56,274 nt of DNA from Desulfovibrio sp. (GTDB lineage: Bacteria > Desulfobacterota > Desulfovibrionia > Desulfovibrionales > Desulfovibrionaceae), in contig NZ_JAAVBE010000028.1 of the NCBI RefSeq assembly GCF_014803725.1, forward strand, positions 24,571-80,844, given 5' to 3'. The position numbers were made by a program, and so were the translations under genes. The notes under the pieces are model-generated. The model made no database searches. It had not been told where the DNA came from and worked only from the letters and a program-made list of their open reading frames with translations. How positions within the stretch are numbered: position 1 is the first letter of the stretch; each line of letters starts with the position of its first letter. Positions 1-56,274 of the stretch are shown piece by piece.

Positions 1-48
1 CGCGAATACCTGCGCCAGCGGCGCGCCGCCAGGCGAGGCACGCCATGA
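1..48 (+). CDS. 3' end of a truncated upstream gene
   Basis: Only the last 15 codons are in the window, in a frame open from base 1 and stopping at the TGA at 46-48. The residues are very rich in Arg and Ala, which is uninformative. The stop overlaps the ATG at 45 (ATGA), so this gene is probably translationally coupled to the next one and belongs to the same cobalamin-linked operon. Function cannot be told from this fragment. Confidence 0.55.
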   Translation, partial: REYLRQRRAARRGTP

Positions 49-281
49 ACTATCTCATCATGGAGGATTTTTCCGGCCAGCCCGTGCCCTTCATCTTTCC
101 GCGCCGCGTGGACCACGCCGACATGCGCGACCAGCTCCCTTACGGGCAGGCGCTTTCCTGCGGCACCGTGGAGCTCGGCCCGGCAGGTTTCGTCTGTTCC
201 GGCGGCAACGCCGAGCTGGGGCTCAGGGCGCGGCCCGCGGCAGACGCGGCCGTCATTACAGAAGCTCTGCGGACGCGATGA
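45..281 (+). CDS. Small conserved-looking hypothetical protein (78 aa)
   Basis: A 78-residue soluble protein with no signal peptide or membrane segment and no motif I recognise. It is joined by four-base ATGA overlaps both to the gene before it and to cobB after it, which is the best evidence that it is real. The context suggests an accessory role in corrinoid biosynthesis or an operon passenger, but nothing in the sequence shows an activity. Confidence 0.6.
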   Translation: MNYLIMEDFSGQPVPFIFPRRVDHADMRDQLPYGQALSCGTVELGPAGFVCSGGNAELGLRARPAADAAVITEALRTR

Positions 282-1822
282 AGGGCGCCTTGCCGCCCGG
301 CCTGCTCATGGCCGGCACGGCCAGCGGCGCCGGCAAGACCGTGGCGGCGCTGGGCCTCATCCGCGCCCTGCGCAGGCTTGGCCTTGAGGTAGCCGCCGCC
401 AAGACCGGGCCGGACTTTATCGACACAGCCTTTCTCGCCCAGGCGAGCGGCGGTGCGGCGGCCAATCTCGATGTCTGGATGTGCCGCGCGGGCGCCAAGG
501 CACGCCGGCGCGGCGTGCCGGCCGGCCTTGCGCGGCTGCGGCGCCGGCTTTTGTCGCCGGTAGCGGGGAGCAAGCCCGACGTCTGGGTGGTCGAGGGCGC
601 CATGGGCCTCTATGACGGGGGCCCGGACGGCGCGGGCGGGGCCGCGCAGCTTGCCAAGGCGCTCGACCTCCCGGTGCTGCTCGTGCTCAATGTGCGCGGC
701 ATGGGGCAGTCGGTGGCCGCGCTCGCCGAGGGCTTTTTGCGCCACAAGCTCCGCGGAGGAAGGCCGCGCTTTCTGGGCCTCATATGCACCCAGTCCGGCG
801 GCGCGGCCCATGAAAAGCTGCTGCACGAGGCGCTGGCCCCGGTGCTTGCGCGGGAAAAGCTGCCCCTGTTCGGCTTCCTGCCCCGGGCCGGGGCGCCGAA
901 GCTCGCGTCCCGGCATCTGGGCCTCGTGGAGGCCCGGGAAGCGCTTGAGGGGCGTGACCTGGACGGCATCGGCCGCTGGTTCGCCGGCCATTGCGACGTG
1001 GCGGCCATCCTGCGGGCGCTCGACGTTCCTCAGCCGCAGCCAGCGGCAGCACCCACCTCCTCGCCCCGAGACTCCGGCTCTACCGCCTTCTTCCCTTTCC
1101 GGCGCCGGGCCGGCCGCACTATCGGGCGCCCGCGCATCGGCATCGCGCGGGACGCGGCCTTCAGCTTCTGTTATGCCGACCTCCCGGCTCTGCTGGCCGG
1201 GCTCGGCGCGGAGCCGGTGTTCTTTTCCCCGCTGGCGGACGCCGCGCCGCCCGAGGGCTGCGCGGGCCTCTACTTTCCCGGCGGTTATCCCGAGCTGCAC
1301 GCCGAAGCGCTTGCGGCGAATACCGCCATGGTCGCGGCCCTGCGCGAGTTCGCCGGCCGCGGCCTCCCCGTCTATGGCGAATGCGGCGGTTATATCTATC
1401 TCATGCGCGAGGTGCAGGTGGGGGGCGCGCGCCACGCGCTTGCCGGGCTTTTGCCGCTCACCTGCCATCTGGGCGACCGGCTGGCGGCGCTCGGCTACCG
1501 CGAAGCCGAGCCGCTGCCCGGCTGGTTGCCGGCACGCCCCGAAAGCGAAAAGTCCCCGCTCGTCGTGCGCGGCCATGAATTCCACTATGCGCGCCTGAAC
1601 CACGCGGAGCTGCCCCCGGATTGCGTGCCGCTCTGGCGCGTGAGCGACGCCGCCGGCGAGCCGCGCGGGCTTGAGGGCTGCCGCCTCGGGCGCGTGGCCG
1701 GCTCGTGGCTGCATCTTTATCCCGAGGGCAGCCGCCGCTTCTGGAAAGCATGGCTTGAGCTCACGCGCGCAGCCGAACGCCCCGACACAAAGCCCCAGCC
1801 CCCGGAGTTGCCATGCCCGTGA
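278..1822 (+). CDS. cbiA: Cobyrinate a,c-diamide synthase (CbiA/CobB family)
   Basis: ATP- and glutamine-dependent amidation of the a and c side chains of (hydrogeno)cobyrinate in cobalamin synthesis. The N-terminal dethiobiotin-synthetase-like ATPase domain carries the P-loop GTASGAGKT (about residues 13-21), AKTGPDFID and EGAMGLYDG (about 106-114). The C-terminal class I glutamine amidotransferase domain has PGGYPELHAE, the nucleophile Cys in YGECGGY (about 369) and RGHEFHY (about 431). At 514 aa it is somewhat longer than usual; a low-complexity linker around residues 250-280 joins the two domains. It overlaps the upstream gene by 4 bases and cbiC by 10, so it is translated as part of a tight operon. 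CobB (aerobic) and CbiA (anaerobic) cannot be separated by sequence alone; a sulfate reducer would use the anaerobic route. Confidence 0.95.
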   Translation: MKGALPPGLLMAGTASGAGKTVAALGLIRALRRLGLEVAAAKTGPDFIDTAFLAQASGGAAANLDVWMCRAGAKARRRGVPAGLARLRRRLLSPVAGSKPDVWVVEGAMGLYDGGPDGAGGAAQLAKALDLPVLLVLNVRGMGQSVAALAEGFLRHKLRGGRPRFLGLICTQSGGAAHEKLLHEALAPVLAREKLPLFGFLPRAGAPKLASRHLGLVEAREALEGRDLDGIGRWFAGHCDVAAILRALDVPQPQPAAAPTSSPRDSGSTAFFPFRRRAGRTIGRPRIGIARDAAFSFCYADLPALLAGLGAEPVFFSPLADAAPPEGCAGLYFPGGYPELHAEALAANTAMVAALREFAGRGLPVYGECGGYIYLMREVQVGGARHALAGLLPLTCHLGDRLAALGYREAEPLPGWLPARPESEKSPLVVRGHEFHYARLNHAELPPDCVPLWRVSDAAGEPRGLEGCRLGRVAGSWLHLYPEGSRRFWKAWLELTRAAERPDTKPQPPELPCP

Positions 1823-2466
1823 TGCTCGACCCCGCCGCCACGCCCGAGGCCATCGAGGCCCGCTCCTTCGCCATCATCGACGCCGAGCTCCCCGAGCCGC
1901 GCCCCTTTGCCGGGCCGCTCTGGGAGGTGGCGCGCCGCTGCATCCACGCCCTCGGGGATACGGCCATCCTGCCCGAGCTGCGCCTCAGCGAGCACGCCCT
2001 TGAACGCGGCGTTTCGGCCCTGCGCGCCGGAAAGCCCGTGTTCACGGACACGCGCATGGCGGCCGCCGGGCTGCCGGCGCGGCGCATGGAGCGCCTCGGC
2101 GTCGAGGTAGTGCCGCTCATGGGCCTTGACGGCGTGGGCGTGGCCGCCCGCGCGCGGGGCGTCACGCGGGCGGCCGCGGGCATCCGCATGATTGCCGACC
2201 GCCTCGCCGGCGCCGTCGTGCTCATCGGGAACGCGCCCACGGCGCTCCTGGCATTGCTGGAAGAACTGGAGGGACGGCCCCCGGAGGCCGGGCCGGCGCT
2301 CATCGTGGGCATGCCCGTGGGCTTTGTGAACGCCGCGCAATCCAAGGAACTGCTCGCCCAAAGCCCCTGGCCGCACTTCACCCTTTTGGGACGCAAGGGC
2401 GGTTCGGCCGTGGCCGCGGCCTCTGTCAACGCGCTGGCCGAGCTGGCGCTGCGGGAGGGGGAATAA
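1813..2466 (+). CDS. cbiC: Precorrin-8X / cobalt-precorrin-8 methylmutase
   Basis: Moves the methyl group from C-11 to C-12 to give (hydrogeno/cobyrinic) acid, the step immediately before the a,c-diamide synthase encoded just upstream. Family motifs are all visible: the catalytic His in CIHALGD (about residue 45), FTDTRMAAAG, IGNAPTALLAL, GMPVGFVNAAQSK and GRKGGSAVAAASVNAL. The 217-aa length is normal. The start ATG lies inside the end of cbiA (10-base overlap), so translational coupling is likely. It is the last gene of the cobalamin operon here; about 140 bases separate it from truB. Confidence 0.95.
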   Translation: MPVMLDPAATPEAIEARSFAIIDAELPEPRPFAGPLWEVARRCIHALGDTAILPELRLSEHALERGVSALRAGKPVFTDTRMAAAGLPARRMERLGVEVVPLMGLDGVGVAARARGVTRAAAGIRMIADRLAGAVVLIGNAPTALLALLEELEGRPPEAGPALIVGMPVGFVNAAQSKELLAQSPWPHFTLLGRKGGSAVAAASVNALAELALREGE

Positions 2467-2534
2467 GCGACACGCGCCTCCCCTCCGCTTCCCGTTGCCA
2501 AAAGCGGGCAAAACGGGCATTTTCCAAGAAAACT

Positions 2535-2563
2535 TTGACTTTCCGCGCGGGCCGGTTTATGAG
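2535..2563 (+). promoter_or_regulatory. Candidate sigma70-type promoter for truB
   Basis: TTGACT at 2535-2540 and TATGAG at 2558-2563 are separated by 17 bases, a good vegetative spacing. They lie 45-73 bases before the truB start, in the only spacer between the cobalamin genes and truB. Match by eye only. Confidence 0.4.
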
Positions 2564-2607
2564 CGACAGTTGCTCCCGCATGGGAGCCGCCACAGGCCGG
2601 AAACAGC

Positions 2608-3546
2608 ATGACGGAACAGCGCGCCCATCCACCCACGCCCTTGCCGCAACTGGACGGCGTGCTGGTGCTGGACAAGCCCACCGGGCCCACGTCGGCCCGC
2701 TGCGTGGCCGCGCTCAAGCGCCTGGGGCAGAAAAAGATCGGCCATGCGGGCACGCTGGACCCGCTGGCTTCGGGCGTTTTGCTCATCCTGCTCGGGCAGG
2801 CGACCAAGCTCTCGTCCTTCCTCATGGAGGGCGGCGGCAAGGTCTACCGGGGTTGCTTGCGCCTGGGGCAGACCACGGACACCTGGGACAGCCAGGGCGA
2901 AGTCATGGCCGAGGCGCCGTGGCAGCATGTGGCCCCCGAGGATGTGGCGCGGGACATCGCCTCGTGGACGGCCCTCACCGAGCAGCCCGTGCCGCCCTAT
3001 TCGGCGGCCAAGCACGAGGGGCAGCCCCTCTACCGGCTGGCGCGCCGGGGCAGGACGGCCCCGGCCAAGACCAAGGCCGTGAAAATTTCACAGGCGGCGG
3101 CGCTCGAGGTGAGCCTGCCGTTTGTGCGCTTCCGGGTCGCGTGCGGCTCCGGCACCTATGTTCGCTCCCTGGCCCACAGCTTGGGGATGCGCTTGGGCTG
3201 CGGGGCCGTGCTGACGGAACTGACCCGGGAGTACAGCCACCCCTTCGGGCTCGGCGAAGCCACGGGGCTCGACGCCCTTGTGGCCGACCCGGCCCTTTTG
3301 GCGGCGCGGGTGCGGCCCCTGGCTGACGCGCTTCCCGCGTGGCCCCGGCTTCTGCTCACGCGGGAGCAGGAACGCCGCGTGCGCAACGGCATGGCGCTCC
3401 CCGTGAGCGCCGTGGACAGCGGCGATGCCGCCCGCGACGCGGGCCACGCCCTGCTCTGCGCGGCGGACGGAACGGCGCTGGCGCTCGCGCGGCGCGAAAT
3501 GACGCCGCTGGGGGATGCGTGGGCCGTCGCAAGGGGCCTGTGGTAG
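2608..3546 (+). CDS. truB: tRNA pseudouridine(55) synthase TruB
   Basis: Converts U55 of the tRNA T-loop to pseudouridine. The N-terminal block [11 protein letters not shown] and the [17 protein letters not shown] segment with catalytic Asp at about residue 51 identify the TruB family; [18 protein letters not shown] is the second conserved block. The last third (about 240-312) looks like a short PUA-type C-terminal domain. Length 312 aa is normal. The truB-rpsO-pnp order is the widely conserved RNA-metabolism cluster. Confidence 0.96.
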
Positions 3547-3640
3547 GGCCGCGTGGCCCGGGAGGCCGTGGGCTCTACCGGGGCGCAGGGCAGGTTTTGG
3601 GGGTGGCGCATCATCAACCCTTCCTGAAAGGAGAATCGCT

Positions 3641-3910
3641 GTGGTCATGGATGCCGAACAGAAAAAGGCTGTCATTGACGCCCACGCCAAGCACGAGGGC
3701 GACACCGGCTCCCCGGAGGTGCAGGTGGCCCTGCTCACCGCGCGCATCGAGGGCCTGACCGGGCACTTCAAGGTGCACAAGAAGGACTTTCACTCGCGCA
3801 CGGGCCTGCTCAAGCTGGTGGGCCACCGCCGCAAGATCCTCAATTATCTGAAAAAGAAGGATATCCAGCGCTACCGCGCGCTCATCGAAAAACTGGGCTT
3901 GCGCAAGTAG
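3641..3910 (+). CDS. rpsO: 30S ribosomal protein S15
   Basis: S15 binds 16S rRNA in the platform of the small subunit. The sequence has the family blocks [29 protein letters not shown] and [13 protein letters not shown] place the start at the GTG at 3641: AGGAG lies about 8 bases upstream and this gives 89 aa, the standard S15 length; the ATG at 3647 would be too far from the ribosome site. The gene sits between truB and pnp, as in many bacteria. Confidence 0.95.
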
Positions 3911-3935
3911 GCTTTCGTTTTTATCATGAAGGACT

Positions 3936-3966
3936 GCCAAGGGGGGGCGCAAGGCTCCCCCTTGGC
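3936..3966 (+). promoter_or_regulatory. Stem-loop in the rpsO-pnp spacer
   Basis: A perfect 10-bp stem (GCCAAGGGGG at 3936-3945, CCCCCTTGGC at 3957-3966) with an 11-base loop, but no following T-run. A second small stem (GCCCC/GGGGC) is at 4054-4067. In E. coli the pnp leader is a stem cleaved by RNase III and used for PNPase autoregulation; a similar role is inferred from position only. Confidence 0.5.
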
Positions 3967-4174
3967 GTATCAAACCGGCCCCGCTTGCGTGAGGCCGGGC
4001 TTCCGCTTTTCCCGCCCGGAAGAGGCGCCCGCGGGCGCATTGGCGGGGATGACGCCCCTGATGGGGCATAAACGCAGAAGGGGGGTCCGGGAAAATCAGG
4101 CAGGGCGCGGCCGGCCACGCGCACCCGCACGGCTGCCCGCTTTTCCCGGAATCCCCTTCACCCATGAGGAATGT

Positions 4175-6412
4175 ATGGCACAGGATATTTTTGAGCCCAC
4201 CCGGGTCACGGCCGAGGTGGGCGGCAAGGAAGTCATCCTTGAATGCGGGCGCCTCGCCAACCAGGCGGACGGCGCGGTGTGGGTGCAGTGCGGCGGCACG
4301 GTGGTGCTCGTCACCGTGTGTTCGCAGCCCCTCGAGTTCGACAAGGGCTTCTTCCCGCTGACCGTGGAATATTCGGAAAAAATGTACGCCGCCGGACGCA
4401 TCCCCGGGAGCTTCTTCCGGCGCGAGATCGGCCGCCCCTCTGAGCGCGAGACACTGGTCTCCCGGCTCATCGACCGGCCCATCCGCCCGCTCTTCCCCAA
4501 GGGCCTGAACGAGGACGTGCAGGTGCTCGCCACCGTCATCTCCGCCGACCAGGAGAACGATTCCGACGTGCTCGCCATCACCGGCGCCTCGGCGGCGCTC
4601 ATGGTCTCGCGGCTGCCCTTCGCCGGGCCCGTGGCGGGCGGGCGCATCGGGCGCATCAACGGCCGCTTCGTGCTCAACCCCACCATTTCGGAGCAGGCGC
4701 AAAGCGACATCAATCTCGTGTTCGCGGCCTCGCGCGACGCGCTGACCATGGTGGAGGGCGAGGCGCACTTCGTGCCCGAGGACGACATCATCGAGGCCCT
4801 GGAATGGGGCCGCAAGGAGATCCAGCCGCTCATCGACGCCCAGTACAGGCTCGCCGAGCTCTGCGGCAAGCCCAAGATGGACTTCACCCCGCACGAGGAC
4901 GACCCCAGGCTCCTCGCGCGCGTGGAGGAGCTGGCGCTTGCCGCCGGCCTCGACGCTGCCCTGCGCGTGCCCGAGAAGCTGGCCCGCAAGGAGGCGCGCA
5001 AGGCCGTCAAGACCGCCGTGCTCACGGCGCTCACCGACGACCCGGCCTGGGCGGAAAACGAGGCCGCGCTCAAGGCCGTGCCCGACATGCTGTGCGACCT
5101 TGAAAAGCGCCTCGTGCGCGGGCGCATCGTCAGGGAGGGCACGCGCATCGACGGCCGCGACGTGAAAAGCGTGCGCCCCATCCAGATCCAGACAGGCGTG
5201 CTCCCCCGCGCCCACGGCTCGGCGCTGTTCCGGCGCGGCGAGACCAAGTCCATGGTCGTGACCACGCTCGGCTCCTCCACGGACGAGCAGCGCATGGACT
5301 CGCTCACCGGCGACGTGACCAAGCGCTTCATGCTGCACTACAATTTCCCGCCCTATTGCGTGGGCGAGGTCAAGCCCGTGCGCCTCTCGCGCCGCGAAAT
5401 CGGCCACGGCGCCCTTGCCGAGCGCTCTCTTAGGCCCATCCTGCCCCCGGATACGGACTTCCCCTTCACCCTGCGCGTGGTGGCCGAGACCATGGAGTCC
5501 AACGGCTCCTCCTCCATGGCGGCGGTGTGCGGCGGGTCACTGGCGCTCATGGACGCGGGCGTGCCCGTATCCGCGCCGGTGGCGGGCGTTGCCATGGGCC
5601 TCATCAAGGAAGGGGACCGCTTCATCGTGCTCACCGACATCTTGGGCGACGAGGACGCGCTCGGCGACATGGACTTCAAGATCGCGGGCACGGCCGAGGG
5701 CGTGACCGGCGTGCAGATGGACATCAAGATCACCGGCCTCACCACGGACATCATGCGCGCGGCCATGCGCCAGGCCCGCGAGGGGCGGCTGCACATCCTG
5801 GGCGAGATGGCCAAGGCCATCGCCGAGCCGCGCAAGGAGCTTTCGCGCTATGCGCCGCAGCACGCCGAGATCTTCGTCAACCCGGACATCATCCGGCTGA
5901 TCATCGGCCCCGGCGGCAAGAACATCAAGGCCATCACCACGGCCACGGGCGCCTCGGTGGACATCGAGGACTCGGGCCGCGTCTCCATCTTCGCGCCCAC
6001 GGCCGAAGCGCTGGAAAAGGCGCGGGAGATGGTCTCCTACTATGACCAGCGCCCGGACCTCGGCAAGAACTACCTCGCCAAGGTGCGCAAGGTCATGGAC
6101 ATCGGCGCCATCGTGGAGGTGCTGCCCAATGTGGAGGCGCTCGTCCACGTGTCGCAGCTCGATATCGGCCGGGTGGAGCAGCCGGGCGACGTGGCCCGCA
6201 TCGGCGAGGACATGCTCGTCAAGGTCATCGAGATCAATGGCGACCGCATCCGCGCCAGCCGCAAGGCCGTGCTCCTCGAGGAGCAGGGCCATCCCTGGAA
6301 CCCGGAGGAGACCGCCCGGCCCCCGCGCCGCGAAGGCGGCGACCGCAACCGCGGCCCGCGCCACGGCGGCGACCGGGGCGGTGATCGCGGCCCGCGCCGG
6401 CAGGGCTCGTAA
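4175..6412 (+). CDS. pnp: Polyribonucleotide nucleotidyltransferase (PNPase)
   Basis: Phosphorolytic 3'-5' exoribonuclease of the RNA degradosome. It has two RNase PH-like domains (first about 10-140, second about 315-540), including RPIRPLFPKG, the active-site block DMDFKIAGTAEG (about 498) and QMDIKITGLT, then a KH domain (IIGPGGKNIKAI, about 575) and an S1 domain (about 630-700). The last about 35 residues form an Arg/Gly/Asp-rich tail likely to contact RNA. I start at the ATG at 4175 because GAGGA lies just upstream and the protein then begins at the usual PNPase N-terminus; the frame is open further upstream but that stretch is not PNPase-like. Length 745 aa. Confidence 0.96.
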   Translation: MAQDIFEPTRVTAEVGGKEVILECGRLANQADGAVWVQCGGTVVLVTVCSQPLEFDKGFFPLTVEYSEKMYAAGRIPGSFFRREIGRPSERETLVSRLIDRPIRPLFPKGLNEDVQVLATVISADQENDSDVLAITGASAALMVSRLPFAGPVAGGRIGRINGRFVLNPTISEQAQSDINLVFAASRDALTMVEGEAHFVPEDDIIEALEWGRKEIQPLIDAQYRLAELCGKPKMDFTPHEDDPRLLARVEELALAAGLDAALRVPEKLARKEARKAVKTAVLTALTDDPAWAENEAALKAVPDMLCDLEKRLVRGRIVREGTRIDGRDVKSVRPIQIQTGVLPRAHGSALFRRGETKSMVVTTLGSSTDEQRMDSLTGDVTKRFMLHYNFPPYCVGEVKPVRLSRREIGHGALAERSLRPILPPDTDFPFTLRVVAETMESNGSSSMAAVCGGSLALMDAGVPVSAPVAGVAMGLIKEGDRFIVLTDILGDEDALGDMDFKIAGTAEGVTGVQMDIKITGLTTDIMRAAMRQAREGRLHILGEMAKAIAEPRKELSRYAPQHAEIFVNPDIIRLIIGPGGKNIKAITTATGASVDIEDSGRVSIFAPTAEALEKAREMVSYYDQRPDLGKNYLAKVRKVMDIGAIVEVLPNVEALVHVSQLDIGRVEQPGDVARIGEDMLVKVIEINGDRIRASRKAVLLEEQGHPWNPEETARPPRREGGDRNRGPRHGGDRGGDRGPRRQGS

Positions 6413-6533
6413 ATAGCGTTTGCATAAGAGCCCGTGCCCGCGGCCGATGCGAGCCCAGCCGCGGGGCCGGGCAGTTAAGGCGAGCGCACAGCGCCGCCCG
6501 CGCTAGCCAGCCGAAGGCCGCCCTGATAGGGCG

Positions 6534-6648
6534 TTTGCGTTGCAGGCGAAGCCTGCTTACGCAAATGGACAGCAAAGCTAGTGAGCGGAAAAATTCACTT
6601 TTTCCGCGAAACGCCGGCTCGTAAGGTTGAAACGCGCAGCGTTTCAAC
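6534..6648. repeat. Three consecutive inverted repeats in an intergenic spacer
   Basis: The 259-base gap between pnp and the next gene holds three near-perfect hairpins: TTTGCGT-T-GCAGGC / GCCTGC-TT-ACGCAAA (6534-6565), GCGGAAAAA / TTTTTCCGC with a 5-base loop (6585-6607), and GTTGAAACGC / GCGTTTCAAC with a 3-base loop (6626-6648). None is followed by a clear T-run. The last lies just before the ribosome site of the next gene. They could be RNA processing or stability elements or a dispersed repeat family. Confidence 0.7.
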
Positions 6649-6671
6649 TCATCCTTCTAAAAGGACACGGC

Positions 6672-7673
6672 ATGTTCGGAAAAAAGAAAAAGGCCAAGGC
6701 CGCCCCGGCGGAAGACGCGACGCAGCAAAAGGAAGCGGGCGCTCCTGAACAGAAGGCTCCGCGCCCCGGCGCGGACCGCGTGCACGCCGAGGGCCTGGGC
6801 GACGCCTGGGTGGCGCTCACCGGGCAGAATCCGGCGGCCATCATGCCGCAGGTGGTGGCCACCGTGCTCAAGGAGGGCGGCACGCGGCCCCCGTGGCAGT
6901 GGAAGCGCGGCGGCCGCGAGCATGTGCTCATGGCCTGGCCCGAGGACCAGCCCGTGCGCGCGGCCGTGCTCGTGGCCGGCGAGGAGGGCGGCAAGCTCAG
7001 CCCGGTGACGGCCGTGCCCCTGCTGGAGGGCCTGCCCAACGACCTCGAGGTGGAGGCCGTCCAGCCCCGCGCCGAGGGCCTGGGCGCGAACGTGGCCGTG
7101 ACCATGATGGAGGGCGAGAACCCCATGTGGTTCTTCGACCCGCTCTATGGCCGCGACAAGGATGACCTCACGCCCGGCATCACGCACACCTTCTGGCTGG
7201 CCGGGCTCGCGCTCGGCATCCGCAAGGCGCTGCTCGACGAGCTCACCATCACCCAGGGCCCGCAGTACGAGGCCCACGCGGCCGCGTGGCTCGAGGAGCA
7301 TCCCGGCGCCTCGCGCCTCGACGTGCCGCCGCTCAAGATCCCCATGCAGGGCAAGCGCTGCATCATGCCCGGGCGCCGCTTCGGCGAGTATCAGGTGCGC
7401 AACGTGGTGGAGCGGGTGGAGGACTTCCGCCTGGAAAAGATGGATGTCAGGGCGCTCTACCTCAACTTCCCCTTTGAGGACCGCGCGCCGCTCAGGCTCG
7501 CGCTCTATGCGTCGAAATTCGTGCTCGGGGACTATGTGCCCGAGGAGGGCGACGAGATCGAGGCCTATGTCTGGCTCGAGGGCCGGATCATCGACCTCGA
7601 GGGCGCGCCGGCGGCCGGGGATGATGACGCGGCCCCCCGCGGGCCGGCCCCGGGCACCACGCCGCACCAGTAG
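6672..7673 (+). CDS. Hypothetical protein (333 aa), Lys-rich N-terminus
   Basis: Soluble acidic protein of unknown function. It starts at the ATG at 6672, preceded by AAGGA about 7 bases away; the frame is open further upstream but runs into the hairpin region. Residues 1-45 are a low-complexity Lys/Ala/Pro-rich segment (MFGKKKKAKAAP), followed by a mixed alpha/beta region to about residue 315 and a disordered, acidic/proline-rich end. No signal peptide or transmembrane helix is seen, and I recognise no catalytic motif. It precedes nfeD by 30 bases and may be cotranscribed with the membrane-quality genes downstream. Confidence 0.8.
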   Translation: MFGKKKKAKAAPAEDATQQKEAGAPEQKAPRPGADRVHAEGLGDAWVALTGQNPAAIMPQVVATVLKEGGTRPPWQWKRGGREHVLMAWPEDQPVRAAVLVAGEEGGKLSPVTAVPLLEGLPNDLEVEAVQPRAEGLGANVAVTMMEGENPMWFFDPLYGRDKDDLTPGITHTFWLAGLALGIRKALLDELTITQGPQYEAHAAAWLEEHPGASRLDVPPLKIPMQGKRCIMPGRRFGEYQVRNVVERVEDFRLEKMDVRALYLNFPFEDRAPLRLALYASKFVLGDYVPEEGDEIEAYVWLEGRIIDLEGAPAAGDDDAAPRGPAPGTTPHQ

Positions 7674-7703
7674 TTTCCGCAGCCATTTTCGGAGGCGCGC
7701 GCC

Positions 7704-8222
7704 ATGAGCCTGCCCCTGATCTGGTTTTTGCTGGGCCTTGCCTTTCTGGCGGTGGAGCTCGTCAATCCCACCCTGATCCTGGGCTTTTTCGGCATCGGGG
7801 CTTGGGTCACGGCCTGCGCCGCCCTGTTGGGCCTGGCGCCGGCGTGGCAGATCGTGCTCTTCATCGCGGCCTCGCTGCTCGCCCTGCGCCTGCTCAGGCG
7901 GCGCTTCCGCCATGTGTTCGGGGGCCGCGCCGAGGCCGCCACGGACCCGCACGACTATGGCGGAAGCGGGGACGCGGCGCCACCGCATCCGCTGGCCGGC
8001 CATACTGGCCGCGTGAGCAAGCCCGTCCGGCCGGACGGCCGCGGCGAGGTGCGCATCGACGGCAGCTTCTGGCGCGCCATGGCGCCCGTGTACATCCCCG
8101 AGGGGCGCGAGGTGCGCGTGCTCGGCGCCATGCCGGAGGATTCGCTCGTCTTGCGCGTGGAGCCGCTCACGCGGGATGACAGCGGCGCCCCAAGGCCACA
8201 TACGGCTCATCAAAAGGACTGA
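7704..8222 (+). CDS. NfeD-family membrane protein (short form)
   Basis: Short NfeD/YbbK-type protein: two or three closely spaced N-terminal hydrophobic helices (about residues 4-70) then a soluble C-terminal beta-barrel (OB-like) domain with TGRVSKPVRPDGRGEVRIDG and GREVRVLGAM. NfeD proteins work with SPFH/stomatin partners in membrane microdomains, and the SPFH gene follows 3 bases after this stop, which strongly supports the assignment. GGAGG lies upstream of the ATG. 172 aa. Confidence 0.88.
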   Translation: MSLPLIWFLLGLAFLAVELVNPTLILGFFGIGAWVTACAALLGLAPAWQIVLFIAASLLALRLLRRRFRHVFGGRAEAATDPHDYGGSGDAAPPHPLAGHTGRVSKPVRPDGRGEVRIDGSFWRAMAPVYIPEGREVRVLGAMPEDSLVLRVEPLTRDDSGAPRPHTAHQKD

Positions 8223-8225
8223 TGT

Positions 8226-9242
8226 ATGGATGCCCTTCTCGGCTATGGCTGGCTCGTGCTGCTGGCGGCGCTCGTCATTGTCGTGCTCGTCAAGAGCGCG
8301 GTGGTGGTTCCCAACCAGTCGGCCTATGTGGTGGAGCGGCTGGGCAAGTTCCACAAGGTGCTCTATGCGGGCTTTCACCTGCTCGTGCCCTTCGTGGACG
8401 TGGTGGCCTATCGGCGCAGCCTCAAGGAGCAGGTGCTGGACGTGCCCAAGCAGACCTGCATCACCCGCGACAACGTGACCGTGGACATCGACGGCGTGCT
8501 CTACCTTCAGGTCATCACGCCGGAAAAATCGGCCTACGGCATCTCCGACTACGAATGGGGCGCCATCCAGCTGGCGCAGACCTCGCTGCGCTCGGTCATC
8601 GGCACCCTGGTGCTGGACAAGACCTTTGAGGAGCGCACTCGCATCAACCAGGAAGTGGTGGAGGCGCTGGATTCGGCCACCGCGCCCTGGGGCGTCAAGG
8701 TGCTGCGTTACGAGATCCGCGACATCACGCCGCCGCGCAATGTCATGGAGGCCATGGAAAAGCAGATGCGCGCCGAGCGCGAGAAGCGGGCGGCCATCGC
8801 GCTTTCCGAGGGCGACATGCAGTCGCGCATCAATCTCGCCGAGGGGCAGAAGCAGGCCGCCATCGCCCAGTCCGAGGGCCAGAAACAGGCGCTCATCAAC
8901 CAGGCGGACGGCGAGGCCGCGCAGATCCGCAAGGTGGCCGAGGCCACTGCCGAGGCGCTGGACATCGTGGGGCGTGAGCTCGGCGGGGACGCTGTGGCGG
9001 CGGCGCAACTGCGCGTGGCCGAGGCTTGGATCGCCGAATTCGGCCGCCTCGCCCAAAAGGGCAACAGCCTCATCATCCCGACGAATCTGGCGGACGCTGC
9101 CGGCATGGTGGCCGCGGTGACGAAAATCATCAAGCCGCATGAGGGGCTTGGTGCGCTGGCGGCCAAGGAGGGCGCCACACAGGCGGACGGCACGCCACAG
9201 GCTACCCCCGGCGCAGAGAGCGGAGCCGGCGCCCGTGCCTGA
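8226..9242 (+). CDS. SPFH/band 7 (stomatin/prohibitin-like) membrane protein
   Basis: Membrane-anchored scaffold of the slipin/QmcA type. One N-terminal helix (about 5-23, rich in Leu/Val) is followed by the SPFH domain: VVPNQSAYVVERLGKFHKVL, FHLLVPFVDVVAYR, and the LRSVIGTLVLDKTFEERTR stretch. The C-terminal half is a long Ala/Glu/Gln-rich coiled coil (about 185-260). Length 338 aa fits. It forms the usual NfeD-SPFH pair with the gene before it. Its end overlaps the next membrane-protein gene by 8 bases. Confidence 0.92.
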   Translation: MDALLGYGWLVLLAALVIVVLVKSAVVVPNQSAYVVERLGKFHKVLYAGFHLLVPFVDVVAYRRSLKEQVLDVPKQTCITRDNVTVDIDGVLYLQVITPEKSAYGISDYEWGAIQLAQTSLRSVIGTLVLDKTFEERTRINQEVVEALDSATAPWGVKVLRYEIRDITPPRNVMEAMEKQMRAEREKRAAIALSEGDMQSRINLAEGQKQAAIAQSEGQKQALINQADGEAAQIRKVAEATAEALDIVGRELGGDAVAAAQLRVAEAWIAEFGRLAQKGNSLIIPTNLADAAGMVAAVTKIIKPHEGLGALAAKEGATQADGTPQATPGAESGAGARA

Positions 9243-10053
9243 ACCGCGCCCCTCCCGGCCGGCCGCCCGCGCGGGCGGCCGGCACAAGGCAGCCGCCGCT
9301 GTCCCCTGGTATGCCGGGGAACACAAGGACGCCCTCTTCTACCTGCTCATCGCGGTGTTTTTTCTGGAACTCGTGGTGGGCGGCGTGGCCTTTTTTTACG
9401 GCATCATGCACGCCGCGCCGGAAACTGCGGGCGGCCCGCCCGTAGCGCGCTTCCCCTGGCTCGCGTGGTGCCTCGTGGCCGTGCTCGCGCCGGTGGGCCT
9501 GCTGCTCATCGTGCATCTCGCCGGCACATGGCTCTCGCGGACGCTCACGCGCGAGGAAGCGCAGCCGGCGGAGCCTGACGCCGGGCAGGAAGGCTCCGGC
9601 CCCACTCAGGAACACCTCCCCGAAGGACTGCGCCGCTTTTACGCCATGGTGCGCAACGCGCCGACGCTCGTGGTGCTGCTCGGCATCCTGCTTTTGGGCG
9701 CCGGGCTCTTCTTCGCCGAGGGCGCGCTCTCGGCCCTCGGCCGCGCCGGCGCGGCCCTCATCCCCTATATCCCGTGGATAGCGGGGAGCGCGGCCGCCCT
9801 CCTGGCCGTGTGCTTTCTCGGGCATGCCTGGTTCGTCTACCGCCAGCGCCGCATGGAGCAGGAATACGCCTATCGCCGCGAAGTGCTGGAGCGCACGGGC
9901 ATGGTGCTCATGGACAAGTCCTGCGTGGCGCTTCCGCCCGCCGGAGCGGACGGACAGCCCGCGCCGCTTCCCCCCGCCGGTGCGCCCTCCCTGCCCGAAG
10001 TGGTGGACGTGGAGGCGAGCGCTGCCCCGAAGAATGACGACGACACCCGCTAG
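9235..10053 (+). CDS. Hypothetical four-helix inner-membrane protein
   Basis: Unknown family. I choose the GTG at 9235: GGAG lies about 10 bases upstream and it overlaps the SPFH stop by 8 bases; earlier starts in the frame run antiparallel to no signal and cover SPFH coding sequence. Four hydrophobic helices are visible at about residues 26-50, 70-95, 140-165 and 172-200. A charged, Pro/Glu-rich loop separates helices 2 and 3, and a cytoplasmic-looking tail ends acidic. Co-translation with NfeD-SPFH suggests a partner of that membrane-domain complex. A strong terminator follows the gene. Confidence 0.75.
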   Translation: MPEPRPSRPAARAGGRHKAAAAVPWYAGEHKDALFYLLIAVFFLELVVGGVAFFYGIMHAAPETAGGPPVARFPWLAWCLVAVLAPVGLLLIVHLAGTWLSRTLTREEAQPAEPDAGQEGSGPTQEHLPEGLRRFYAMVRNAPTLVVLLGILLLGAGLFFAEGALSALGRAGAALIPYIPWIAGSAAALLAVCFLGHAWFVYRQRRMEQEYAYRREVLERTGMVLMDKSCVALPPAGADGQPAPLPPAGAPSLPEVVDVEASAAPKNDDDTR

Positions 10054-10082
10054 GGCTTCGGCGGCTTCCCCGGCCGCAGAGG

Positions 10083-10117
10083 AAAAGGCGGCGCATCCAG
10101 TGGGATGCGCCGCCTTT
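10083..10117. terminator. Bidirectional terminator between convergent genes
   Basis: A long perfect stem, AAAGGCGGCGCATCC paired with GGATGCGCCGCCTTT around a 4-5 base loop. It has A-rich and T-rich flanks and lies between the plus-strand membrane-protein gene and the minus-strand metK, so it can end both transcripts. Confidence 0.85.
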
Positions 10118-10154
10118 CTCGTGGGCTCAAGCAAGCTGCTGCGTTTCGCGCCCG

Positions 10155-11336
10155 CTACACCTTGGCCGCCGTGCGCAGGTCGGTCACGGCGTCCGTCTTT
10201 TCCCAGGTGAATTCCGGGAGCTCGCGGCCAAAGTGGCCGTAGCAGGAGGTCTTGCCGTAGATGGGGCGCTTGAGGTCGAGGCGCTTGCTGATGAAGTAGG
10301 GCCGAAGGTCAAAGACCTCGCGCACGGCCTTGGTCAGCACCTCGTCCGGGATGTCGCTGGTGCCGCGCGAGGAGACGAGCACGCTCACCGGGTCGGCCAC
10401 GCCGATGCAATAGGCGATCTGCACCTCGCATTCCGGGGCCAGGCCCGCTGCCACCACGTTCTTGGCGATGTAGCGGCCCATGTAGGCGCCGGAGCGGTCC
10501 ACCTTGGAGGGGTCCTTGCCGGAGAAGGCGCCGCCGCCGTGGTGGCCGCTGCCGCCGTAGGTATCCTGGATGATCTTGCGCCCGGTGAGGCCGCAGTCGC
10601 CCATGGGGCCGCCCACCACGAAGCGGCCCGTGGTGTTGATGAAGATCTCGCAGTCCTTTTCGTCAAAATAGCCCGAGTCGCCGAGGATGGGCCGGATGAC
10701 GTGCTCCTTCACGGCCTCGGCCACCTCGGCCTGGCCCACGTCGGCCGCGTGCTGCGTGGAGACCACCACATTGTTGATGCGCACGGGCTTGCCGTCCTGG
10801 TACTCGAACGACACCTGCGTCTTGCCGTCGGGCCGGAAGAAGTCCACGATGCCGTCCTTGCGCACCCGCGCGAGCTGCTGCGAAAGCTGGTGCGCCCAGT
10901 AGATGGGGGCCGGCATGAGGGTGGGCGTCTCGTTGATGGCGTAGCCGAACATCATGCCCTGGTCGCCGGCGCCCTGCTCCTCCGGGCTCGCGCGCAGGAC
11001 GCCCTGGGCGATGTCGGGCGACTGGTGGTCGATGGAGGAGATGACCGCGCAGGTCTGCCAGTCAAAGCCCATGTCCGAGCTGTTGTAGCCGATGTTCTTG
11101 ATGGTCTCGCGCACCACCTTGGGCAGGTCGGCGTAGCCGCGCGTGCTGATCTCGCCGGCGATGACGGCCATGCCCGTGGTCACGAGGGTCTCGCAGGCCA
11201 CGTGCGCGTCCGCGTCCTGCGCGAGCAGGGTGTCGAGCACGGCGTCGGAGATCTGGTCGGCCACCTTGTCGGGATGGCCCTCGGTGACGGATTCGGACGT
11301 GAAATAGTATTTGCCCTTCTTATTCGCGTTTTTCAT
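10155..11336 (-). CDS. metK: S-adenosylmethionine synthetase
   Basis: Makes SAM from methionine and ATP. Visible motifs are the N-terminal [20 protein letters not shown] (GHPDK binds ATP phosphates), the [12 protein letters not shown] loop and the [16 protein letters not shown]-loop-like block. I start at the ATG whose last base is 11336: AAAAGGAG lies just upstream, giving 393 aa, the normal size; the frame extends 17 codons further without a better ribosome site. It follows panC by 25 bases in the same direction, so the two form an operon. Confidence 0.97.
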
Positions 11337-11361
11337 GGCGTTCTCCTTTTGCGAACAGGCT

Positions 11362-12210
11362 TCAGGAACGGAGCAGGATGTTGTCAATGAGCCGCGCCTT
11401 GCCGAGCTTGACGGCGCAGGCCATGAGCGCCGGGCCGTCCACGCTTTGAAGCGGCTCCAGCGATTCGGGATGGACGATCTCGAGGTAGTCGGGCTTGCCC
11501 CCGGGCATGTGCTCCCGCCAGCGGGTCAGCACAAGCTCGCGCAGGCGCGAAACGTCGGTCTCGCCGGCGGCCACGGCCTCGCGCGCCTCCAGCAGGGCCG
11601 CGCGGATCTGCGGGGCCACGGCGCGCTCGTCCGGCGTGAGGTAGACATTGCGCGAGGACATGGCAAGGCCGTCCGCCTCGCGCGTGGTGGGCCGGGCCTC
11701 GATGCGGGTGGGCACGTTGAGGTCGCGCACCATGCGCCGGATGATGGCCTGCTGCTGCCAGTCCTTCTGGCCGAACACGGCCACGTCCGCGCCGGTGAGC
11801 AGCAGGAGCTTGAGCACCACCGTGCACACCCCGCGAAAATGGATGGGCCGGTCAATGCCGCACAGCCCCTTGGCGAGCTCGGGAACCTCCACCCAGGTGG
11901 CGTGATCCGGCGCATACATGGCGGCGGGCTCGGGCATGAAGAGCGCGTCCGCGCCGTGGGCGGCCGCGATGGCGCTATCGCGCTCGGCGTCGCGCGGGTA
12001 GGCCGCCAAGTCCTCGTTGGGGCCGAACTGCGTGGGATTGACGAAGAGGCTCACCACCAGCCGCCTGGCAAGCCCGCGCGCATAGCTCATGAGGTCTTCG
12101 TGGCCGGCGTGGTAGTAGCCCATGGTCGGCACCAGGGCGATGTCGTCGCCGGCCGCGTGCCAGGCCCGGCATTGCGCCGCCAATGCCTTGGGATCGGTAA
12201 ATATCTGCAT
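11362..12210 (-). CDS. panC: Pantothenate synthetase
   Basis: Condenses pantoate and beta-alanine to pantothenate using ATP. It is a class I aminoacyl-tRNA-synthetase-like nucleotidyltransferase: [10 protein letters not shown] (residues 28-37, HIGH-type), [13 protein letters not shown], the FGQKDWQQQ block and MSSRN (KMSKS equivalent). Length 282 aa is standard. The normal family motif is GALHxGH; YYHAGH is a mild variant. No clear Shine-Dalgarno precedes the ATG. First gene of the panC-metK pair and divergent from rlmN. Confidence 0.96.
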
Positions 12211-12321
12211 ATCAAGTTATGGTGATATAGGTTGCGGGAGACATTTCATACAGGAAAATCCCGGGGCTGTAAAGCGCCGGCGCGTGGCTCGCCGGCGACC
12301 CGGTGAGGCCGGCGCGCCCAT

Positions 12322-12350
12322 TTGACAAGCGGCGCGGCGGATGCTTAAAC
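12322..12350 (+). promoter_or_regulatory. Candidate promoter for rlmN, very close to the start codon
   Basis: A perfect TTGACA at 12322-12327, a 17-base spacer and TTAAAC at 12345-12350, preceded by TGC like an extended -10 element. Transcription would begin at about 12357, exactly where the best rlmN ATG lies, so the message would be leaderless or nearly so. Confidence 0.45.
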
Positions 12351-12356
12351 CGGGCC

Positions 12357-13436
12357 ATGAGCATGACCCCGGACCCGCGCCCCAACCTGCTGGATTTCAC
12401 CCTGCCCGCGCTCATCGACTGGATGCGCGACGAGCTTGGCGAGCCCAAGTTCCGCGCCGTGCAGCTCTGGCAATGGCTGTGGCGCAAGATGGCCCGGGAT
12501 TTCGAGGGCATGAGCGACATCTCGCGCGCCACGCGCGCCCGGCTCGCCGAGGCGGCCCGCATCCGCTGGCCCGAGGTGGCGCAGAAGCAGGGAAGCGCCG
12601 ACGGCACGGTGAAATTCCTCCTGCGCATGGAGGACGGCGCCCTCGTGGAGAGCGTGCTCATCCCCTCGGAAGGGCGCGACGGCGGCCGCCGCTGGAGCCA
12701 GTGCCTCTCCTCGCAGGTGGGCTGCCCCATGGCGTGCACCTTCTGCGCCACGGGCAGCATGGGCTTTGGCCGCAACCTGAGCATGGGCGAGATATTGGGG
12801 CAGGTGCTGGTGGCGCGCGACTACCTGGGCGACACCAGGCCCGACTGGCCGGTCTTGCGCAACCTCGTCTTCATGGGCATGGGCGAGCCGCTGCTCAACT
12901 GGGGCGCGGTGAAGGACGCCCTCGTGAGCCTCAACGACGACCGGGGGCTGAACTTCTCGCCCCGCCGCATCACGGTCTCCACCTGCGGCATCCGCGAGGG
13001 CCTGCGCGAGCTTGGCGAAAGCGGCCTCGCCTATCTGGCCGTGTCGCTGCACGCGCCCAACCAGGCCTTGAGGGAAAAGCTCATGCCCCGGGCCGCGCGC
13101 TGGCCGCTTCCCGAGCTCATGGCGGCCTTGGCCGCCTATCCGCTCAAGACGCGGGAGCGCATCACCTTTGAGTACCTGCTGCTCGGCGGCGTCAACGACA
13201 GCCCGGAGCACGCGGCCGAGCTGGCGCGGCTCGTCGCCCGCGTGCGCGGCAAGCTCAACCTCATCGTCTTCAATCCCTGGCCGGGCGCGCCCTGGCAGGC
13301 CCCCAGCGAGGAGCGCGTGCTCGCCTTCGAGCGCGCCCTGTGGGACCGCAACATCACGGCCATCGTGCGCAAGAGCAAGGGGCAGGACATCGCCGCCGCC
13401 TGCGGCCAGCTCTGCGCCGCGCCGCAGCAGGGCTGA
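12357..13436 (+). CDS. rlmN: Dual-specificity 23S rRNA/tRNA adenine C2-methyltransferase RlmN
   Basis: Radical-SAM enzyme methylating A2503 of 23S rRNA and A37 of some tRNAs. The CX3CX2C cluster ligands are Cys123, Cys127 and Cys130 in GCPMACTFCATGSMG. FMGMGEPLLNW and VSLHAPNQALREKLMP are family blocks, and the second catalytic Cys is in AACGQL near the C-terminus. I take the ATG at 12357 (359 aa, normal RlmN length); no Shine-Dalgarno is visible before it or before the ATG at 12363. The frame is open upstream to 12303 but that overlaps the likely promoter. Confidence 0.95.
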   Translation: MSMTPDPRPNLLDFTLPALIDWMRDELGEPKFRAVQLWQWLWRKMARDFEGMSDISRATRARLAEAARIRWPEVAQKQGSADGTVKFLLRMEDGALVESVLIPSEGRDGGRRWSQCLSSQVGCPMACTFCATGSMGFGRNLSMGEILGQVLVARDYLGDTRPDWPVLRNLVFMGMGEPLLNWGAVKDALVSLNDDRGLNFSPRRITVSTCGIREGLRELGESGLAYLAVSLHAPNQALREKLMPRAARWPLPELMAALAAYPLKTRERITFEYLLLGGVNDSPEHAAELARLVARVRGKLNLIVFNPWPGAPWQAPSEERVLAFERALWDRNITAIVRKSKGQDIAAACGQLCAAPQQG

Positions 13437-13748
13437 GCGGGAGGCCTGGGGGCGCCCCACTTCCCGTCCCCCCTGAGATACCCCCGCCATAAGCTCCTCC
13501 GCCGCCTGACCAGCCCCTCGCCTTCTCTCCCTGCGCCCGCGCCCGCGCGCCGCACCCCCCTGTGCCTCTCCCTCAGCCCGCAGCCCCTGCGGGCCTCTCC
13601 GCGCATGTCCCCTCCGCCGCGCTTTTGCCGCGCCCCCGGTGCTCCAGCCGGGGCATAGGCAAAAGCTATATGCCCATAAAATAATACTCGTTCCCTAAAA
13701 CAGACGACTTGTTATAAATATCCCAAGCCATTTAACAAGGAGTCTGAC
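13437..13748. other. 312-base intergenic region upstream of the ferredoxin cassette
   Basis: The first about 240 bases are C/T-rich on the plus strand and show no credible gene. The last 80 bases turn AT-rich, with TATAAA at 13713-13718 as a possible -10 element and a TTGTTA/TAACAA dyad (13709-13714, 13733-13738) overlapping the ribosome site. This is where a promoter for the ferredoxin operon, perhaps under the LysR gene at 17142, should lie. Confidence 0.5.
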
Positions 13749-13970
13749 ATGCCCCCGGTGGTTGACAGCGAACTCTGTATCGTCTGCGGCAAGTGCGTGG
13801 AGATCTGTCCTCTGGATGTCATGAAGAAGAAGGATGACAGGATCGTCGTCATGTATCCCGATGAATGCTGGCATTGCCGCGCCTGTGTGATGGATTGCCC
13901 GAAAGAGGCCATCCGCATGCGCTACCCCCTCTCGCACATGCTCCTTCATTATGACGCGCCCAGGGCCTGA
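13749..13970 (+). CDS. Small 2x[4Fe-4S] ferredoxin
   Basis: 73-residue ferredoxin with two perfect four-Cys clusters: CIVCGKCVEICP (Cys10, 13, 16, 20) and CWHCRACVMDCP (Cys40, 43, 46, 50). The spacing resembles AprB-type and bacterial ferredoxins, but it lacks the C-terminal tail of AprB. AAGGAG precedes the ATG. The AprA/fumarate-reductase-like flavoprotein starts 24 bases downstream, so this is most likely its dedicated electron-transfer partner in the cytoplasm. Confidence 0.92.
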   Translation: MPPVVDSELCIVCGKCVEICPLDVMKKKDDRIVVMYPDECWHCRACVMDCPKEAIRMRYPLSHMLLHYDAPRA

Positions 13971-13994
13971 CCCGGAGCGCAAAGGCAGGAAACC

Positions 13995-15683
13995 ATGGAA
14001 ATCAGGATGAACCCCGACCCCATCGTTGTGGATTTTCTGGTCATCGGCGGCGGCATCAGCGGGCTCCAGGCGGGCATCACCGCGGCCGAGGCCGGCCTTC
14101 AGACCCTCATCCTCGAAAAGGCCGACACGCGGCGCTCGGGCAACGGCTGCGGCGGCAATGACCACTTCATGTGCTACCTGCCCGAGTACCACGGCGACGA
14201 TTTTGAGGCCGTCATGCGCGAGGCCAAGGAAACCCTGGTGGGCGGCAACCAGGACGACAACCTCTTCCGCTTCATGCTGGCAAGATCCGCGGACCTCATC
14301 CGCAAGTGGGAGTCCTACGGCATCAGGATGCGGCCCACCGGCGACTGGAACTTCGAGGGCCACGCCATGCCCGGGCGGCGCCGCTATCACCTCAAGTACG
14401 ACGGCTCGGACCAGAAGGCGCGCCTCACGGCCGCGGCCAAAAAAGCCGGCGCCAAGATCATGAACAAGGTGGTGGTCAACGAGATCCTCGTCAACGGCGA
14501 GGGGCGCTTCGTGGGCGCCATCGGCATAGGCATCCGCGACGAAGTGCCGGAAATGCTCGTCTTCCAGGCCAAGGCCGGCCTCATCGCCGTGGGCGAGGCC
14601 ATGCGCATGTATCCCGGCAACAACCCGGCCTACATGTTCAACACCTCCCATTGCCCGGCCAATGCGGGCAGCGGCGCGGCCATGGCCCTGCGCGCGGGCG
14701 CGCGGCTCGTCAACCTGGATCTCCCCTCGCGCCACGCCGGGCCCAAGTATTTCACCCGCTCGGGCAAGGGCACCTGGATCGGCGCGCTCACCGACATCAA
14801 CGGCAGGCTCGTGGGCCCCTTCGTGGATACCATCCATGTGAGCCGCGAGCTCCCCGACCCCACCGGCGATGTCTGGAAAGACTGTTTCGTGAAGAACATG
14901 GATTCGGGCAAGGGCCCGGTCTACATGAACTGCACCGGCATCAGCGAGGAAGACCTGGCCCACATGCGCAAGGCGCTCGTCTCCGAGGGCTGCACCTCCA
15001 TCAACGAATATCTCGACCAGTACGGCATCGACCTGCGCACATCCATGATCGAGTTCGGCCAGTACGAGCACATGTTCTACATGAACGGCATCGACATCGA
15101 TGACCGGGCCATGTCCACCGTGCCCGGGCTCTACGCCTCGGGGCAGTCCGTGGGCAATGTGCGCGGCGACATCACCGCGGCCGCCGTCTTCGGCGACCAT
15201 GCGGCGAGAGAGGCCGCGGCCTATGTGCAGACCGTGCCGGACTTCGACGTGGCCGCGCTCGGCGACGCCATCGGCGAAAAGGCGGCGCTCTACAACTTCC
15301 TGCTCCGGGAGGAGCCGGGCGCCCACTGGAAGGAGGCCAATTCCACCCTCCAGAAGATCATGGACGAATATGTGGGCACCCGCATCCGCTCGGGTTCGCT
15401 GCTCACCGCGGGCAGGAAGTATATCCGCGACCTGAGGAAGTACTCCCGCGAGAAGCTGCGCGCCGAAAACGCCCATGAGCTCATGCGCTGCCTCGAGGTG
15501 CTTGACCTGCTCGACCTCGCCGAGGCCTGCGCCGTCTCGGCCCTGGACAGGAAGGAGACCCGCGGCGCCTATCACCGGCGCAGCGACTTCCCCTTCACCA
15601 ATCCCCTGCTGAACAACAAGTTCCAGACCGTGCGGCGCAAGGGGGACGACCTCGAGACGGAATTCAGGGAAAGGGTGCGCTGA
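13995..15683 (+). CDS. AprA/fumarate-reductase-type flavoprotein subunit
   Basis: FAD-dependent oxidoreductase of the succinate dehydrogenase/fumarate reductase/APS reductase superfamily. The FAD-binding GGGISGLQAGITAAEAG is at about residues 16-32, followed by ADTRRSGNGCGGNDHF, which resembles the AprA flavin region. GLYASGQSVGNVRGDITAA (about 381-399) is the second FAD-contacting block. At 562 aa it is shorter than AprA, and the helical C-terminal domain (about 430-562) is of the capping type. No Tat signal is seen, so it is cytoplasmic. With the ferredoxin it makes a two-subunit reductase/oxidase whose substrate may be the carboxylate carried by the transporter that follows. True APS reductase is unlikely from length and context. 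Confidence 0.85.
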   Translation: MEIRMNPDPIVVDFLVIGGGISGLQAGITAAEAGLQTLILEKADTRRSGNGCGGNDHFMCYLPEYHGDDFEAVMREAKETLVGGNQDDNLFRFMLARSADLIRKWESYGIRMRPTGDWNFEGHAMPGRRRYHLKYDGSDQKARLTAAAKKAGAKIMNKVVVNEILVNGEGRFVGAIGIGIRDEVPEMLVFQAKAGLIAVGEAMRMYPGNNPAYMFNTSHCPANAGSGAAMALRAGARLVNLDLPSRHAGPKYFTRSGKGTWIGALTDINGRLVGPFVDTIHVSRELPDPTGDVWKDCFVKNMDSGKGPVYMNCTGISEEDLAHMRKALVSEGCTSINEYLDQYGIDLRTSMIEFGQYEHMFYMNGIDIDDRAMSTVPGLYASGQSVGNVRGDITAAAVFGDHAAREAAAYVQTVPDFDVAALGDAIGEKAALYNFLLREEPGAHWKEANSTLQKIMDEYVGTRIRSGSLLTAGRKYIRDLRKYSREKLRAENAHELMRCLEVLDLLDLAEACAVSALDRKETRGAYHRRSDFPFTNPLLNNKFQTVRRKGDDLETEFRERVR

Positions 15684-15782
15684 GTTCGCCGCCGCGGGGG
15701 CCGGAGCGTCCGGGCGCGGGGCCATGCCCTCTCCGCCCGGGCGTGCCGCGACAGGGCATCTCTTAACGTTGGGAGTTTCGCC

Positions 15783-17081
15783 ATGAGCGTTGAAATGCTG
15801 TTTCTCGTGTCACTGGTCGCGGCGCTGTGCCTCGGTTTCCTGTTCAAGGTGAACATCGGCTATTTCGCGCTGACCTTCGCCTTCATGAACGGGGTCTTCG
15901 CCTATGGGTTGAGCATCAGGAAGGTGGCCGGCATGTGGCCCATCTATCTCTTCCTCATGCTCTTCATCGTCACCACCTTTTACGGCTTCGCCATTTCCAA
16001 CGGCACCCTCGTCAAGGTGGCCGAGACCATCATCTATAAAAACCGCAACCGGCCCGCCTTGCTGCCCTTCGTGCTCTTCGCCATCTGCATGCTCTTTGCC
16101 GGCACGGGCGCGGGCGCGCCGGCGGCCTTCGCCTTTTTGTCGCCGCTCGTCATGGCCGTGTGCATCAAGTCGCAGATCTCGCGCGTGCTCGCCACGGTGC
16201 TCATTTTCTGCGGCGCCACCATCGGCTCGCAGTTCCCGTTCAGCGTGGGCGGCATGATCGTGCAGCAGGTGGCGGAGAGCAACGGCTTCCAGAGCGACGG
16301 CATGGCCGTGTGCATGAACGTGCTTTTGAACTCCGCCGTCACCATGATCATCTTTTTCATCATCACCTATTTCGTGACCGGCGGCCACAAGACCCGGCAC
16401 GTGAGCATCGGAAAGCCCGAGCCCTTCACCCCGGTGCAGCGCAAGACCCTGTGGATCGTGGGGCTGGTGTTCTTTTTCACCGTGGTGCCGGCCCTGGCCA
16501 AGGCCATGTTCCCCGAGGTCGCCTCGCTCAGGAAGTTCGCGGGCTTCTGTGACGTGACGGTCATCTGCACCATCGGCATCATCCTGTGCAGCCTCTGCAA
16601 GGTGGCCAGCGAAAAGGAGGCCATCGCCAAGGTGCCCTTCGCCATCATCATCATGATCTGCGCCATGGGCACCCTCATCGGCACGGCCGTATCGGGCGGG
16701 CTTGTCAACAGCCTCTCCGTCTGGGTACAGGAAAACGTGACCAGCGGCGCGGCGCCCTACTTCCTGCTGGCCGCGGCCTGCACCATGAGCTTTTTCGTGG
16801 CCACGCTCGGGGTGGTCATCCCCACGCTGGCCCTGCTCGTGGCGCCGCTCGCCGCCAGCACGGGCATGGAGCCGATCATCATCTTCTCGCTGATCTCCGT
16901 GGGCGGCTTCTATACCGGCTCGTCCCCCTTCTCCACCTGCGGCGCCATGGCCCTCGCCGGCCTCGAGGACCAGAAGGAGGCGGACAGGCTGTTCAAGAAG
17001 CTGCTCTTCCTGCCCATCGCCGGGCTGGTCTGGCTGGAGTTTTGCCTGTATACGGGCATCCTGCGCAACTGGGTGGGCTAA
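15783..17081 (+). CDS. Ion-transporter superfamily carboxylate carrier (MatC/ArsB-NhaD-like)
   Basis: Polytopic inner-membrane carrier of 432 aa with about 11-12 hydrophobic helices. Features resembling the IT superfamily are the two symmetrical halves, GTGAGAPAAFAFLSPLV in the first and GTLIGTAVSGGLVNSL in the second, plus GFYTGSSPFSTCGA near the C-terminus. The MatC-like N-terminus suggests a dicarboxylate or related organic anion. A good GGGAG precedes the ATG. It lies between the flavoprotein and a LysR gene, so it probably imports that enzyme's substrate or exchanges it for product. Exact family is uncertain. Confidence 0.75.
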   Translation: MSVEMLFLVSLVAALCLGFLFKVNIGYFALTFAFMNGVFAYGLSIRKVAGMWPIYLFLMLFIVTTFYGFAISNGTLVKVAETIIYKNRNRPALLPFVLFAICMLFAGTGAGAPAAFAFLSPLVMAVCIKSQISRVLATVLIFCGATIGSQFPFSVGGMIVQQVAESNGFQSDGMAVCMNVLLNSAVTMIIFFIITYFVTGGHKTRHVSIGKPEPFTPVQRKTLWIVGLVFFFTVVPALAKAMFPEVASLRKFAGFCDVTVICTIGIILCSLCKVASEKEAIAKVPFAIIIMICAMGTLIGTAVSGGLVNSLSVWVQENVTSGAAPYFLLAAACTMSFFVATLGVVIPTLALLVAPLAASTGMEPIIIFSLISVGGFYTGSSPFSTCGAMALAGLEDQKEADRLFKKLLFLPIAGLVWLEFCLYTGILRNWVG

Positions 17082-17141
17082 GGGGCGCCGGAGCTTCCGG
17101 CGAGGCCCGGAACAGAACGAAAGAGAGCGGGCGGCGGAGCC

Positions 17142-18071
17142 ATGAACCTGACGCAACTGAAAGCCATCGTGCTCATCGACCTCCACCGCTCGCTCTCCAA
17201 GGCGGCGGCCCAGCTTTTCATCTCGCAGGCCTCGCTGAGCATTTCCATCAGGAAGCTGGAGGAGGAGCTGGACTGCGCCCTCCTCGTCCGGTCGCCGCAG
17301 GGCGTCTCCCTGACCAGAAAGGGCGCGGAGATACTGAAGCACGCCAGGATCATTTGCAGCGCCGTGAACGAGATCCAGCGGATAGGGGCGCGGGAGGAGT
17401 CGCGCCTGGCGGTGGATGTGTCCGTCGGGGTCTCGTCCTATCTCTGCAACCTGCTCGCCACCCGGGCCCTTCTGGCCCTGCGCGAAGCCGGCGAGGCCCT
17501 GAACATCAAGATCCGCGACATCGTGACCAATCAGGACACCATCCTCGATGTCTATACGGATGCCTGCGACCTCGGCCTCATCCAGGTGGGACGCATGGAG
17601 GAGAAACGGCTCCTGCCGGAAGCGGTGGGCAAGTACGACCTCTGCATGCGGCACATCCTTTCAGACCCCGTGTGCATCGCCGTCACCGGGGCCCACCCGC
17701 TCTTTGCCAAAGCCGCGTGCACGCTCGACGAACTGATGGCCTACCCCTACATCACCAACAAAAACCCCCGTGAAGACGCCTTTTATCTCTATCTCGGGCA
17801 ACTGGGCTATACGGGCGACGTGCTCCAGGTAAACCATGTCCTGAACCATGACATCGCCCAAAGCACCCACGGCTTCTGGGCGGGGGCCCATGCCGGCCTG
17901 CTCGCCATGCGCGAGGCCATGAAACAGCCCATCGGCATCCTCACCCTGGAGGCCTGCCGTTTCTATTATGACATCGCGGCGCTGCACAAAAAGGCGGCGC
18001 TCACCCCGGCGGTGCAAAAATTTCTGGACATGCTCGGGCATGAGGCCGTCGCCATGGAGGGACGGGCGTGA
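17142..18071 (+). CDS. LysR-family transcriptional regulator
   Basis: 309-aa regulator. The N-terminal winged helix-turn-helix is at about residues 3-62 (SKAAAQLFISQASLSISIRK is the recognition region), followed by a linker helix and a substrate-binding-like effector domain from about residue 88. It lies 60 bases after the transporter in the same direction and most likely controls the ferredoxin-flavoprotein-carrier cassette, sensing the transported carboxylate. GGCGGAG precedes the ATG. Confidence 0.9.
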   Translation: MNLTQLKAIVLIDLHRSLSKAAAQLFISQASLSISIRKLEEELDCALLVRSPQGVSLTRKGAEILKHARIICSAVNEIQRIGAREESRLAVDVSVGVSSYLCNLLATRALLALREAGEALNIKIRDIVTNQDTILDVYTDACDLGLIQVGRMEEKRLLPEAVGKYDLCMRHILSDPVCIAVTGAHPLFAKAACTLDELMAYPYITNKNPREDAFYLYLGQLGYTGDVLQVNHVLNHDIAQSTHGFWAGAHAGLLAMREAMKQPIGILTLEACRFYYDIAALHKKAALTPAVQKFLDMLGHEAVAMEGRA

Positions 18072-18233
18072 AAAGGGCGCCCTGACCGGCGCCTGTTGAG
18101 GGCCCGGGTTGTGCCGTGGTGCGCGTGAGGGGGGGTGAAGATGCGGGGGCGCGCCAGCGGAGACCGGCTTTCTGCTCCGGCAAGCCCGCGTTTTATAGGC
18201 GCATGCCGTTTCCTGCGCAGGCCCGCGATGCCG

Positions 18234-19708
18234 TTAGCGTCCGCGCTTTTGCTTTATCACTGCATCAACTTGCAGCCTGACTTGATGCAGCACGTCCGGC
18301 TCGGTCAGCGCCTGCCAGTCCAGAAACTCCATTTTTTCAAACTCATAGTTGTCACGGTCGAAGGAGAGCCAGATGCCTTCGCAGCTCGCCAGCAAGAGGC
18401 CCCGGCACTCGAGGCGCCGGGCATAGGATCTGGCCTGCTCAAACGCTTCCCTGCGCTGCCTTTCACTGGCAATGCGGAATTTCGCCTCACAGACGAAAGC
18501 GCCCCCTTCGTTGCCACGCTCCGTCTCGGCGTGGATCACATAATCCGGGTAATAGCGGACGCCCCTGCCCATGCGCAGCGGCATCTGGCGTAGCCAGTCC
18601 TTTTCCGTGAGGCCTAGTTGCCGCAAAAACGGTTCCAAAAGGTATCGCTCCACATCCCGCTCGCAGGTGAGGGGGATGCCCGGGCTGCCCGCAAGCTCGG
18701 GCAAGGCCGGCAGCGTGGTGATGTCAAAGCCCTTTTGCTGCAAGATGTCGAGCAACGCCGCATATTCTTCCCGCGAGCAGCCGCGGCCCGAAACCCCCTG
18801 CATATTGGCCTTGACAAGGCCCTTGTGCGACCACACGGGGTCGGCCTTCAATTCTTCAAGAGAGACAGGCGGGATTGGCACGGGCCGGCCGAGCCACACC
18901 ACGCCGGGCCAGAACCTGAAGGGGTCATCATAGCCGGGGCTCACGGCCCTCCAGATGCTGCTGATATGACTGTACGGCGCAAGCTCATACATCAGGACTA
19001 TATCGCCGGGCCTGGTATCGGTGTTTCCCTGCCAATAGTGGATGGAACTTGAGGACAAGTTTTGAAGATACTCATGGTCTCTTTTGGCATTCCCTCCCAC
19101 CAGATAGGATTTCAAGGGCCGGGGCACCTCCTCACTCAAGGGATTGGAGATAAAATGCTGCGCAAAACCGTAAAAGAAAACGCAAAACTCTTGCGGCGAC
19201 AAGCCATGCTGAAGCCGGAATTCATGGAATACCTTGCATAACTTTAGGTAATATAAACATTTGTCTTCATAGTTTGTCTTTGGCGGAAGTGGCGGTAGCC
19301 CGATGCCAAAGATCTCACAAATCTCCTCAACCCGGAAAAATGCACAGGATACAGATAGGGAAAGGCAAATTGCTGGGATTCAGCATATAACGCAAGGGAA
19401 ATGCCGGGGATATCCTGGACAAGATCCCGATAGGTACATCCCTCTTCTGTCACTATATTATGGAGATCATCCGTTACGGCTGTAGAAAATTCCTCAAAAT
19501 CCGTATAGTCATATTCGCTGATTTCATACCCAAAGTTATACCACTCAGCTGCAAGGGGAGAAAGCAGCAAGGAATCGATGAATCTTTTTATCCGGCCGTC
19601 GGGATCACCGGCAGCCGCATATTTGGGCAAATTTTGAAAAAACGACAAGGCCTGGGCGCCTTCTCCCGTTGCCAGATAGTTGTCCAAAAGAAATCTTGTG
19701 AATTGCAT
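18234..19708 (-). pseudogene. Frameshifted EVE-like + PD-(D/E)XK nuclease gene (modified-DNA restriction-like)
   Basis: Two minus-strand frames read as one protein of about 490 aa broken by a single base. The N-terminal part starts at the ATG ending at 19708 (AGGAG upstream) and runs to about 19336; the rest continues in the -1 frame to 18234. The break is in a short homopolymer, AAAAA at 19336-19340 on the plus strand (TTTTT in the gene); one extra T restores a stop-free frame joining YLYPVHF to FRVEEICEIFG and then YYLKLCKVFHEF. The middle resembles an EVE/PUA-like base-binding domain (RPGDIVLMYELAP, DPFRFWPGVVWLG). The C-terminus has a PD-(D/E)XK-type core, PDYVIHAE followed by FVCEAKF, like HsdR N-terminal domains. 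The 5' half is more AT-rich than its neighbours. Could be a decayed gene, slippage-expressed gene or assembly error; the function is inferred. Confidence 0.7.
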
Positions 19709-19910
19709 GGAGGCATGCTCCTGAAACTGTATGGCCTGACTTTTGGCGGCACTGCCCCTCAAGATATTTTTCTCACCGGCTCAGCATCCGGTGCCATGCC
19801 CTTGACGATACCCGTCCGGCTACTTGGCGCCGGTCATCTTGGCGGTGCATCCACTGGGGAGGCGACGAAGCCCCTCCGTTTCTCCCGCAGTCAGACAGTT
19901 CCAGAAACAG

Positions 19911-19974
19911 CGAAGTCCCGCAAGGCTTTTCACACCTTGCGGGACTTCGCTGTTCCAAGAAATGGTGCCCACCA
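19911..19974. repeat. Left attachment-site repeat (distal att of the island)
   Basis: Bases 19911-19967 are identical over 57 bp to 44056-44112. After a 2-base gap, CCCACCA also matches the tRNA-Met acceptor end of the right copy, so this copy ends in a damaged duplicate of the tRNA 3' end. The repeat contains a strong hairpin whose arms here extend to 20 bp (19906-19925 and 19935-19954). It marks the distal junction of the integrated element. Confidence 0.8.
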
Positions 19975-20210
19975 TCACTTGAAAAATACTAACAACGCAT
20001 TGATATAGTGTTTTAAAATTTTATTTCTATAATGGGCTGCCCCCAAAGTTGCCCCTTCTTCTTTTCCTGTCCATCGCATAGCCGAAGCGCCATCCCCGCA
20101 CGGCCTGCGCCGGGCCCGATGCCCCAGGAGTGCGGCAGACTCTCCCTTTCTCCTGCCGCGACGCCGTCAGGTGCTCATCCGCCGCCAGCCTCAAACTTCC
20201 GGGGGGTGTG

Positions 20211-20238
20211 TTGACATTAATTTAGTTTTCATTAAAAA
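20211..20238 (+). promoter_or_regulatory. Candidate promoter for the enoate-reductase gene
   Basis: A perfect TTGACA at 20211-20216, a 16-base spacer and TAAAAA at 20233-20238 in an AT-rich stretch, about 115 bases before the start. The spacer shares TTTAGT and TTC with the minus-strand promoter at 23347-23373. Confidence 0.5.
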
Positions 20239-20352
20239 AATCTTCAGCGCACACGAGGAGCCGAATCCACATGGCAGTGGTCATCGACTCCAAGAGGAAA
20301 ACGGCGAATGAAAAATCATCGCCAAGACCTATCAGGAACTGTAGGAGCGGTC

Positions 20353-22326
20353 ATGTCCGAATTTGTCTGTCTTGCGCGTCCGCTGGAAATAGGCGCGGTT
20401 CGCATCAGGAACCGTTTCTGCATGGCCCCCATCGGCGGCGGCCAGCACCACAAGCCCGAGGGCGGCCTCAAGGACGAGACCATCCAGTACTTGGTGGAAC
20501 GCGCCAAGGGGGGCTTCGGGCTGATCTTTACCGGAGCCATCGCCACGGATCATACCGTCGACCCCTATACCGGAGTCGGACCGGCCATTTTGCAGAATCC
20601 CGACGCCTTCCGCATGACCGCCATTGAGCTCAACGAGCGCGCGGCCGTGTACGGCGCAAAGATCTTCGCCCAACTGACCATGGGCCTCGGGCGGAATTAT
20701 CCTAACCTGCCCGCGCCCTCCGTCATGCCGGTCTACGGGCATCCCGGGGAATTTTCCCCGGCCCTGAGCACCGAACAGATCAAGTCCAAGATCGACTCGC
20801 TGGTGCGCTCGGCGGTCATCGCCAAAAACAGCGGCTTTGCCGGGGTGGAGGTGCATTCCATCCACTGGGGCTATTTGCTCGACCAGTTCGCCCTCGCCAT
20901 GTTCAACAAACGCATGGACGACTATGGTGGCAGCCTCGAGAACCGGCTGCGCGCGGCCAGGGAGATCGTGGAGGGCATCAAGCAGGAATGCGGGGCGGAC
21001 TTTCCCGTCAGCATGCGCCTCGGGCTCAAGACCTTCATCAAGGATTTCGGCAAGGGGACCCTTTCCGGCGAGGACGAAAGGGGCCGGACCATCGAGGAGG
21101 GGGTGCGCATCGCGCAACTGCTCGAGTCCTACGGCTACGACTGCCTCAATGTGGATACAGGCACCTACGACGCCTTTTATTACGCCTGCCCGCCCATGTA
21201 CATGCCCAAGGGCTACGGCGTGGAGCTGGCCGCGCGCGCCAAGAAGGCGGTTGTCATCCCCATCCTCGCAGGGGGCCGCATGAATGACCCCTCCATTGCG
21301 GAAAAGGCGGTCTGCGAGGGCAAGATAGACGCCGTGGTGCTCGGGCGCGCCGCCCTGGCCGACCCGGCCTATCCCAACAAGGTGCTCTCAGGGCACCCGG
21401 ATGAAATCCGGCCCTGCATCGCCTGCAACCAGGGCTGCCTTACGCGGCTCCAGCAGGGCAAGCAGCCCTCGTGCGCGGTCAATCCGCAGGCCATGCGGGA
21501 GCTGCGCTTCGCGCTCAGGCCCGCGGCCACGAAGAAAAAGGTCGTCGTGGTCGGGGGCGGCGCGGCCGGCATGGAAGCCGCGCGGGTCGCGGCAAAACGC
21601 GGGCATGAGGTCGTCCTGCTGGAAAAGGGCAAGGAGCTCGGCGGCAACCTCATCCCGGGCGGCTCTCATTCCTTCAAGAAAGAGGTGCGCGAGCTCAACG
21701 CCTGGTACCGGCAGGAGCTTGAGCGGCGGCCCGTGGACGTGCGCCTCGGGACCGAGGCGACGCCGGAGATGCTCCGGGACCTGAGCGCCGATGTCGTCAT
21801 CCTCGCCACGGGCTCGAGCCCGGTTGAAATCTCCGTGCCCGGCGGCGCGGAGGGCAAGGTCCTCGGCTGCCTCGAGGCGCTGGAGAGCCCCGACAAGGTT
21901 GGCGAGCGCGTGGTGGTGGTCGGCGGCGGCCTCGTGGGCTGCGAGATGGCGCTGGAATATGCCATGGACGGCAAAAAGGTGACGGTGGTGGAGACGCTGC
22001 CGCGCATCCTGTCCTCCGGCATCCCCAACCCCATCCCCAATGCCCAGATGCTGCCGGACCTGTTTGAAAAGTACGGCGTGACGGTGCTCACGGGCCACAA
22101 ATTCGCGGGCTTCCGCGATGGCAAGGCGCTTTTGGAGGGCAAAGACGGCGAGGTCGAGGTACCTGCGGATACCATCGTCACGGCCGTGGGCTTCCGGCCG
22201 CGCGCTTCACTGAAAGACAGGCTCGGGCACGACGGGGCGGCAATCTATGAAATCGGCGACCAGCGTTCCGTGGCCACCATCCTTCAGGCCATCTGGGATG
22301 GTTTTGAGATCGGCAACAACCTCTAG
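20353..22326 (+). CDS. NADH:flavin oxidoreductase / enoate-reductase-type enzyme (FadH-like)
   Basis: Multidomain flavoenzyme of the 2,4-dienoyl-CoA reductase, enoate reductase and trimethylamine dehydrogenase group, which reduces activated C=C bonds or related substrates. Residues 1-about 345 are an FMN-binding Old-Yellow-Enzyme barrel (MAPIGGGQHH; HSIHWGYLLDQF; DDYGGSLENRLR). The [4Fe-4S] ligands follow as CX2CX3CX11C (Cys355, 358, 362, 374). Then come an FAD domain (VVGGGAAGMEAARVA, about 400) and an NAD(P)-binding block (VVVGGGLVGCEMALEYA, about 521). 657 aa is normal. I start at the ATG at 20353 because AGGAG lies 5 bases before it. It is the first gene inside the island, with a small NTF2-like gene 20 bases downstream. 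Confidence 0.92.
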   Translation: MSEFVCLARPLEIGAVRIRNRFCMAPIGGGQHHKPEGGLKDETIQYLVERAKGGFGLIFTGAIATDHTVDPYTGVGPAILQNPDAFRMTAIELNERAAVYGAKIFAQLTMGLGRNYPNLPAPSVMPVYGHPGEFSPALSTEQIKSKIDSLVRSAVIAKNSGFAGVEVHSIHWGYLLDQFALAMFNKRMDDYGGSLENRLRAAREIVEGIKQECGADFPVSMRLGLKTFIKDFGKGTLSGEDERGRTIEEGVRIAQLLESYGYDCLNVDTGTYDAFYYACPPMYMPKGYGVELAARAKKAVVIPILAGGRMNDPSIAEKAVCEGKIDAVVLGRAALADPAYPNKVLSGHPDEIRPCIACNQGCLTRLQQGKQPSCAVNPQAMRELRFALRPAATKKKVVVVGGGAAGMEAARVAAKRGHEVVLLEKGKELGGNLIPGGSHSFKKEVRELNAWYRQELERRPVDVRLGTEATPEMLRDLSADVVILATGSSPVEISVPGGAEGKVLGCLEALESPDKVGERVVVVGGGLVGCEMALEYAMDGKKVTVVETLPRILSSGIPNPIPNAQMLPDLFEKYGVTVLTGHKFAGFRDGKALLEGKDGEVEVPADTIVTAVGFRPRASLKDRLGHDGAAIYEIGDQRSVATILQAIWDGFEIGNNL

Positions 22327-22346
22327 CAACAGAAAAGGAGAACCCC

Positions 22347-22730
22347 ATGCGTGACAAGCTGGCGGAATACGATGCCGTTGCCAAAGCGGCGGAAAAATTC
22401 GTGAAAAGCGTGGCCGAGGGAACCAGCAAATATGCCCGCGAGCTCTTTGTGGACGAGGCCGTGCTGTTCGGCTACCTGGACGGCAAGCTGGAGCACGGCT
22501 CCATCGAGCAGTTTTACCACAATGTGGACACCGTGCCGGGCGACAAGAATTTCAAGGCCCGCATCGATGTGCTGCTCGTGGAGGAGACGCTGGCCGTGGT
22601 CCGCATCCTCGAGGAAGGCTGGGGGGGCAGGATTGACTTCACCGATGTGCTGTTGATGCTCAAGATGAACGGCGAGTGGAAGTGCGTCGCCAAGGCCTAT
22701 AACCAGAATTCCGAAACCATCAGCAAGTAG
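22347..22730 (+). CDS. NTF2-like protein (cytoplasmic, SnoaL/lumazine-binding-like fold)
   Basis: 127-aa protein with no signal peptide. The pattern of N-terminal helices (VAKAAEKFVKSVAEG), a FVDEAVLFGYLDGK segment and alternating strands ending in FTDVLLMLKMNGEWKCVAKAY is typical of the NTF2-like cone fold used by small isomerases, hydrolases and binding subunits. It is 20 bases after the enoate-reductase gene, so it may act on the same substrate. A related but secreted protein is encoded on the opposite strand just downstream. Confidence 0.8.
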   Translation: MRDKLAEYDAVAKAAEKFVKSVAEGTSKYARELFVDEAVLFGYLDGKLEHGSIEQFYHNVDTVPGDKNFKARIDVLLVEETLAVVRILEEGWGGRIDFTDVLLMLKMNGEWKCVAKAYNQNSETISK

Positions 22731-22748
22731 CTTTCGGGAGCATGGCGA

Positions 22749-22784
22749 AAGGCCTCGGTATTCCCATGGGAATACCGGGGCCTT
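22749..22784. terminator. Rho-independent terminator after the NTF2-like gene
   Basis: A stem pairing AAAGGCC with GGCCTTT around an inner CGGTATTCC/GGAATACCG with a four-base loop, ending in TTT. It lies 19 bases past the stop and ends the two-gene operon; the A-rich left flank could also serve the minus-strand gene at 22851. Confidence 0.75.
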
Positions 22785-22850
22785 TGCGTCATGGGCGACA
22801 TCTGGCGGACTATCGGCCGCCTGCGCCTGCGGCCCGTGAGAGGCGCGCCA

Positions 22851-23270
22851 TTACTTGATGTGGTAGACCTTGCTCACGATCTTCCAGTCATCGCCGTCCT
22901 TTACCAGGGTGAACATGTCGTCAAAGCTCGTGTCCCCGAACTTTGAATCGATGCTCACCACCGCCACGTCGCCGGCCACCTTCACTGTCTCGATCTTGTA
23001 AGTGGCGTTATGCGGCCCGGTCTTGTCATAATAGGCGAAGAGCTCACTGATGGGCACGGTGACGAGCTTGCCCTTTTCCGCATAGGACATGGTCGCCTTG
23101 GGGGCGAAGGCAGGCTCGGCGATCTTGCTGTCGCCCTTCACAGCCGCCTCGGTGTAAAGATTGAGGGCCTTGGTGATGCCTTCCATGTCCTTGGCGTCAT
23201 CGGCGCAAGCCGGGCTGATGTTCCACAAAAAGGCCGCCAGCGCCAGCGTAATCAGGACCAGTTTTTTCAT
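22851..23270 (-). CDS. Secreted NTF2-like protein
   Basis: 139-aa protein with a clear signal peptide: MKK, a hydrophobic stretch (LVLITLALAAFLWNIS) and a likely cleavage site near AcaD at about residue 23-24. The mature part has the NTF2-like pattern, ending in FDDMFTLVKDGDDWKIVSKVYH, which resembles the end of the cytoplasmic NTF2-like protein at 22347. It is likely periplasmic. It is divergent from the iron-sulfur flavoprotein gene and shares its about 290-base control region. Confidence 0.85.
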   Translation of the reverse strand: MKKLVLITLALAAFLWNISPACADDAKDMEGITKALNLYTEAAVKGDSKIAEPAFAPKATMSYAEKGKLVTVPISELFAYYDKTGPHNATYKIETVKVAGDVAVVSIDSKFGDTSFDDMFTLVKDGDDWKIVSKVYHIK

Positions 23271-23346
23271 GGGTGCCTCCTTCGGGAGCGATAAAAATTC
23301 CCGGTGCGACGTAACGGAGCCGCCCGCGGGTAGTGGGAGACGAATT

Positions 23347-23373
23347 AATTTATCGAATACTAAAAAATGTCAA
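23347..23373 (-). promoter_or_regulatory. Candidate promoter for the secreted NTF2-like gene
   Basis: Read on the minus strand: a perfect TTGACA (23368-23373), a 15-base spacer and TAAATT (23347-23352), about 75 bases before the start. The short spacer is a weakness. The spacer sequence resembles that of the promoter at 20211. Confidence 0.45.
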
Positions 23374-23448
23374 CAGGCTTTTCCGCCTGCCGGGGAGGCA
23401 AGGGCGCCCTGCCGGCCACAAACCTTGGAATTTTTTAGGGCACGCCTT

Positions 23449-23473
23449 GCGGTATTGATTTAATCAATACCGC
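23449..23473. promoter_or_regulatory. 25-bp palindromic operator
   Basis: A perfect dyad: GCGGTATTGATT, one central base, AATCAATACCGC. The core ATTGA/TCAAT resembles an extended LysR-type box. It sits between divergent genes (secreted NTF2-like protein and iron-sulfur flavoprotein). A 13-base half (TATGCGGTATTGA, reading outward on the minus strand) recurs exactly at 41924-41936 upstream of the minus-strand TRAP operon. Confidence 0.7.
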
Positions 23474-23563
23474 ATAAAGAAAAAAAGTATTTGTCGACGC
23501 CCGCCATCCGGTTTTTAAGAAAGTATCCATTCCACCATAGGACTTCAAACAAGGATGGCAGCG

Positions 23564-24193
23564 ATGAAAGTTCTGGCTCTCAATGGCAGCTCCAACAAGA
23601 ACGGCGTGACCCGCCATGCCATTGACCTGGTCGGGGAGGAATTGGCGAAGGAAGGCATCGGCATGGACGTGATCCACGTGGGCGCCAAGCCCGTGGCCGG
23701 CTGCCTGGACTGCCGCAAGTGCCGCACCAACGGCCACCATTGCGTCCACAACGACATCGTGAACACGATCATCGACAAGCTCCCCGAATATGACGGCCTC
23801 ATCCTTGGCTGCGCCGTGCATTACATGGGCATTCCCGGCCCCTTCAAGTCCGTGATGGACCGGCTGCTCTACGCTACCGAGCACCTTGAGGGCTGGGGTC
23901 CCAAGCCGGCCACGGCCATCGCCGTCTGCCGCCGCGCCGGGGCCATCAACGCGGTACAGCAGCTGGGCAACTACCTCAACTGCTCCAACCTGCTCACGGT
24001 GAACAGCCAGTACTGGAACATCGGCTTCGGCTGGAAGCCCGAGGAATTTCTCACCCAGGACGCCGAGGGCGTGCAGACCATGCGCGTGCTGGGCAAAAAT
24101 TTCGCCTGGATCATGAAGGTGCTGGACGCCACGAAAGACAGCATCCCGCGCCCAACCTATGAGAAGCGGGTGCGCGCCAACTTCTGCCGCTGA
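23564..24193 (+). CDS. Iron-sulfur flavoprotein / NADPH-dependent FMN-reductase family
   Basis: Flavodoxin-fold protein of 209 aa. The FMN phosphate loop is LNGSSNKNG at residues 6-14, and HYMGIPGPFKSVMDRL is the second flavin-binding loop. A compact cysteine motif, Cys47-X2-Cys50-X2-Cys53-X6-Cys60, matches the [4Fe-4S] signature of iron-sulfur flavoproteins (Isf), so it is probably an electron-transfer protein rather than a simple flavin reductase. I start at the ATG at 23564: AAGGA is 8 bases away, while the ATG at 23555 abuts it. First gene of a plus-strand operon with amidohydrolase, SDR, TAXI and TRAP genes; preceded by the palindromic operator. Confidence 0.87.
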   Translation: MKVLALNGSSNKNGVTRHAIDLVGEELAKEGIGMDVIHVGAKPVAGCLDCRKCRTNGHHCVHNDIVNTIIDKLPEYDGLILGCAVHYMGIPGPFKSVMDRLLYATEHLEGWGPKPATAIAVCRRAGAINAVQQLGNYLNCSNLLTVNSQYWNIGFGWKPEEFLTQDAEGVQTMRVLGKNFAWIMKVLDATKDSIPRPTYEKRVRANFCR

Positions 24194-24204
24194 GGGGTGC
24201 TGCC

Positions 24205-25041
24205 ATGAAAGCCATCGATTTTCGCCTGCGGCCGCCCTTCAGGAGCTATCTCAACTCCTTCATGTATGACATGCCCGCGCTTGAGCGCTCGCACAAGGCG
24301 CGGGACCTGGGCGAAGTTTCCCCGGCCGCGAGCCGCAAGGACTGCCGCCTGCTCGTGGAGGAAATGGACGCCGCCGGCGTGGTCTGGGGCGTGGCCCCGG
24401 TGCGCCTGCCGCAGGAGGCGGACAACGAGGACGCCCTGCGCCTCATGGAAGAGTATCCGGGCCACTTCCTCGGCATCCCCTGGATCGACCCTCTCACGCC
24501 GAAAGCGGCCGTCGCCGGGATTGAACGCTACTGCGTGAACGGCCCCTGCAAGGGCATCATCCTCGAGCCCGGCCTCTACACCACGCCGGTCAAGTGGTAC
24601 CTCAACGAGCCCGGCATCTTCCCGGTGTACGACTACTGCGAGGAACGCGGCATCCCGGTGCTCGTCTCCTTCGGCGGCCGCGTGGCCGACCCGCGCTATT
24701 ACGCGCCGGAACTGGCCTATGACGTGGCGACCCGCTTCAAAAAGCTCAAGCTGGTGCTCTGCCACGGCGGCTGGCCCTTTGTGACGGCCATTTGCAAGGT
24801 CGCCATGGACTGCCCCAATGTCATCCTCTCGCCGGACACCTGGGCCATGGACTTTGCGCCGGGCGCGGCGGACTATATGGTGGCCGCCAACTACATGCTT
24901 CAGGACCAGATCGTCTTCGGGAGCTCGTATCCGGCCATGCCGCTGGCCGCGGCCGTGGAGAACTACGCGCGGCGCCTGCGCCCGGAAGTGGCGGAAAAGG
25001 TCATGTACGGCAATGGCGCAAGGCTTTTCGGCCTAGAATGA
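24205..25041 (+). CDS. Amidohydrolase-fold protein with degenerate metal site (paralog 1)
   Basis: 278-aa TIM-barrel protein resembling the Amidohydro_2 family (PF04909), which includes decarboxylases, lactonases and hydrolases. The usual HxH on strand 1 is replaced by DFRLRPPF (residues 5-12). The barrel His is kept in LCHGGWPFV (about 187), but the usual C-terminal Asp of GSDYP is Ser in FGSSYP (about 238). A conserved Glu in LEPG is shared with the three other copies in the island. Zinc-dependent hydrolysis is therefore doubtful; a metal-independent lyase, lactonase or isomerase is possible. It is 11 bases after the iron-sulfur flavoprotein gene. Confidence 0.85.
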   Translation: MKAIDFRLRPPFRSYLNSFMYDMPALERSHKARDLGEVSPAASRKDCRLLVEEMDAAGVVWGVAPVRLPQEADNEDALRLMEEYPGHFLGIPWIDPLTPKAAVAGIERYCVNGPCKGIILEPGLYTTPVKWYLNEPGIFPVYDYCEERGIPVLVSFGGRVADPRYYAPELAYDVATRFKKLKLVLCHGGWPFVTAICKVAMDCPNVILSPDTWAMDFAPGAADYMVAANYMLQDQIVFGSSYPAMPLAAAVENYARRLRPEVAEKVMYGNGARLFGLE

Positions 25042-25111
25042 AGGCCGGGCAAATGGCCGGGCGCCCACCAGGAAACCAGCTTAATCACTGACAGGAAAAG
25101 AGGAATAACCC

Positions 25112-25894
25112 ATGAATCTGGAAGGCAAGATCGCCATCGTGACCGGCTCCAATTCCGGCATCGGCGCGGCACAGGCCGAAACCATGGCCGCGCAGGGGGC
25201 CTCCGTGGCCGTGTGCGGCAGGGACCGGGCGCGGGTGGACGCCGAAGTGGACAAAATCAGGGACGCCGGCGGGAAGGCCATCGGCATGGCCTTTGACGTG
25301 CAGGACACGCCGGCCATCAAGGAATTTTATGAGCTCGTCATGCACACCTGGGGCCGGGTGGACGTGCTCGTGACCACGCACGGCATCTTCGACCAGCGGC
25401 GGGGCTCACTGGAAATGACGGAACTCGACTTCCAGAAATTCATGCAAATCAACGTCATTTCCGTGTTCAATTTCTGCAACCTGGTGCTTCCGCAGATGAT
25501 CGAGCGCAAGAAGGGCTGCATCCTCGCCACGGCTTCCATCAGCGGCATGCGCAACACCGCCCAGGGTGGCCCGCGCGGCAGCGCCGGCGGCGGCTCGGTC
25601 TATACCTCCTCCAAGCACGCGCTGGTGGGCTACATGCGCAGCCTGAGCGCGCTCTATGCGTGGCAGGGGGTTCGCGTCAACGTCATCTGCCCCGGCTCCG
25701 TGGTGACGCCCTTTATCCAGGACAGCCTCGACAACGACCCGGACGGCTATGAGCGCCGCGTGCGCGTCATCCCGGCTGGGCGCCTCGGCGTGCCGCAGGA
25801 CGTGGCGTGGCTCACGGCCTTCCTCGCCAGCGACGAGGCCGACTTCATCAACGGCGCCGTCATCCCCGTGGATGGCGGCCGCTCCAATGTGTAG
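25112..25894 (+). CDS. Short-chain dehydrogenase/reductase
   Basis: Classical SDR of 260 aa with a Rossmann fold. Cofactor motif TGSNSGIG (about 11-18); active-site Tyr164 and Lys168 in YTSSK, with the Ser in SISGM before it; and a C-terminal FINGAVIPVDGG typical of FabG-like members. AGAGGA precedes the ATG. Downstream of an amidohydrolase and 25 bases before a TAXI binding protein, it probably oxidises or reduces a hydroxyl/keto intermediate of the imported compound. The specific substrate cannot be told. Confidence 0.92.
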   Translation: MNLEGKIAIVTGSNSGIGAAQAETMAAQGASVAVCGRDRARVDAEVDKIRDAGGKAIGMAFDVQDTPAIKEFYELVMHTWGRVDVLVTTHGIFDQRRGSLEMTELDFQKFMQINVISVFNFCNLVLPQMIERKKGCILATASISGMRNTAQGGPRGSAGGGSVYTSSKHALVGYMRSLSALYAWQGVRVNVICPGSVVTPFIQDSLDNDPDGYERRVRVIPAGRLGVPQDVAWLTAFLASDEADFINGAVIPVDGGRSNV

Positions 25895-25919
25895 CCGTGG
25901 ACCGACAGAGGAGGATATA

Positions 25920-26924
25920 GTGAGCACTTTCCTGCGCAAAATTCTGGTCGCATGCGCGGCCGTGGCGCTTTTGACGGCGCTTTCTCCCCACAATGCCCGC
26001 GCGGCGGACGATGACGGCACGGGCGTCAAGATGACACTGGCTGGCGGCCCGCTGGGCGGGGGGGCCTCCATGGCGCTCGCGGCCTTCATGAAGGCCTTCT
26101 TGGCCCAGTATCCCAACGCCAAGGTTGACCTGATGCCCGGCAACGGCACGGCTAACCCGGCGCGCGTTTCCGCCGGGCAGGTCAACGTGGCCCACGCGCA
26201 GGGCGCGCTGCTCAAGGCGGCCAGCGAAGGCAAGGCGCCCTACAAGAAGAAGCACGACAACCTGCGCTCGCTCTTCTCGCTCAACGACGACTGCCGGCTC
26301 CTGCTCTTCGCGCGCGAGGACGCCCCCATCCAAAGCCTTGAGGACCTGGCCAAGAACCATCCCGCCATCCGCCTGAGCCCGGCCACGCGCGGCTCCACCA
26401 ACGACATGTTCACCCGCTGGGCGCTCGGCGCCTATGGCGTGGACTACCCGGATATCGAGAAGTGGGGCGGCACGGTCACCTATATCAACTTCGACGCCAT
26501 GGTCGACGCCATGAAGGACAAGCAGCTCGACATGGTGGGCTACAACGGCCCCGGCTTCCCGGCCTTCCTGCGCCAGATACTGCTCTCCAACCCGGTGCGC
26601 TTTTTGCCCGTGGGCGAAGAGGAAATGGCCAAGCTCAAGGAGCGCGGGCTCAAGGCCTCGGTCATCAAGGCGGGCGAGTTCGAGGGGCTGCCCCCGCAGG
26701 ACGTGCCCGTTGCCACGGACACCACGGAGATTATCTGCAGCGCGGACATGCCCGACGAGCTGGCCTACAAGATCGCCAAGATCTGGACGGAAAACGCCAG
26801 GGACATCGCCCTCGCCAATCCGGGCTACGGCACCTTTGACCCGGCGGTGAGCTGCAAGAACACGGCGCTGCCGCTGCACCCCGGCGCGGAGCGCTATTTC
26901 CGCGAAGCCGGCTACCTCAAGTAA
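25920..26924 (+). CDS. TAXI-family TRAP solute-binding protein (set 1)
   Basis: Periplasmic binding protein of a TAXI-TRAP transporter. I start at the GTG at 25920, with GAGGAGG a few bases upstream; it begins a signal peptide (FLRKILVACAAVALLTAL, cleavage near ARAAD). The mature N-terminus LAGGPLGGGASMAL occupies the TAXI glycine-rich loop, and the C-terminal LPLHPGAERYFREAGYLK is shared with the other two sets. 334 aa. The TRAP permease follows 24 bases later. Substrate unknown; TAXI proteins bind small organic anions such as carboxylates or glutamate. Confidence 0.92.
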   Translation: MSTFLRKILVACAAVALLTALSPHNARAADDDGTGVKMTLAGGPLGGGASMALAAFMKAFLAQYPNAKVDLMPGNGTANPARVSAGQVNVAHAQGALLKAASEGKAPYKKKHDNLRSLFSLNDDCRLLLFAREDAPIQSLEDLAKNHPAIRLSPATRGSTNDMFTRWALGAYGVDYPDIEKWGGTVTYINFDAMVDAMKDKQLDMVGYNGPGFPAFLRQILLSNPVRFLPVGEEEMAKLKERGLKASVIKAGEFEGLPPQDVPVATDTTEIICSADMPDELAYKIAKIWTENARDIALANPGYGTFDPAVSCKNTALPLHPGAERYFREAGYLK

Positions 26925-26948
26925 GGCCCCGCAGGGTGGAGGTGCAAG

Positions 26949-28850
26949 ATGCAGAACCGTTTACGCGCCTGGCTCCAATACGTCTTTGTTGCCCTGGCGG
27001 TGGTGCTCACCGTGTTCCAGCTCTACAGCACGTCGGGCATCGCCATCTTCAACTCCACCCTGCAGCGCGTGGCCCACTTGAGCCTCGTGCTCTGCCTGAC
27101 CTTTATTTTCGTGCCCTGCAATACCAAGTATGGCAAGGAAAAGCCGGAACCGCCCCTGCTCACGGTCATCGACATCGCCCTGGCCTGCCTCGCGATGGGC
27201 ATCGCCGTCTTTTATTTCCAGAATTCCAACGAGATCTTTGACCGCTTCGCCTATGTGGACGAGGTGACGCCGCAGCAGATGTTCTTCGGCACGGCTCTCA
27301 TCGTGCTTGTGCTGGAGGCCACGCGCCGGGCGGCGGGGCTGCCCCTCGTCATCGTGGCGCTCTGCTTCATCGCCTATGGCCTGTTCGGGGCGGATCTCCC
27401 CGGGGCCTTCGGCCATGTGCCCATCACGCCGGAAGCCATGATCGAGCAGCTCTTCCTGCTCACCGAAGGCATCTACGGCGTGGCCATCGGCGCGGCGGCC
27501 ACCATGATTTTCGCCTTTGTGCTCTTCGGTGCCTTTCTCGAAGTCTCCAACATGAGCAGCGTCTTCATGGACCTCTCGTGCGTGCTGACCCGGAAGGCCA
27601 AGGGCGGTCCGGCCAAGGTGGCCATTTTCGCCTCGGCGCTTTTCGGCACCATCTCCGGCTCGGCGCAGGCCAACGTCTACGGCACGGGCATTTTCACCAT
27701 CCCGCTGATGAAGAAGGTGGGCTATTCCGCGCCCTTCGCCGGCGCCGTGGAAGCCTGCGCCTCCACGGGCGGCCAGCTCATGCCGCCCATCATGGGCGCC
27801 GCGGCCTTCATCATGGCCGACATAACCCAGGTGGGCTACCTGACCATCGCCAAGTCGGCGCTTCTGCCCTCCATCCTGTTCTATCTCTCGCTCTACGCCA
27901 TGATCCATTTCGAGGCCGTGAAGCACAATATCGGCACCATGCCAGCAAGCGAGATACCCCCGCTTTCGTCGGTGACGCGGCGCCTCTACTACCTGCTGCC
28001 GCTGGCCTTCCTCATCGTGATGATGCTGCTCGGGCGTAGCGTGAACTTCTCGGCCTTCGCTGGCTGCGGGGTCATCTTCCTGCTCTCGCTCTTCCGGGAG
28101 GAAACGCGGCTCACGCCGCGCCGGCTCCAGAAGGTCGCCGTCACCGCCACCCGCAACACCCTGATGATCACCTGTGCCTGCGCCTGCGCGGGCATCGTGG
28201 TGGGCATCATCAGCCTCACGGGCGGCGGCTTCAAGCTCATCAACATCCTCATGTCCTTCGTGGACGGCAATTTGCCGCTCCTGCTCGTCATGCTCATGCT
28301 TACCTGCTTCATTGTGGGCATGGGCGTGCCTACGGCCCCGGCCTACATCATCGTTTCCGTGCTGGCGGCGCCGGCCATGATCAAGCTCGGCGTGCCCATG
28401 ATCGGGGCGCACATGTTCTGCCTCTATTACGCCGTGCTCTCCACCATCACGCCGCCCGTGTGCATGGCGGCCTTCTCGGCGGCAAGCATCGCGGACGCCA
28501 ACGCCATGCGCACCGGCTTCACGGCGGTGAAGCTCGGGGCCATCGCCTTCATCATCCCCTTCTTCTTCGTTTACCAGCCGGAGCTCTTGTTCCAGGGCTC
28601 CTTCCCTGACATAGTCATGGCGACGGTGACGGCCATCGTCGGCGTCATCGGCATGACGGCCGGGCTCCAGCGCCAGTTCCTCACGGGCTGCGGCATCGTC
28701 GAGTCGGCCCTGCTGTTCGCGGGCGGCCTGTGCTGCATCTATCCCGGCTCCCGGACAGACCTCATCGGCCTCGGGCTCATCCTCGGCATCGGCCTCTTCC
28801 AGTACTGGCGCAGGCTACCCCGACACGGTGAGCCGGCAAGGGCGGAATGA
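26949..28850 (+). CDS. TRAP transporter fused permease (set 1)
   Basis: Fused small-plus-large TRAP permease (DctQM type) of 633 aa. Four N-terminal helices (about residues 10-135) form the DctQ-like part and about 12 further helices the DctM part. Hallmarks are GGPAKVAIFASALFG, STGGQLMPPIMGAAAF and the symmetric GMGVPTAPAYIIVSVL/ITPPVCMAAFSAAS blocks of the second half. It imports the substrate delivered by the binding protein just upstream using an ion gradient. Its stop overlaps the LysR start (ATGA). Confidence 0.95.
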   Translation: MQNRLRAWLQYVFVALAVVLTVFQLYSTSGIAIFNSTLQRVAHLSLVLCLTFIFVPCNTKYGKEKPEPPLLTVIDIALACLAMGIAVFYFQNSNEIFDRFAYVDEVTPQQMFFGTALIVLVLEATRRAAGLPLVIVALCFIAYGLFGADLPGAFGHVPITPEAMIEQLFLLTEGIYGVAIGAAATMIFAFVLFGAFLEVSNMSSVFMDLSCVLTRKAKGGPAKVAIFASALFGTISGSAQANVYGTGIFTIPLMKKVGYSAPFAGAVEACASTGGQLMPPIMGAAAFIMADITQVGYLTIAKSALLPSILFYLSLYAMIHFEAVKHNIGTMPASEIPPLSSVTRRLYYLLPLAFLIVMMLLGRSVNFSAFAGCGVIFLLSLFREETRLTPRRLQKVAVTATRNTLMITCACACAGIVVGIISLTGGGFKLINILMSFVDGNLPLLLVMLMLTCFIVGMGVPTAPAYIIVSVLAAPAMIKLGVPMIGAHMFCLYYAVLSTITPPVCMAAFSAASIADANAMRTGFTAVKLGAIAFIIPFFFVYQPELLFQGSFPDIVMATVTAIVGVIGMTAGLQRQFLTGCGIVESALLFAGGLCCIYPGSRTDLIGLGLILGIGLFQYWRRLPRHGEPARAE

Positions 28851-29767
28851 CCATGCTCGATTTCAGGCTGTTGCGCCATTTCTGTGCCATCGTCACCGAA
28901 GGACAGATCAGCCGCGCCGCCCAGACCCTGCACATCAGCCAGCCCACCCTGAGCCTCTCGCTCAAGGAGCTGGAGGAACAGGTGGGCATGCCGCTCATCA
29001 ACCGCAGCGGCGGCAAGTGGCAGGTGACCGAGCACGGGCAGCTCTTTTACCAGGAGGCGCAGCGTATCCTCGCCCAGGTGGAGGAGCTCGGCAAGAAACT
29101 GCGCAACCCCTATGCGGGCGCGTCCGCCATTTTCGGGGAGGTGCGCCTCGGCTGCAGCGGCTTTTGCACCTCCTTTGTGCGCGCCGTGCTGCGGCCTCTG
29201 CTCCGGGACTATCCCGGCATCCGCATAAGGCTGCTCCTCGCCGACAACCTGACGCTGGAGAACACCATCCAGAAGCAGGGCCTGGATCTCGCGCTCATCC
29301 AGCTCCCGGTCATTTTCGGCAATTGCCAATCCGTGCCCCTCTGGCCGCAGCACTTCGTGTCCTGCTGGTCGCCGCTCTTGCCCGCGCCGCCGGACAGGCC
29401 CGTGAGCCCGGAGGCACTGGCCGCTCATCCAATCCTGCTCTCGCGCAGATGGTCCAATCTCGGGGCCTTCCGGCCGCTGATCATCGCCATGCAGGAACGC
29501 GGGCTCGAGCCGCACGTCATCCTTGACACGCCCTTTGCGACCCTCATCCCCGATTTTCTGCGCACCGTGGCGGCCGTGGGCATCGTGCCGGAAAACGAGC
29601 TCGACAAGGTGGCTGCGGAGACCTTTGCCGTGCGGCCGCTGGCCATACCCACGCTGGAGTTCCGCTCCGCCATCATCTGGCACAAGCACAGCGATCTTTC
29701 GCCTGCGGCGGCCAAGGTGGTGGAGCTTCTACGCGAGCTGGATGCGCAAGCCGCACACGGCGCGTAA
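28847..29767 (+). CDS. LysR-family regulator inside the island
   Basis: 306-aa LysR protein with winged HTH at about residues 4-64 (ISRAAQTLHISQPTLSLSLK) and an effector domain after about 95. It overlaps the TRAP gene by 4 bases and is followed 45 bases later by an amidohydrolase, so it is embedded in the operon. It is the only regulator seen in the element and the likely reader of the related operators at 23449, 30860 and 41924. The first ATG (28847) and a second at 28853 are both possible. Confidence 0.9.
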   Translation: MTMLDFRLLRHFCAIVTEGQISRAAQTLHISQPTLSLSLKELEEQVGMPLINRSGGKWQVTEHGQLFYQEAQRILAQVEELGKKLRNPYAGASAIFGEVRLGCSGFCTSFVRAVLRPLLRDYPGIRIRLLLADNLTLENTIQKQGLDLALIQLPVIFGNCQSVPLWPQHFVSCWSPLLPAPPDRPVSPEALAAHPILLSRRWSNLGAFRPLIIAMQERGLEPHVILDTPFATLIPDFLRTVAAVGIVPENELDKVAAETFAVRPLAIPTLEFRSAIIWHKHSDLSPAAAKVVELLRELDAQAAHGA

Positions 29768-29812
29768 AGCCGCTGTGGCACGTCCCCTCACTTCATTCCC
29801 GCAGGAAAGCCG

Positions 29813-30700
29813 ATGCAAATCATTGATTTTCGATGCCGTCCGCCCTTCGACACCATGGCGAAAGACTGGATATTCTCGCTGGACGACAAGCCGGGCAATC
29901 CAGGGCTGCGCGCCAAATACCAAAAAATGGGCATGGAGCTGCCGGCCTCGCTGCTCGGCCGCTCCATGGAGGAATTCCTGAAGGAATGCGACGCCGCCCA
30001 TATCGGCAAGACCGTGGTGCCCCTGCGCCGGCTCCCCACCCAGAACAACGACCATCTGGGCGCGCTTCTGCGCGCCTATCCGGGCCGCTTTATCGGCTTC
30101 GCAGGAGTGCAGCCGCTGGAGGAAGGCATCGCGGGGGCGCTGGCGCAGATCGTGCTCCATGTGGTGGGGGGACCCTGCCGCGGCGTCTACATGGAGCCCG
30201 GGCTCGACCCGCATCCCTGGGCCGTGGACGACGTCGGCATCTTTCCCATCTACGAATTTTGTCAGCAGCATGACATCCCCGTGTGTCTGCTCTATGGCGG
30301 GGTCTTTCACCAGAAAAAACCCCCGAGCTACGACCTCTACGAACCGCGCCGCATCGAGCGTGTGGCCCGGCGCTTCCCGGATCTGCGCATCCTGCTTTCG
30401 CACGCCTGCTGGCCATTCACCGCGCTCGCCTGCGGCGTGGCCCTTAACTGGGAGAATGTCTGGCTCTCCCCGGACGGCTTCATGATCGACCACCCCGGCT
30501 CGCGGGACTATGTGGTGGCCGCCAATTATCGCCTCCAGGACAAGATTATCTTCGGCAGCCTCTACCCGAGCATGCCCATGGAGTTCGCCGTCTCCCGCTA
30601 CAAGGAACTTTTGCGGCCCGAAGTGTGGGACAGGGTTTTTAATGAAAATGCTAGCCGCTATCTGAGAGAACCGGCGGAGCAGCCCGCAACGCCCGGTTAA
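29813..30700 (+). CDS. Amidohydrolase-fold protein with degenerate metal site (paralog 2)
   Basis: 295-aa paralog of the gene at 24205. The first strand reads IDFRCRPPF, so the HxH metal pair is missing. LEPG is MEPG, the strand-6 His is kept in LSHACWPF, and the GSDYP Asp is Leu in FGSLYPSMPM. It is the most divergent of the four and carries extra residues around 140-155. AGGA lies upstream of the ATG. Last gene of the operon; a strong hairpin follows. Confidence 0.85.
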   Translation: MQIIDFRCRPPFDTMAKDWIFSLDDKPGNPGLRAKYQKMGMELPASLLGRSMEEFLKECDAAHIGKTVVPLRRLPTQNNDHLGALLRAYPGRFIGFAGVQPLEEGIAGALAQIVLHVVGGPCRGVYMEPGLDPHPWAVDDVGIFPIYEFCQQHDIPVCLLYGGVFHQKKPPSYDLYEPRRIERVARRFPDLRILLSHACWPFTALACGVALNWENVWLSPDGFMIDHPGSRDYVVAANYRLQDKIIFGSLYPSMPMEFAVSRYKELLRPEVWDRVFNENASRYLREPAEQPATPG

Positions 30701-30732
30701 GCTGTATTTTTAAAAGCATCTTTTCCAAGGTG

Positions 30733-30800
30733 GGACACCCCGGGGCGCCTTTTGCCGCAGAAACGGGCAAAAGGCCCTCCGGGTGTCCTCCTTTCTCTCC
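30733..30800 (+). terminator. Large hairpin ending the first plus-strand operon
   Basis: GGACACCC pairs with GGGTGTCC and inside it GCCTTTTGCC pairs with GGCAAAAGGC (30733-30756 against 30766-30788), followed by a C/T-rich tract. It lies 32 bases after the amidohydrolase stop. Confidence 0.7.
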
Positions 30801-30859
30801 CCCCTCCCAAGACAGCGCAATTTCGGGCCCTTCGGCACATCTTCCTTGCCGGAGCGGAT

Positions 30860-30887
30860 GCCCTATTGATAAAATTCATATCACCTA
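30860..30887. promoter_or_regulatory. Degenerate third copy of the operator
   Basis: Aligned without gaps to the extended dyad at 23449 it matches about 18 of 28 positions, keeping TATTGAT and the spacing of the second half. It lies about 157 bases before the second TAXI gene. The 343-base gap 30701-31043 holds only this, the terminator and AT-rich promoter-like sequence; I see no gene in it. Confidence 0.4.
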
Positions 30888-31043
30888 GAGAAAATTTGTA
30901 TTTGTTCTATAGGCAAATTCCCCCTATCAAAAACTATCGGGAACCATCGGGAAAGCGCTTGCGCGTCCAGGCTCTTCGCGGGCTCCAGAGCAGACAACAT
31001 GCGGCGCAAATCCTGTTTCACCTGAAGAGTACAAGGGGGAACC

Positions 31044-32027
31044 ATGAGATTCAGGAAGTTTTCTCTGACTGCACTGTTCGTCGCCCTGTCTGCCTTTACC
31101 CTCACCCTCCCGGGATCTCCCGTCACAGCGGCTGAGACTGCCTCCTTAGGCGTCGGCACCGTGGGGGGCACCTACTATGTCATCGGCGCAGGGCTCGCCA
31201 AGGTGGCGGAAAAATATATCCCCGGTTTCACCCTTTCCATCGAGTCCACGGGCGGCGGCAATGTGCCCACGCGCATGATCCAGGCAGGCAAGCTGGATTA
31301 CGGCCTCGCCACCAGCGGCCCCATGGTCTGGAACGCCAAAGACGGCTATAATCCCGAACTCGTCAAGACCTACACCAATGTACGCACCCTCTTCCCGCTT
31401 GCCCCCAACTATTTCACCTACTGGGCGCCGGAGACGAGCGGCATCAAGAATTTCCGCGATATTGCCGGCAAGACCTTTTCTGGCGGTCCCAAGACCTCGG
31501 TGACTTCCGCCTTTACTCCCATCTGGCTCAAGGAATTCGGCCTCACCCCCGGCAAGCAGGTCAATGCGGGCATGGGAGAGCTGCCCGCCCTGATGCTGGA
31601 CGGCATCATCGAAGTGGCGGCAGCGGCCCACGGCAATCCCAGCGGGCCGGCCGTGGAAACGGATTCCGTCACGCCCATCACCATCCTCGAATTTTCGGAT
31701 GAGGACATCGACTACATCACCAAGCACTACCCGGTGTTCACGCGCATCATGAGGCCCGCCGGCGGCTATAAGAACTTCCCCGAACCCAAACCCACCCTCT
31801 CCATGTGGGGCTATTGCCTGGCCAACAAGGACGTTTCCGACGACATGGCCTACCAGTTGACCAAGGTCTTCTTTGAACATCTCGAGGATTTCAAGGCGGT
31901 GTATCCGCCTCTGCTGGAGACCAAACCCGAGGATGTGCTCACCTCACCCCTGCCGATTCATCCGGGCGCGGTCAGGTATTACAAGGAAGTGGGCGTGGAT
32001 ATTCCCGAGAACCTGATTGCCAGGTAA
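31044..32027 (+). CDS. TAXI-family TRAP solute-binding protein (set 2)
   Basis: Periplasmic binding protein, 327 aa, with a signal peptide (KFSLTALFVALSAFTLTL, cleavage near VTAAET). VGTVGGTYYVIGAGLAKV is the standard TAXI N-terminal glycine motif, closer to the family norm than in sets 1 and 3. The C-terminus again has LPIHPGAVRYYKEVG. AAGGGGG lies before the ATG. The permease starts 31 bases after the stop. It forms its own unit with two TIGR04076 genes. Confidence 0.93.
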   Translation: MRFRKFSLTALFVALSAFTLTLPGSPVTAAETASLGVGTVGGTYYVIGAGLAKVAEKYIPGFTLSIESTGGGNVPTRMIQAGKLDYGLATSGPMVWNAKDGYNPELVKTYTNVRTLFPLAPNYFTYWAPETSGIKNFRDIAGKTFSGGPKTSVTSAFTPIWLKEFGLTPGKQVNAGMGELPALMLDGIIEVAAAAHGNPSGPAVETDSVTPITILEFSDEDIDYITKHYPVFTRIMRPAGGYKNFPEPKPTLSMWGYCLANKDVSDDMAYQLTKVFFEHLEDFKAVYPPLLETKPEDVLTSPLPIHPGAVRYYKEVGVDIPENLIAR

Positions 32028-32058
32028 CACAACCCCAAGGACGGCGAGGGGGTAAGGG

Positions 32059-34002
32059 ATGAGCCAGGACAAGAGTTTCGACGTACCTTTGGCCGATGGC
32101 GAAAACGTCTCGCTGAAGCGGACATTCGCGGAAAATTCCCGCTGGATGTACCTGATTTACGCCATCACCGTGGTCATGGCGCTGTTTCACCTGGCCGTCC
32201 TTACCCTCTATCCCATGGAGCCCTGGCTCTTTTCCATGGGTCATCTCCAGTTCGGCGTGATTCTCGGCTTCCTCTACTATGCCGGGACCAAGAAGCAGGC
32301 TGCCAACGTGGGCGTTATTGATTTGCTGCTCATTGTCGCCAGTATCGCCGCCTACCTATACGTCATTTACGAGCTGGATGACCTTCTGGAACGCGAAGGC
32401 GCGTTTACGGAAAACTACGACCTCCTCTTCGGCATCCTCATGTGCCTCGTGGTACTCGAACTCACGCGGCGCACCGCCGGCATGATCCTCACGGGCCTGC
32501 TCCTCCTGGCAATGGCCTACTGCTATTTCGGCCCGTGGTTGCCGGGGCCACTGGCGCACCGGGGCTATTCGTTCGAGCGCATCATAAGCTACATGTTCAG
32601 CACTTTCGGCATTTTCAACGCGCCGCTCAATTCCACTGCGCGCTTTGTCTACCTGTTCGTACTGTTCGGGGCCTTTCTGGAGTTTTCCGGCGCGGCAACT
32701 TTCTTCATGAATCTCTCCTATGCCGTGGCCGGCGGCACGCGTGGCGGCCCGGCCAAGGTGGCTGTGGTTTCCAGCGGCCTTCTGGGCATGATGAGCGGCG
32801 CGGCCACGGCCAACGTGGTGACAACAGGCACCATGACCATCCCGCTCATGATCCGCACCGGCTACAACCCCTATTTTGCGGGCGCGGTGGAGGCCACGGC
32901 CTCCACGGGTGGCCAGATCGTGCCGCCGGTCATGGGGGCGGCCGTGTTCCTCATGGCGCAGATGATGAACGTCAGCTACACGACCATCCTTGTGGCAGCC
33001 ATCATCCCGGCCATCCTCTACTATGCGAGCCTGCTCTTCTCCGTGGACTTTGAGGCGCAGAAAACCGGGCTCTTCGGCCTCTCACGCGACCAGCTCCCCT
33101 CGTGGAGCCTGGTGCGCAGCCAAGCCTATCTGGGGCTACCCATCATCGTGCTGGTGGCGTGCCTCGTGGTCATCAACACCTCCGTGGTGCTCGCGGGCAT
33201 CGTGGCCCTCGCGAGCGTGGTGCTCATCGGCATGATTCATCTCCATCAGGAAACAGGCCACTTTTTTGACCTGAAACGCTTTCTCAACGCCGTCCGGGAC
33301 GGCGGCACCAACTGTATCCAGATCACGGCCACCACGGCGGCCGCCGGCATCATCATCGGCGCGCTCACGCTCACGGGTCTGGGGGTGAAGATTTCCAGCC
33401 TGGTCCTGCTGGCCTCGGGAGGCAACCTCTTCCTCTGCCTCTTCTTCACCATGTGCGTCACCATTGTCCTCGGCATGGGAATGCCGACCATCGCGGCCTA
33501 CGCCATCCCGGCCGCCGTGGTGGTGCCCGCGCTCGTGGACCTCAATGTGCCCCTGCTCAACGCCCATCTATTTGTGCTCTATTTCGCGGCGCTTTCCTCG
33601 ATCACGCCGCCGGTAGCCTTGGCCTCTTTCGCGGCTGCGGCCATCGCCAAGTGCAATCCCTTCAAGCTCGGGCTCCTCGGCGTTCGTTTGGCCCTTCCTG
33701 CCTTCATCATCCCCTACATGTTCGTATACGGCCCGGAACTCACCATGTCGGGCCCCATCCTCAACATCATCATCTGCACGGCCACGGCCCTTGTGGGCGT
33801 CTGGGCGCTTTCCGTGGCCATCATCGGCTATTTCCGGGCCAACCTGTCCCTCCTCATGCGCATCCTGTTCTTTGTGGGCTCGCTGTGCATGATGCATCCC
33901 GACACGCTCACCGACCTCGGCGGCATCGCCTTCCTCGGCGCGCTCGTGGGCTTGCAGTATTACAGGACGCGCGGCAAGGCCCCCCATTCCCATCAACCCT
34001 AG
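32059..34002 (+). CDS. TRAP transporter fused permease (set 2)
   Basis: 647-aa fused DctQM-type permease. An N-terminal hydrophilic leader of about 30 residues precedes the first helix (about 32-52). GGPAKVAVVSSGLLGMMSG, STGGQIVPPVMGAAVF and GMGMPTIAAYAIPAAVV are the family landmarks. It is clearly more divergent from sets 1 and 3 than those are from each other, which suggests a separate origin or a different substrate. Downstream are two TIGR04076 genes. Confidence 0.95.
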   Translation: MSQDKSFDVPLADGENVSLKRTFAENSRWMYLIYAITVVMALFHLAVLTLYPMEPWLFSMGHLQFGVILGFLYYAGTKKQAANVGVIDLLLIVASIAAYLYVIYELDDLLEREGAFTENYDLLFGILMCLVVLELTRRTAGMILTGLLLLAMAYCYFGPWLPGPLAHRGYSFERIISYMFSTFGIFNAPLNSTARFVYLFVLFGAFLEFSGAATFFMNLSYAVAGGTRGGPAKVAVVSSGLLGMMSGAATANVVTTGTMTIPLMIRTGYNPYFAGAVEATASTGGQIVPPVMGAAVFLMAQMMNVSYTTILVAAIIPAILYYASLLFSVDFEAQKTGLFGLSRDQLPSWSLVRSQAYLGLPIIVLVACLVVINTSVVLAGIVALASVVLIGMIHLHQETGHFFDLKRFLNAVRDGGTNCIQITATTAAAGIIIGALTLTGLGVKISSLVLLASGGNLFLCLFFTMCVTIVLGMGMPTIAAYAIPAAVVVPALVDLNVPLLNAHLFVLYFAALSSITPPVALASFAAAAIAKCNPFKLGLLGVRLALPAFIIPYMFVYGPELTMSGPILNIIICTATALVGVWALSVAIIGYFRANLSLLMRILFFVGSLCMMHPDTLTDLGGIAFLGALVGLQYYRTRGKAPHSHQP

Positions 34003-34019
34003 ACACATGGAGAAACGCC

Positions 34020-34403
34020 ATGGACAAGAAGGGATGCAGCGGCGCGCCCAAGCGCCATCCGCTCAAGATGACCGTGGTGAAGCTCACCAGGGCCGAGGAA
34101 ATGTTCCCCGAGCTTCCCGAGGGCTGCATCGAAAATTTCGAGCATGTCTGTCCGCGCTTCAAGCTGGGCCAGACCTTCCACATCGATGAAAACGGCAACT
34201 GCCGGGAGGACTTTCCCTGCGCCTGGGCCTGGAATGACAATTATGCCGTCATCACCACCATGCAGGCCGGCGGCCATTTCTGCCAGAAGCGCGCGGGCGT
34301 GCAGTACACCTGCTGCACGGACGGCCTGAGGCCCGTGGTGTTCAAGGTGGAATGGTTCGATGACACGGACTTGCCCGCCACGGAAGCCAAGGAGGGAAAG
34401 TAA
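34020..34403 (+). CDS. TIGR04076 family protein (copy 1 in island)
   Basis: 127-aa small cytoplasmic protein. Family marks are the early strand LKMTVVKLT, CPRFKLGQTF, the FPCAWAW block and CCTDGLRPVVFKVEW. Conserved cysteines suggest metal or cluster binding, but the family has no known function. It starts at the ATG at 34020 (GGAG about 9 bases upstream) 17 bases after the TRAP stop and is one base away from a second family member, so the pair is cotranscribed with transporter set 2. Confidence 0.85.
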   Translation: MDKKGCSGAPKRHPLKMTVVKLTRAEEMFPELPEGCIENFEHVCPRFKLGQTFHIDENGNCREDFPCAWAWNDNYAVITTMQAGGHFCQKRAGVQYTCCTDGLRPVVFKVEWFDDTDLPATEAKEGK

Positions 34404-34404
34404 G

Positions 34405-34770
34405 ATGAAAGAGTATCCGGCCAACCGCCTGCCCCTCTCCATGGGCAATGCCAGAAAGCCCCTGCGCATCACCGTTGTGCGCACAACGGAACTCAAGGAT
34501 ATTTACGGCGACACGCCGCCCAAGGGCCTGTGCGGCCAAACGGAAATGACGTGCCCCTGCTTCAAGGTCGGGGACTGCTACATGGTGACGGACAAGGGCG
34601 GGAAGCCCCCGGCCGACTTTCCCTGCGCTTGGGCGTGGCATGACCTTTTCCAGGTGGTACTGGGGCTGCAACTCGGCGGCAATTATCCCGAATTTGAGGA
34701 AGGTGTTTATTACGCTTCCTGTACCAACGGATTGCACCCGGTCTTTTTCAGGCTGGAACGCGTGGAGTAA
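34405..34770 (+). CDS. TIGR04076 family protein (copy 2 in island)
   Basis: 121-aa paralog of the preceding gene with the same order of motifs: LRITVVRTT, CPCFKVGDCY, FPCAWAW and SCTNGLHPVFFRLE. It differs at the last Cys pair (CCTDG becomes SCTNG). GGAGGG lies upstream of the ATG at 34405. The tandem pair may form a heterodimer. A bidirectional terminator follows at 34788. Confidence 0.85.
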   Translation: MKEYPANRLPLSMGNARKPLRITVVRTTELKDIYGDTPPKGLCGQTEMTCPCFKVGDCYMVTDKGGKPPADFPCAWAWHDLFQVVLGLQLGGNYPEFEEGVYYASCTNGLHPVFFRLERVE

Positions 34771-34787
34771 AATCCGCCAGTTGCGAC

Positions 34788-34826
34788 AAAAAACCTCCGG
34801 CGCATGCGTTCCGTCGGAGGTTTTTT
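34788..34826. terminator. Bidirectional terminator where the two island arms converge
   Basis: AAAAAACCTCCG (34788-34799) pairs with CGGAGGTTTTTT (34815-34826), giving a T-run in both directions. It separates the plus-strand TIGR04076 pair from the minus-strand amidohydrolases. Confidence 0.9.
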
Positions 34827-34829
34827 GCG

Positions 34830-35663
34830 TTAATCAAGGCCCAGCAGCTTGGCTGCATTTTTATAGAGCAGCTTGTCCCGCACTTCGGGCTTGAAGCTCT
34901 CCCGGAACTCATGCACGCAGGAGAGCGGGGTGAAGGGATAGGCGGAGGCGAAGAGGAAGCGGTCCTGAAGGTAGTAATTGCCCGCACGGATATAGTCGTC
35001 CTGGCCTGGCAGGTTGAAGAAGTAGAGATCCGGGCAAAGGTAGATGTTTTCCTGATAAAAGCAGACGCCCAATATCTCCTGCACAAAGGGCCAGCAGCCG
35101 TGGGCCACGATGAAGTTCACACCCGGAAAATCGGCGGCGAGCCGACTGATGATTTTGGGGTGAGAATAACTCCTGTCCGGGCCCGCGCGGCCGCCGATCA
35201 TGATCTGCACGGGGATGCCCGCCTTCTCGCAGGCCGCATAGATGGGATAGAGCCTGCCGTCGTCGGCGTACATGGGCTTTTCCATGGCCCCTGGCTCCAG
35301 CACCACGCCCTTGAGCGGCCCGTCGACGCAGTAGCGCTCGATCTCCTCAATGCTGCCATTCACATCCCCCGCGTCAAGGCCCGCGAAGCCCATGAAGCGG
35401 CCGGGATATTCCTCAAGCAGGCGCACGATCTCGGCATTGGGCACATTGCCCTTTCTGTGGCCGATGCGCCCGGTAGCCACGCCCATGTCGATGCCGTTCT
35501 CGTCCATTTCCTTGAGCAGGAGCCGCATGGACTCCTCCCTGGCCGAGGCCGACCTTTTCATGCCGATATTGCGAGAATAAAAGTCGGCGGCAGCCTTGTC
35601 CGCATACATGCCCACCTTGAGGAAGCCGCCGAAAGGCGGCCGCAGGCGAAAGTCAATTACCAT
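34830..35663 (-). CDS. Amidohydrolase-fold protein with degenerate metal site (paralog 3)
   Basis: 277-aa paralog. It begins MVIDFRLRPPF at the ATG ending at 35663 (AAAGGAGAGG upstream) and overlaps the end of paralog 4 by 11 bases. LEPG and the barrel His in VAHGCWPFVQ are kept, but HxH is missing and the GSDYP region reads FASAYPFTPL, with no Asp. It is closest to paralog 4, so the two look like a tandem duplication. Last gene of the minus-strand TRAP-TAXI-SDR-porin operon. Confidence 0.85.
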   Translation of the reverse strand: MVIDFRLRPPFGGFLKVGMYADKAAADFYSRNIGMKRSASAREESMRLLLKEMDENGIDMGVATGRIGHRKGNVPNAEIVRLLEEYPGRFMGFAGLDAGDVNGSIEEIERYCVDGPLKGVVLEPGAMEKPMYADDGRLYPIYAACEKAGIPVQIMIGGRAGPDRSYSHPKIISRLAADFPGVNFIVAHGCWPFVQEILGVCFYQENIYLCPDLYFFNLPGQDDYIRAGNYYLQDRFLFASAYPFTPLSCVHEFRESFKPEVRDKLLYKNAAKLLGLD

Positions 35664-36513
35664 TGCCCTCTCCTTTCCCGAGCGGCAGGCCCAGGAGTTT
35701 CGCCGCGTTCTCATAGAGCAATTTGGGGAGCAGCTCCTTCGGGAACAGGGTCTTGAACTGGTGCACGCAAGTGAGCGGCAGGAAGGGGTAGGCCGAGGCG
35801 TAGAGGATGCGGTCCTTCATGTAGGATTTCGCCGCCGTGACATAGTCCTGAAAGCCCGGCTGGTTGAAAATATAGAGATCGGGGCTCAGCCAGATATTCT
35901 CGCGCACGAAGCACACGCCAAGAACCGCCTGCACCCAGGGCCAGCCACCGTGGGACACGATGAACTTCACCGTGGGAAAGTCCGAGGCGATCTTGTGGAT
36001 GATGCGCGGAAAGCTGAAATCCACATTGGGCCCGGCATTGCCGCCCAGCATGACCATCACCGGGATGTCGTGCTTCTCGCATTCCGCATAGATGGGATAG
36101 AGCAGGGCGTCGTCGCCATACATGGCCGGCCTTGCTGCGCCCGGCTCCAGCACCACGCCCTTCAGGGGGCCGTCCACAACGGTTTTCTGGAGTTCCTTTA
36201 GGGACCAGCGCCAGTCGAGGGGGTTGAGACCCGCGAAGCCAATGAAGCGTTTGGGATATTTTTCCACCAGGTCGATCACCGTGGCATTTTCCATGCCGCC
36301 CGCGAAGTGCGCCACCCGGCCCGTCGCCACGCCCATGTCGATGCCGTTTTCGTCCATGTCCTGAAGCAGGAGCTCCATGGACTCCTCGGCGATGGATTTC
36401 GCCAGCGGCTCGCCGATGTTGGCCGCGTAGCTGGCGCAGCGCGCCTTGTTGGTGTACATGCCCAGCTTGACATAGTCGCCAAAGGGCGGCCGGAGCCTGA
36501 AGTCGATGATCAT
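35653..36513 (-). CDS. Amidohydrolase-fold protein with degenerate metal site (paralog 4)
   Basis: 286-aa paralog beginning MIIDFRLRPPF. LEPG and VSHGGWPWVQ (barrel His) are present. The C-terminal loop reads YASAYPFLPLTCVHQF, without the usual Asp. It shares its C-terminal half with paralog 3 at a glance (CVH-F, ENAAKLLGL). A 13-bp stem at 36530-36558 lies between it and the porin gene. Confidence 0.85.
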   Translation of the reverse strand: MIIDFRLRPPFGDYVKLGMYTNKARCASYAANIGEPLAKSIAEESMELLLQDMDENGIDMGVATGRVAHFAGGMENATVIDLVEKYPKRFIGFAGLNPLDWRWSLKELQKTVVDGPLKGVVLEPGAARPAMYGDDALLYPIYAECEKHDIPVMVMLGGNAGPNVDFSFPRIIHKIASDFPTVKFIVSHGGWPWVQAVLGVCFVRENIWLSPDLYIFNQPGFQDYVTAAKSYMKDRILYASAYPFLPLTCVHQFKTLFPKELLPKLLYENAAKLLGLPLGKGEGNGN

Positions 36514-36529
36514 GGCGTGTTCCTCGGCG

Positions 36530-36558
36530 CCGGCGCCCGGCCTGAGGCCGGGCGCCGG
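36530..36558 (-). promoter_or_regulatory. Intercistronic hairpin after the porin gene
   Basis: Perfect 13-bp arms, CCGGCGCCCGGCC and its complement, with a 3-base loop and no T-run on the reading strand. Between a probably abundant porin message and the amidohydrolases it may protect the porin mRNA 3' end and lower downstream expression. Confidence 0.6.
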
Positions 36559-36579
36559 GGGGTAAGAGGTTATGGAGCG

Positions 36580-38151
36580 CTAGAAGGAATAGACGAACTT
36601 GAGCTGGCCCTTCCACGAATCCTGCTTCTGGAAGGAGGAATTGCGGTTGCCGGCCTTTTTCCAGGTGTCGTTGTCGATGAAGTTGGCCACATAGCCCCAC
36701 TCCATCTGCACCGTGAAGTTCTCGTACATCTTGTAGTTGCTGAGCAGGTTGAACTCCAGGAGGCCGTCATTGGTGGTCAGGTAGGGGCCGTCCCACTTGC
36801 ACCAGGCGTCGTTCCAGGCATAGGCGTTGTTCATGTACTTCACCATGCCGGGCGAGTTGGTACCACCCCAGTAGGCGGCGCGGATGGTATGCTTGAGGTC
36901 GTTCACGAGGAAGGAGACGTCCTTCAGCTGCAGGCCAACGCCCCAGGTGCCCGCGTAGTCCAGCGACTGGTCGTACCAGCTCCCGAGCGACCAGGGATTG
37001 TCGCCGAGGAAGGAGGTGAAATTGCCATAGGCCGCAAGGCTCGGCATCCGCTCGGAGCCGTTCTTGGGATTGCCGTCGTCACCGGAGGCGTACCAGCCGA
37101 AAACGCCGGGCTTGCCCCAGTCAAACTTGTATTCCACCAGGGCCTTGGCGAGCCAGCCCTGGCGTTCGGTGCTGGCGCGTTTCAGGTTTTCCGGCCGGGT
37201 CGCGCCCTTGTAGGCGTTGTACCGGCCAAGGGCGCCCACATAGCCGTAGTTGAGGTCCAGCTCGAAATTCCAGGGCTCCAGCGCGGTGATACCCAGCGGC
37301 AGGCCCGCCCAGAACAGGTTGGCGTAGCCCTTGCTGGTGTTGCTATTGGTGTAGTCGCCGCGCGCCATGACGCCGGGATAGGGCAGCAGGGTGTAGTTGG
37401 TCCAGCCGGCCGTGGAGTAGCGCGCCAGCTGCGGGTCGCCCGCGGCGTTGACGTTCCACTGGGTGTTCTTGCCCAGCATGCCGAACATGGCCCAGGGCGT
37501 CGCCTCGAAACCGTCATAGGTGATAGGCACGGTGAGGGCGAAAAGGTCCAGGTTGTCCAGATAGTTCTGGTGGTAGTTCTTTACGCCGTCCTTGTCCTCG
37601 CCGGGGTAATTGTCGTTGTAGGGGCGCCCCCACATGGCCGTAAGGCCCAGATTGTCATTTATCTTGTAGTTGGCTAGAATGGCCGCTATGCGCGTACCCA
37701 TGATGGCCGTGCCACCGGCCTTGTTGGGCATTGCGACATACTGGATGCCCATGCGAGTCTTCAGGTCCGTATTGGGCATCCTCCAGTCTATGTAGGCCCA
37801 GCGCACTTTCACGATCTTGCCGTCCGCACCCAGGGCCGCGCCCTGGTCCGCGTTGCCCCAGGTGGTGGCTCCGAGCTGGATCTGCACCGTGGCGGACAGG
37901 TTTTCCGAGGCGATGGCCTCCACGGACAGCCTGATGCGCTGCTTGGTGTCGAACTCGTCATCCGTGAACTTGTTGCGCGTTGTGCCATTGCGCGTTTCCT
38001 TAAGCAGGCGGTACTGGCCCACGTCAAAATTCATCAGCCACTGACCGCCGATCTTGAAGTCGATGGCATTGGCCTCGGCCCCTCCGCAGAGCGGAAGCAA
38101 CGCCGCAGCGAGGGTCAGCCCCGCCAGTTTTTTCCCCCATTTCCTCTTCAT
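36580..38151 (-). CDS. Outer-membrane porin (Desulfovibrio-type trimeric family)
   Basis: 523-aa beta-barrel porin. A signal peptide (KKLAGLTLAAALLPLCGG, cleavage near AEANA) is followed by FKIGGQWLMNFDVGQY and many alternating strands with Trp/Tyr girdles. It ends in LKFVYSF with the terminal Phe needed for barrel assembly. It resembles the major homotrimeric porins of Desulfovibrio. Its place in a TRAP-TAXI-SDR-amidohydrolase operon suggests a dedicated outer-membrane route for the same substrate. Confidence 0.88.
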   Translation of the reverse strand: MKRKWGKKLAGLTLAAALLPLCGGAEANAIDFKIGGQWLMNFDVGQYRLLKETRNGTTRNKFTDDEFDTKQRIRLSVEAIASENLSATVQIQLGATTWGNADQGAALGADGKIVKVRWAYIDWRMPNTDLKTRMGIQYVAMPNKAGGTAIMGTRIAAILANYKINDNLGLTAMWGRPYNDNYPGEDKDGVKNYHQNYLDNLDLFALTVPITYDGFEATPWAMFGMLGKNTQWNVNAAGDPQLARYSTAGWTNYTLLPYPGVMARGDYTNSNTSKGYANLFWAGLPLGITALEPWNFELDLNYGYVGALGRYNAYKGATRPENLKRASTERQGWLAKALVEYKFDWGKPGVFGWYASGDDGNPKNGSERMPSLAAYGNFTSFLGDNPWSLGSWYDQSLDYAGTWGVGLQLKDVSFLVNDLKHTIRAAYWGGTNSPGMVKYMNNAYAWNDAWCKWDGPYLTTNDGLLEFNLLSNYKMYENFTVQMEWGYVANFIDNDTWKKAGNRNSSFQKQDSWKGQLKFVYSF

Positions 38152-38202
38152 CGTTCCCCCTGAGCTAAAGGTTTTGTATCCTTCACGGCGGCTCGAACCC
38201 CA

Positions 38203-38931
38203 TCAGTTCATGTACTGACCGCCGCAAACATCCAGGGTGCAGCCGGTGGTATAGGTGGCGTCGTCCAGCAGGAAGGCAATGGCCACGGCCGCCTCTTCCG
38301 CCGTGCCGATGCGGCCCATGGGCACCCGCTTTTCCGTGGCCTCGCGGTTGGGAAGCATCCGCGTGTCGATGGGCCCGGCGGCCATGCAGTTGACGCGGAT
38401 ATGGTCCGCCGCCACTTCGCGCGCGAGGCCCTTGGTGAAGGCGATGATGCCGGCCTTGCTGGTGGCATAGGCGGTCTTGGCGTGGCCCGGCGCGCCCCCC
38501 GCCGTGGAAAAGCCGTTGCGCCCGGCCGTGGAGCTGACGAACACGATAGCCCCGCCTCCGGCCCCCCTGAAAGCGGGGAGCACGCACTTGGCAAGGTAAA
38601 AGGAGCTGGTGAGGTTGTTGCGGAGGATATGGTCCCAGAATTCCGGCTCCATTTCCTCCACCGAAGGCGCCGGCGTGGGATTGAGCGCCGCGCAATGGAC
38701 GAGCGCGGTGACGCGCCCGTGTTTTTGCGCCTCCTCCACCAGGCGGCGACAGTCCTCATAGACGCCCACATCGCATTGCACGCTGACGCCGCCGATAGCC
38801 TCAAGGTCCGCCGCCGCAAGCGGCGTGCTCCGCCAGGTGGCCGCCACCAGATACTTTTTGCCGAGCAGTTTGGCCGTGGCGAGGCCGATGCCCGTGGCCG
38901 CGCCGGTCACTATGACCACATCCCTGTTCAT
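38203..38931 (-). CDS. Short-chain dehydrogenase/reductase (second)
   Basis: 242-aa classical SDR. GAATGIGLATAK (about 10-21) is the NAD(P) loop; the YATSK active-site Tyr and Lys and ALNPTPAPS follow; the C-terminus TYTTGCTLDVCGGQYMN is FabG-like. It is not a close copy of the SDR at 25112. It lies 22 bases after the TAXI stop and 51 before the porin start. Confidence 0.92.
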   Translation of the reverse strand: MNRDVVIVTGAATGIGLATAKLLGKKYLVAATWRSTPLAAADLEAIGGVSVQCDVGVYEDCRRLVEEAQKHGRVTALVHCAALNPTPAPSVEEMEPEFWDHILRNNLTSSFYLAKCVLPAFRGAGGGAIVFVSSTAGRNGFSTAGGAPGHAKTAYATSKAGIIAFTKGLAREVAADHIRVNCMAAGPIDTRMLPNREATEKRVPMGRIGTAEEAAVAIAFLLDDATYTTGCTLDVCGGQYMN

Positions 38932-38952
38932 GGCCGTCCCCCTTTCCGTTGC

Positions 38953-39927
38953 CTACTTCAAGACGCCCTTTTCGCGGTAATACCTGGCGGCCCCGGGATG
39001 GAGCGGCGCGGCGGTGTTGGGCGCGTCCTCCAGGTTCAGTGTCGACCACAAGGGCACAGCAGTGGCGATGTCGTCCCGGTGTTCCATGATGGCCTTGGTG
39101 ATGCGGTAGACCAGGTCCTCGGGCATGTCCGCGTTGACGATGAGCTCCGTGTGCGTGGTCAGCCCGCGCAAGCCCTTCACCTTGCCGTCATAGGCGGTTT
39201 CGGAAAATTCCGTCACCTCGCCGCCAAACTCCCTAGCGAGCTTTTGCAGGATCTCCTCATCCACGGGCAAAAAGCGGATGGGCGTGGTGGAGAGGATGTC
39301 ATTGTATTTGAAGGCCGGCTCCTCGCCGTGGTACACATCGACTTCGATGCGGCCGTCCTTCATCATGTCGATGGAATCGGGGATGGAGAGGGGATAGAGC
39401 TTGGCGCCCTGTTCCTTGAGCTGCTTCCAGCCGATGCCGTATTCCTCGAAGATGCGCCTGGGCAGGAGCTCGTTGTTACCGCCCACGGGATTGATGTTGA
39501 TGCGCACGGGCAGCTTCTTGTCGCGGATGTCCTCCAGTGAAGTGATGCCGCTGTCCTCGCGCACGGCGATATGCGTGTGCGCCCTGGTGTTCACGTTGGC
39601 GAGTCCCATGACCTTGTCCTGCACGCCCTTGAACGGCGCGTCGCCCTTGACGGCCATGTGCGCATTGTTGGATTGCACCACGCCGATGCCGGACTGCCCC
39701 TTCTGCACCCGAAGCACGTTGCTCAGGCCCGCCGAGGGAAACATGGTGTAGTCGATATCCGGGTTATCCTGCATGATTGCCTTGCCCACGGCGCCCATGC
39801 CCACATAGAACACGCCGCCCTGGTTGCCGCTGGCGGCGTTGAGCTCGAGCTTTTCCGCCGCGCCCGCGCCCTGCGCCAGAAAAATCGCGCACGCGAAACT
39901 CGCCAGTTTGAAAAGGGCTTTACGCAT
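38953..39927 (-). CDS. TAXI-family TRAP solute-binding protein (set 3)
   Basis: 324-aa periplasmic binding protein. Starting at the ATG ending at 39927 (AAGGAG upstream) gives a signal peptide (ALFKLASFACAIFLAQG, cleavage near AGAAE). The mature protein begins LNAASGNQGGVFYVGMGAVG, a TAXI glycine motif; the C-terminus APLHPGAARYYREKGVLK matches that of set 1. Its start overlaps the end of the TRAP permease gene by 8 bases, the reverse gene order of the other two sets. Confidence 0.92.
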   Translation of the reverse strand: MRKALFKLASFACAIFLAQGAGAAEKLELNAASGNQGGVFYVGMGAVGKAIMQDNPDIDYTMFPSAGLSNVLRVQKGQSGIGVVQSNNAHMAVKGDAPFKGVQDKVMGLANVNTRAHTHIAVREDSGITSLEDIRDKKLPVRININPVGGNNELLPRRIFEEYGIGWKQLKEQGAKLYPLSIPDSIDMMKDGRIEVDVYHGEEPAFKYNDILSTTPIRFLPVDEEILQKLAREFGGEVTEFSETAYDGKVKGLRGLTTHTELIVNADMPEDLVYRITKAIMEHRDDIATAVPLWSTLNLEDAPNTAAPLHPGAARYYREKGVLK

Positions 39928-41812
39928 TTTCCTGCTCCTTAAGGTGAAGGTTGGGTCTGCCACTCAGCTTCTGCACCAGAAGCACCAAGAGGCAGAGACC
40001 GATGCCCGCCATATCCGTAGAGAGGCCGGGCAAAATCATGCACAGGCCGCCAATGATGAGGCACAGCCTCTCCCCCAGCGAAGTCTTCTTCAGCAGCCAG
40101 CCCTGCATCCCGGCGGCCAGCGCCACCACGCCTATGATGGAGGTGATGACGGCCACAGTGATTTCCATGGCCGTGCCCTGCGCCAAAAGCGCGGGCGCAT
40201 AGACGAACATGAAGGGAATGACAAAGGCCACCACGGCCAGCTTTGCCGCCACAAAGCCGGTTTTCATGGCATTGGCCTTGGCTATGGCCGCTCCGGCGAA
40301 GGCGGCCTGGCACACAGGGGGCGTGACCACCGAGATGATGGCGTAATAGAAGCAGAACATATGCGCCACGATGGCCAGGCAGCCGGCCTTGATGAGCGCG
40401 GGGGCGCCCAGGGCCGCCACAATGATGTAGGCCGGAGCCGTGGGTACGCCCATGCCGAGGATGATGCAGATGACCATGAGGCAGACACAGAGGATAAAGA
40501 GATTGTTGCCCGCGAGGTCGGTGATGGCCGCCATGAGCTTGAAGCCCACGCCGGTGAGCGAGATGACGCCGATGATGATACCCGCGCAGGCGCAGCAGGC
40601 GCCGATCATCAGCGCGTTGTCGGCGGAGAGGACGAGCGCCTGGGTGAAGCTCTTGAAGGTGAAGCGCGTCTCGGAGCTGAACAGGGCGATGATGGGTATG
40701 GAAAGCGTGGCGGCATTGGCGCAGAAACTCACGCTGCGGCCCATGCACATGAGCGTGATGAGCACCACGATGGGCAACAGATAATAGAGCCGCCGGAACA
40801 CGCGCTCCCTCGTGGGCACGAGCTCGGGGTCGATAAAGCCCAGGTTGGACTTCACGGCCTCAAAATGGATCATGAACCAGAGCGAGACATAATAGAGAAT
40901 CGCCGGTAGCAGCGCGGACTTGGCCACCGTGAGATAGGGCACGTTGGCGAGGTCAGCGAGGATGAAGGCCGCCGCCCCCATGATGGGCGGCATGATCTGG
41001 CCGCCCGTGGAGGCCACGGCCTCCACTGCGCCGGCGAAGGTGGGCTTGTAGCCGACCTTCTTCATGAGCGGGATGGTGAAGATGCCCGTGCCGTACACAT
41101 TGGCCACGGCCGAGCCGGAGAAGGTGCCGAACATGCCCGACGCGAAAATGGCCACCTTGGCCGGCCCGCCCCGGGATTTCCGGGTCACGAGGCAGGCGAT
41201 GTCCATGAAGATGTTGGTCATGTTGGACTTTTCGAGAAAAGCCCCGAACATGATGAAGCCGAAAATGGTGCCGCAGGCGACCGAGGTGGGTATGCCGTAC
41301 AATCCCTCGTTGGAAAGGTACATGCACTCCACGATCATGTCAGTGGAGATGTCCATGCGCTTCAGCGCCGAGGGCAGCATGTCGCCCCAGACGGCGTAGG
41401 CGAGGAACACCAGCGAAATGATCACCAGCGGCCAGCCCGTCATGCGCCGCGTCACTTCAAGAGTGAGGACGACGGCGAGGATGCCCAGCCAGCGCGCCGT
41501 TTCCGGGATGTCGTCCACATAGCGCATGCGCTCCATGATCTCGTCGGTATGCAGCATGATGTAGGCCGCAATGGCGATGGCGAGCACGCAACAGCAAAGG
41601 TCGCAGAGAATGACCAGCAGGTTTTCGGAGCGCCCGTCTTTGGGCGTATAGGGCGGCTTGAGCAGAAAGATGAGGACCATGACGAAGGCCACAAAATCCG
41701 CCCGCATCTGCGTCCCTTCCAACACGCCAAAGCTCGTGAACCAGATCTGGAACAGGGTAAATACAATGGCAACAGCAGCCGCCACCGGTTTCAGACTTTG
41801 CCTTGTGAGCAT
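39920..41812 (-). CDS. TRAP transporter fused permease (set 3)
   Basis: 630-aa fused DctQM permease. I start at the ATG ending at 41812 because AGGTGG lies 7 bases upstream; the frame opens 12 codons earlier without a ribosome site. GGPAKVAIFASGMFGTFSG, STGGQIMPPIMGAAAF and GMGVPTAPAYIIVAAL match set 1 closely, so sets 1 and 3 are probably paralogs. First gene of the long minus-strand operon; the operator-like site at 41924 lies 112 bases upstream. Confidence 0.95.
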   Translation of the reverse strand: MLTRQSLKPVAAAVAIVFTLFQIWFTSFGVLEGTQMRADFVAFVMVLIFLLKPPYTPKDGRSENLLVILCDLCCCVLAIAIAAYIMLHTDEIMERMRYVDDIPETARWLGILAVVLTLEVTRRMTGWPLVIISLVFLAYAVWGDMLPSALKRMDISTDMIVECMYLSNEGLYGIPTSVACGTIFGFIMFGAFLEKSNMTNIFMDIACLVTRKSRGGPAKVAIFASGMFGTFSGSAVANVYGTGIFTIPLMKKVGYKPTFAGAVEAVASTGGQIMPPIMGAAAFILADLANVPYLTVAKSALLPAILYYVSLWFMIHFEAVKSNLGFIDPELVPTRERVFRRLYYLLPIVVLITLMCMGRSVSFCANAATLSIPIIALFSSETRFTFKSFTQALVLSADNALMIGACCACAGIIIGVISLTGVGFKLMAAITDLAGNNLFILCVCLMVICIILGMGVPTAPAYIIVAALGAPALIKAGCLAIVAHMFCFYYAIISVVTPPVCQAAFAGAAIAKANAMKTGFVAAKLAVVAFVIPFMFVYAPALLAQGTAMEITVAVITSIIGVVALAAGMQGWLLKKTSLGERLCLIIGGLCMILPGLSTDMAGIGLCLLVLLVQKLSGRPNLHLKEQENA

Positions 41813-41923
41813 AGTGCAGCCACCTGGTTTTGCGTTATTTCGTGCCAAATCGACTTGATAAACTGGATTCTACTTTCAGATATTTAGAGGAAGCGGCCCA
41901 TTAATAAAATTACAATTTTTTTA

Positions 41924-41946
41924 TATGCGGTATTGAGAAAACCAAT
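41924..41946. promoter_or_regulatory. Operator upstream of the minus-strand TRAP operon
   Basis: TATGCGGTATTGA at 41924-41936 is identical to 13 bases of the palindrome at 23449 (with its flanking ATA), in the same orientation relative to the controlled gene. The other arm (CCAAT) is degenerate. This is direct evidence for shared regulation of the two island arms. Confidence 0.6.
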
Positions 41947-42306
41947 TCTCTGCGAGGAGAACACCGCCGGGGAAAATCCAGAGAAGGGGCCAGAAAGTCT
42001 TTAATATCCACATATCTCCAGCATCTTCACCTCAATTCTGGGGCGCCCATTATAGGAGCGCGGTCAGCGATGCTTGCACTGCCTCTCTAAGCTTACCTCC
42101 TCTCTCTTTTGTCATTGCAGGAGATGGATTTTCCGCTCACCAAGCGTTGCCACGTTACGCGCATTTGACGGCATTGCCCTGCGGCAACCGGGCCCCTTCT
42201 TTCGCCCATTTCCGCTGCGTTTTCGGTGCTCGGTCTTTTGGCTTTCAGGATGCGAGAAGCGCAGCGCCGAGCAGCCCTGGGGAGTCAAGAGGGGCGCGCC
42301 TCTTTT

Positions 42307-42346
42307 GCAAGATGACACATGTGCGGTAGCACATGTGTCATCTTGC
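42307..42346. repeat. Perfect 17-bp inverted repeat
   Basis: GCAAGATGACACATGTG (42307-42323), loop CGGTAG, then the exact complement (42330-42346). There is no T-run on either side, so it is not a simple terminator. It lies in the integrase-proximal end of the island. Confidence 0.8.
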
Positions 42347-42404
42347 CAGGAAGAACCCCCAACGTAACCGGGACACGGGCCCGAGGGGAAAAGGGGTAAT
42401 ACAC

Positions 42405-42776
42405 TTGCCTAAAAACGACCGGGAACGGCCACGAAAAAAGGAAGACTGGCGGGGGAGAAATGAGAAATTTGCTGCGGCAAAAGGGCAGGGCTGTGTCTCG
42501 GAAAAACTGTCACTTGGAAATTGGGAAAAGTGGGGTGACGCGTTCAGGAATCGTGAGGCGTGGAAGGAAGAAAACGCTCACCGCTCAACTGCGGAAACGC
42601 AAAAAATGCTCAAGGAATTTTGCGAAAATGGATTTGCAGAAAAACCGTCTGAGCACCGCGCAAAGACGCTCGTATTTTTTCGGGAAAAGGCACAGCATAC
42701 AGAGCAAAAACTTGGGACGTCCTCCAAGAAAACGTGGTTATCCGCGCTTGGCCGGCAGCGAAATGGTGCTCCGTAA
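42405..42776 (+). CDS. Small charged hypothetical protein next to the integrase
   Basis: Possible TTG-initiated 123-aa protein; AAGGGG lies 8 bases before the TTG. It is rich in Lys, Arg and Glu (DRERPRKKEDWRGR, WKEENAHRSTAETQK) and clearly more AT-rich than the host genes. It overlaps the integrase 3' end antisense by 39 bases. The site and size would suit an excisionase or DNA-binding protein of the element, but I see no HTH and the frame may be chance. Confidence 0.3.
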   Translation: MPKNDRERPRKKEDWRGRNEKFAAAKGQGCVSEKLSLGNWEKWGDAFRNREAWKEENAHRSTAETQKMLKEFCENGFAEKPSEHRAKTLVFFREKAQHTEQKLGTSSKKTWLSALGRQRNGAP

Positions 42777-43946
42777 TCCGTCCAAAAAGTCGGCCCACTC
42801 CTGCATCATGCGGTGACGCTCGGGCAGGAACTCGGCGTGATTATACGCGGCGCGGACATGGTTCCTTTCGCCGTGGGCAAGCTGGCGTTCTATCCAGTCG
42901 CGATTATAGCCCAGCTCATTGAGGAGGATAGAGGCCATGCTCCGAAAGCCGTGGGGCACGATTTCCTCCTTGCCGAAGCCCATGGCGCGCAGAGCCACCA
43001 ACAAGGACTCCAGTGCGATGGGCTTGGTGTCGGTCCGCATGGAAGGGAAGAGGAAGCGTCCGTGCCCCGTATACAGCGAAAGCTCGTTGAGGATCGCCAG
43101 GCTCTGCCGCGCCAGCGGGACAATGTGGCGCTGCTTCATCTTCATCTTTGCAGCCGGGATGCGCCATTCCGCGTTTTCAAAATCTATTTCCGACCACTCG
43201 GCCGAGCGCAGCTCTCCGGGCCGCACGAAAAGAAGCGGCGCCAGTCGTAGCGCTGACTTGACGGGCAAAAAACCACCATAGGCGTCAATGGCGCGAAGAA
43301 GCTCGCCGATGCGCTTTCTGTCGGTAATGGTGGCCATGTGCCGGACGTTCACTTTCGGAAGCGCGCCCTGCAGCCCTTGGGTGATGTCATACTTGCAACG
43401 CCCGGTGGCGATGCCGTAGCGCAGGAGCTGCCCGCACAACTGCACGAGCCTGTGCGCGGTTTCCACGGCCCCGCTTTCCTCCACATGGCGCGCAGCCTTG
43501 AGGATGTCCGCCGGTTCGACCTCGGCAATATGCTTGCCGCCGAACACGGGGAAAACCTTTTTTTCAAACAGCGCGCGGACTTTTTTCCCATAGCTCGGCG
43601 CAAGCTGGCTCACATGCTTGTCGAACCACTCACGGCTGACAGCTTCAAAGGAGTCCGCCTCCCTGCTCAAAATGCTGGCCTTTGTGGCTTGCCTTTGGGC
43701 GCTGGGGTCGATGCCGTTTGCCAGCAGCCTCTTGGCTTCGTCCCGCCGCTGCCGGGCCTCTTTCAGGCCGATGGTGGGATAGGTGCCGAGGGAGATGCGC
43801 TTTTCCTTGCCCTGCACACGGTATTTCAAGCGCCACCACTTGCCGCCGCTGGGAGCAAGTTCCAGATACAGACCTTCGCCGTCAAACATTCGGACAGTCT
43901 TGCTTTGCGGCTTTGCAGCCCGTATGGCGGTATCGGTGAGGGGCAT
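42738..43946 (-). CDS. P4-type tyrosine recombinase (site-specific integrase)
   Basis: 402-aa integrase of the P4/CP4 family that inserts elements at tRNA genes. The start MPLTDTAIRAAKP is typical for this family; an N-terminal Arm-binding domain (GLYLELAPSGGKWWRLKYR, GTYPTIGLKEARQRRDEA) is followed by the catalytic domain with Arg in RPGELRSAEW (about 241), HGFRS (about 331) and the nucleophile Tyr in VRAAYNH (about 367). It looks intact. A TTG start 66 bases upstream is also possible. It lies 162 bases from tRNA-Met, just inside the right attachment repeat, and is transcribed away from it. Confidence 0.93.
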   Translation of the reverse strand: MPLTDTAIRAAKPQSKTVRMFDGEGLYLELAPSGGKWWRLKYRVQGKEKRISLGTYPTIGLKEARQRRDEAKRLLANGIDPSAQRQATKASILSREADSFEAVSREWFDKHVSQLAPSYGKKVRALFEKKVFPVFGGKHIAEVEPADILKAARHVEESGAVETAHRLVQLCGQLLRYGIATGRCKYDITQGLQGALPKVNVRHMATITDRKRIGELLRAIDAYGGFLPVKSALRLAPLLFVRPGELRSAEWSEIDFENAEWRIPAAKMKMKQRHIVPLARQSLAILNELSLYTGHGRFLFPSMRTDTKPIALESLLVALRAMGFGKEEIVPHGFRSMASILLNELGYNRDWIERQLAHGERNHVRAAYNHAEFLPERHRMMQEWADFLDGLRSTISLPAKRG

Positions 43947-43994
43947 GGGGGCAACACTTCGACGGAGTTTTATGTTGCCCCCAGACTTGCCCCC
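43947..43994. promoter_or_regulatory. Candidate integrase arm/operator sites
   Basis: A perfect 9-bp inverted repeat GGGGGCAAC (43947-43955) / GTTGCCCCC (43974-43982) abuts the integrase start codon, and a second TTGCCCC lies at 43988-43994. TTGCCCC-type motifs also occur at the left end (20038-20055). They may be Arm-type binding sites or an integrase autoregulatory operator. Confidence 0.45.
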
Positions 43995-44055
43995 AAAAGT
44001 GGTGGATGTCAACCCACCTCAAGCGACCACATTGGAGAACATATCCAAGAAAAAC

Positions 44056-44121
44056 CGAAGTCCCGCAAGGCTTTTCACACCTTGCGGGACTTCGCTGTTC
44101 CAAGAAATGGTGGGCCCACCA
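44056..44121. repeat. Right attachment-site repeat, overlapping tRNA-Met 3' end
   Basis: 44056-44112 is identical to 19911-19967. It holds the tRNA terminator hairpin (CGAAGTCCCGCAAGG paired with its complement; followed on the minus strand by TTTTT) and the first bases of the tRNA acceptor end, including the encoded CCA. It is the tRNA-proximal attachment site of the island. Confidence 0.8.
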
Positions 44122-44183
44122 GGACTCGAACCTGGGACTTGCCGGTTATGAGCCGGAGGCTCTACCAACTGAGCTATAGGCCC
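44108..44183 (-). tRNA. tRNA-Met (anticodon CAT)
   Basis: 76-base gene on the minus strand with encoded CCA. Acceptor arm GGGCCTA pairs with the 3' strand TGGGCCC (one G-U pair), D-arm GCTCAGTTGG and T-arm GGTTCGAGTCC are normal, and the anticodon loop reads CTCATAA. A base-paired position 1 argues against an initiator; elongator Met is likeliest, though CAT could be an Ile tRNA modified to lysidine. It is intact and serves as the integration target of the island. Confidence 0.92.
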
Positions 44184-44255
44184 CGCAGTTCCTTACGGCG
44201 CGGGCTCTCCGCTGTCAAGGAGCGCCGGGCGCGGGAGCGTCGCGCCGCTCCCGGG

Positions 44256-44579
44256 CTAGGCTTCCTCGCCGGTCTCACCCAGGTATTTCAGCACCTCGTA
44301 GTGCACATGGTCGAGGATGTCGGTGAGCTTGCCCACACATTCGTCGCCCACCGCCTTGCCGAGCAGGGAGGAGAGAAAGGCCGCGCGACGCGCGTTGACG
44401 AGCGCCTTATAGCCCTCCTCGTCGTTTTTGGGCAGCGCGTCGAGGCTTTCCTGAAATTGCCTGAGCTCTTCCTCGGCGAGGTTCTTGATGGGCTCCGCCA
44501 CGCCGTCGATGGAGACGATGCCGTCGCGCACCTCCAGCATGACGGGCTTGCCGCGCACTTCACCGATGCAGACTTCCAT
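44256..44579 (-). CDS. Hypothetical protein (107 aa) between two tRNA genes
   Basis: Soluble acidic protein; starts MEVCIGEVRGKPVML at the ATG ending at 44579, preceded by GGGAGG. A beta-rich N-terminus (about 1-30) is followed by an alpha-helical part. No motif I recognise, no signal or membrane segment. The frame stays open past the start into tRNA-Ser, but that extension is not a gene. It lies between tRNA-Ser and tRNA-Met, all on the minus strand. Confidence 0.7.
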   Translation of the reverse strand: MEVCIGEVRGKPVMLEVRDGIVSIDGVAEPIKNLAEEELRQFQESLDALPKNDEEGYKALVNARRAAFLSSLLGKAVGDECVGKLTDILDHVHYEVLKYLGETGEEA

Positions 44580-44630
44580 ACGCCCTCCCGCGCGGCCCGC
44601 CCCGGCGAGCCCGGGCGCACCGCGCTGATG

Positions 44631-44663
44631 AAAAAGGCTCCCGGCTGCGACCGGCCGGGAGCC
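44631..44663 (-). terminator. Terminator of tRNA-Ser
   Basis: On the minus strand a perfect 10-bp stem GGCTCCCGGC / GCCGGGAGCC with an 8-base loop, followed by TTTTT. It begins 15 bases past the tRNA 3' end. Confidence 0.88.
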
Positions 44664-44677
44664 TGGAAAACTTCCTG

Positions 44678-44771
44678 TGGCGGAGGGGGTGGGATTCGAA
44701 CCCACGTACCGGTTACTCACCGATAACTCGATTTCGAGTCGAGCGCGTTACGGCCGCTTCGCTACCCCTCC
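44678..44771 (-). tRNA. tRNA-Ser (anticodon CGA)
   Basis: 94-base minus-strand gene with encoded CCA. The acceptor GGAGGGG pairs with CCCCTCC, discriminator G fits serine, the anticodon loop CTCGAAA gives CGA, and a long variable arm is present, as expected for Ser. T-arm GGTTCGAATCC is normal. Confidence 0.94.
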
Positions 44772-44857
44772 GGCCGCTGGCGGGAGCGCCGCCAGTGGAG
44801 AGACTGTTTAGCCCATCTTGGCGCAAATGGCAATCCGCGGCGCCGTTTGCCCAAAGC

Positions 44858-46111
44858 CTAGCCGGAGCGGCCCCGCGAGCGCCCGCCCCGGGCCGCGTGT
44901 CCCGCGCCCTTGCCAGGCGCATGCTTGCGCAGCGTGGCCTTGCGCTTGGCGGTGCGCATATCCACGGCCTTTTTGCCTGCGGTGGCGTTGCCCCCCCCGG
45001 CCCTGGCCGCCCCCCTCGAGGCGGTGACGCGGCCCTGCGGCTTCTTGCCGTAGGCCGCCCTTGCCTTGGTGGCCTGACGGCTTTGAGCGTACTTGCCGAG
45101 CAGGCTCCGCTCCCGGTCCGGGGACGCCTTGGGAGCCCGGGCATAGGCGCGGTGCGGCCTGAGCAGCCCGGCGTCGCGCGCGGTCTTGCGCACGTCGATG
45201 CGCCTGGCGTCCACGGGCAGGCCGTCCAGCGCCGCCGTCACGGAGACGGCCTGGTTTTCGCAGACGAGGAAGCCCGCGTCCAAAAGACGGCACGCCTCGG
45301 CGCCGCGCGCGTACATGTCGGGCGCGCCCATGATGACCGCCAAAAGCCGCCGGCCGTTCTTGCTGGCCGTGAACACCATGTTGTAGCCCGAGGCCCGGAT
45401 CCAGCCGGTCTTGAGGCCGTCCGCGCCGGGATACTGCCCGAGCAGCGGGTTCTTGTTCCACGTGGTCTGGCCGGCATGAGTGAGAAGGCGCGTATTGTGC
45501 AGCTCGAGCGCGTCCGGGTGGCTTTTCAGGTAGGCCCGTGCCAGCGTCAGCATGTCGCGCGCCGTGGTGCGCTGGCCGGCCGCGGGCAGCCCGTGCGGAT
45601 TGAGGAAGAGGCTGTCGTTCATGCCGAGCGCGCGCGCCCGGACATTCATCATATTCACGAAAGCGGGCACCGAGCCGCCCACGAATTCGGCCACCGCGTG
45701 GCTCGCGTCATTGCCCGAGGAAACGGCCATGCCGAGCAAAAGCCGGCCCAGCGGGACCGTCTCGTGGCGCGAGAGGCCCATGCGCGAGCCGCCCGTGGCC
45801 GCCGCAGCCGGGCTCACGGTGACGGGCGTGTCGGCATTGGCGTGGCCCTCGCTGATGTGGTCGAGCGCGAGATACATGGAGAGGATCTTGGTGAGCGATG
45901 CCGGGGGGATGGGCTCGTCCGCGTTCTGCTCGAAGAGGATGGCGTCATGGTCGAGGTCATAGACCATGGCCGAGCACACGCCCACCGGGCTCGCCGGGAG
46001 CACCTGCGGCGCGGCGTGGGCGCCCGCGGGCGCCAGCAGAAAGAGCAGGAGGATGAGGGCGCGCAAGGGGCGCGAAAAACGGCATTGACGGAAAAGACGC
46101 GACAGCGGCAT
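44858..46111 (-). CDS. D-alanyl-D-alanine carboxypeptidase (DacA/PBP5-like) with basic tail
   Basis: Penicillin-binding protein of peptidase family S11 that trims peptidoglycan stem peptides in the periplasm. Starting at the ATG ending at 46111 (AAAGGA upstream) gives a signal peptide (PLRALILLLFLLAPAGAHA). Catalytic motifs are the nucleophile Ser in ASLTK, SGN in AVSSGNDAS and KTG in LKTGWIRA. The S11 domain ends near residue 290; the last about 110 residues are strongly basic and Ala/Arg/Lys/Gly-rich, not the usual PBP5 C-terminal domain with amphipathic anchor. 417 aa. Confidence 0.92.
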   Translation of the reverse strand: MPLSRLFRQCRFSRPLRALILLLFLLAPAGAHAAPQVLPASPVGVCSAMVYDLDHDAILFEQNADEPIPPASLTKILSMYLALDHISEGHANADTPVTVSPAAAATGGSRMGLSRHETVPLGRLLLGMAVSSGNDASHAVAEFVGGSVPAFVNMMNVRARALGMNDSLFLNPHGLPAAGQRTTARDMLTLARAYLKSHPDALELHNTRLLTHAGQTTWNKNPLLGQYPGADGLKTGWIRASGYNMVFTASKNGRRLLAVIMGAPDMYARGAEACRLLDAGFLVCENQAVSVTAALDGLPVDARRIDVRKTARDAGLLRPHRAYARAPKASPDRERSLLGKYAQSRQATKARAAYGKKPQGRVTASRGAARAGGGNATAGKKAVDMRTAKRKATLRKHAPGKGAGHAARGGRSRGRSG

Positions 46112-46476
46112 GGCGATCCTTTGCTGGAATGACGGCCCGCCCGCAAGGCCAGAGATGCTTTGCTTCCGTTTACGCCATTCCGCGCATGCTGGCAAGCGAA
46201 AAGGCCGAAAATGCCGACACGCGGCGCTCGGGGGCGCACGCGCCCTTGACGGCTCCGGGATGGGCCTTAGCTTGTTCCCTCCGGGCGCCCCACGCTCCCG
46301 GCCGCGTTTTGCGGCCATTTCCGGCCCTTGCGGCATTGCCTTTTCCCCTGAAAAGCGGCACTATCAGCGCCGCATTTCCGTGCCCTGCCGGCACAGGCCC
46401 CCGTGCCCCCTCCCGCCAGCCCCGGGGCGGGGCCGGCCTTCGGCAGCCCCGCCGGCGCCAGACCAACGAGGCAACC
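46112..46476. other. Divergent intergenic region (dacA-like / ctp)
   Basis: 365 bases between divergent start codons. It is GC-rich with scattered short inverted repeats. I find no promoter I can defend and no gene on either strand. Confidence 0.5.
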
Positions 46477-47892
46477 ATGCGCGTTTTCGCCCCCACCTGC
46501 CTTTTCGTGTTCCTGCTCCTCCTTTGCGGCTGCGGCGCCCAGGCCGCGCCGGGGCCCGATGCCGCGGCCCCCCAGAGCGGCAAGGACGCGGCCAAGAGCC
46601 AGAAAGAACAGGCCCGCGACCAGGCCAGGGAAAAGCTCAACAAGTATGACGCCGCGCGCCGCTTCAGCCAGGTGCTCGACCTCGTGGAGCGCAACTACGT
46701 CAAGGACGTGACCCAGTCCGAGCTCATCAACGGCGCCCTCAAGGGCATGCTCCAGGGGCTGGACCCGCACTCCACCTTCATGACCTCGGACGAATACAAG
46801 GAAATGCAGGAGACCACCTCCGGCGAGTTCTTCGGCGTGGGCATCGAGATTTCGCTGGAGAACGGCCAGGTCATCGTGGTCACGCCCATCGAGGACACGC
46901 CCGCCTTCCGCGCCGGGCTCCAGCCGGGCGACGTGATCCTCTCCATCGACGGCCAGCCCGCGCAGGAGCTCTCGCTGCAGGAGGTCGTCTCGCGCATCCG
47001 CGGCGCCAAGGGCAGCGAGGTGGAGCTCACCATCCTCCATAGCAATGCCAAGACCCCGCAGACCGTGCGCATCACGCGCGACGCCATCCCGCTCATCAGC
47101 GTCAAGTCCAAGCAGCTTGAGGACGGCTATTACTGGGTGCGCCTCACGCGCTTTTCCGAGCGCACCACCGAGGAGCTCAAGGAGGCGCTCAAGCAGGCCC
47201 AGAAGGAAAGCAAGGCCGCTGGCGGCATCAAGGGCATCGTGCTCGATTTGCGCAACAATCCGGGCGGCCTGCTGGACCAGGCCGTGAGCGTGTCCGACAC
47301 CTTCCTCGACAACGGCACCATCGTGTCCATCAAGGGCCGCGACGACGGCGCCCAGCGCACCTATTCCGCGCGCAGGCAGGCCGACGACATCGACGTGCCC
47401 ATGGTGGTGCTCGTCAACGCGGGCTCGGCCTCGGCCTCGGAAATCGTGGCCGGCGCCCTGCGCGACCAGAAGCGCGCGCCCATCCTCGGCGAGCGCTCCT
47501 TCGGCAAGGGTTCGGTGCAGAACATCATCCCGCTGGCTGACGGCTCGGGCCTCAAGCTCACGGTGGCCCTCTACTACACGCCCAACGGCAGCTCCATCCA
47601 GGCCGAGGGCATCGTGCCGGACTTCGAGGTGGTCTTCGAGCCGCCGCACGCCGAAGACAAGGACAATCCCCGCCTGCTCCTGCGCGAGCAGGATCTCAAC
47701 CGCCACCTTGAAAACAGCAAGGGCAAGCCCGCCAAGGGCAAGGCGGCCAAGGACGAGGGCAAGGAACAGCTGGCCCGCGACAACCAGCTGCGCATGGGCC
47801 TGCAAATGGTCAAGAGCCTGCCGCGCCTTCAGGAATTGCAGAAGCCGCAGGCCAAGGCCGATACGCAGGCCAAGGCGGAGCCTGCGAAGTAG
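46477..47892 (+). CDS. C-terminal processing peptidase (S41 family, CtpA/Prc-like)
   Basis: 471-aa envelope protease. A lipoprotein-like signal ends in LLLCGC (lipobox-like, Cys at about residue 19), so it is probably lipid-anchored in the periplasm. A PDZ domain (GVGIEISLENGQ..., LQPGDVILSIDG) precedes the S41 core with the nucleophile Ser in GSASASEIV (about 320) and the Lys in GKGSVQ (about 345). The Lys/Ala/Pro-rich tail is low-complexity. The ATG at 46477 is chosen because it begins the signal peptide and has a weak GAGG upstream. It is followed 9 bases later by proC. Confidence 0.94.
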   Translation: MRVFAPTCLFVFLLLLCGCGAQAAPGPDAAAPQSGKDAAKSQKEQARDQAREKLNKYDAARRFSQVLDLVERNYVKDVTQSELINGALKGMLQGLDPHSTFMTSDEYKEMQETTSGEFFGVGIEISLENGQVIVVTPIEDTPAFRAGLQPGDVILSIDGQPAQELSLQEVVSRIRGAKGSEVELTILHSNAKTPQTVRITRDAIPLISVKSKQLEDGYYWVRLTRFSERTTEELKEALKQAQKESKAAGGIKGIVLDLRNNPGGLLDQAVSVSDTFLDNGTIVSIKGRDDGAQRTYSARRQADDIDVPMVVLVNAGSASASEIVAGALRDQKRAPILGERSFGKGSVQNIIPLADGSGLKLTVALYYTPNGSSIQAEGIVPDFEVVFEPPHAEDKDNPRLLLREQDLNRHLENSKGKPAKGKAAKDEGKEQLARDNQLRMGLQMVKSLPRLQELQKPQAKADTQAKAEPAK

Positions 47893-47901
47893 GGGGACGG
47901 C

Positions 47902-48738
47902 ATGACGACCTTGGGCGCCCTTTTGCCGGCGCATCTCGGCGGGAAACTGCGCATCGGCTGCATCGGCAGCGGCCGCATGGGCGGCGCCCTGCTCTCTGGG
48001 TTCGCGGCCCTGAAGCTGCCGGAGCTTTCGCTCTGCGCATACAACCGCAGCCCGGAAAAGCTCGAGCCGTTCAAGGCGCTCGGCGTCGAGGCCATGCCCG
48101 GCGTAGCGGCCACGGCGGAACAGGCGGACCTGCTCCTCATCGCGGTCAAGCCCTATCAGGTGGCCGAGGTGCTGGCCGCGGCGCGGGGGCATATCCGGCC
48201 CGGGACGCTCGTGCTCTCCATCGCCGCAGGCGTGAGCCTCGCGCGGCTCGCGGCCGAGGTGGATCAGGGCGTGGCCGTGGCCCGCTGCATGCCGACGACC
48301 ACGGCCCTCGTGGGCAAGGGCGTCTTCGCCTTCTGCTTCAGGGCCGACGCCGAGGAATGGCGGGCGCCTGTGCTGGCGCTTTTCGGGCAGATGGGCGTCT
48401 GCCTCGAGCTCGCCGAGGGCAAGTTCACCGACTTTTCCGCGCTCATCGGCGCCGGGCCGGCCTATGTGTTCGCCATGATGCAGGGCCTCGTGCAGGCGGG
48501 CATCACCCTGGGCTTTCCGCAGGATGCGTCGCGGCGCATGGTGGGCGCGCTCTTTGCCGGCTGCGCGGCGCTGGCCGAGGCGGAGGCGGCGCCGCTCATC
48601 CAGTTGCGCGACGATGTGTGCTCCCCGGGCGGCCTCACCATCGCGGGCGTCAATGTGCTCGACCGCGCCGGGCTTTCGGGCCTTATCGTGGACGCGGTGC
48701 TCGCCGCGCAGAAGCGCGGCCGCGAGATGGAGAGCTGA
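47902..48738 (+). CDS. proC: Pyrroline-5-carboxylate reductase
   Basis: Last step of proline synthesis: reduces P5C with NAD(P)H. Rossmann motif IGCIGSGRMGGALLSGF at about residues 17-33, VKPYQVAEVL, ARCMPTTTALVGKG, and the C-terminal SPGGLTIAGVNVLDRAGLSGL with the substrate-binding residues. 278 aa is normal. GGGGGA precedes the ATG. It is cotranscribed with ctp and the small TIGR04076 gene. Confidence 0.95.
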   Translation: MTTLGALLPAHLGGKLRIGCIGSGRMGGALLSGFAALKLPELSLCAYNRSPEKLEPFKALGVEAMPGVAATAEQADLLLIAVKPYQVAEVLAAARGHIRPGTLVLSIAAGVSLARLAAEVDQGVAVARCMPTTTALVGKGVFAFCFRADAEEWRAPVLALFGQMGVCLELAEGKFTDFSALIGAGPAYVFAMMQGLVQAGITLGFPQDASRRMVGALFAGCAALAEAEAAPLIQLRDDVCSPGGLTIAGVNVLDRAGLSGLIVDAVLAAQKRGREMES

Positions 48739-48749
48739 GTGGTCACAGT

Positions 48750-49088
48750 ATGAAAAAGGTCAAGATCACGGTGCTCAAAACCACCTTTCAGGACGACCTG
48801 GCCAAAGAATACGGCGTGGACGGCCTCGGACCGTGCCCCATGCACCGGGCCGGAGAGGTCTATTTCGGCGATTACGCCAAGCCCGCCGGCCTCTGCGACG
48901 AGGCGTGGAAGGCCATCTACCAGTACGCCTTCGCGCTGGCCCACGGCGCGCCGGAAAAGCTGTGGTACTACGGGGACTGGATGAAGACCCCGGGCACGGC
49001 CATTTGCAGCTGCAACGACGGCATCCGGCCCGTCATCTTCAAGCTCGAGGTGACGGACGAGGAGGCCGTGCCCCCGGCCGCGCCGTAG
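48750..49088 (+). CDS. TIGR04076 family protein (core copy)
   Basis: 112-aa member of the same family as the two island genes at 34020 and 34405. MKKVKITVLKTTF is the family start, and CSCNDGIRPVIFKLE its C-terminal block. It lacks the FPCAWAW Cys and has AWKAIYQYAF instead. It is separated by 11 bases from proC. No function is established. Together with the next gene, an iron-sulfur flavodoxin, it hints at a redox role. Confidence 0.82.
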   Translation: MKKVKITVLKTTFQDDLAKEYGVDGLGPCPMHRAGEVYFGDYAKPAGLCDEAWKAIYQYAFALAHGAPEKLWYYGDWMKTPGTAICSCNDGIRPVIFKLEVTDEEAVPPAAP

Positions 49089-49128
49089 AAAGGGCGCCCG
49101 CGCGTCCATCACAAACGCCGGAGAAGCC

Positions 49129-49920
49129 ATGCGCCGCTCCACGCTCCGCCTTCTTTCCTTCAGCCCCTGCGGGGGCACCGCCGAGGTCAACCGGGCCCTC
49201 GCCCGCGATGTGGACGCCGAACCCCTCGTGCACGACTGCACCCGCGCCGGCGTGGAACAGGCCGTCACCGCCTGCGGGCCGGACGATCTCGTGTTCCTCG
49301 CCTTCCCGGTCTACGGCGGCAGGATGCCGCGAAACATCGACAAGGTATTCCGGCATATCGAGGGCAACGGCGCCCGCTGCGCCCTCGTTGCCGTCTACGG
49401 CAACCGCGAATTTGAGGGAGCGTTGCTCGACCTCTTCGCCGCGGCCGTGAACAAGGGCTTCAGGCCTGCCGCCGCCGTGGCGGCCATTGCGCAGCACTCC
49501 CTCGCGCCGCAGGTGGCTGCCGGGCGCCCTGATGCGGAAGACCGGGAAAAGCTGGCAGCCTTCGGCTGCCGCATCGTGGAGGCCATGCGGGCCGGCGCGG
49601 TGCTTGAGAAGGCGCCCGGAGCCTGGCCGGAATGGAAGCCCCCCAAGGGGGCCAGTCTCTTCCCGGTCATGGACAGGCAAAAATGCGTGGCCTGCGGCCA
49701 GTGCGCGGCCGTGTGCCCGGCCGGCTCCATCCCCACGGACGACCCGGCGGCCACAGATACGGAAACGTGCATCGTGTGCGCGGCCTGCGCCAAGTATTGC
49801 CCCACCGGCGCGCGCCAGATGGGTACGCCGGAAAGCCGGGAAAAGCTGGCGCACCGTCTGGCGACAGTCGCTTCCCTCCGCAGGGAGCCCGAACTCTGGC
49901 TCGGGGAGTCTGCTCGGTAA
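49129..49920 (+). CDS. Flavodoxin-ferredoxin fusion (EFR1-type 4Fe-4S protein)
   Basis: 263-aa cytoplasmic electron-transfer protein. N-terminal flavodoxin-like domain (SPCGGTAEVNRALA as the flavin phosphate loop; FPVYGGRMPRNIDKVF) to about residue 165, then two [4Fe-4S] clusters, CVACGQCAAVCP and CIVCAACAKYCP. EFR1 proteins are common in anaerobes; the partner enzymes are unknown. It follows the TIGR04076 gene by 40 bases. A bidirectional terminator follows. Confidence 0.88.
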   Translation: MRRSTLRLLSFSPCGGTAEVNRALARDVDAEPLVHDCTRAGVEQAVTACGPDDLVFLAFPVYGGRMPRNIDKVFRHIEGNGARCALVAVYGNREFEGALLDLFAAAVNKGFRPAAAVAAIAQHSLAPQVAAGRPDAEDREKLAAFGCRIVEAMRAGAVLEKAPGAWPEWKPPKGASLFPVMDRQKCVACGQCAAVCPAGSIPTDDPAATDTETCIVCAACAKYCPTGARQMGTPESREKLAHRLATVASLRREPELWLGESAR

Positions 49921-49963
49921 GGGGATTTTCCGGCACTGGGTCTTTATTGGTGCCACACCGATG

Positions 49964-50001
49964 AAAAAGGCTGCCGGGTTTTCACGCCCGGCAGCCTTTT
50001 T
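49964..50001. terminator. Bidirectional terminator
   Basis: AAAAAGGCTGCCGGG (49964-49978) pairs with CCCGGCAGCCTTTTT (49987-50001). It lies between convergent transcripts (EFR1 gene on plus, pdxT on minus) and can end both. Confidence 0.9.
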
Positions 50002-50023
50002 GTATCGGAAGTGGCAAGGGGCG

Positions 50024-50629
50024 CTAGGCCGCGCCCGTGCAGATGTCGAGAAAATAGCGGTGGAAGCGCGTGTCTGGCGTGAGCTCCGGGTGGAAGGAGG
50101 TGGCGAGGATGCGCCCCTCGCGCACGGCCACGGCGCGGTCGGCGCCGTCCATCTCCACGCGGGCGAGCACTTCCACCCCGGGGCCGGTGGCAAGGATGAC
50201 CGGCGCGCGGATGAACACCGCGGGCATGGGCTCGGGCCCGAGCGCGGGGATGGCGAGATCCGCCTCGAAGCTGTCCACCTGCCGGCCGAAGGCGTTGCGG
50301 CGCACCGTGGCGTCCAGCACGCCGAGGCGCGGCTGCTCCGAGCCCTCGATGTGCCGGCAGAGCAGGATGAGCCCTGCGCAACTGCCGTACACCGGCATAC
50401 CGCCCTCGATGCGCGCGCGCAGGGGCTCCATGATGCCGAGGTCCACGAGCAGCTTGCCCATGGTGGTGCTTTCGCCGCCCGGGATGACCATGGCGCCGAT
50501 GCCGTCCATATCCTTGAGCTGGCGCACCTCGCGCGTGGGCGCGCCCAGCTTTTCGAGCGCGGCCACATGCTCGCGGAAGGCCCCCTGCAGGGCGAGCACG
50601 CCCACGAGGGGGCACTTCTCCTTCGCCAT
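50024..50629 (-). CDS. pdxT: Pyridoxal 5'-phosphate synthase glutaminase subunit PdxT
   Basis: Class I glutamine amidotransferase supplying ammonia to PdxS for vitamin B6 synthesis. The catalytic Cys is in YGSCAG (residue 84), and the His and Glu are in SFHPELTPD near the C-terminus. GVLALQGAFREHVAAL and IPGGESTTMGKL are family blocks. 201 aa. It lies 1 base after pdxS. Confidence 0.96.
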   Translation of the reverse strand: MAKEKCPLVGVLALQGAFREHVAALEKLGAPTREVRQLKDMDGIGAMVIPGGESTTMGKLLVDLGIMEPLRARIEGGMPVYGSCAGLILLCRHIEGSEQPRLGVLDATVRRNAFGRQVDSFEADLAIPALGPEPMPAVFIRAPVILATGPGVEVLARVEMDGADRAVAVREGRILATSFHPELTPDTRFHRYFLDICTGAA

Positions 50630-50630
50630 C

Positions 50631-51530
50631 TTACCAGCCCCGTTCCTGCATGCGCTGTTCCTGCGGGACCTCGGAGATCTCGATGCCCACCATGGGCTCG
50701 CCGAGGTCGCAGGAGATCTCGGCCAGGAGCTTGTAATCCTTGTAATTGGTCACGGCCTGCACGATGGCCCTGGCGCGCTTGGCCGGGTCGCCGGACTTGA
50801 AGATGCCCGAGCCCACGAACACGCCGTCGCAGCCGAGCTGCATCATGAGCGCCGCGTCCGCCGGGGTGGCGATGCCGCCGGCCGCGAAGTTCACCACGGG
50901 CAGGCGCCCCTCCCTGCGCACGATGTAGCAGAGCTCCAGCGGGGCAGCGATCTCCTTGGCGAAGTTGGACACTTCGGCCTCGGGGATGGCGCAGAGCATG
51001 CGGATCTGGTCCATGACCATGCGGCAGTGGCGCACGGCCTCCACCACGTTGCCCGTGCCGGGCTCGCCCTTGGTGCGGATCATGGCCGCGCCTTCGCCGA
51101 TGCGGCGCAGGGCCTCGCCCAGGTTGCGGCAGCCGCAGACGAAGGGCACCGTGAACTTGAACTTGTCGATATGGTAGCGGTCGTCGGCCGGGGTGAGCAC
51201 CTCGCTCTCGTCGATGTAGTCCACGCCCAGGGCCTGGAGAATGTGCGCCTCCACAAAGTGGCCGATGCGCGCCTTGGCCATGACCGGGATGCTCACCGAC
51301 TCCATGATGCGCTTGACGATGCTGGGGTCGGCCATGCGGGCCACGCCGCCGGCGGCGCGGATGTCCGCGGGCACGCGCTCCAGCGCCATGACGGCGCAGG
51401 CGCCCGCCTCCTCGGCGATTTTCGCCTGCTCGGGGGTGGTGACATCCATGATGACCCCGCCCTTGAGCATTTCGGCCAGACCAGTCTTGAGGCGGATGGT
51501 ACCGCGCTCCCCGTGTTCGCCCTTCTTCAT
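50631..51530 (-). CDS. pdxS: Pyridoxal 5'-phosphate synthase subunit PdxS
   Basis: Makes PLP from ribose 5-phosphate, glyceraldehyde 3-phosphate and ammonia. Nearly invariant family blocks are visible: [65 protein letters not shown] and FVGSGIF. 299 aa is standard. It forms the operon pdxS-pdxT. Confidence 0.97.
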
Positions 51531-51764
51531 CGCATGTGCTCCCTATGCGCCTTGCGGCGGCAGCGGCGCGAAAGCCTGGGCCCGCGCCGCGCGTTAGACG
51601 GTAGCGCCGCGCTGTGCGCGCGGCCGGAAAGACAGACAAAGCGCGCCCCCGGGCGCGTCAGGGGCGTTTATATGCAATAATCACCGGGGTGACAAGGGTA
51701 TCCGGGGCCGAAGGCGGCGCCGGCGCGCTTGCCTTGACGCCCGTCCTTGCGTACATCTTGCGCC

Positions 51765-52865
51765 ATGACAGCAATTCCCGACGCGGTCGTGCTTTTTTCC
51801 GGCGGGCTCGACAGCATCCTCGCCGCCCGCGTGCTCATGGCCCAGGGCCTCAAGGTGCGCTGCCTGCACTGTGTTTCGCCCTTTTTCGGCGAACCCGGGG
51901 GCGCGGCGCGCTGGCGCCGGCTCTACGGCGTGGACGTGGACGTGGCCGACGTGAGCGAAGATTTCGCGGCCATGCTGCGCGAGCGGCCGGCCCACGGCTT
52001 CGGCAAATGTCTCAACCCCTGCGTGGACTGCAAGATCCTCCTCCTCAAGGCCGCGCGCCGGCACATGGAGGAAGTGGGGGCGCGCTTCCTTGCGAGCGGC
52101 GAAGTTTTGGGGCAGCGGCCCATGTCGCAAAGGCTCGACACCCTGCACCTCATCCCGCGCGAGGCCGGGGTGCGCGGGCTTTTGCTCAGGCCGCTCTGCG
52201 CGCGCCGCCTGCCGCCCACCGAGGCCGAAGAGAGCGGCCTCGTTGACCGGGAGCGCCTGCTCGGCATCTCCGGCCGCGGCCGCGGCGATCAGCTCGCGCT
52301 CGCGCGGGAATTCGGCTTTTCCGAGATCCCCACGCCGGGGGGCGGCTGCCGCCTCACCGAGCGGGAAAACGCCCGCCGCTACTGGCTCACGCTCACGCGC
52401 AAGCCCGCGGGCGCGGGGGAGGGCACGCCCACGGCGCAGGACTTCCGCCTCGCCGCCACGGGCCGGCAATACTGGCGCGAAGCCGGCGGCCGCTGGCACT
52501 GGCTCTGCGTGGGCCGCAACAATAAGGACAACGAACGCCTCAGGGAAGCCGCCGGCCCCGAAGACCTCGTGCTGCGCCTCATGGGCCTGCCCGGCCCGCT
52601 CGCGCTGGCGCGGGGCGGCGCCGCCTGGGACAAGCCGCTGCTCGAAGAAGCCGCGGCCATCATGGCGTCCTGCGCGCCCAAGGCGCGGGAGGCCGCTGCC
52701 GGCGGCAGCCGCGTGGGCGTCAGCGCCGGGACTTTGCGCCTCACCTTGAGCCCGGAGTCCGTGGCCCAAGGCGAGCGCGAGTCCTGGGGTCTTCCCACCT
52801 GGGAGGAAGTGCGCGAGGAGATCCGCGCCGAGGCCCGGGAACGGGCGGAGGCCGGGCGTCCGTGA
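51765..52865 (+). CDS. PP-loop ATPase, tRNA-thiolation-like (ThiI/MnmA-type N-terminus)
   Basis: 366-aa protein starting MTAIPDAVVLFSGGLDS; the SGGLDS PP-loop (about residues 12-17) is that of adenylating enzymes that thiolate tRNA. KCLNPCVDCK (about 80-89) recalls the MnmA cysteine region. IPTPGGGCRLTE (about 190) recalls the ThiI/MnmA-like group. The rest (about 200-366) is not familiar and may be the RNA-binding part. The real start could be a few codons earlier. No partner is nearby; a role in U8 or U34 thiolation is inferred. Confidence 0.75.
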   Translation: MTAIPDAVVLFSGGLDSILAARVLMAQGLKVRCLHCVSPFFGEPGGAARWRRLYGVDVDVADVSEDFAAMLRERPAHGFGKCLNPCVDCKILLLKAARRHMEEVGARFLASGEVLGQRPMSQRLDTLHLIPREAGVRGLLLRPLCARRLPPTEAEESGLVDRERLLGISGRGRGDQLALAREFGFSEIPTPGGGCRLTERENARRYWLTLTRKPAGAGEGTPTAQDFRLAATGRQYWREAGGRWHWLCVGRNNKDNERLREAAGPEDLVLRLMGLPGPLALARGGAAWDKPLLEEAAAIMASCAPKAREAAAGGSRVGVSAGTLRLTLSPESVAQGERESWGLPTWEEVREEIRAEARERAEAGRP

Positions 52866-53004
52866 CCTCGCTCCCCGCGCAGCCGGGGGTCGCTCCCTTT
52901 ACAATCCCCCCCGGAACGGCTATAGGCTTGGCTCTTGGCAGGGCAGACCCCGCGGGGCCAGGCCATGCCTTCAACCCCCGCGCCCTGTGACCGGAGGTAC
53001 AGCC

Positions 53005-53367
53005 ATGGACCACAACGACATTGAATATTTCCGCAAGCTGCTTTCGGGCATGCTCGAAGAAGCCCAGCAGAACGGCGACAGCACCATCGAGGAACTGACC
53101 GACAGCAACGAGGTCTTCGCCGACCCGGCGGACAGGGCCACGGCCGAGTCCGACCGGGCCTTCACCCTGCGCCTGCGCGACCGCGAGCGCCGCCTCATCC
53201 GCAAGATCCAGGCCGCGCTCCAGCGCATCGAGGACGGCACCTACGGCATCTGCGAGGAATGCGGCGAGGAGATCAGCATCCCGCGCCTCAAGGCCCGGCC
53301 CGTGACGCGCCTGTGCATCAACTGCAAGGCCCGGCAGGAGGAAGACGAGCACCTGCGCGGGGATTAG
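53005..53367 (+). CDS. dksA: RNA polymerase-binding transcription factor DksA
   Basis: 120-aa DksA-family protein that enters the polymerase secondary channel and works with ppGpp. A long N-terminal coiled coil (about 5-78) carries the acidic tip region FADPADRATAES (about 38-49), and the C4 zinc finger is CEECGEE...CINCK (Cys83, 86, 104, 107). I take the ATG at 53005: GGAGG is 6 bases upstream. The E. coli tip motif DxxDxA is seen as DPADRA, so full DksA activity is plausible. Confidence 0.93.
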   Translation: MDHNDIEYFRKLLSGMLEEAQQNGDSTIEELTDSNEVFADPADRATAESDRAFTLRLRDRERRLIRKIQAALQRIEDGTYGICEECGEEISIPRLKARPVTRLCINCKARQEEDEHLRGD

Positions 53368-53374
53368 CGCCCCC

Positions 53375-56110
53375 ATGCCCGCTTTCGCCCACCTTTCCCA
53401 CGGCCGGCGCGGGCGCCTTTCGCGCCCCCTCCTCCGCCGCGCCCTGCTTTTGGCCGCCCTCGTGCTGGGCGGCCTTTTGCTTCCCGGCCTTTGTTGCGCC
53501 CCGCTGGCCGCGGCCCCGGCAAGCACCGCCGTGGAAGCCGTGCTCGAGACGCCCAAACCTGCCGACGCCAAAAAGGATGGCAAGCAAGCGCCGCCCGCCG
53601 CCGAAAAAAATGCCGGGGGCGCCGAGGCGGAGGGGGAAGGCGCTCCCGCGGAGGAAGCCGAGCCCGAGCCCGACGAACCGGCGGGCAATGCCGCGTGGGA
53701 AGCCATCTGGAGCGGCCAGCGCGCCATGATCGACGAGATGCGCCAGACCGCGCTCAAGCTGAGCGACAGTTTCGGCGCCCAGACCGAGAACCTCTCGCGC
53801 CAGCTCCAGCCCTTTGAGGAGGAAGGCCGGCGCCTGCTCGTCTTCGCCAACACCTTCAAGGGCTATCCCAACGCCATGGAGGCCGTGAGCCGGCGCATCG
53901 CCGCCACCATCGGCGATTTCCACACGGTGCTCTCGCCCGTGAACCTCGCGCGCTCCGAGGCGCAGAGCCTGCTCGAGCGCGTCAACTACATGGCCGCGAG
54001 CCTGCCCGAGGAAGTCCAGCAGGGGCGCCTCAGCGAGGAGATGCGGGACTATGTGGAGGGCATCACCCGCGCGCGCCTCCGGCTCACCGCCGTGCTCGCG
54101 CAGTACGACTCCCTCGTGCCCTCGCTCCAGATCCTCACCCGGCTCGAGGAGGCGCGCAAGACCATCACCGCGCAGCTCCCGGCGCTCTGGAAGGACTACT
54201 ATCTCCAGGGGCCCACGCCCTGGCTCAGCCCCGACGCCTGGGCCGATTTTTCGCAAAAAATGTTCTATTCCTGGCAGGCCATGATGCTGCGGCTGCCCGT
54301 GGAGATGCCCACCACGGCGCCGCAGTGGGGCACGGCGGCCCTGCGCTTCGTCATCTGCCTCGTCTTCACGGGCGTGCTCGCGCTCCTGCTCCGGCGCCGC
54401 TGGCTCACGCCGCAGTCGCCGCCGGCGCTCCAGCATCTCTTCCGGCGCAGCATCCCCTGGCTTTGCCTGGGCATGGCCCTCCTCGGAAGCGCCCTTTCCG
54501 CCTATGGCGACTTTTTCCGGCTCTTCCTGGCCCTGGGCAATCTCTGCCTTATCTTCGGGCAGGTGGCCCTTGCCTGGGACCTGAGGCGGCTCCAGTATCC
54601 CGAGGCGCAGGAGGCGCCCCGCGCCTCGCCCCTGCTCCGGCTTTTGCCGCTCACCCTCGGGGCCTATGCCCTCCTGTACCTGCCGCTCATCCAGCCGCTC
54701 ATTCTCGTCATCTGGACGGTCTTCGTCACCTTCGCCCTCTGGCGGCGGCGCAAGGAGCATATCCCCGCGCTCGGTCCCTTCCGGCTGGAGCACGGCGTGC
54801 TCGACTGCGAGCCCGGCATCCTCTGGATCTGCCTCTTCCTCGCCCTTACCGGGCTGCATATCTACAGCATCGCGGCCTACCTGCTCTTCGTCTCCCTGTC
54901 GCTCGCGCTGGAGCTGTGCCGCGCCGGCATGGCGCTCGTGAGCAATCTCAACGAGCGGCTCCCGCGCGAGGGCGCCGGGGCCGCGCTGGCGCGCCTCGCC
55001 GTGGCCCTGGCCGCGCCGGTGGTACTCGTGGTGGCGGTCATCGGTGTCCTGCTCTGGGTGGCGACCTTGCCCGGCGGCACCTACCTGCTCGGCGAATACG
55101 CGCTCAAGGGCGTGAGCGTGGGCCAGACCCAGCTCAACATCATCCAGGCCCTGCTCATCATCAGCGTGTTCTTCCTCACGCGCACCGTGGTCACCATGGG
55201 CACGCGCTTTCTGGCGCGGCTGCCCGCCAAGGGCCTGAGCTTTGACGCCACGCTCATCCCGCCGCTCCAGACCGCGCTCACCTATGCGGCCTGGGCCATC
55301 TTCGGGCTTTTCGTGCTGCGGGCGCTGGGCCTTGAGCTCAGCAATCTCGCCATGGTGGCCGGCGGCCTCTCCGTGGGCATCGGCTTCGGCATGCAGACCA
55401 TCGTCAACAACTTCCTCTCCGGGCTCATCCTCATCTTCAGCCGCACCCTGCAGGCCGGGGACGTGGTGGAGGTTGGCGGCGTCACCGGCAAGGTGCGCAA
55501 GATCAGCGTGCGCGCCACCATGGTGGAGACCTACGACAACGCCCTCATCTATGTGCCCAACAGCGAGTTCATGTCCAACCGGCTCATCAACTGGACGCGC
55601 TTCAGCCGCAGCGTGCGCCGGCAGGTGGAGGTTGGCGTGGCCTACGGCTCGGACACGGGCCAGGTGACGAAGCTGCTCATCGACGTGGCCAAGGCCAACG
55701 AGAATGTCCTCAAGTATCCGGCGCCGAGCGTCATCTTCCTCAACTTCGGCGCGAGCTCGCTGGACTTCGCGCTGCGCTTCTGGGTGAAGGATTTTGAGCT
55801 CGGGGCGAGCACGGCCTCGCAGATCCGGCTGGGCATCGAAAAGACCTTCCGCGAGGCGAATATCGAGATCGCCTTCCCGCAGCTCGACGTGCACGTCAAG
55901 GACCTGCCGCCGATGCGGTGCGGCACGCGGCCCGCCACGCCATCGGCAGGTCGGCGCGCACGCCCCCGGCCGGTGCGCCGCCCCGCCGGAGCCGGGACGG
56001 GGCCGCAGGGCGCGGGAACGAGCGCGCCAGCGGCTGCCGCCACGGAAAACACGGCGGAAGCGGCCGCGCCCGCGCCCGAAGGCGCGGAAGACAAGTCCCA
56101 GACATCGTAG
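53375..56110 (+). CDS. Large MscS-family mechanosensitive channel
   Basis: 911-aa channel of the inner membrane, starting 7 bases after the dksA stop. A signal-like hydrophobic segment is near residues 27-46. An Ala/Glu/Pro-rich disordered part and a long alpha-helical domain (about 110-300, like the DUF3772-type region) precede 8-11 membrane helices. The MscS core is at about 620-830: GGLSVGIGFGMQTIVNNFLS (pore-lining helix) and DVVEVGGVTGKVRKISVRAT (beta domain), NSEFMSNRLINW. It resembles MscK-like and MscM-like proteins in being much larger than MscS, and its C-terminal tail is Pro/Ala-rich. Confidence 0.9.
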   Translation: MPAFAHLSHGRRGRLSRPLLRRALLLAALVLGGLLLPGLCCAPLAAAPASTAVEAVLETPKPADAKKDGKQAPPAAEKNAGGAEAEGEGAPAEEAEPEPDEPAGNAAWEAIWSGQRAMIDEMRQTALKLSDSFGAQTENLSRQLQPFEEEGRRLLVFANTFKGYPNAMEAVSRRIAATIGDFHTVLSPVNLARSEAQSLLERVNYMAASLPEEVQQGRLSEEMRDYVEGITRARLRLTAVLAQYDSLVPSLQILTRLEEARKTITAQLPALWKDYYLQGPTPWLSPDAWADFSQKMFYSWQAMMLRLPVEMPTTAPQWGTAALRFVICLVFTGVLALLLRRRWLTPQSPPALQHLFRRSIPWLCLGMALLGSALSAYGDFFRLFLALGNLCLIFGQVALAWDLRRLQYPEAQEAPRASPLLRLLPLTLGAYALLYLPLIQPLILVIWTVFVTFALWRRRKEHIPALGPFRLEHGVLDCEPGILWICLFLALTGLHIYSIAAYLLFVSLSLALELCRAGMALVSNLNERLPREGAGAALARLAVALAAPVVLVVAVIGVLLWVATLPGGTYLLGEYALKGVSVGQTQLNIIQALLIISVFFLTRTVVTMGTRFLARLPAKGLSFDATLIPPLQTALTYAAWAIFGLFVLRALGLELSNLAMVAGGLSVGIGFGMQTIVNNFLSGLILIFSRTLQAGDVVEVGGVTGKVRKISVRATMVETYDNALIYVPNSEFMSNRLINWTRFSRSVRRQVEVGVAYGSDTGQVTKLLIDVAKANENVLKYPAPSVIFLNFGASSLDFALRFWVKDFELGASTASQIRLGIEKTFREANIEIAFPQLDVHVKDLPPMRCGTRPATPSAGRRARPRPVRRPAGAGTGPQGAGTSAPAAAATENTAEAAAPAPEGAEDKSQTS

Positions 56111-56274
56111 GGAAAGTGCCGGATCCCGAAGAGTGGCAGTACCGGGCACTGGAGGAAAAATTTCCTCGGTCGAGTACTTAAGTACACTCCCTTCGGAAAT
56201 TGTTTTTCTTCCTTGCTCCAGCCGTTGCGACGCAGGAAGCTACGGATGGAGACAGCAGTTGGTTAGCGCACCCG
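56111..56274. other. Intergenic end of window with inverted repeats
   Basis: No gene. An interrupted inverted repeat lies at about 56154-56213: GGAAAAATTTCC on the left, a 12-bp palindrome GTACTTAAGTAC (56174-56185) in the middle and GGAAATTGTTTTTC on the right. The right arm with its T-run may end the mscS transcript. Confidence 0.5.

Follow-up and report, generated by a model that had tools for sequence, protein, structure and literature searches.

In the Islander survey (PMC4383910), no genome had more islands than Desulfovibrio magneticus RS-1, with 19, and tDNA islands had an intact tRNA at one end, a tRNA fragment at the other and a tyrosine integrase. The locus described here likewise showed these parts. 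Unlike in those islands, the identical block was mostly a terminator hairpin here. The displaced tRNA fragment was short, and two of its bases were absent. The integrase of phage P4 was 40.5% identical to the island integrase over 95% of the protein, and attP arm repeats are annotated in the P4 record as well. The solved relatives of the island integrase were pieces of CP4-like and phage integrases. In contrast to P4, no P4 replication family was recognised in the island by Pfam. A genomic island of Desulfovibrio vulgaris Hildenborough (Environ Microbiol 2009, 11:981) reportedly promotes stress survival and lowers growth efficiency, going by the title of that paper. It is likewise a genomic island in a sulfate reducer.

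The window, a stretch of 56,274 nucleotides from a Desulfovibrio sp., contained a block at 19968-44112 that we regard with high confidence as a genomic island whose own P4-type tyrosine integrase inserted it. Its cargo was predicted to serve the uptake and breakdown of small organic compounds. The block was read as an island because two identical 57-bp repeats beside a tRNA(CAT) gene bound it and the relative G007 lacks it at the same place. It belongs to an already known kind, the tRNA-integrated genomic islands, of which it is a well-delimited and clean example. The initial annotation had proposed this layout. In agreement with it were the intact tRNA and, at the opposite end, the damaged tRNA end, as well as an integrase adjoining the tRNA and the empty site in G007. 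The features are listed in Table 1.

Table 1. Features of the island and its boundaries, in window coordinates.
Feature	Position	Strand	Family match or basis
Distal repeat copy (attachment site): chromosomal tRNA terminator hairpin + CACCA	19911-19967		Identical to 44056-44112; outer side G007-like
Rest of tRNA 3' end, CCCACCA, two bases absent before it; island left edge	19968-19974
Candidate left integrase arm sites CTGCCCCC, GTTGCCCC	20037-20055		Motif only
OYE / 2,4-dienoyl-CoA-reductase-type flavoenzyme	20308-22326	+	PF00724, PF07992; best solved relative 6qkg, labelled NCR
Lumazine_bd_2 small protein	22347-22730	+	PF12893
Second Lumazine_bd_2 protein	22851-23270	-	PF12893
Predicted LysR operator, 25-bp near-palindrome GCGGTATTGATT-T-AATCAATACCGC	23449-23473		Sequence pattern
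NADPH-dependent FMN reductase	23555-24193	+	PF03358
Amidohydrolase AH1	24205-25041	+	PF04909
Short-chain dehydrogenase SDR1	25112-25894	+	PF13561
TAXI solute-binding protein 1 (coordinates of the listed ORF; translation probably starts beyond 25894)	25749-26924	+	PF16868
Fused TRAP permease 1	26949-28850	+	PF06808, TIGR02123
LysR-type regulator	28847-29767	+	PF00126, PF03466
Amidohydrolase AH2	29813-30700	+	PF04909
TAXI solute-binding protein 2	31044-32027	+	PF16868, TIGR02122
TRAP permease 2	32059-34002	+	PF06808
TIGR04076 family protein	34020-34403	+
Second TIGR04076 family protein	34402-34770	+
Amidohydrolase AH3	34830-35714	-	PF04909; 3irs-like
Amidohydrolase AH4	35653-36513	-	60% identical to AH3
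Outer-membrane homotrimeric porin, DESULF_POR1 family	36580-38151	-	NF033939, 385.6 bits vs cut-off 250; no Pfam family
Short-chain dehydrogenase SDR2	38203-38931	-	PF13561
TAXI solute-binding protein 3	38953-39963	-	PF16868
TRAP permease 3	39920-41848	-	PF06808
Second, partial copy of predicted operator	41924-41946	-	Sequence pattern
Small ORF, overlaps integrase end	42405-42776	+	No family match
P4-type tyrosine integrase, 424-aa ORF, likely start codon 23	42738-44012	-	PF13356, PF22022, PF00589
Three candidate right arm sites (GGGGCAA/TTGCCCC)	43948-43993		Motif only
tRNA-proximal repeat copy	44056-44112		Identity with 19911-19967
Intact tRNA(CAT), target gene	44108-44183	-	tRNA-Met(CAT) call; Rfam tRNA at 44111-44183

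Attachment repeats and the target tRNA

The perfect direct repeat of 57 bp claimed beforehand was found, with 57 of 57 bases identical between the two copies, differing neighbouring bases on both sides and a start-to-start spacing of 24,145 bp. In the assembly, both copies stood in the integrated context. As also claimed, the right copy ran into the 3' end of the intact tRNA-Met gene, a CAT tRNA that may be elongator Met or Ile2. The tRNA part of the repeat was its last five bases (CACCA) only, and the remainder was mostly a terminator-like hairpin with a 16-pair stem. At the left copy, alignment of GGTG--CCCACCA with GGTGGGCCCACCA at the tRNA showed the 2-base gap to be real, in agreement with the damaged tRNA end described there. 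The hairpin energy of the right copy was -35.7 kcal/mol and that of the left -47.2; for each copy none of 200 shuffles was as good. A terminator scan also found the right-copy hairpin. In the proposed mechanism, the integrase would have recombined the island site with the tRNA 3' end. Since the hairpin is part of the identical block, the tRNA would have kept a terminator, while its original one would have moved 24 kb away.

With up to three mismatches, a 56-base piece of the repeat had exactly two matches in the host's own 2.63-Mb genome and the reversed control had none. The 35-base hairpin core matched six places with three mismatches allowed, four of them outside the repeat pair. Same-stem hairpins stood at these four other places, one of them after tRNA-Leu(CAG). 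The initial annotation had named a repeat scattered through the genome as a common tRNA terminator as evidence against an island; this did not apply to the full repeat, which occurred at two places, but it did apply to the hairpin part, which is of a recurrent tRNA-terminator type. On contig C6 of the same genome, locus L079 showed at 9845-9879 a tRNA-like 3' end, judged by eye, together with the same hairpin type. No tRNA gene was called at L079 and no integrase match was found within 19 kb around it. This site is likely the remnant of another island.

TTGCCCC-type motifs at the inner ends of the island are candidate arm sites. Four of the 10 such motifs in the window fell in the two inner ends, a count for a motif picked post hoc. 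Similar repeats preceded the integrase in relatives; in the contigs L166 and L167, GGGGGCAA or GGGGTAA repeats lay ahead of it. A perfect 18-bp inverted repeat (GCAAGATGACACATGTGC) was located at 42307-42346, just before the small ORF at 42405-42776.

The integrase and other elements at the same tRNA

The integrase was said to be intact and to lie just inside the right repeat, and its ORF was indeed open, with arm-binding, central and catalytic domains all present according to Pfam. Its catalytic residues were judged by eye only, against known motifs. Among the matches listed, seven full-length integrases, including that of the window, shared at least 66% identity, and all seven were located at the same tRNA. 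A tree of 27 proteins placed the integrases of the window, G004, G013, G018 and G005 in a supported clade (99/97), each 96-113 nt from this tRNA. A second G018 integrase with 57% identity, the sixth row of the tree, stood beside a different CAT tRNA. A strict equation of the integrase clade with tRNA-Met was dropped on account of this protein; on the tree, two changes of the label are required. The integrase was beside the tRNA in five of 17 same-type tRNA loci, the window included; this frequency is biased, as loci were included if they resembled the integrase or the right flank, and L069 was cut by a contig end. In the host genome, 16 matches to the integrase protein were among those listed, fragments included. 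Besides tRNA(CAT), they adjoined tRNAs Leu(CAG), Leu(TAA), Glu(CTC), Asp(GTC), Asn(GTT) and Ser(GGA, in pieces). Partial integrase matches among those listed included contig C66 of G022 and contig C7 of G026.

Two contigs of the IMG/VR viral collection, L166 and L167, which were outside the tree, shared with the island the same tRNA, the hairpin and an integrase of 70-71% identity. In contrast to the island, they carried phage-type proteins, and seven L166 and L167 proteins that were scanned comprised no metabolic cargo. L166 encoded a Rha-type regulator and L167 a virion structural protein family. Pfam matched three of ten proteins from L166, L167 and the G018 element, as Rha, LPD3 and DUF927. 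L166, a phage-like contig at the same tRNA, also encoded at 7866-14885 a 2339-aa protein with an LPD3 domain. No defence gene was found among ten proteins, of which nine came from elements whose integrases are related and the tenth from the G010 locus.

These neighbours bear on a reading of the block as the decayed form of a prophage or phage satellite whose phage genes gave way to metabolic ones. The related integrases at the same tRNA, beside a Rha-type regulator or a virion structural protein, speak for it. Against it, no phage structural, replication or packaging Pfam family was found in 21 of 22 likely island genes, the 22nd matching TIGR04076, and we consider this reading unlikely. PHROGs was run on the integrase and the 42405 ORF only. 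A prophage with recognisable phage genes was rejected, as none were found in the window element. The same 21 genes contained no relaxase or conjugation Pfam family, and an ICE or IME was rejected on this ground. For the preferred reading, an integrase-inserted genomic island, cell-to-cell transfer would need outside help, because no transfer gene was recognised.

Metabolic cargo and its relatives

The cargo had been described as three TAXI-TRAP transporters, a porin, enzymes and a LysR regulator, and matches to Pfam- and TIGRFAM-type families bore this out. It comprised three diverged amidohydrolase/TAXI-TRAP modules, with mutual identities of 34-60% for the four amidohydrolases, 23-32% for the three TAXI proteins and 36-51% for the three TRAP permeases. 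The best solved relative of the amidohydrolase (3irs) is labelled uncharacterized. The porin and the TAXI-TRAP systems would import substrates for the amidohydrolases, dehydrogenases and flavoenzymes. The block probably gives its host a compact uptake-and-breakdown trait, and we infer that a whole catabolic trait may be mobile.

Two copies of a predicted operator were located on the island. The near-palindrome preceded the FMN reductase operon and the partial copy preceded the TRAP3 operon; no further site of this pattern was found in the host genome with up to three mismatches. Among 162 loci, the exact predicted operator was absent except for two from the window's own stretch. The island LysR protein may act at both predicted sites and thereby co-regulate two operons that face each other.

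Relatives of the cargo occurred together in Candidatus Mailhella excrementigallinarum, where TRAP-TAXI-SDR and FMN reductase-AH4-AH3 relatives showed 71.5-75.5% DNA identity (best piece per gene). The TRAP, TAXI, SDR, LysR (38%), FMN reductase, AH4 and AH3 relatives at this locus all ran in one direction. Within 20.9 kb it contained no tRNA and no integrase match, and the predicted operator was not evident, with 11 weak matches against 5.7 expected. AH3 was also matched by proteins named uncultured Bilophila, at 74% and 61%, and the OYE relatives at 71% included one named Lachnospiraceae. No plasmid home was found for AH3: 120 plasmid records matched, each with its best place below 60% identity and the best rows at 44%. 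Searches returned no literature joining TAXI, TRAP transporter and amidohydrolase with Desulfovibrio, and none joining TAXI, TRAP and amidohydrolase with genomic island. A second cluster in the host genome (contig C6, L082:7925-13587) encoded an FMN reductase and an amidohydrolase 75% and 37% identical to island proteins. A hairpin of the island-repeat type, with three mismatches, lay near this cluster.

Empty site, flanks and mosaic ends

The empty site was found in G007, a relative of another species than the island host. On its contig C11, the order was window 10154-13436 (90%), 18210-19709 (84%), approximately 186 unaligned bases, the hairpin, an intact tRNA and the right flank (86%). The 24-kb island was missing between the left flank and the tRNA, all on one stretch. 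The initial annotation had suggested comparison with relatives lacking the island, and in G007 the left flank runs via the hairpin into the intact tRNA(CAT). The same gene block at this place in all relatives, without the repeats and integrase, had been named as evidence against an island; this was not the case, as G007 lacks the block here. On the immediate left of its hairpin, G007 resembled the left copy of the window (90% over 92 bases including the hairpin), and for this reason the outer side of the left copy is most simply read as the chromosomal one.

The left flank, used as a query with five candidates scored per genome, matched in 14 of 61 genomes, the host included. Besides the host genome, its gene-bearing part was matched at length only by G007; in G038, 43 bases of it were matched and the other matches listed were the hairpin. 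The left flank itself appears accessory, because G007 was the only one of 60 relatives with substantial matches to its genes under this scoring. Left-flank GC contents of 0.641 and 0.547 suggest older insertions there. The segment 13437-18209 (FAD protein, MatC-type carrier and LysR gene) was missing from the collinear G007 locus. Its genes were present in G004 at 97-99% protein identity, and an 82% MatC relative was found near a porin gene elsewhere in G006. Either the lineage of the window gained this segment in a separate insertion, or G007 lost it separately.

An empty site could also result if the block were old resident DNA that G007 lost by recombination between the terminator repeats. 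The repeats could serve such a deletion, and cargo relatives exist in Mailhella and Bilophila. However, where related integrases occur at this tRNA, their elements carry other genes, of phage type in L166 and L167, and no window-cargo match was found around the integrases of G013, G018 and G005, where ~2 to 10 kb inside those elements were covered. The GC content of the island (0.615) is also unlike that of the flanks (right flank, 0.689; window 1-13436, 0.695). In 60 relatives, with four candidates scored per genome, the DNA matches listed were mostly porin and TRAP pieces, and flavoenzyme-region pieces in G004 and G033 were among them. We regard the resident-DNA explanation as very improbable. 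A further explanation, that a common tRNA terminator occurs here twice independently and that the block in between is not one mobile unit, would accord with the four other same-stem hairpins but was rejected as having next to no probability, since the 56-base piece with part of the tRNA end and spacer occurs at these two places only and the interval is missing at the empty site.

With the block read as an inserted island, its two ends were also found in G004, a genome that is 63% complete. The integrase end from 42771 rightward matched at 93% and the OYE left end to 23438 at 90%, on separate contigs, and the DNA adjoining each matched end differed from the window. The 28.8-42.3 kb part was not found in G004, save for porin-region and short weak matches. 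At L094:100-180 of G004, the island left end joined unrelated DNA exactly where the tRNA end in the window lacks two bases, and no hairpin was present. This junction could be a secondary site, a deletion or a chimera. The first 59 bases of this left-end contig matched G007 near an apparent rRNA operon end, judged by eye. An origin of the G004 pattern from incomplete assembly or a chimeric contig is possible. In the window, the two unique operator copies (23449 and 41946) flank the interval between the G004-matching ends. A tentative and rather doubtful reading is that of a reusable chassis, in which a phage-lineage integration module with its own tRNA terminator and a fixed OYE left end would have complete, self-regulated catabolic blocks swapped in.

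The locus provides a precisely delimited, testable island with a whole uptake-plus-enzyme set, at a tRNA site common to phage-like elements and islands with related integrases. If the island excises, a single step could suffice for members of the group to gain or lose a metabolic trait, and the pairing of integrase and tRNA could become a genetic tool.
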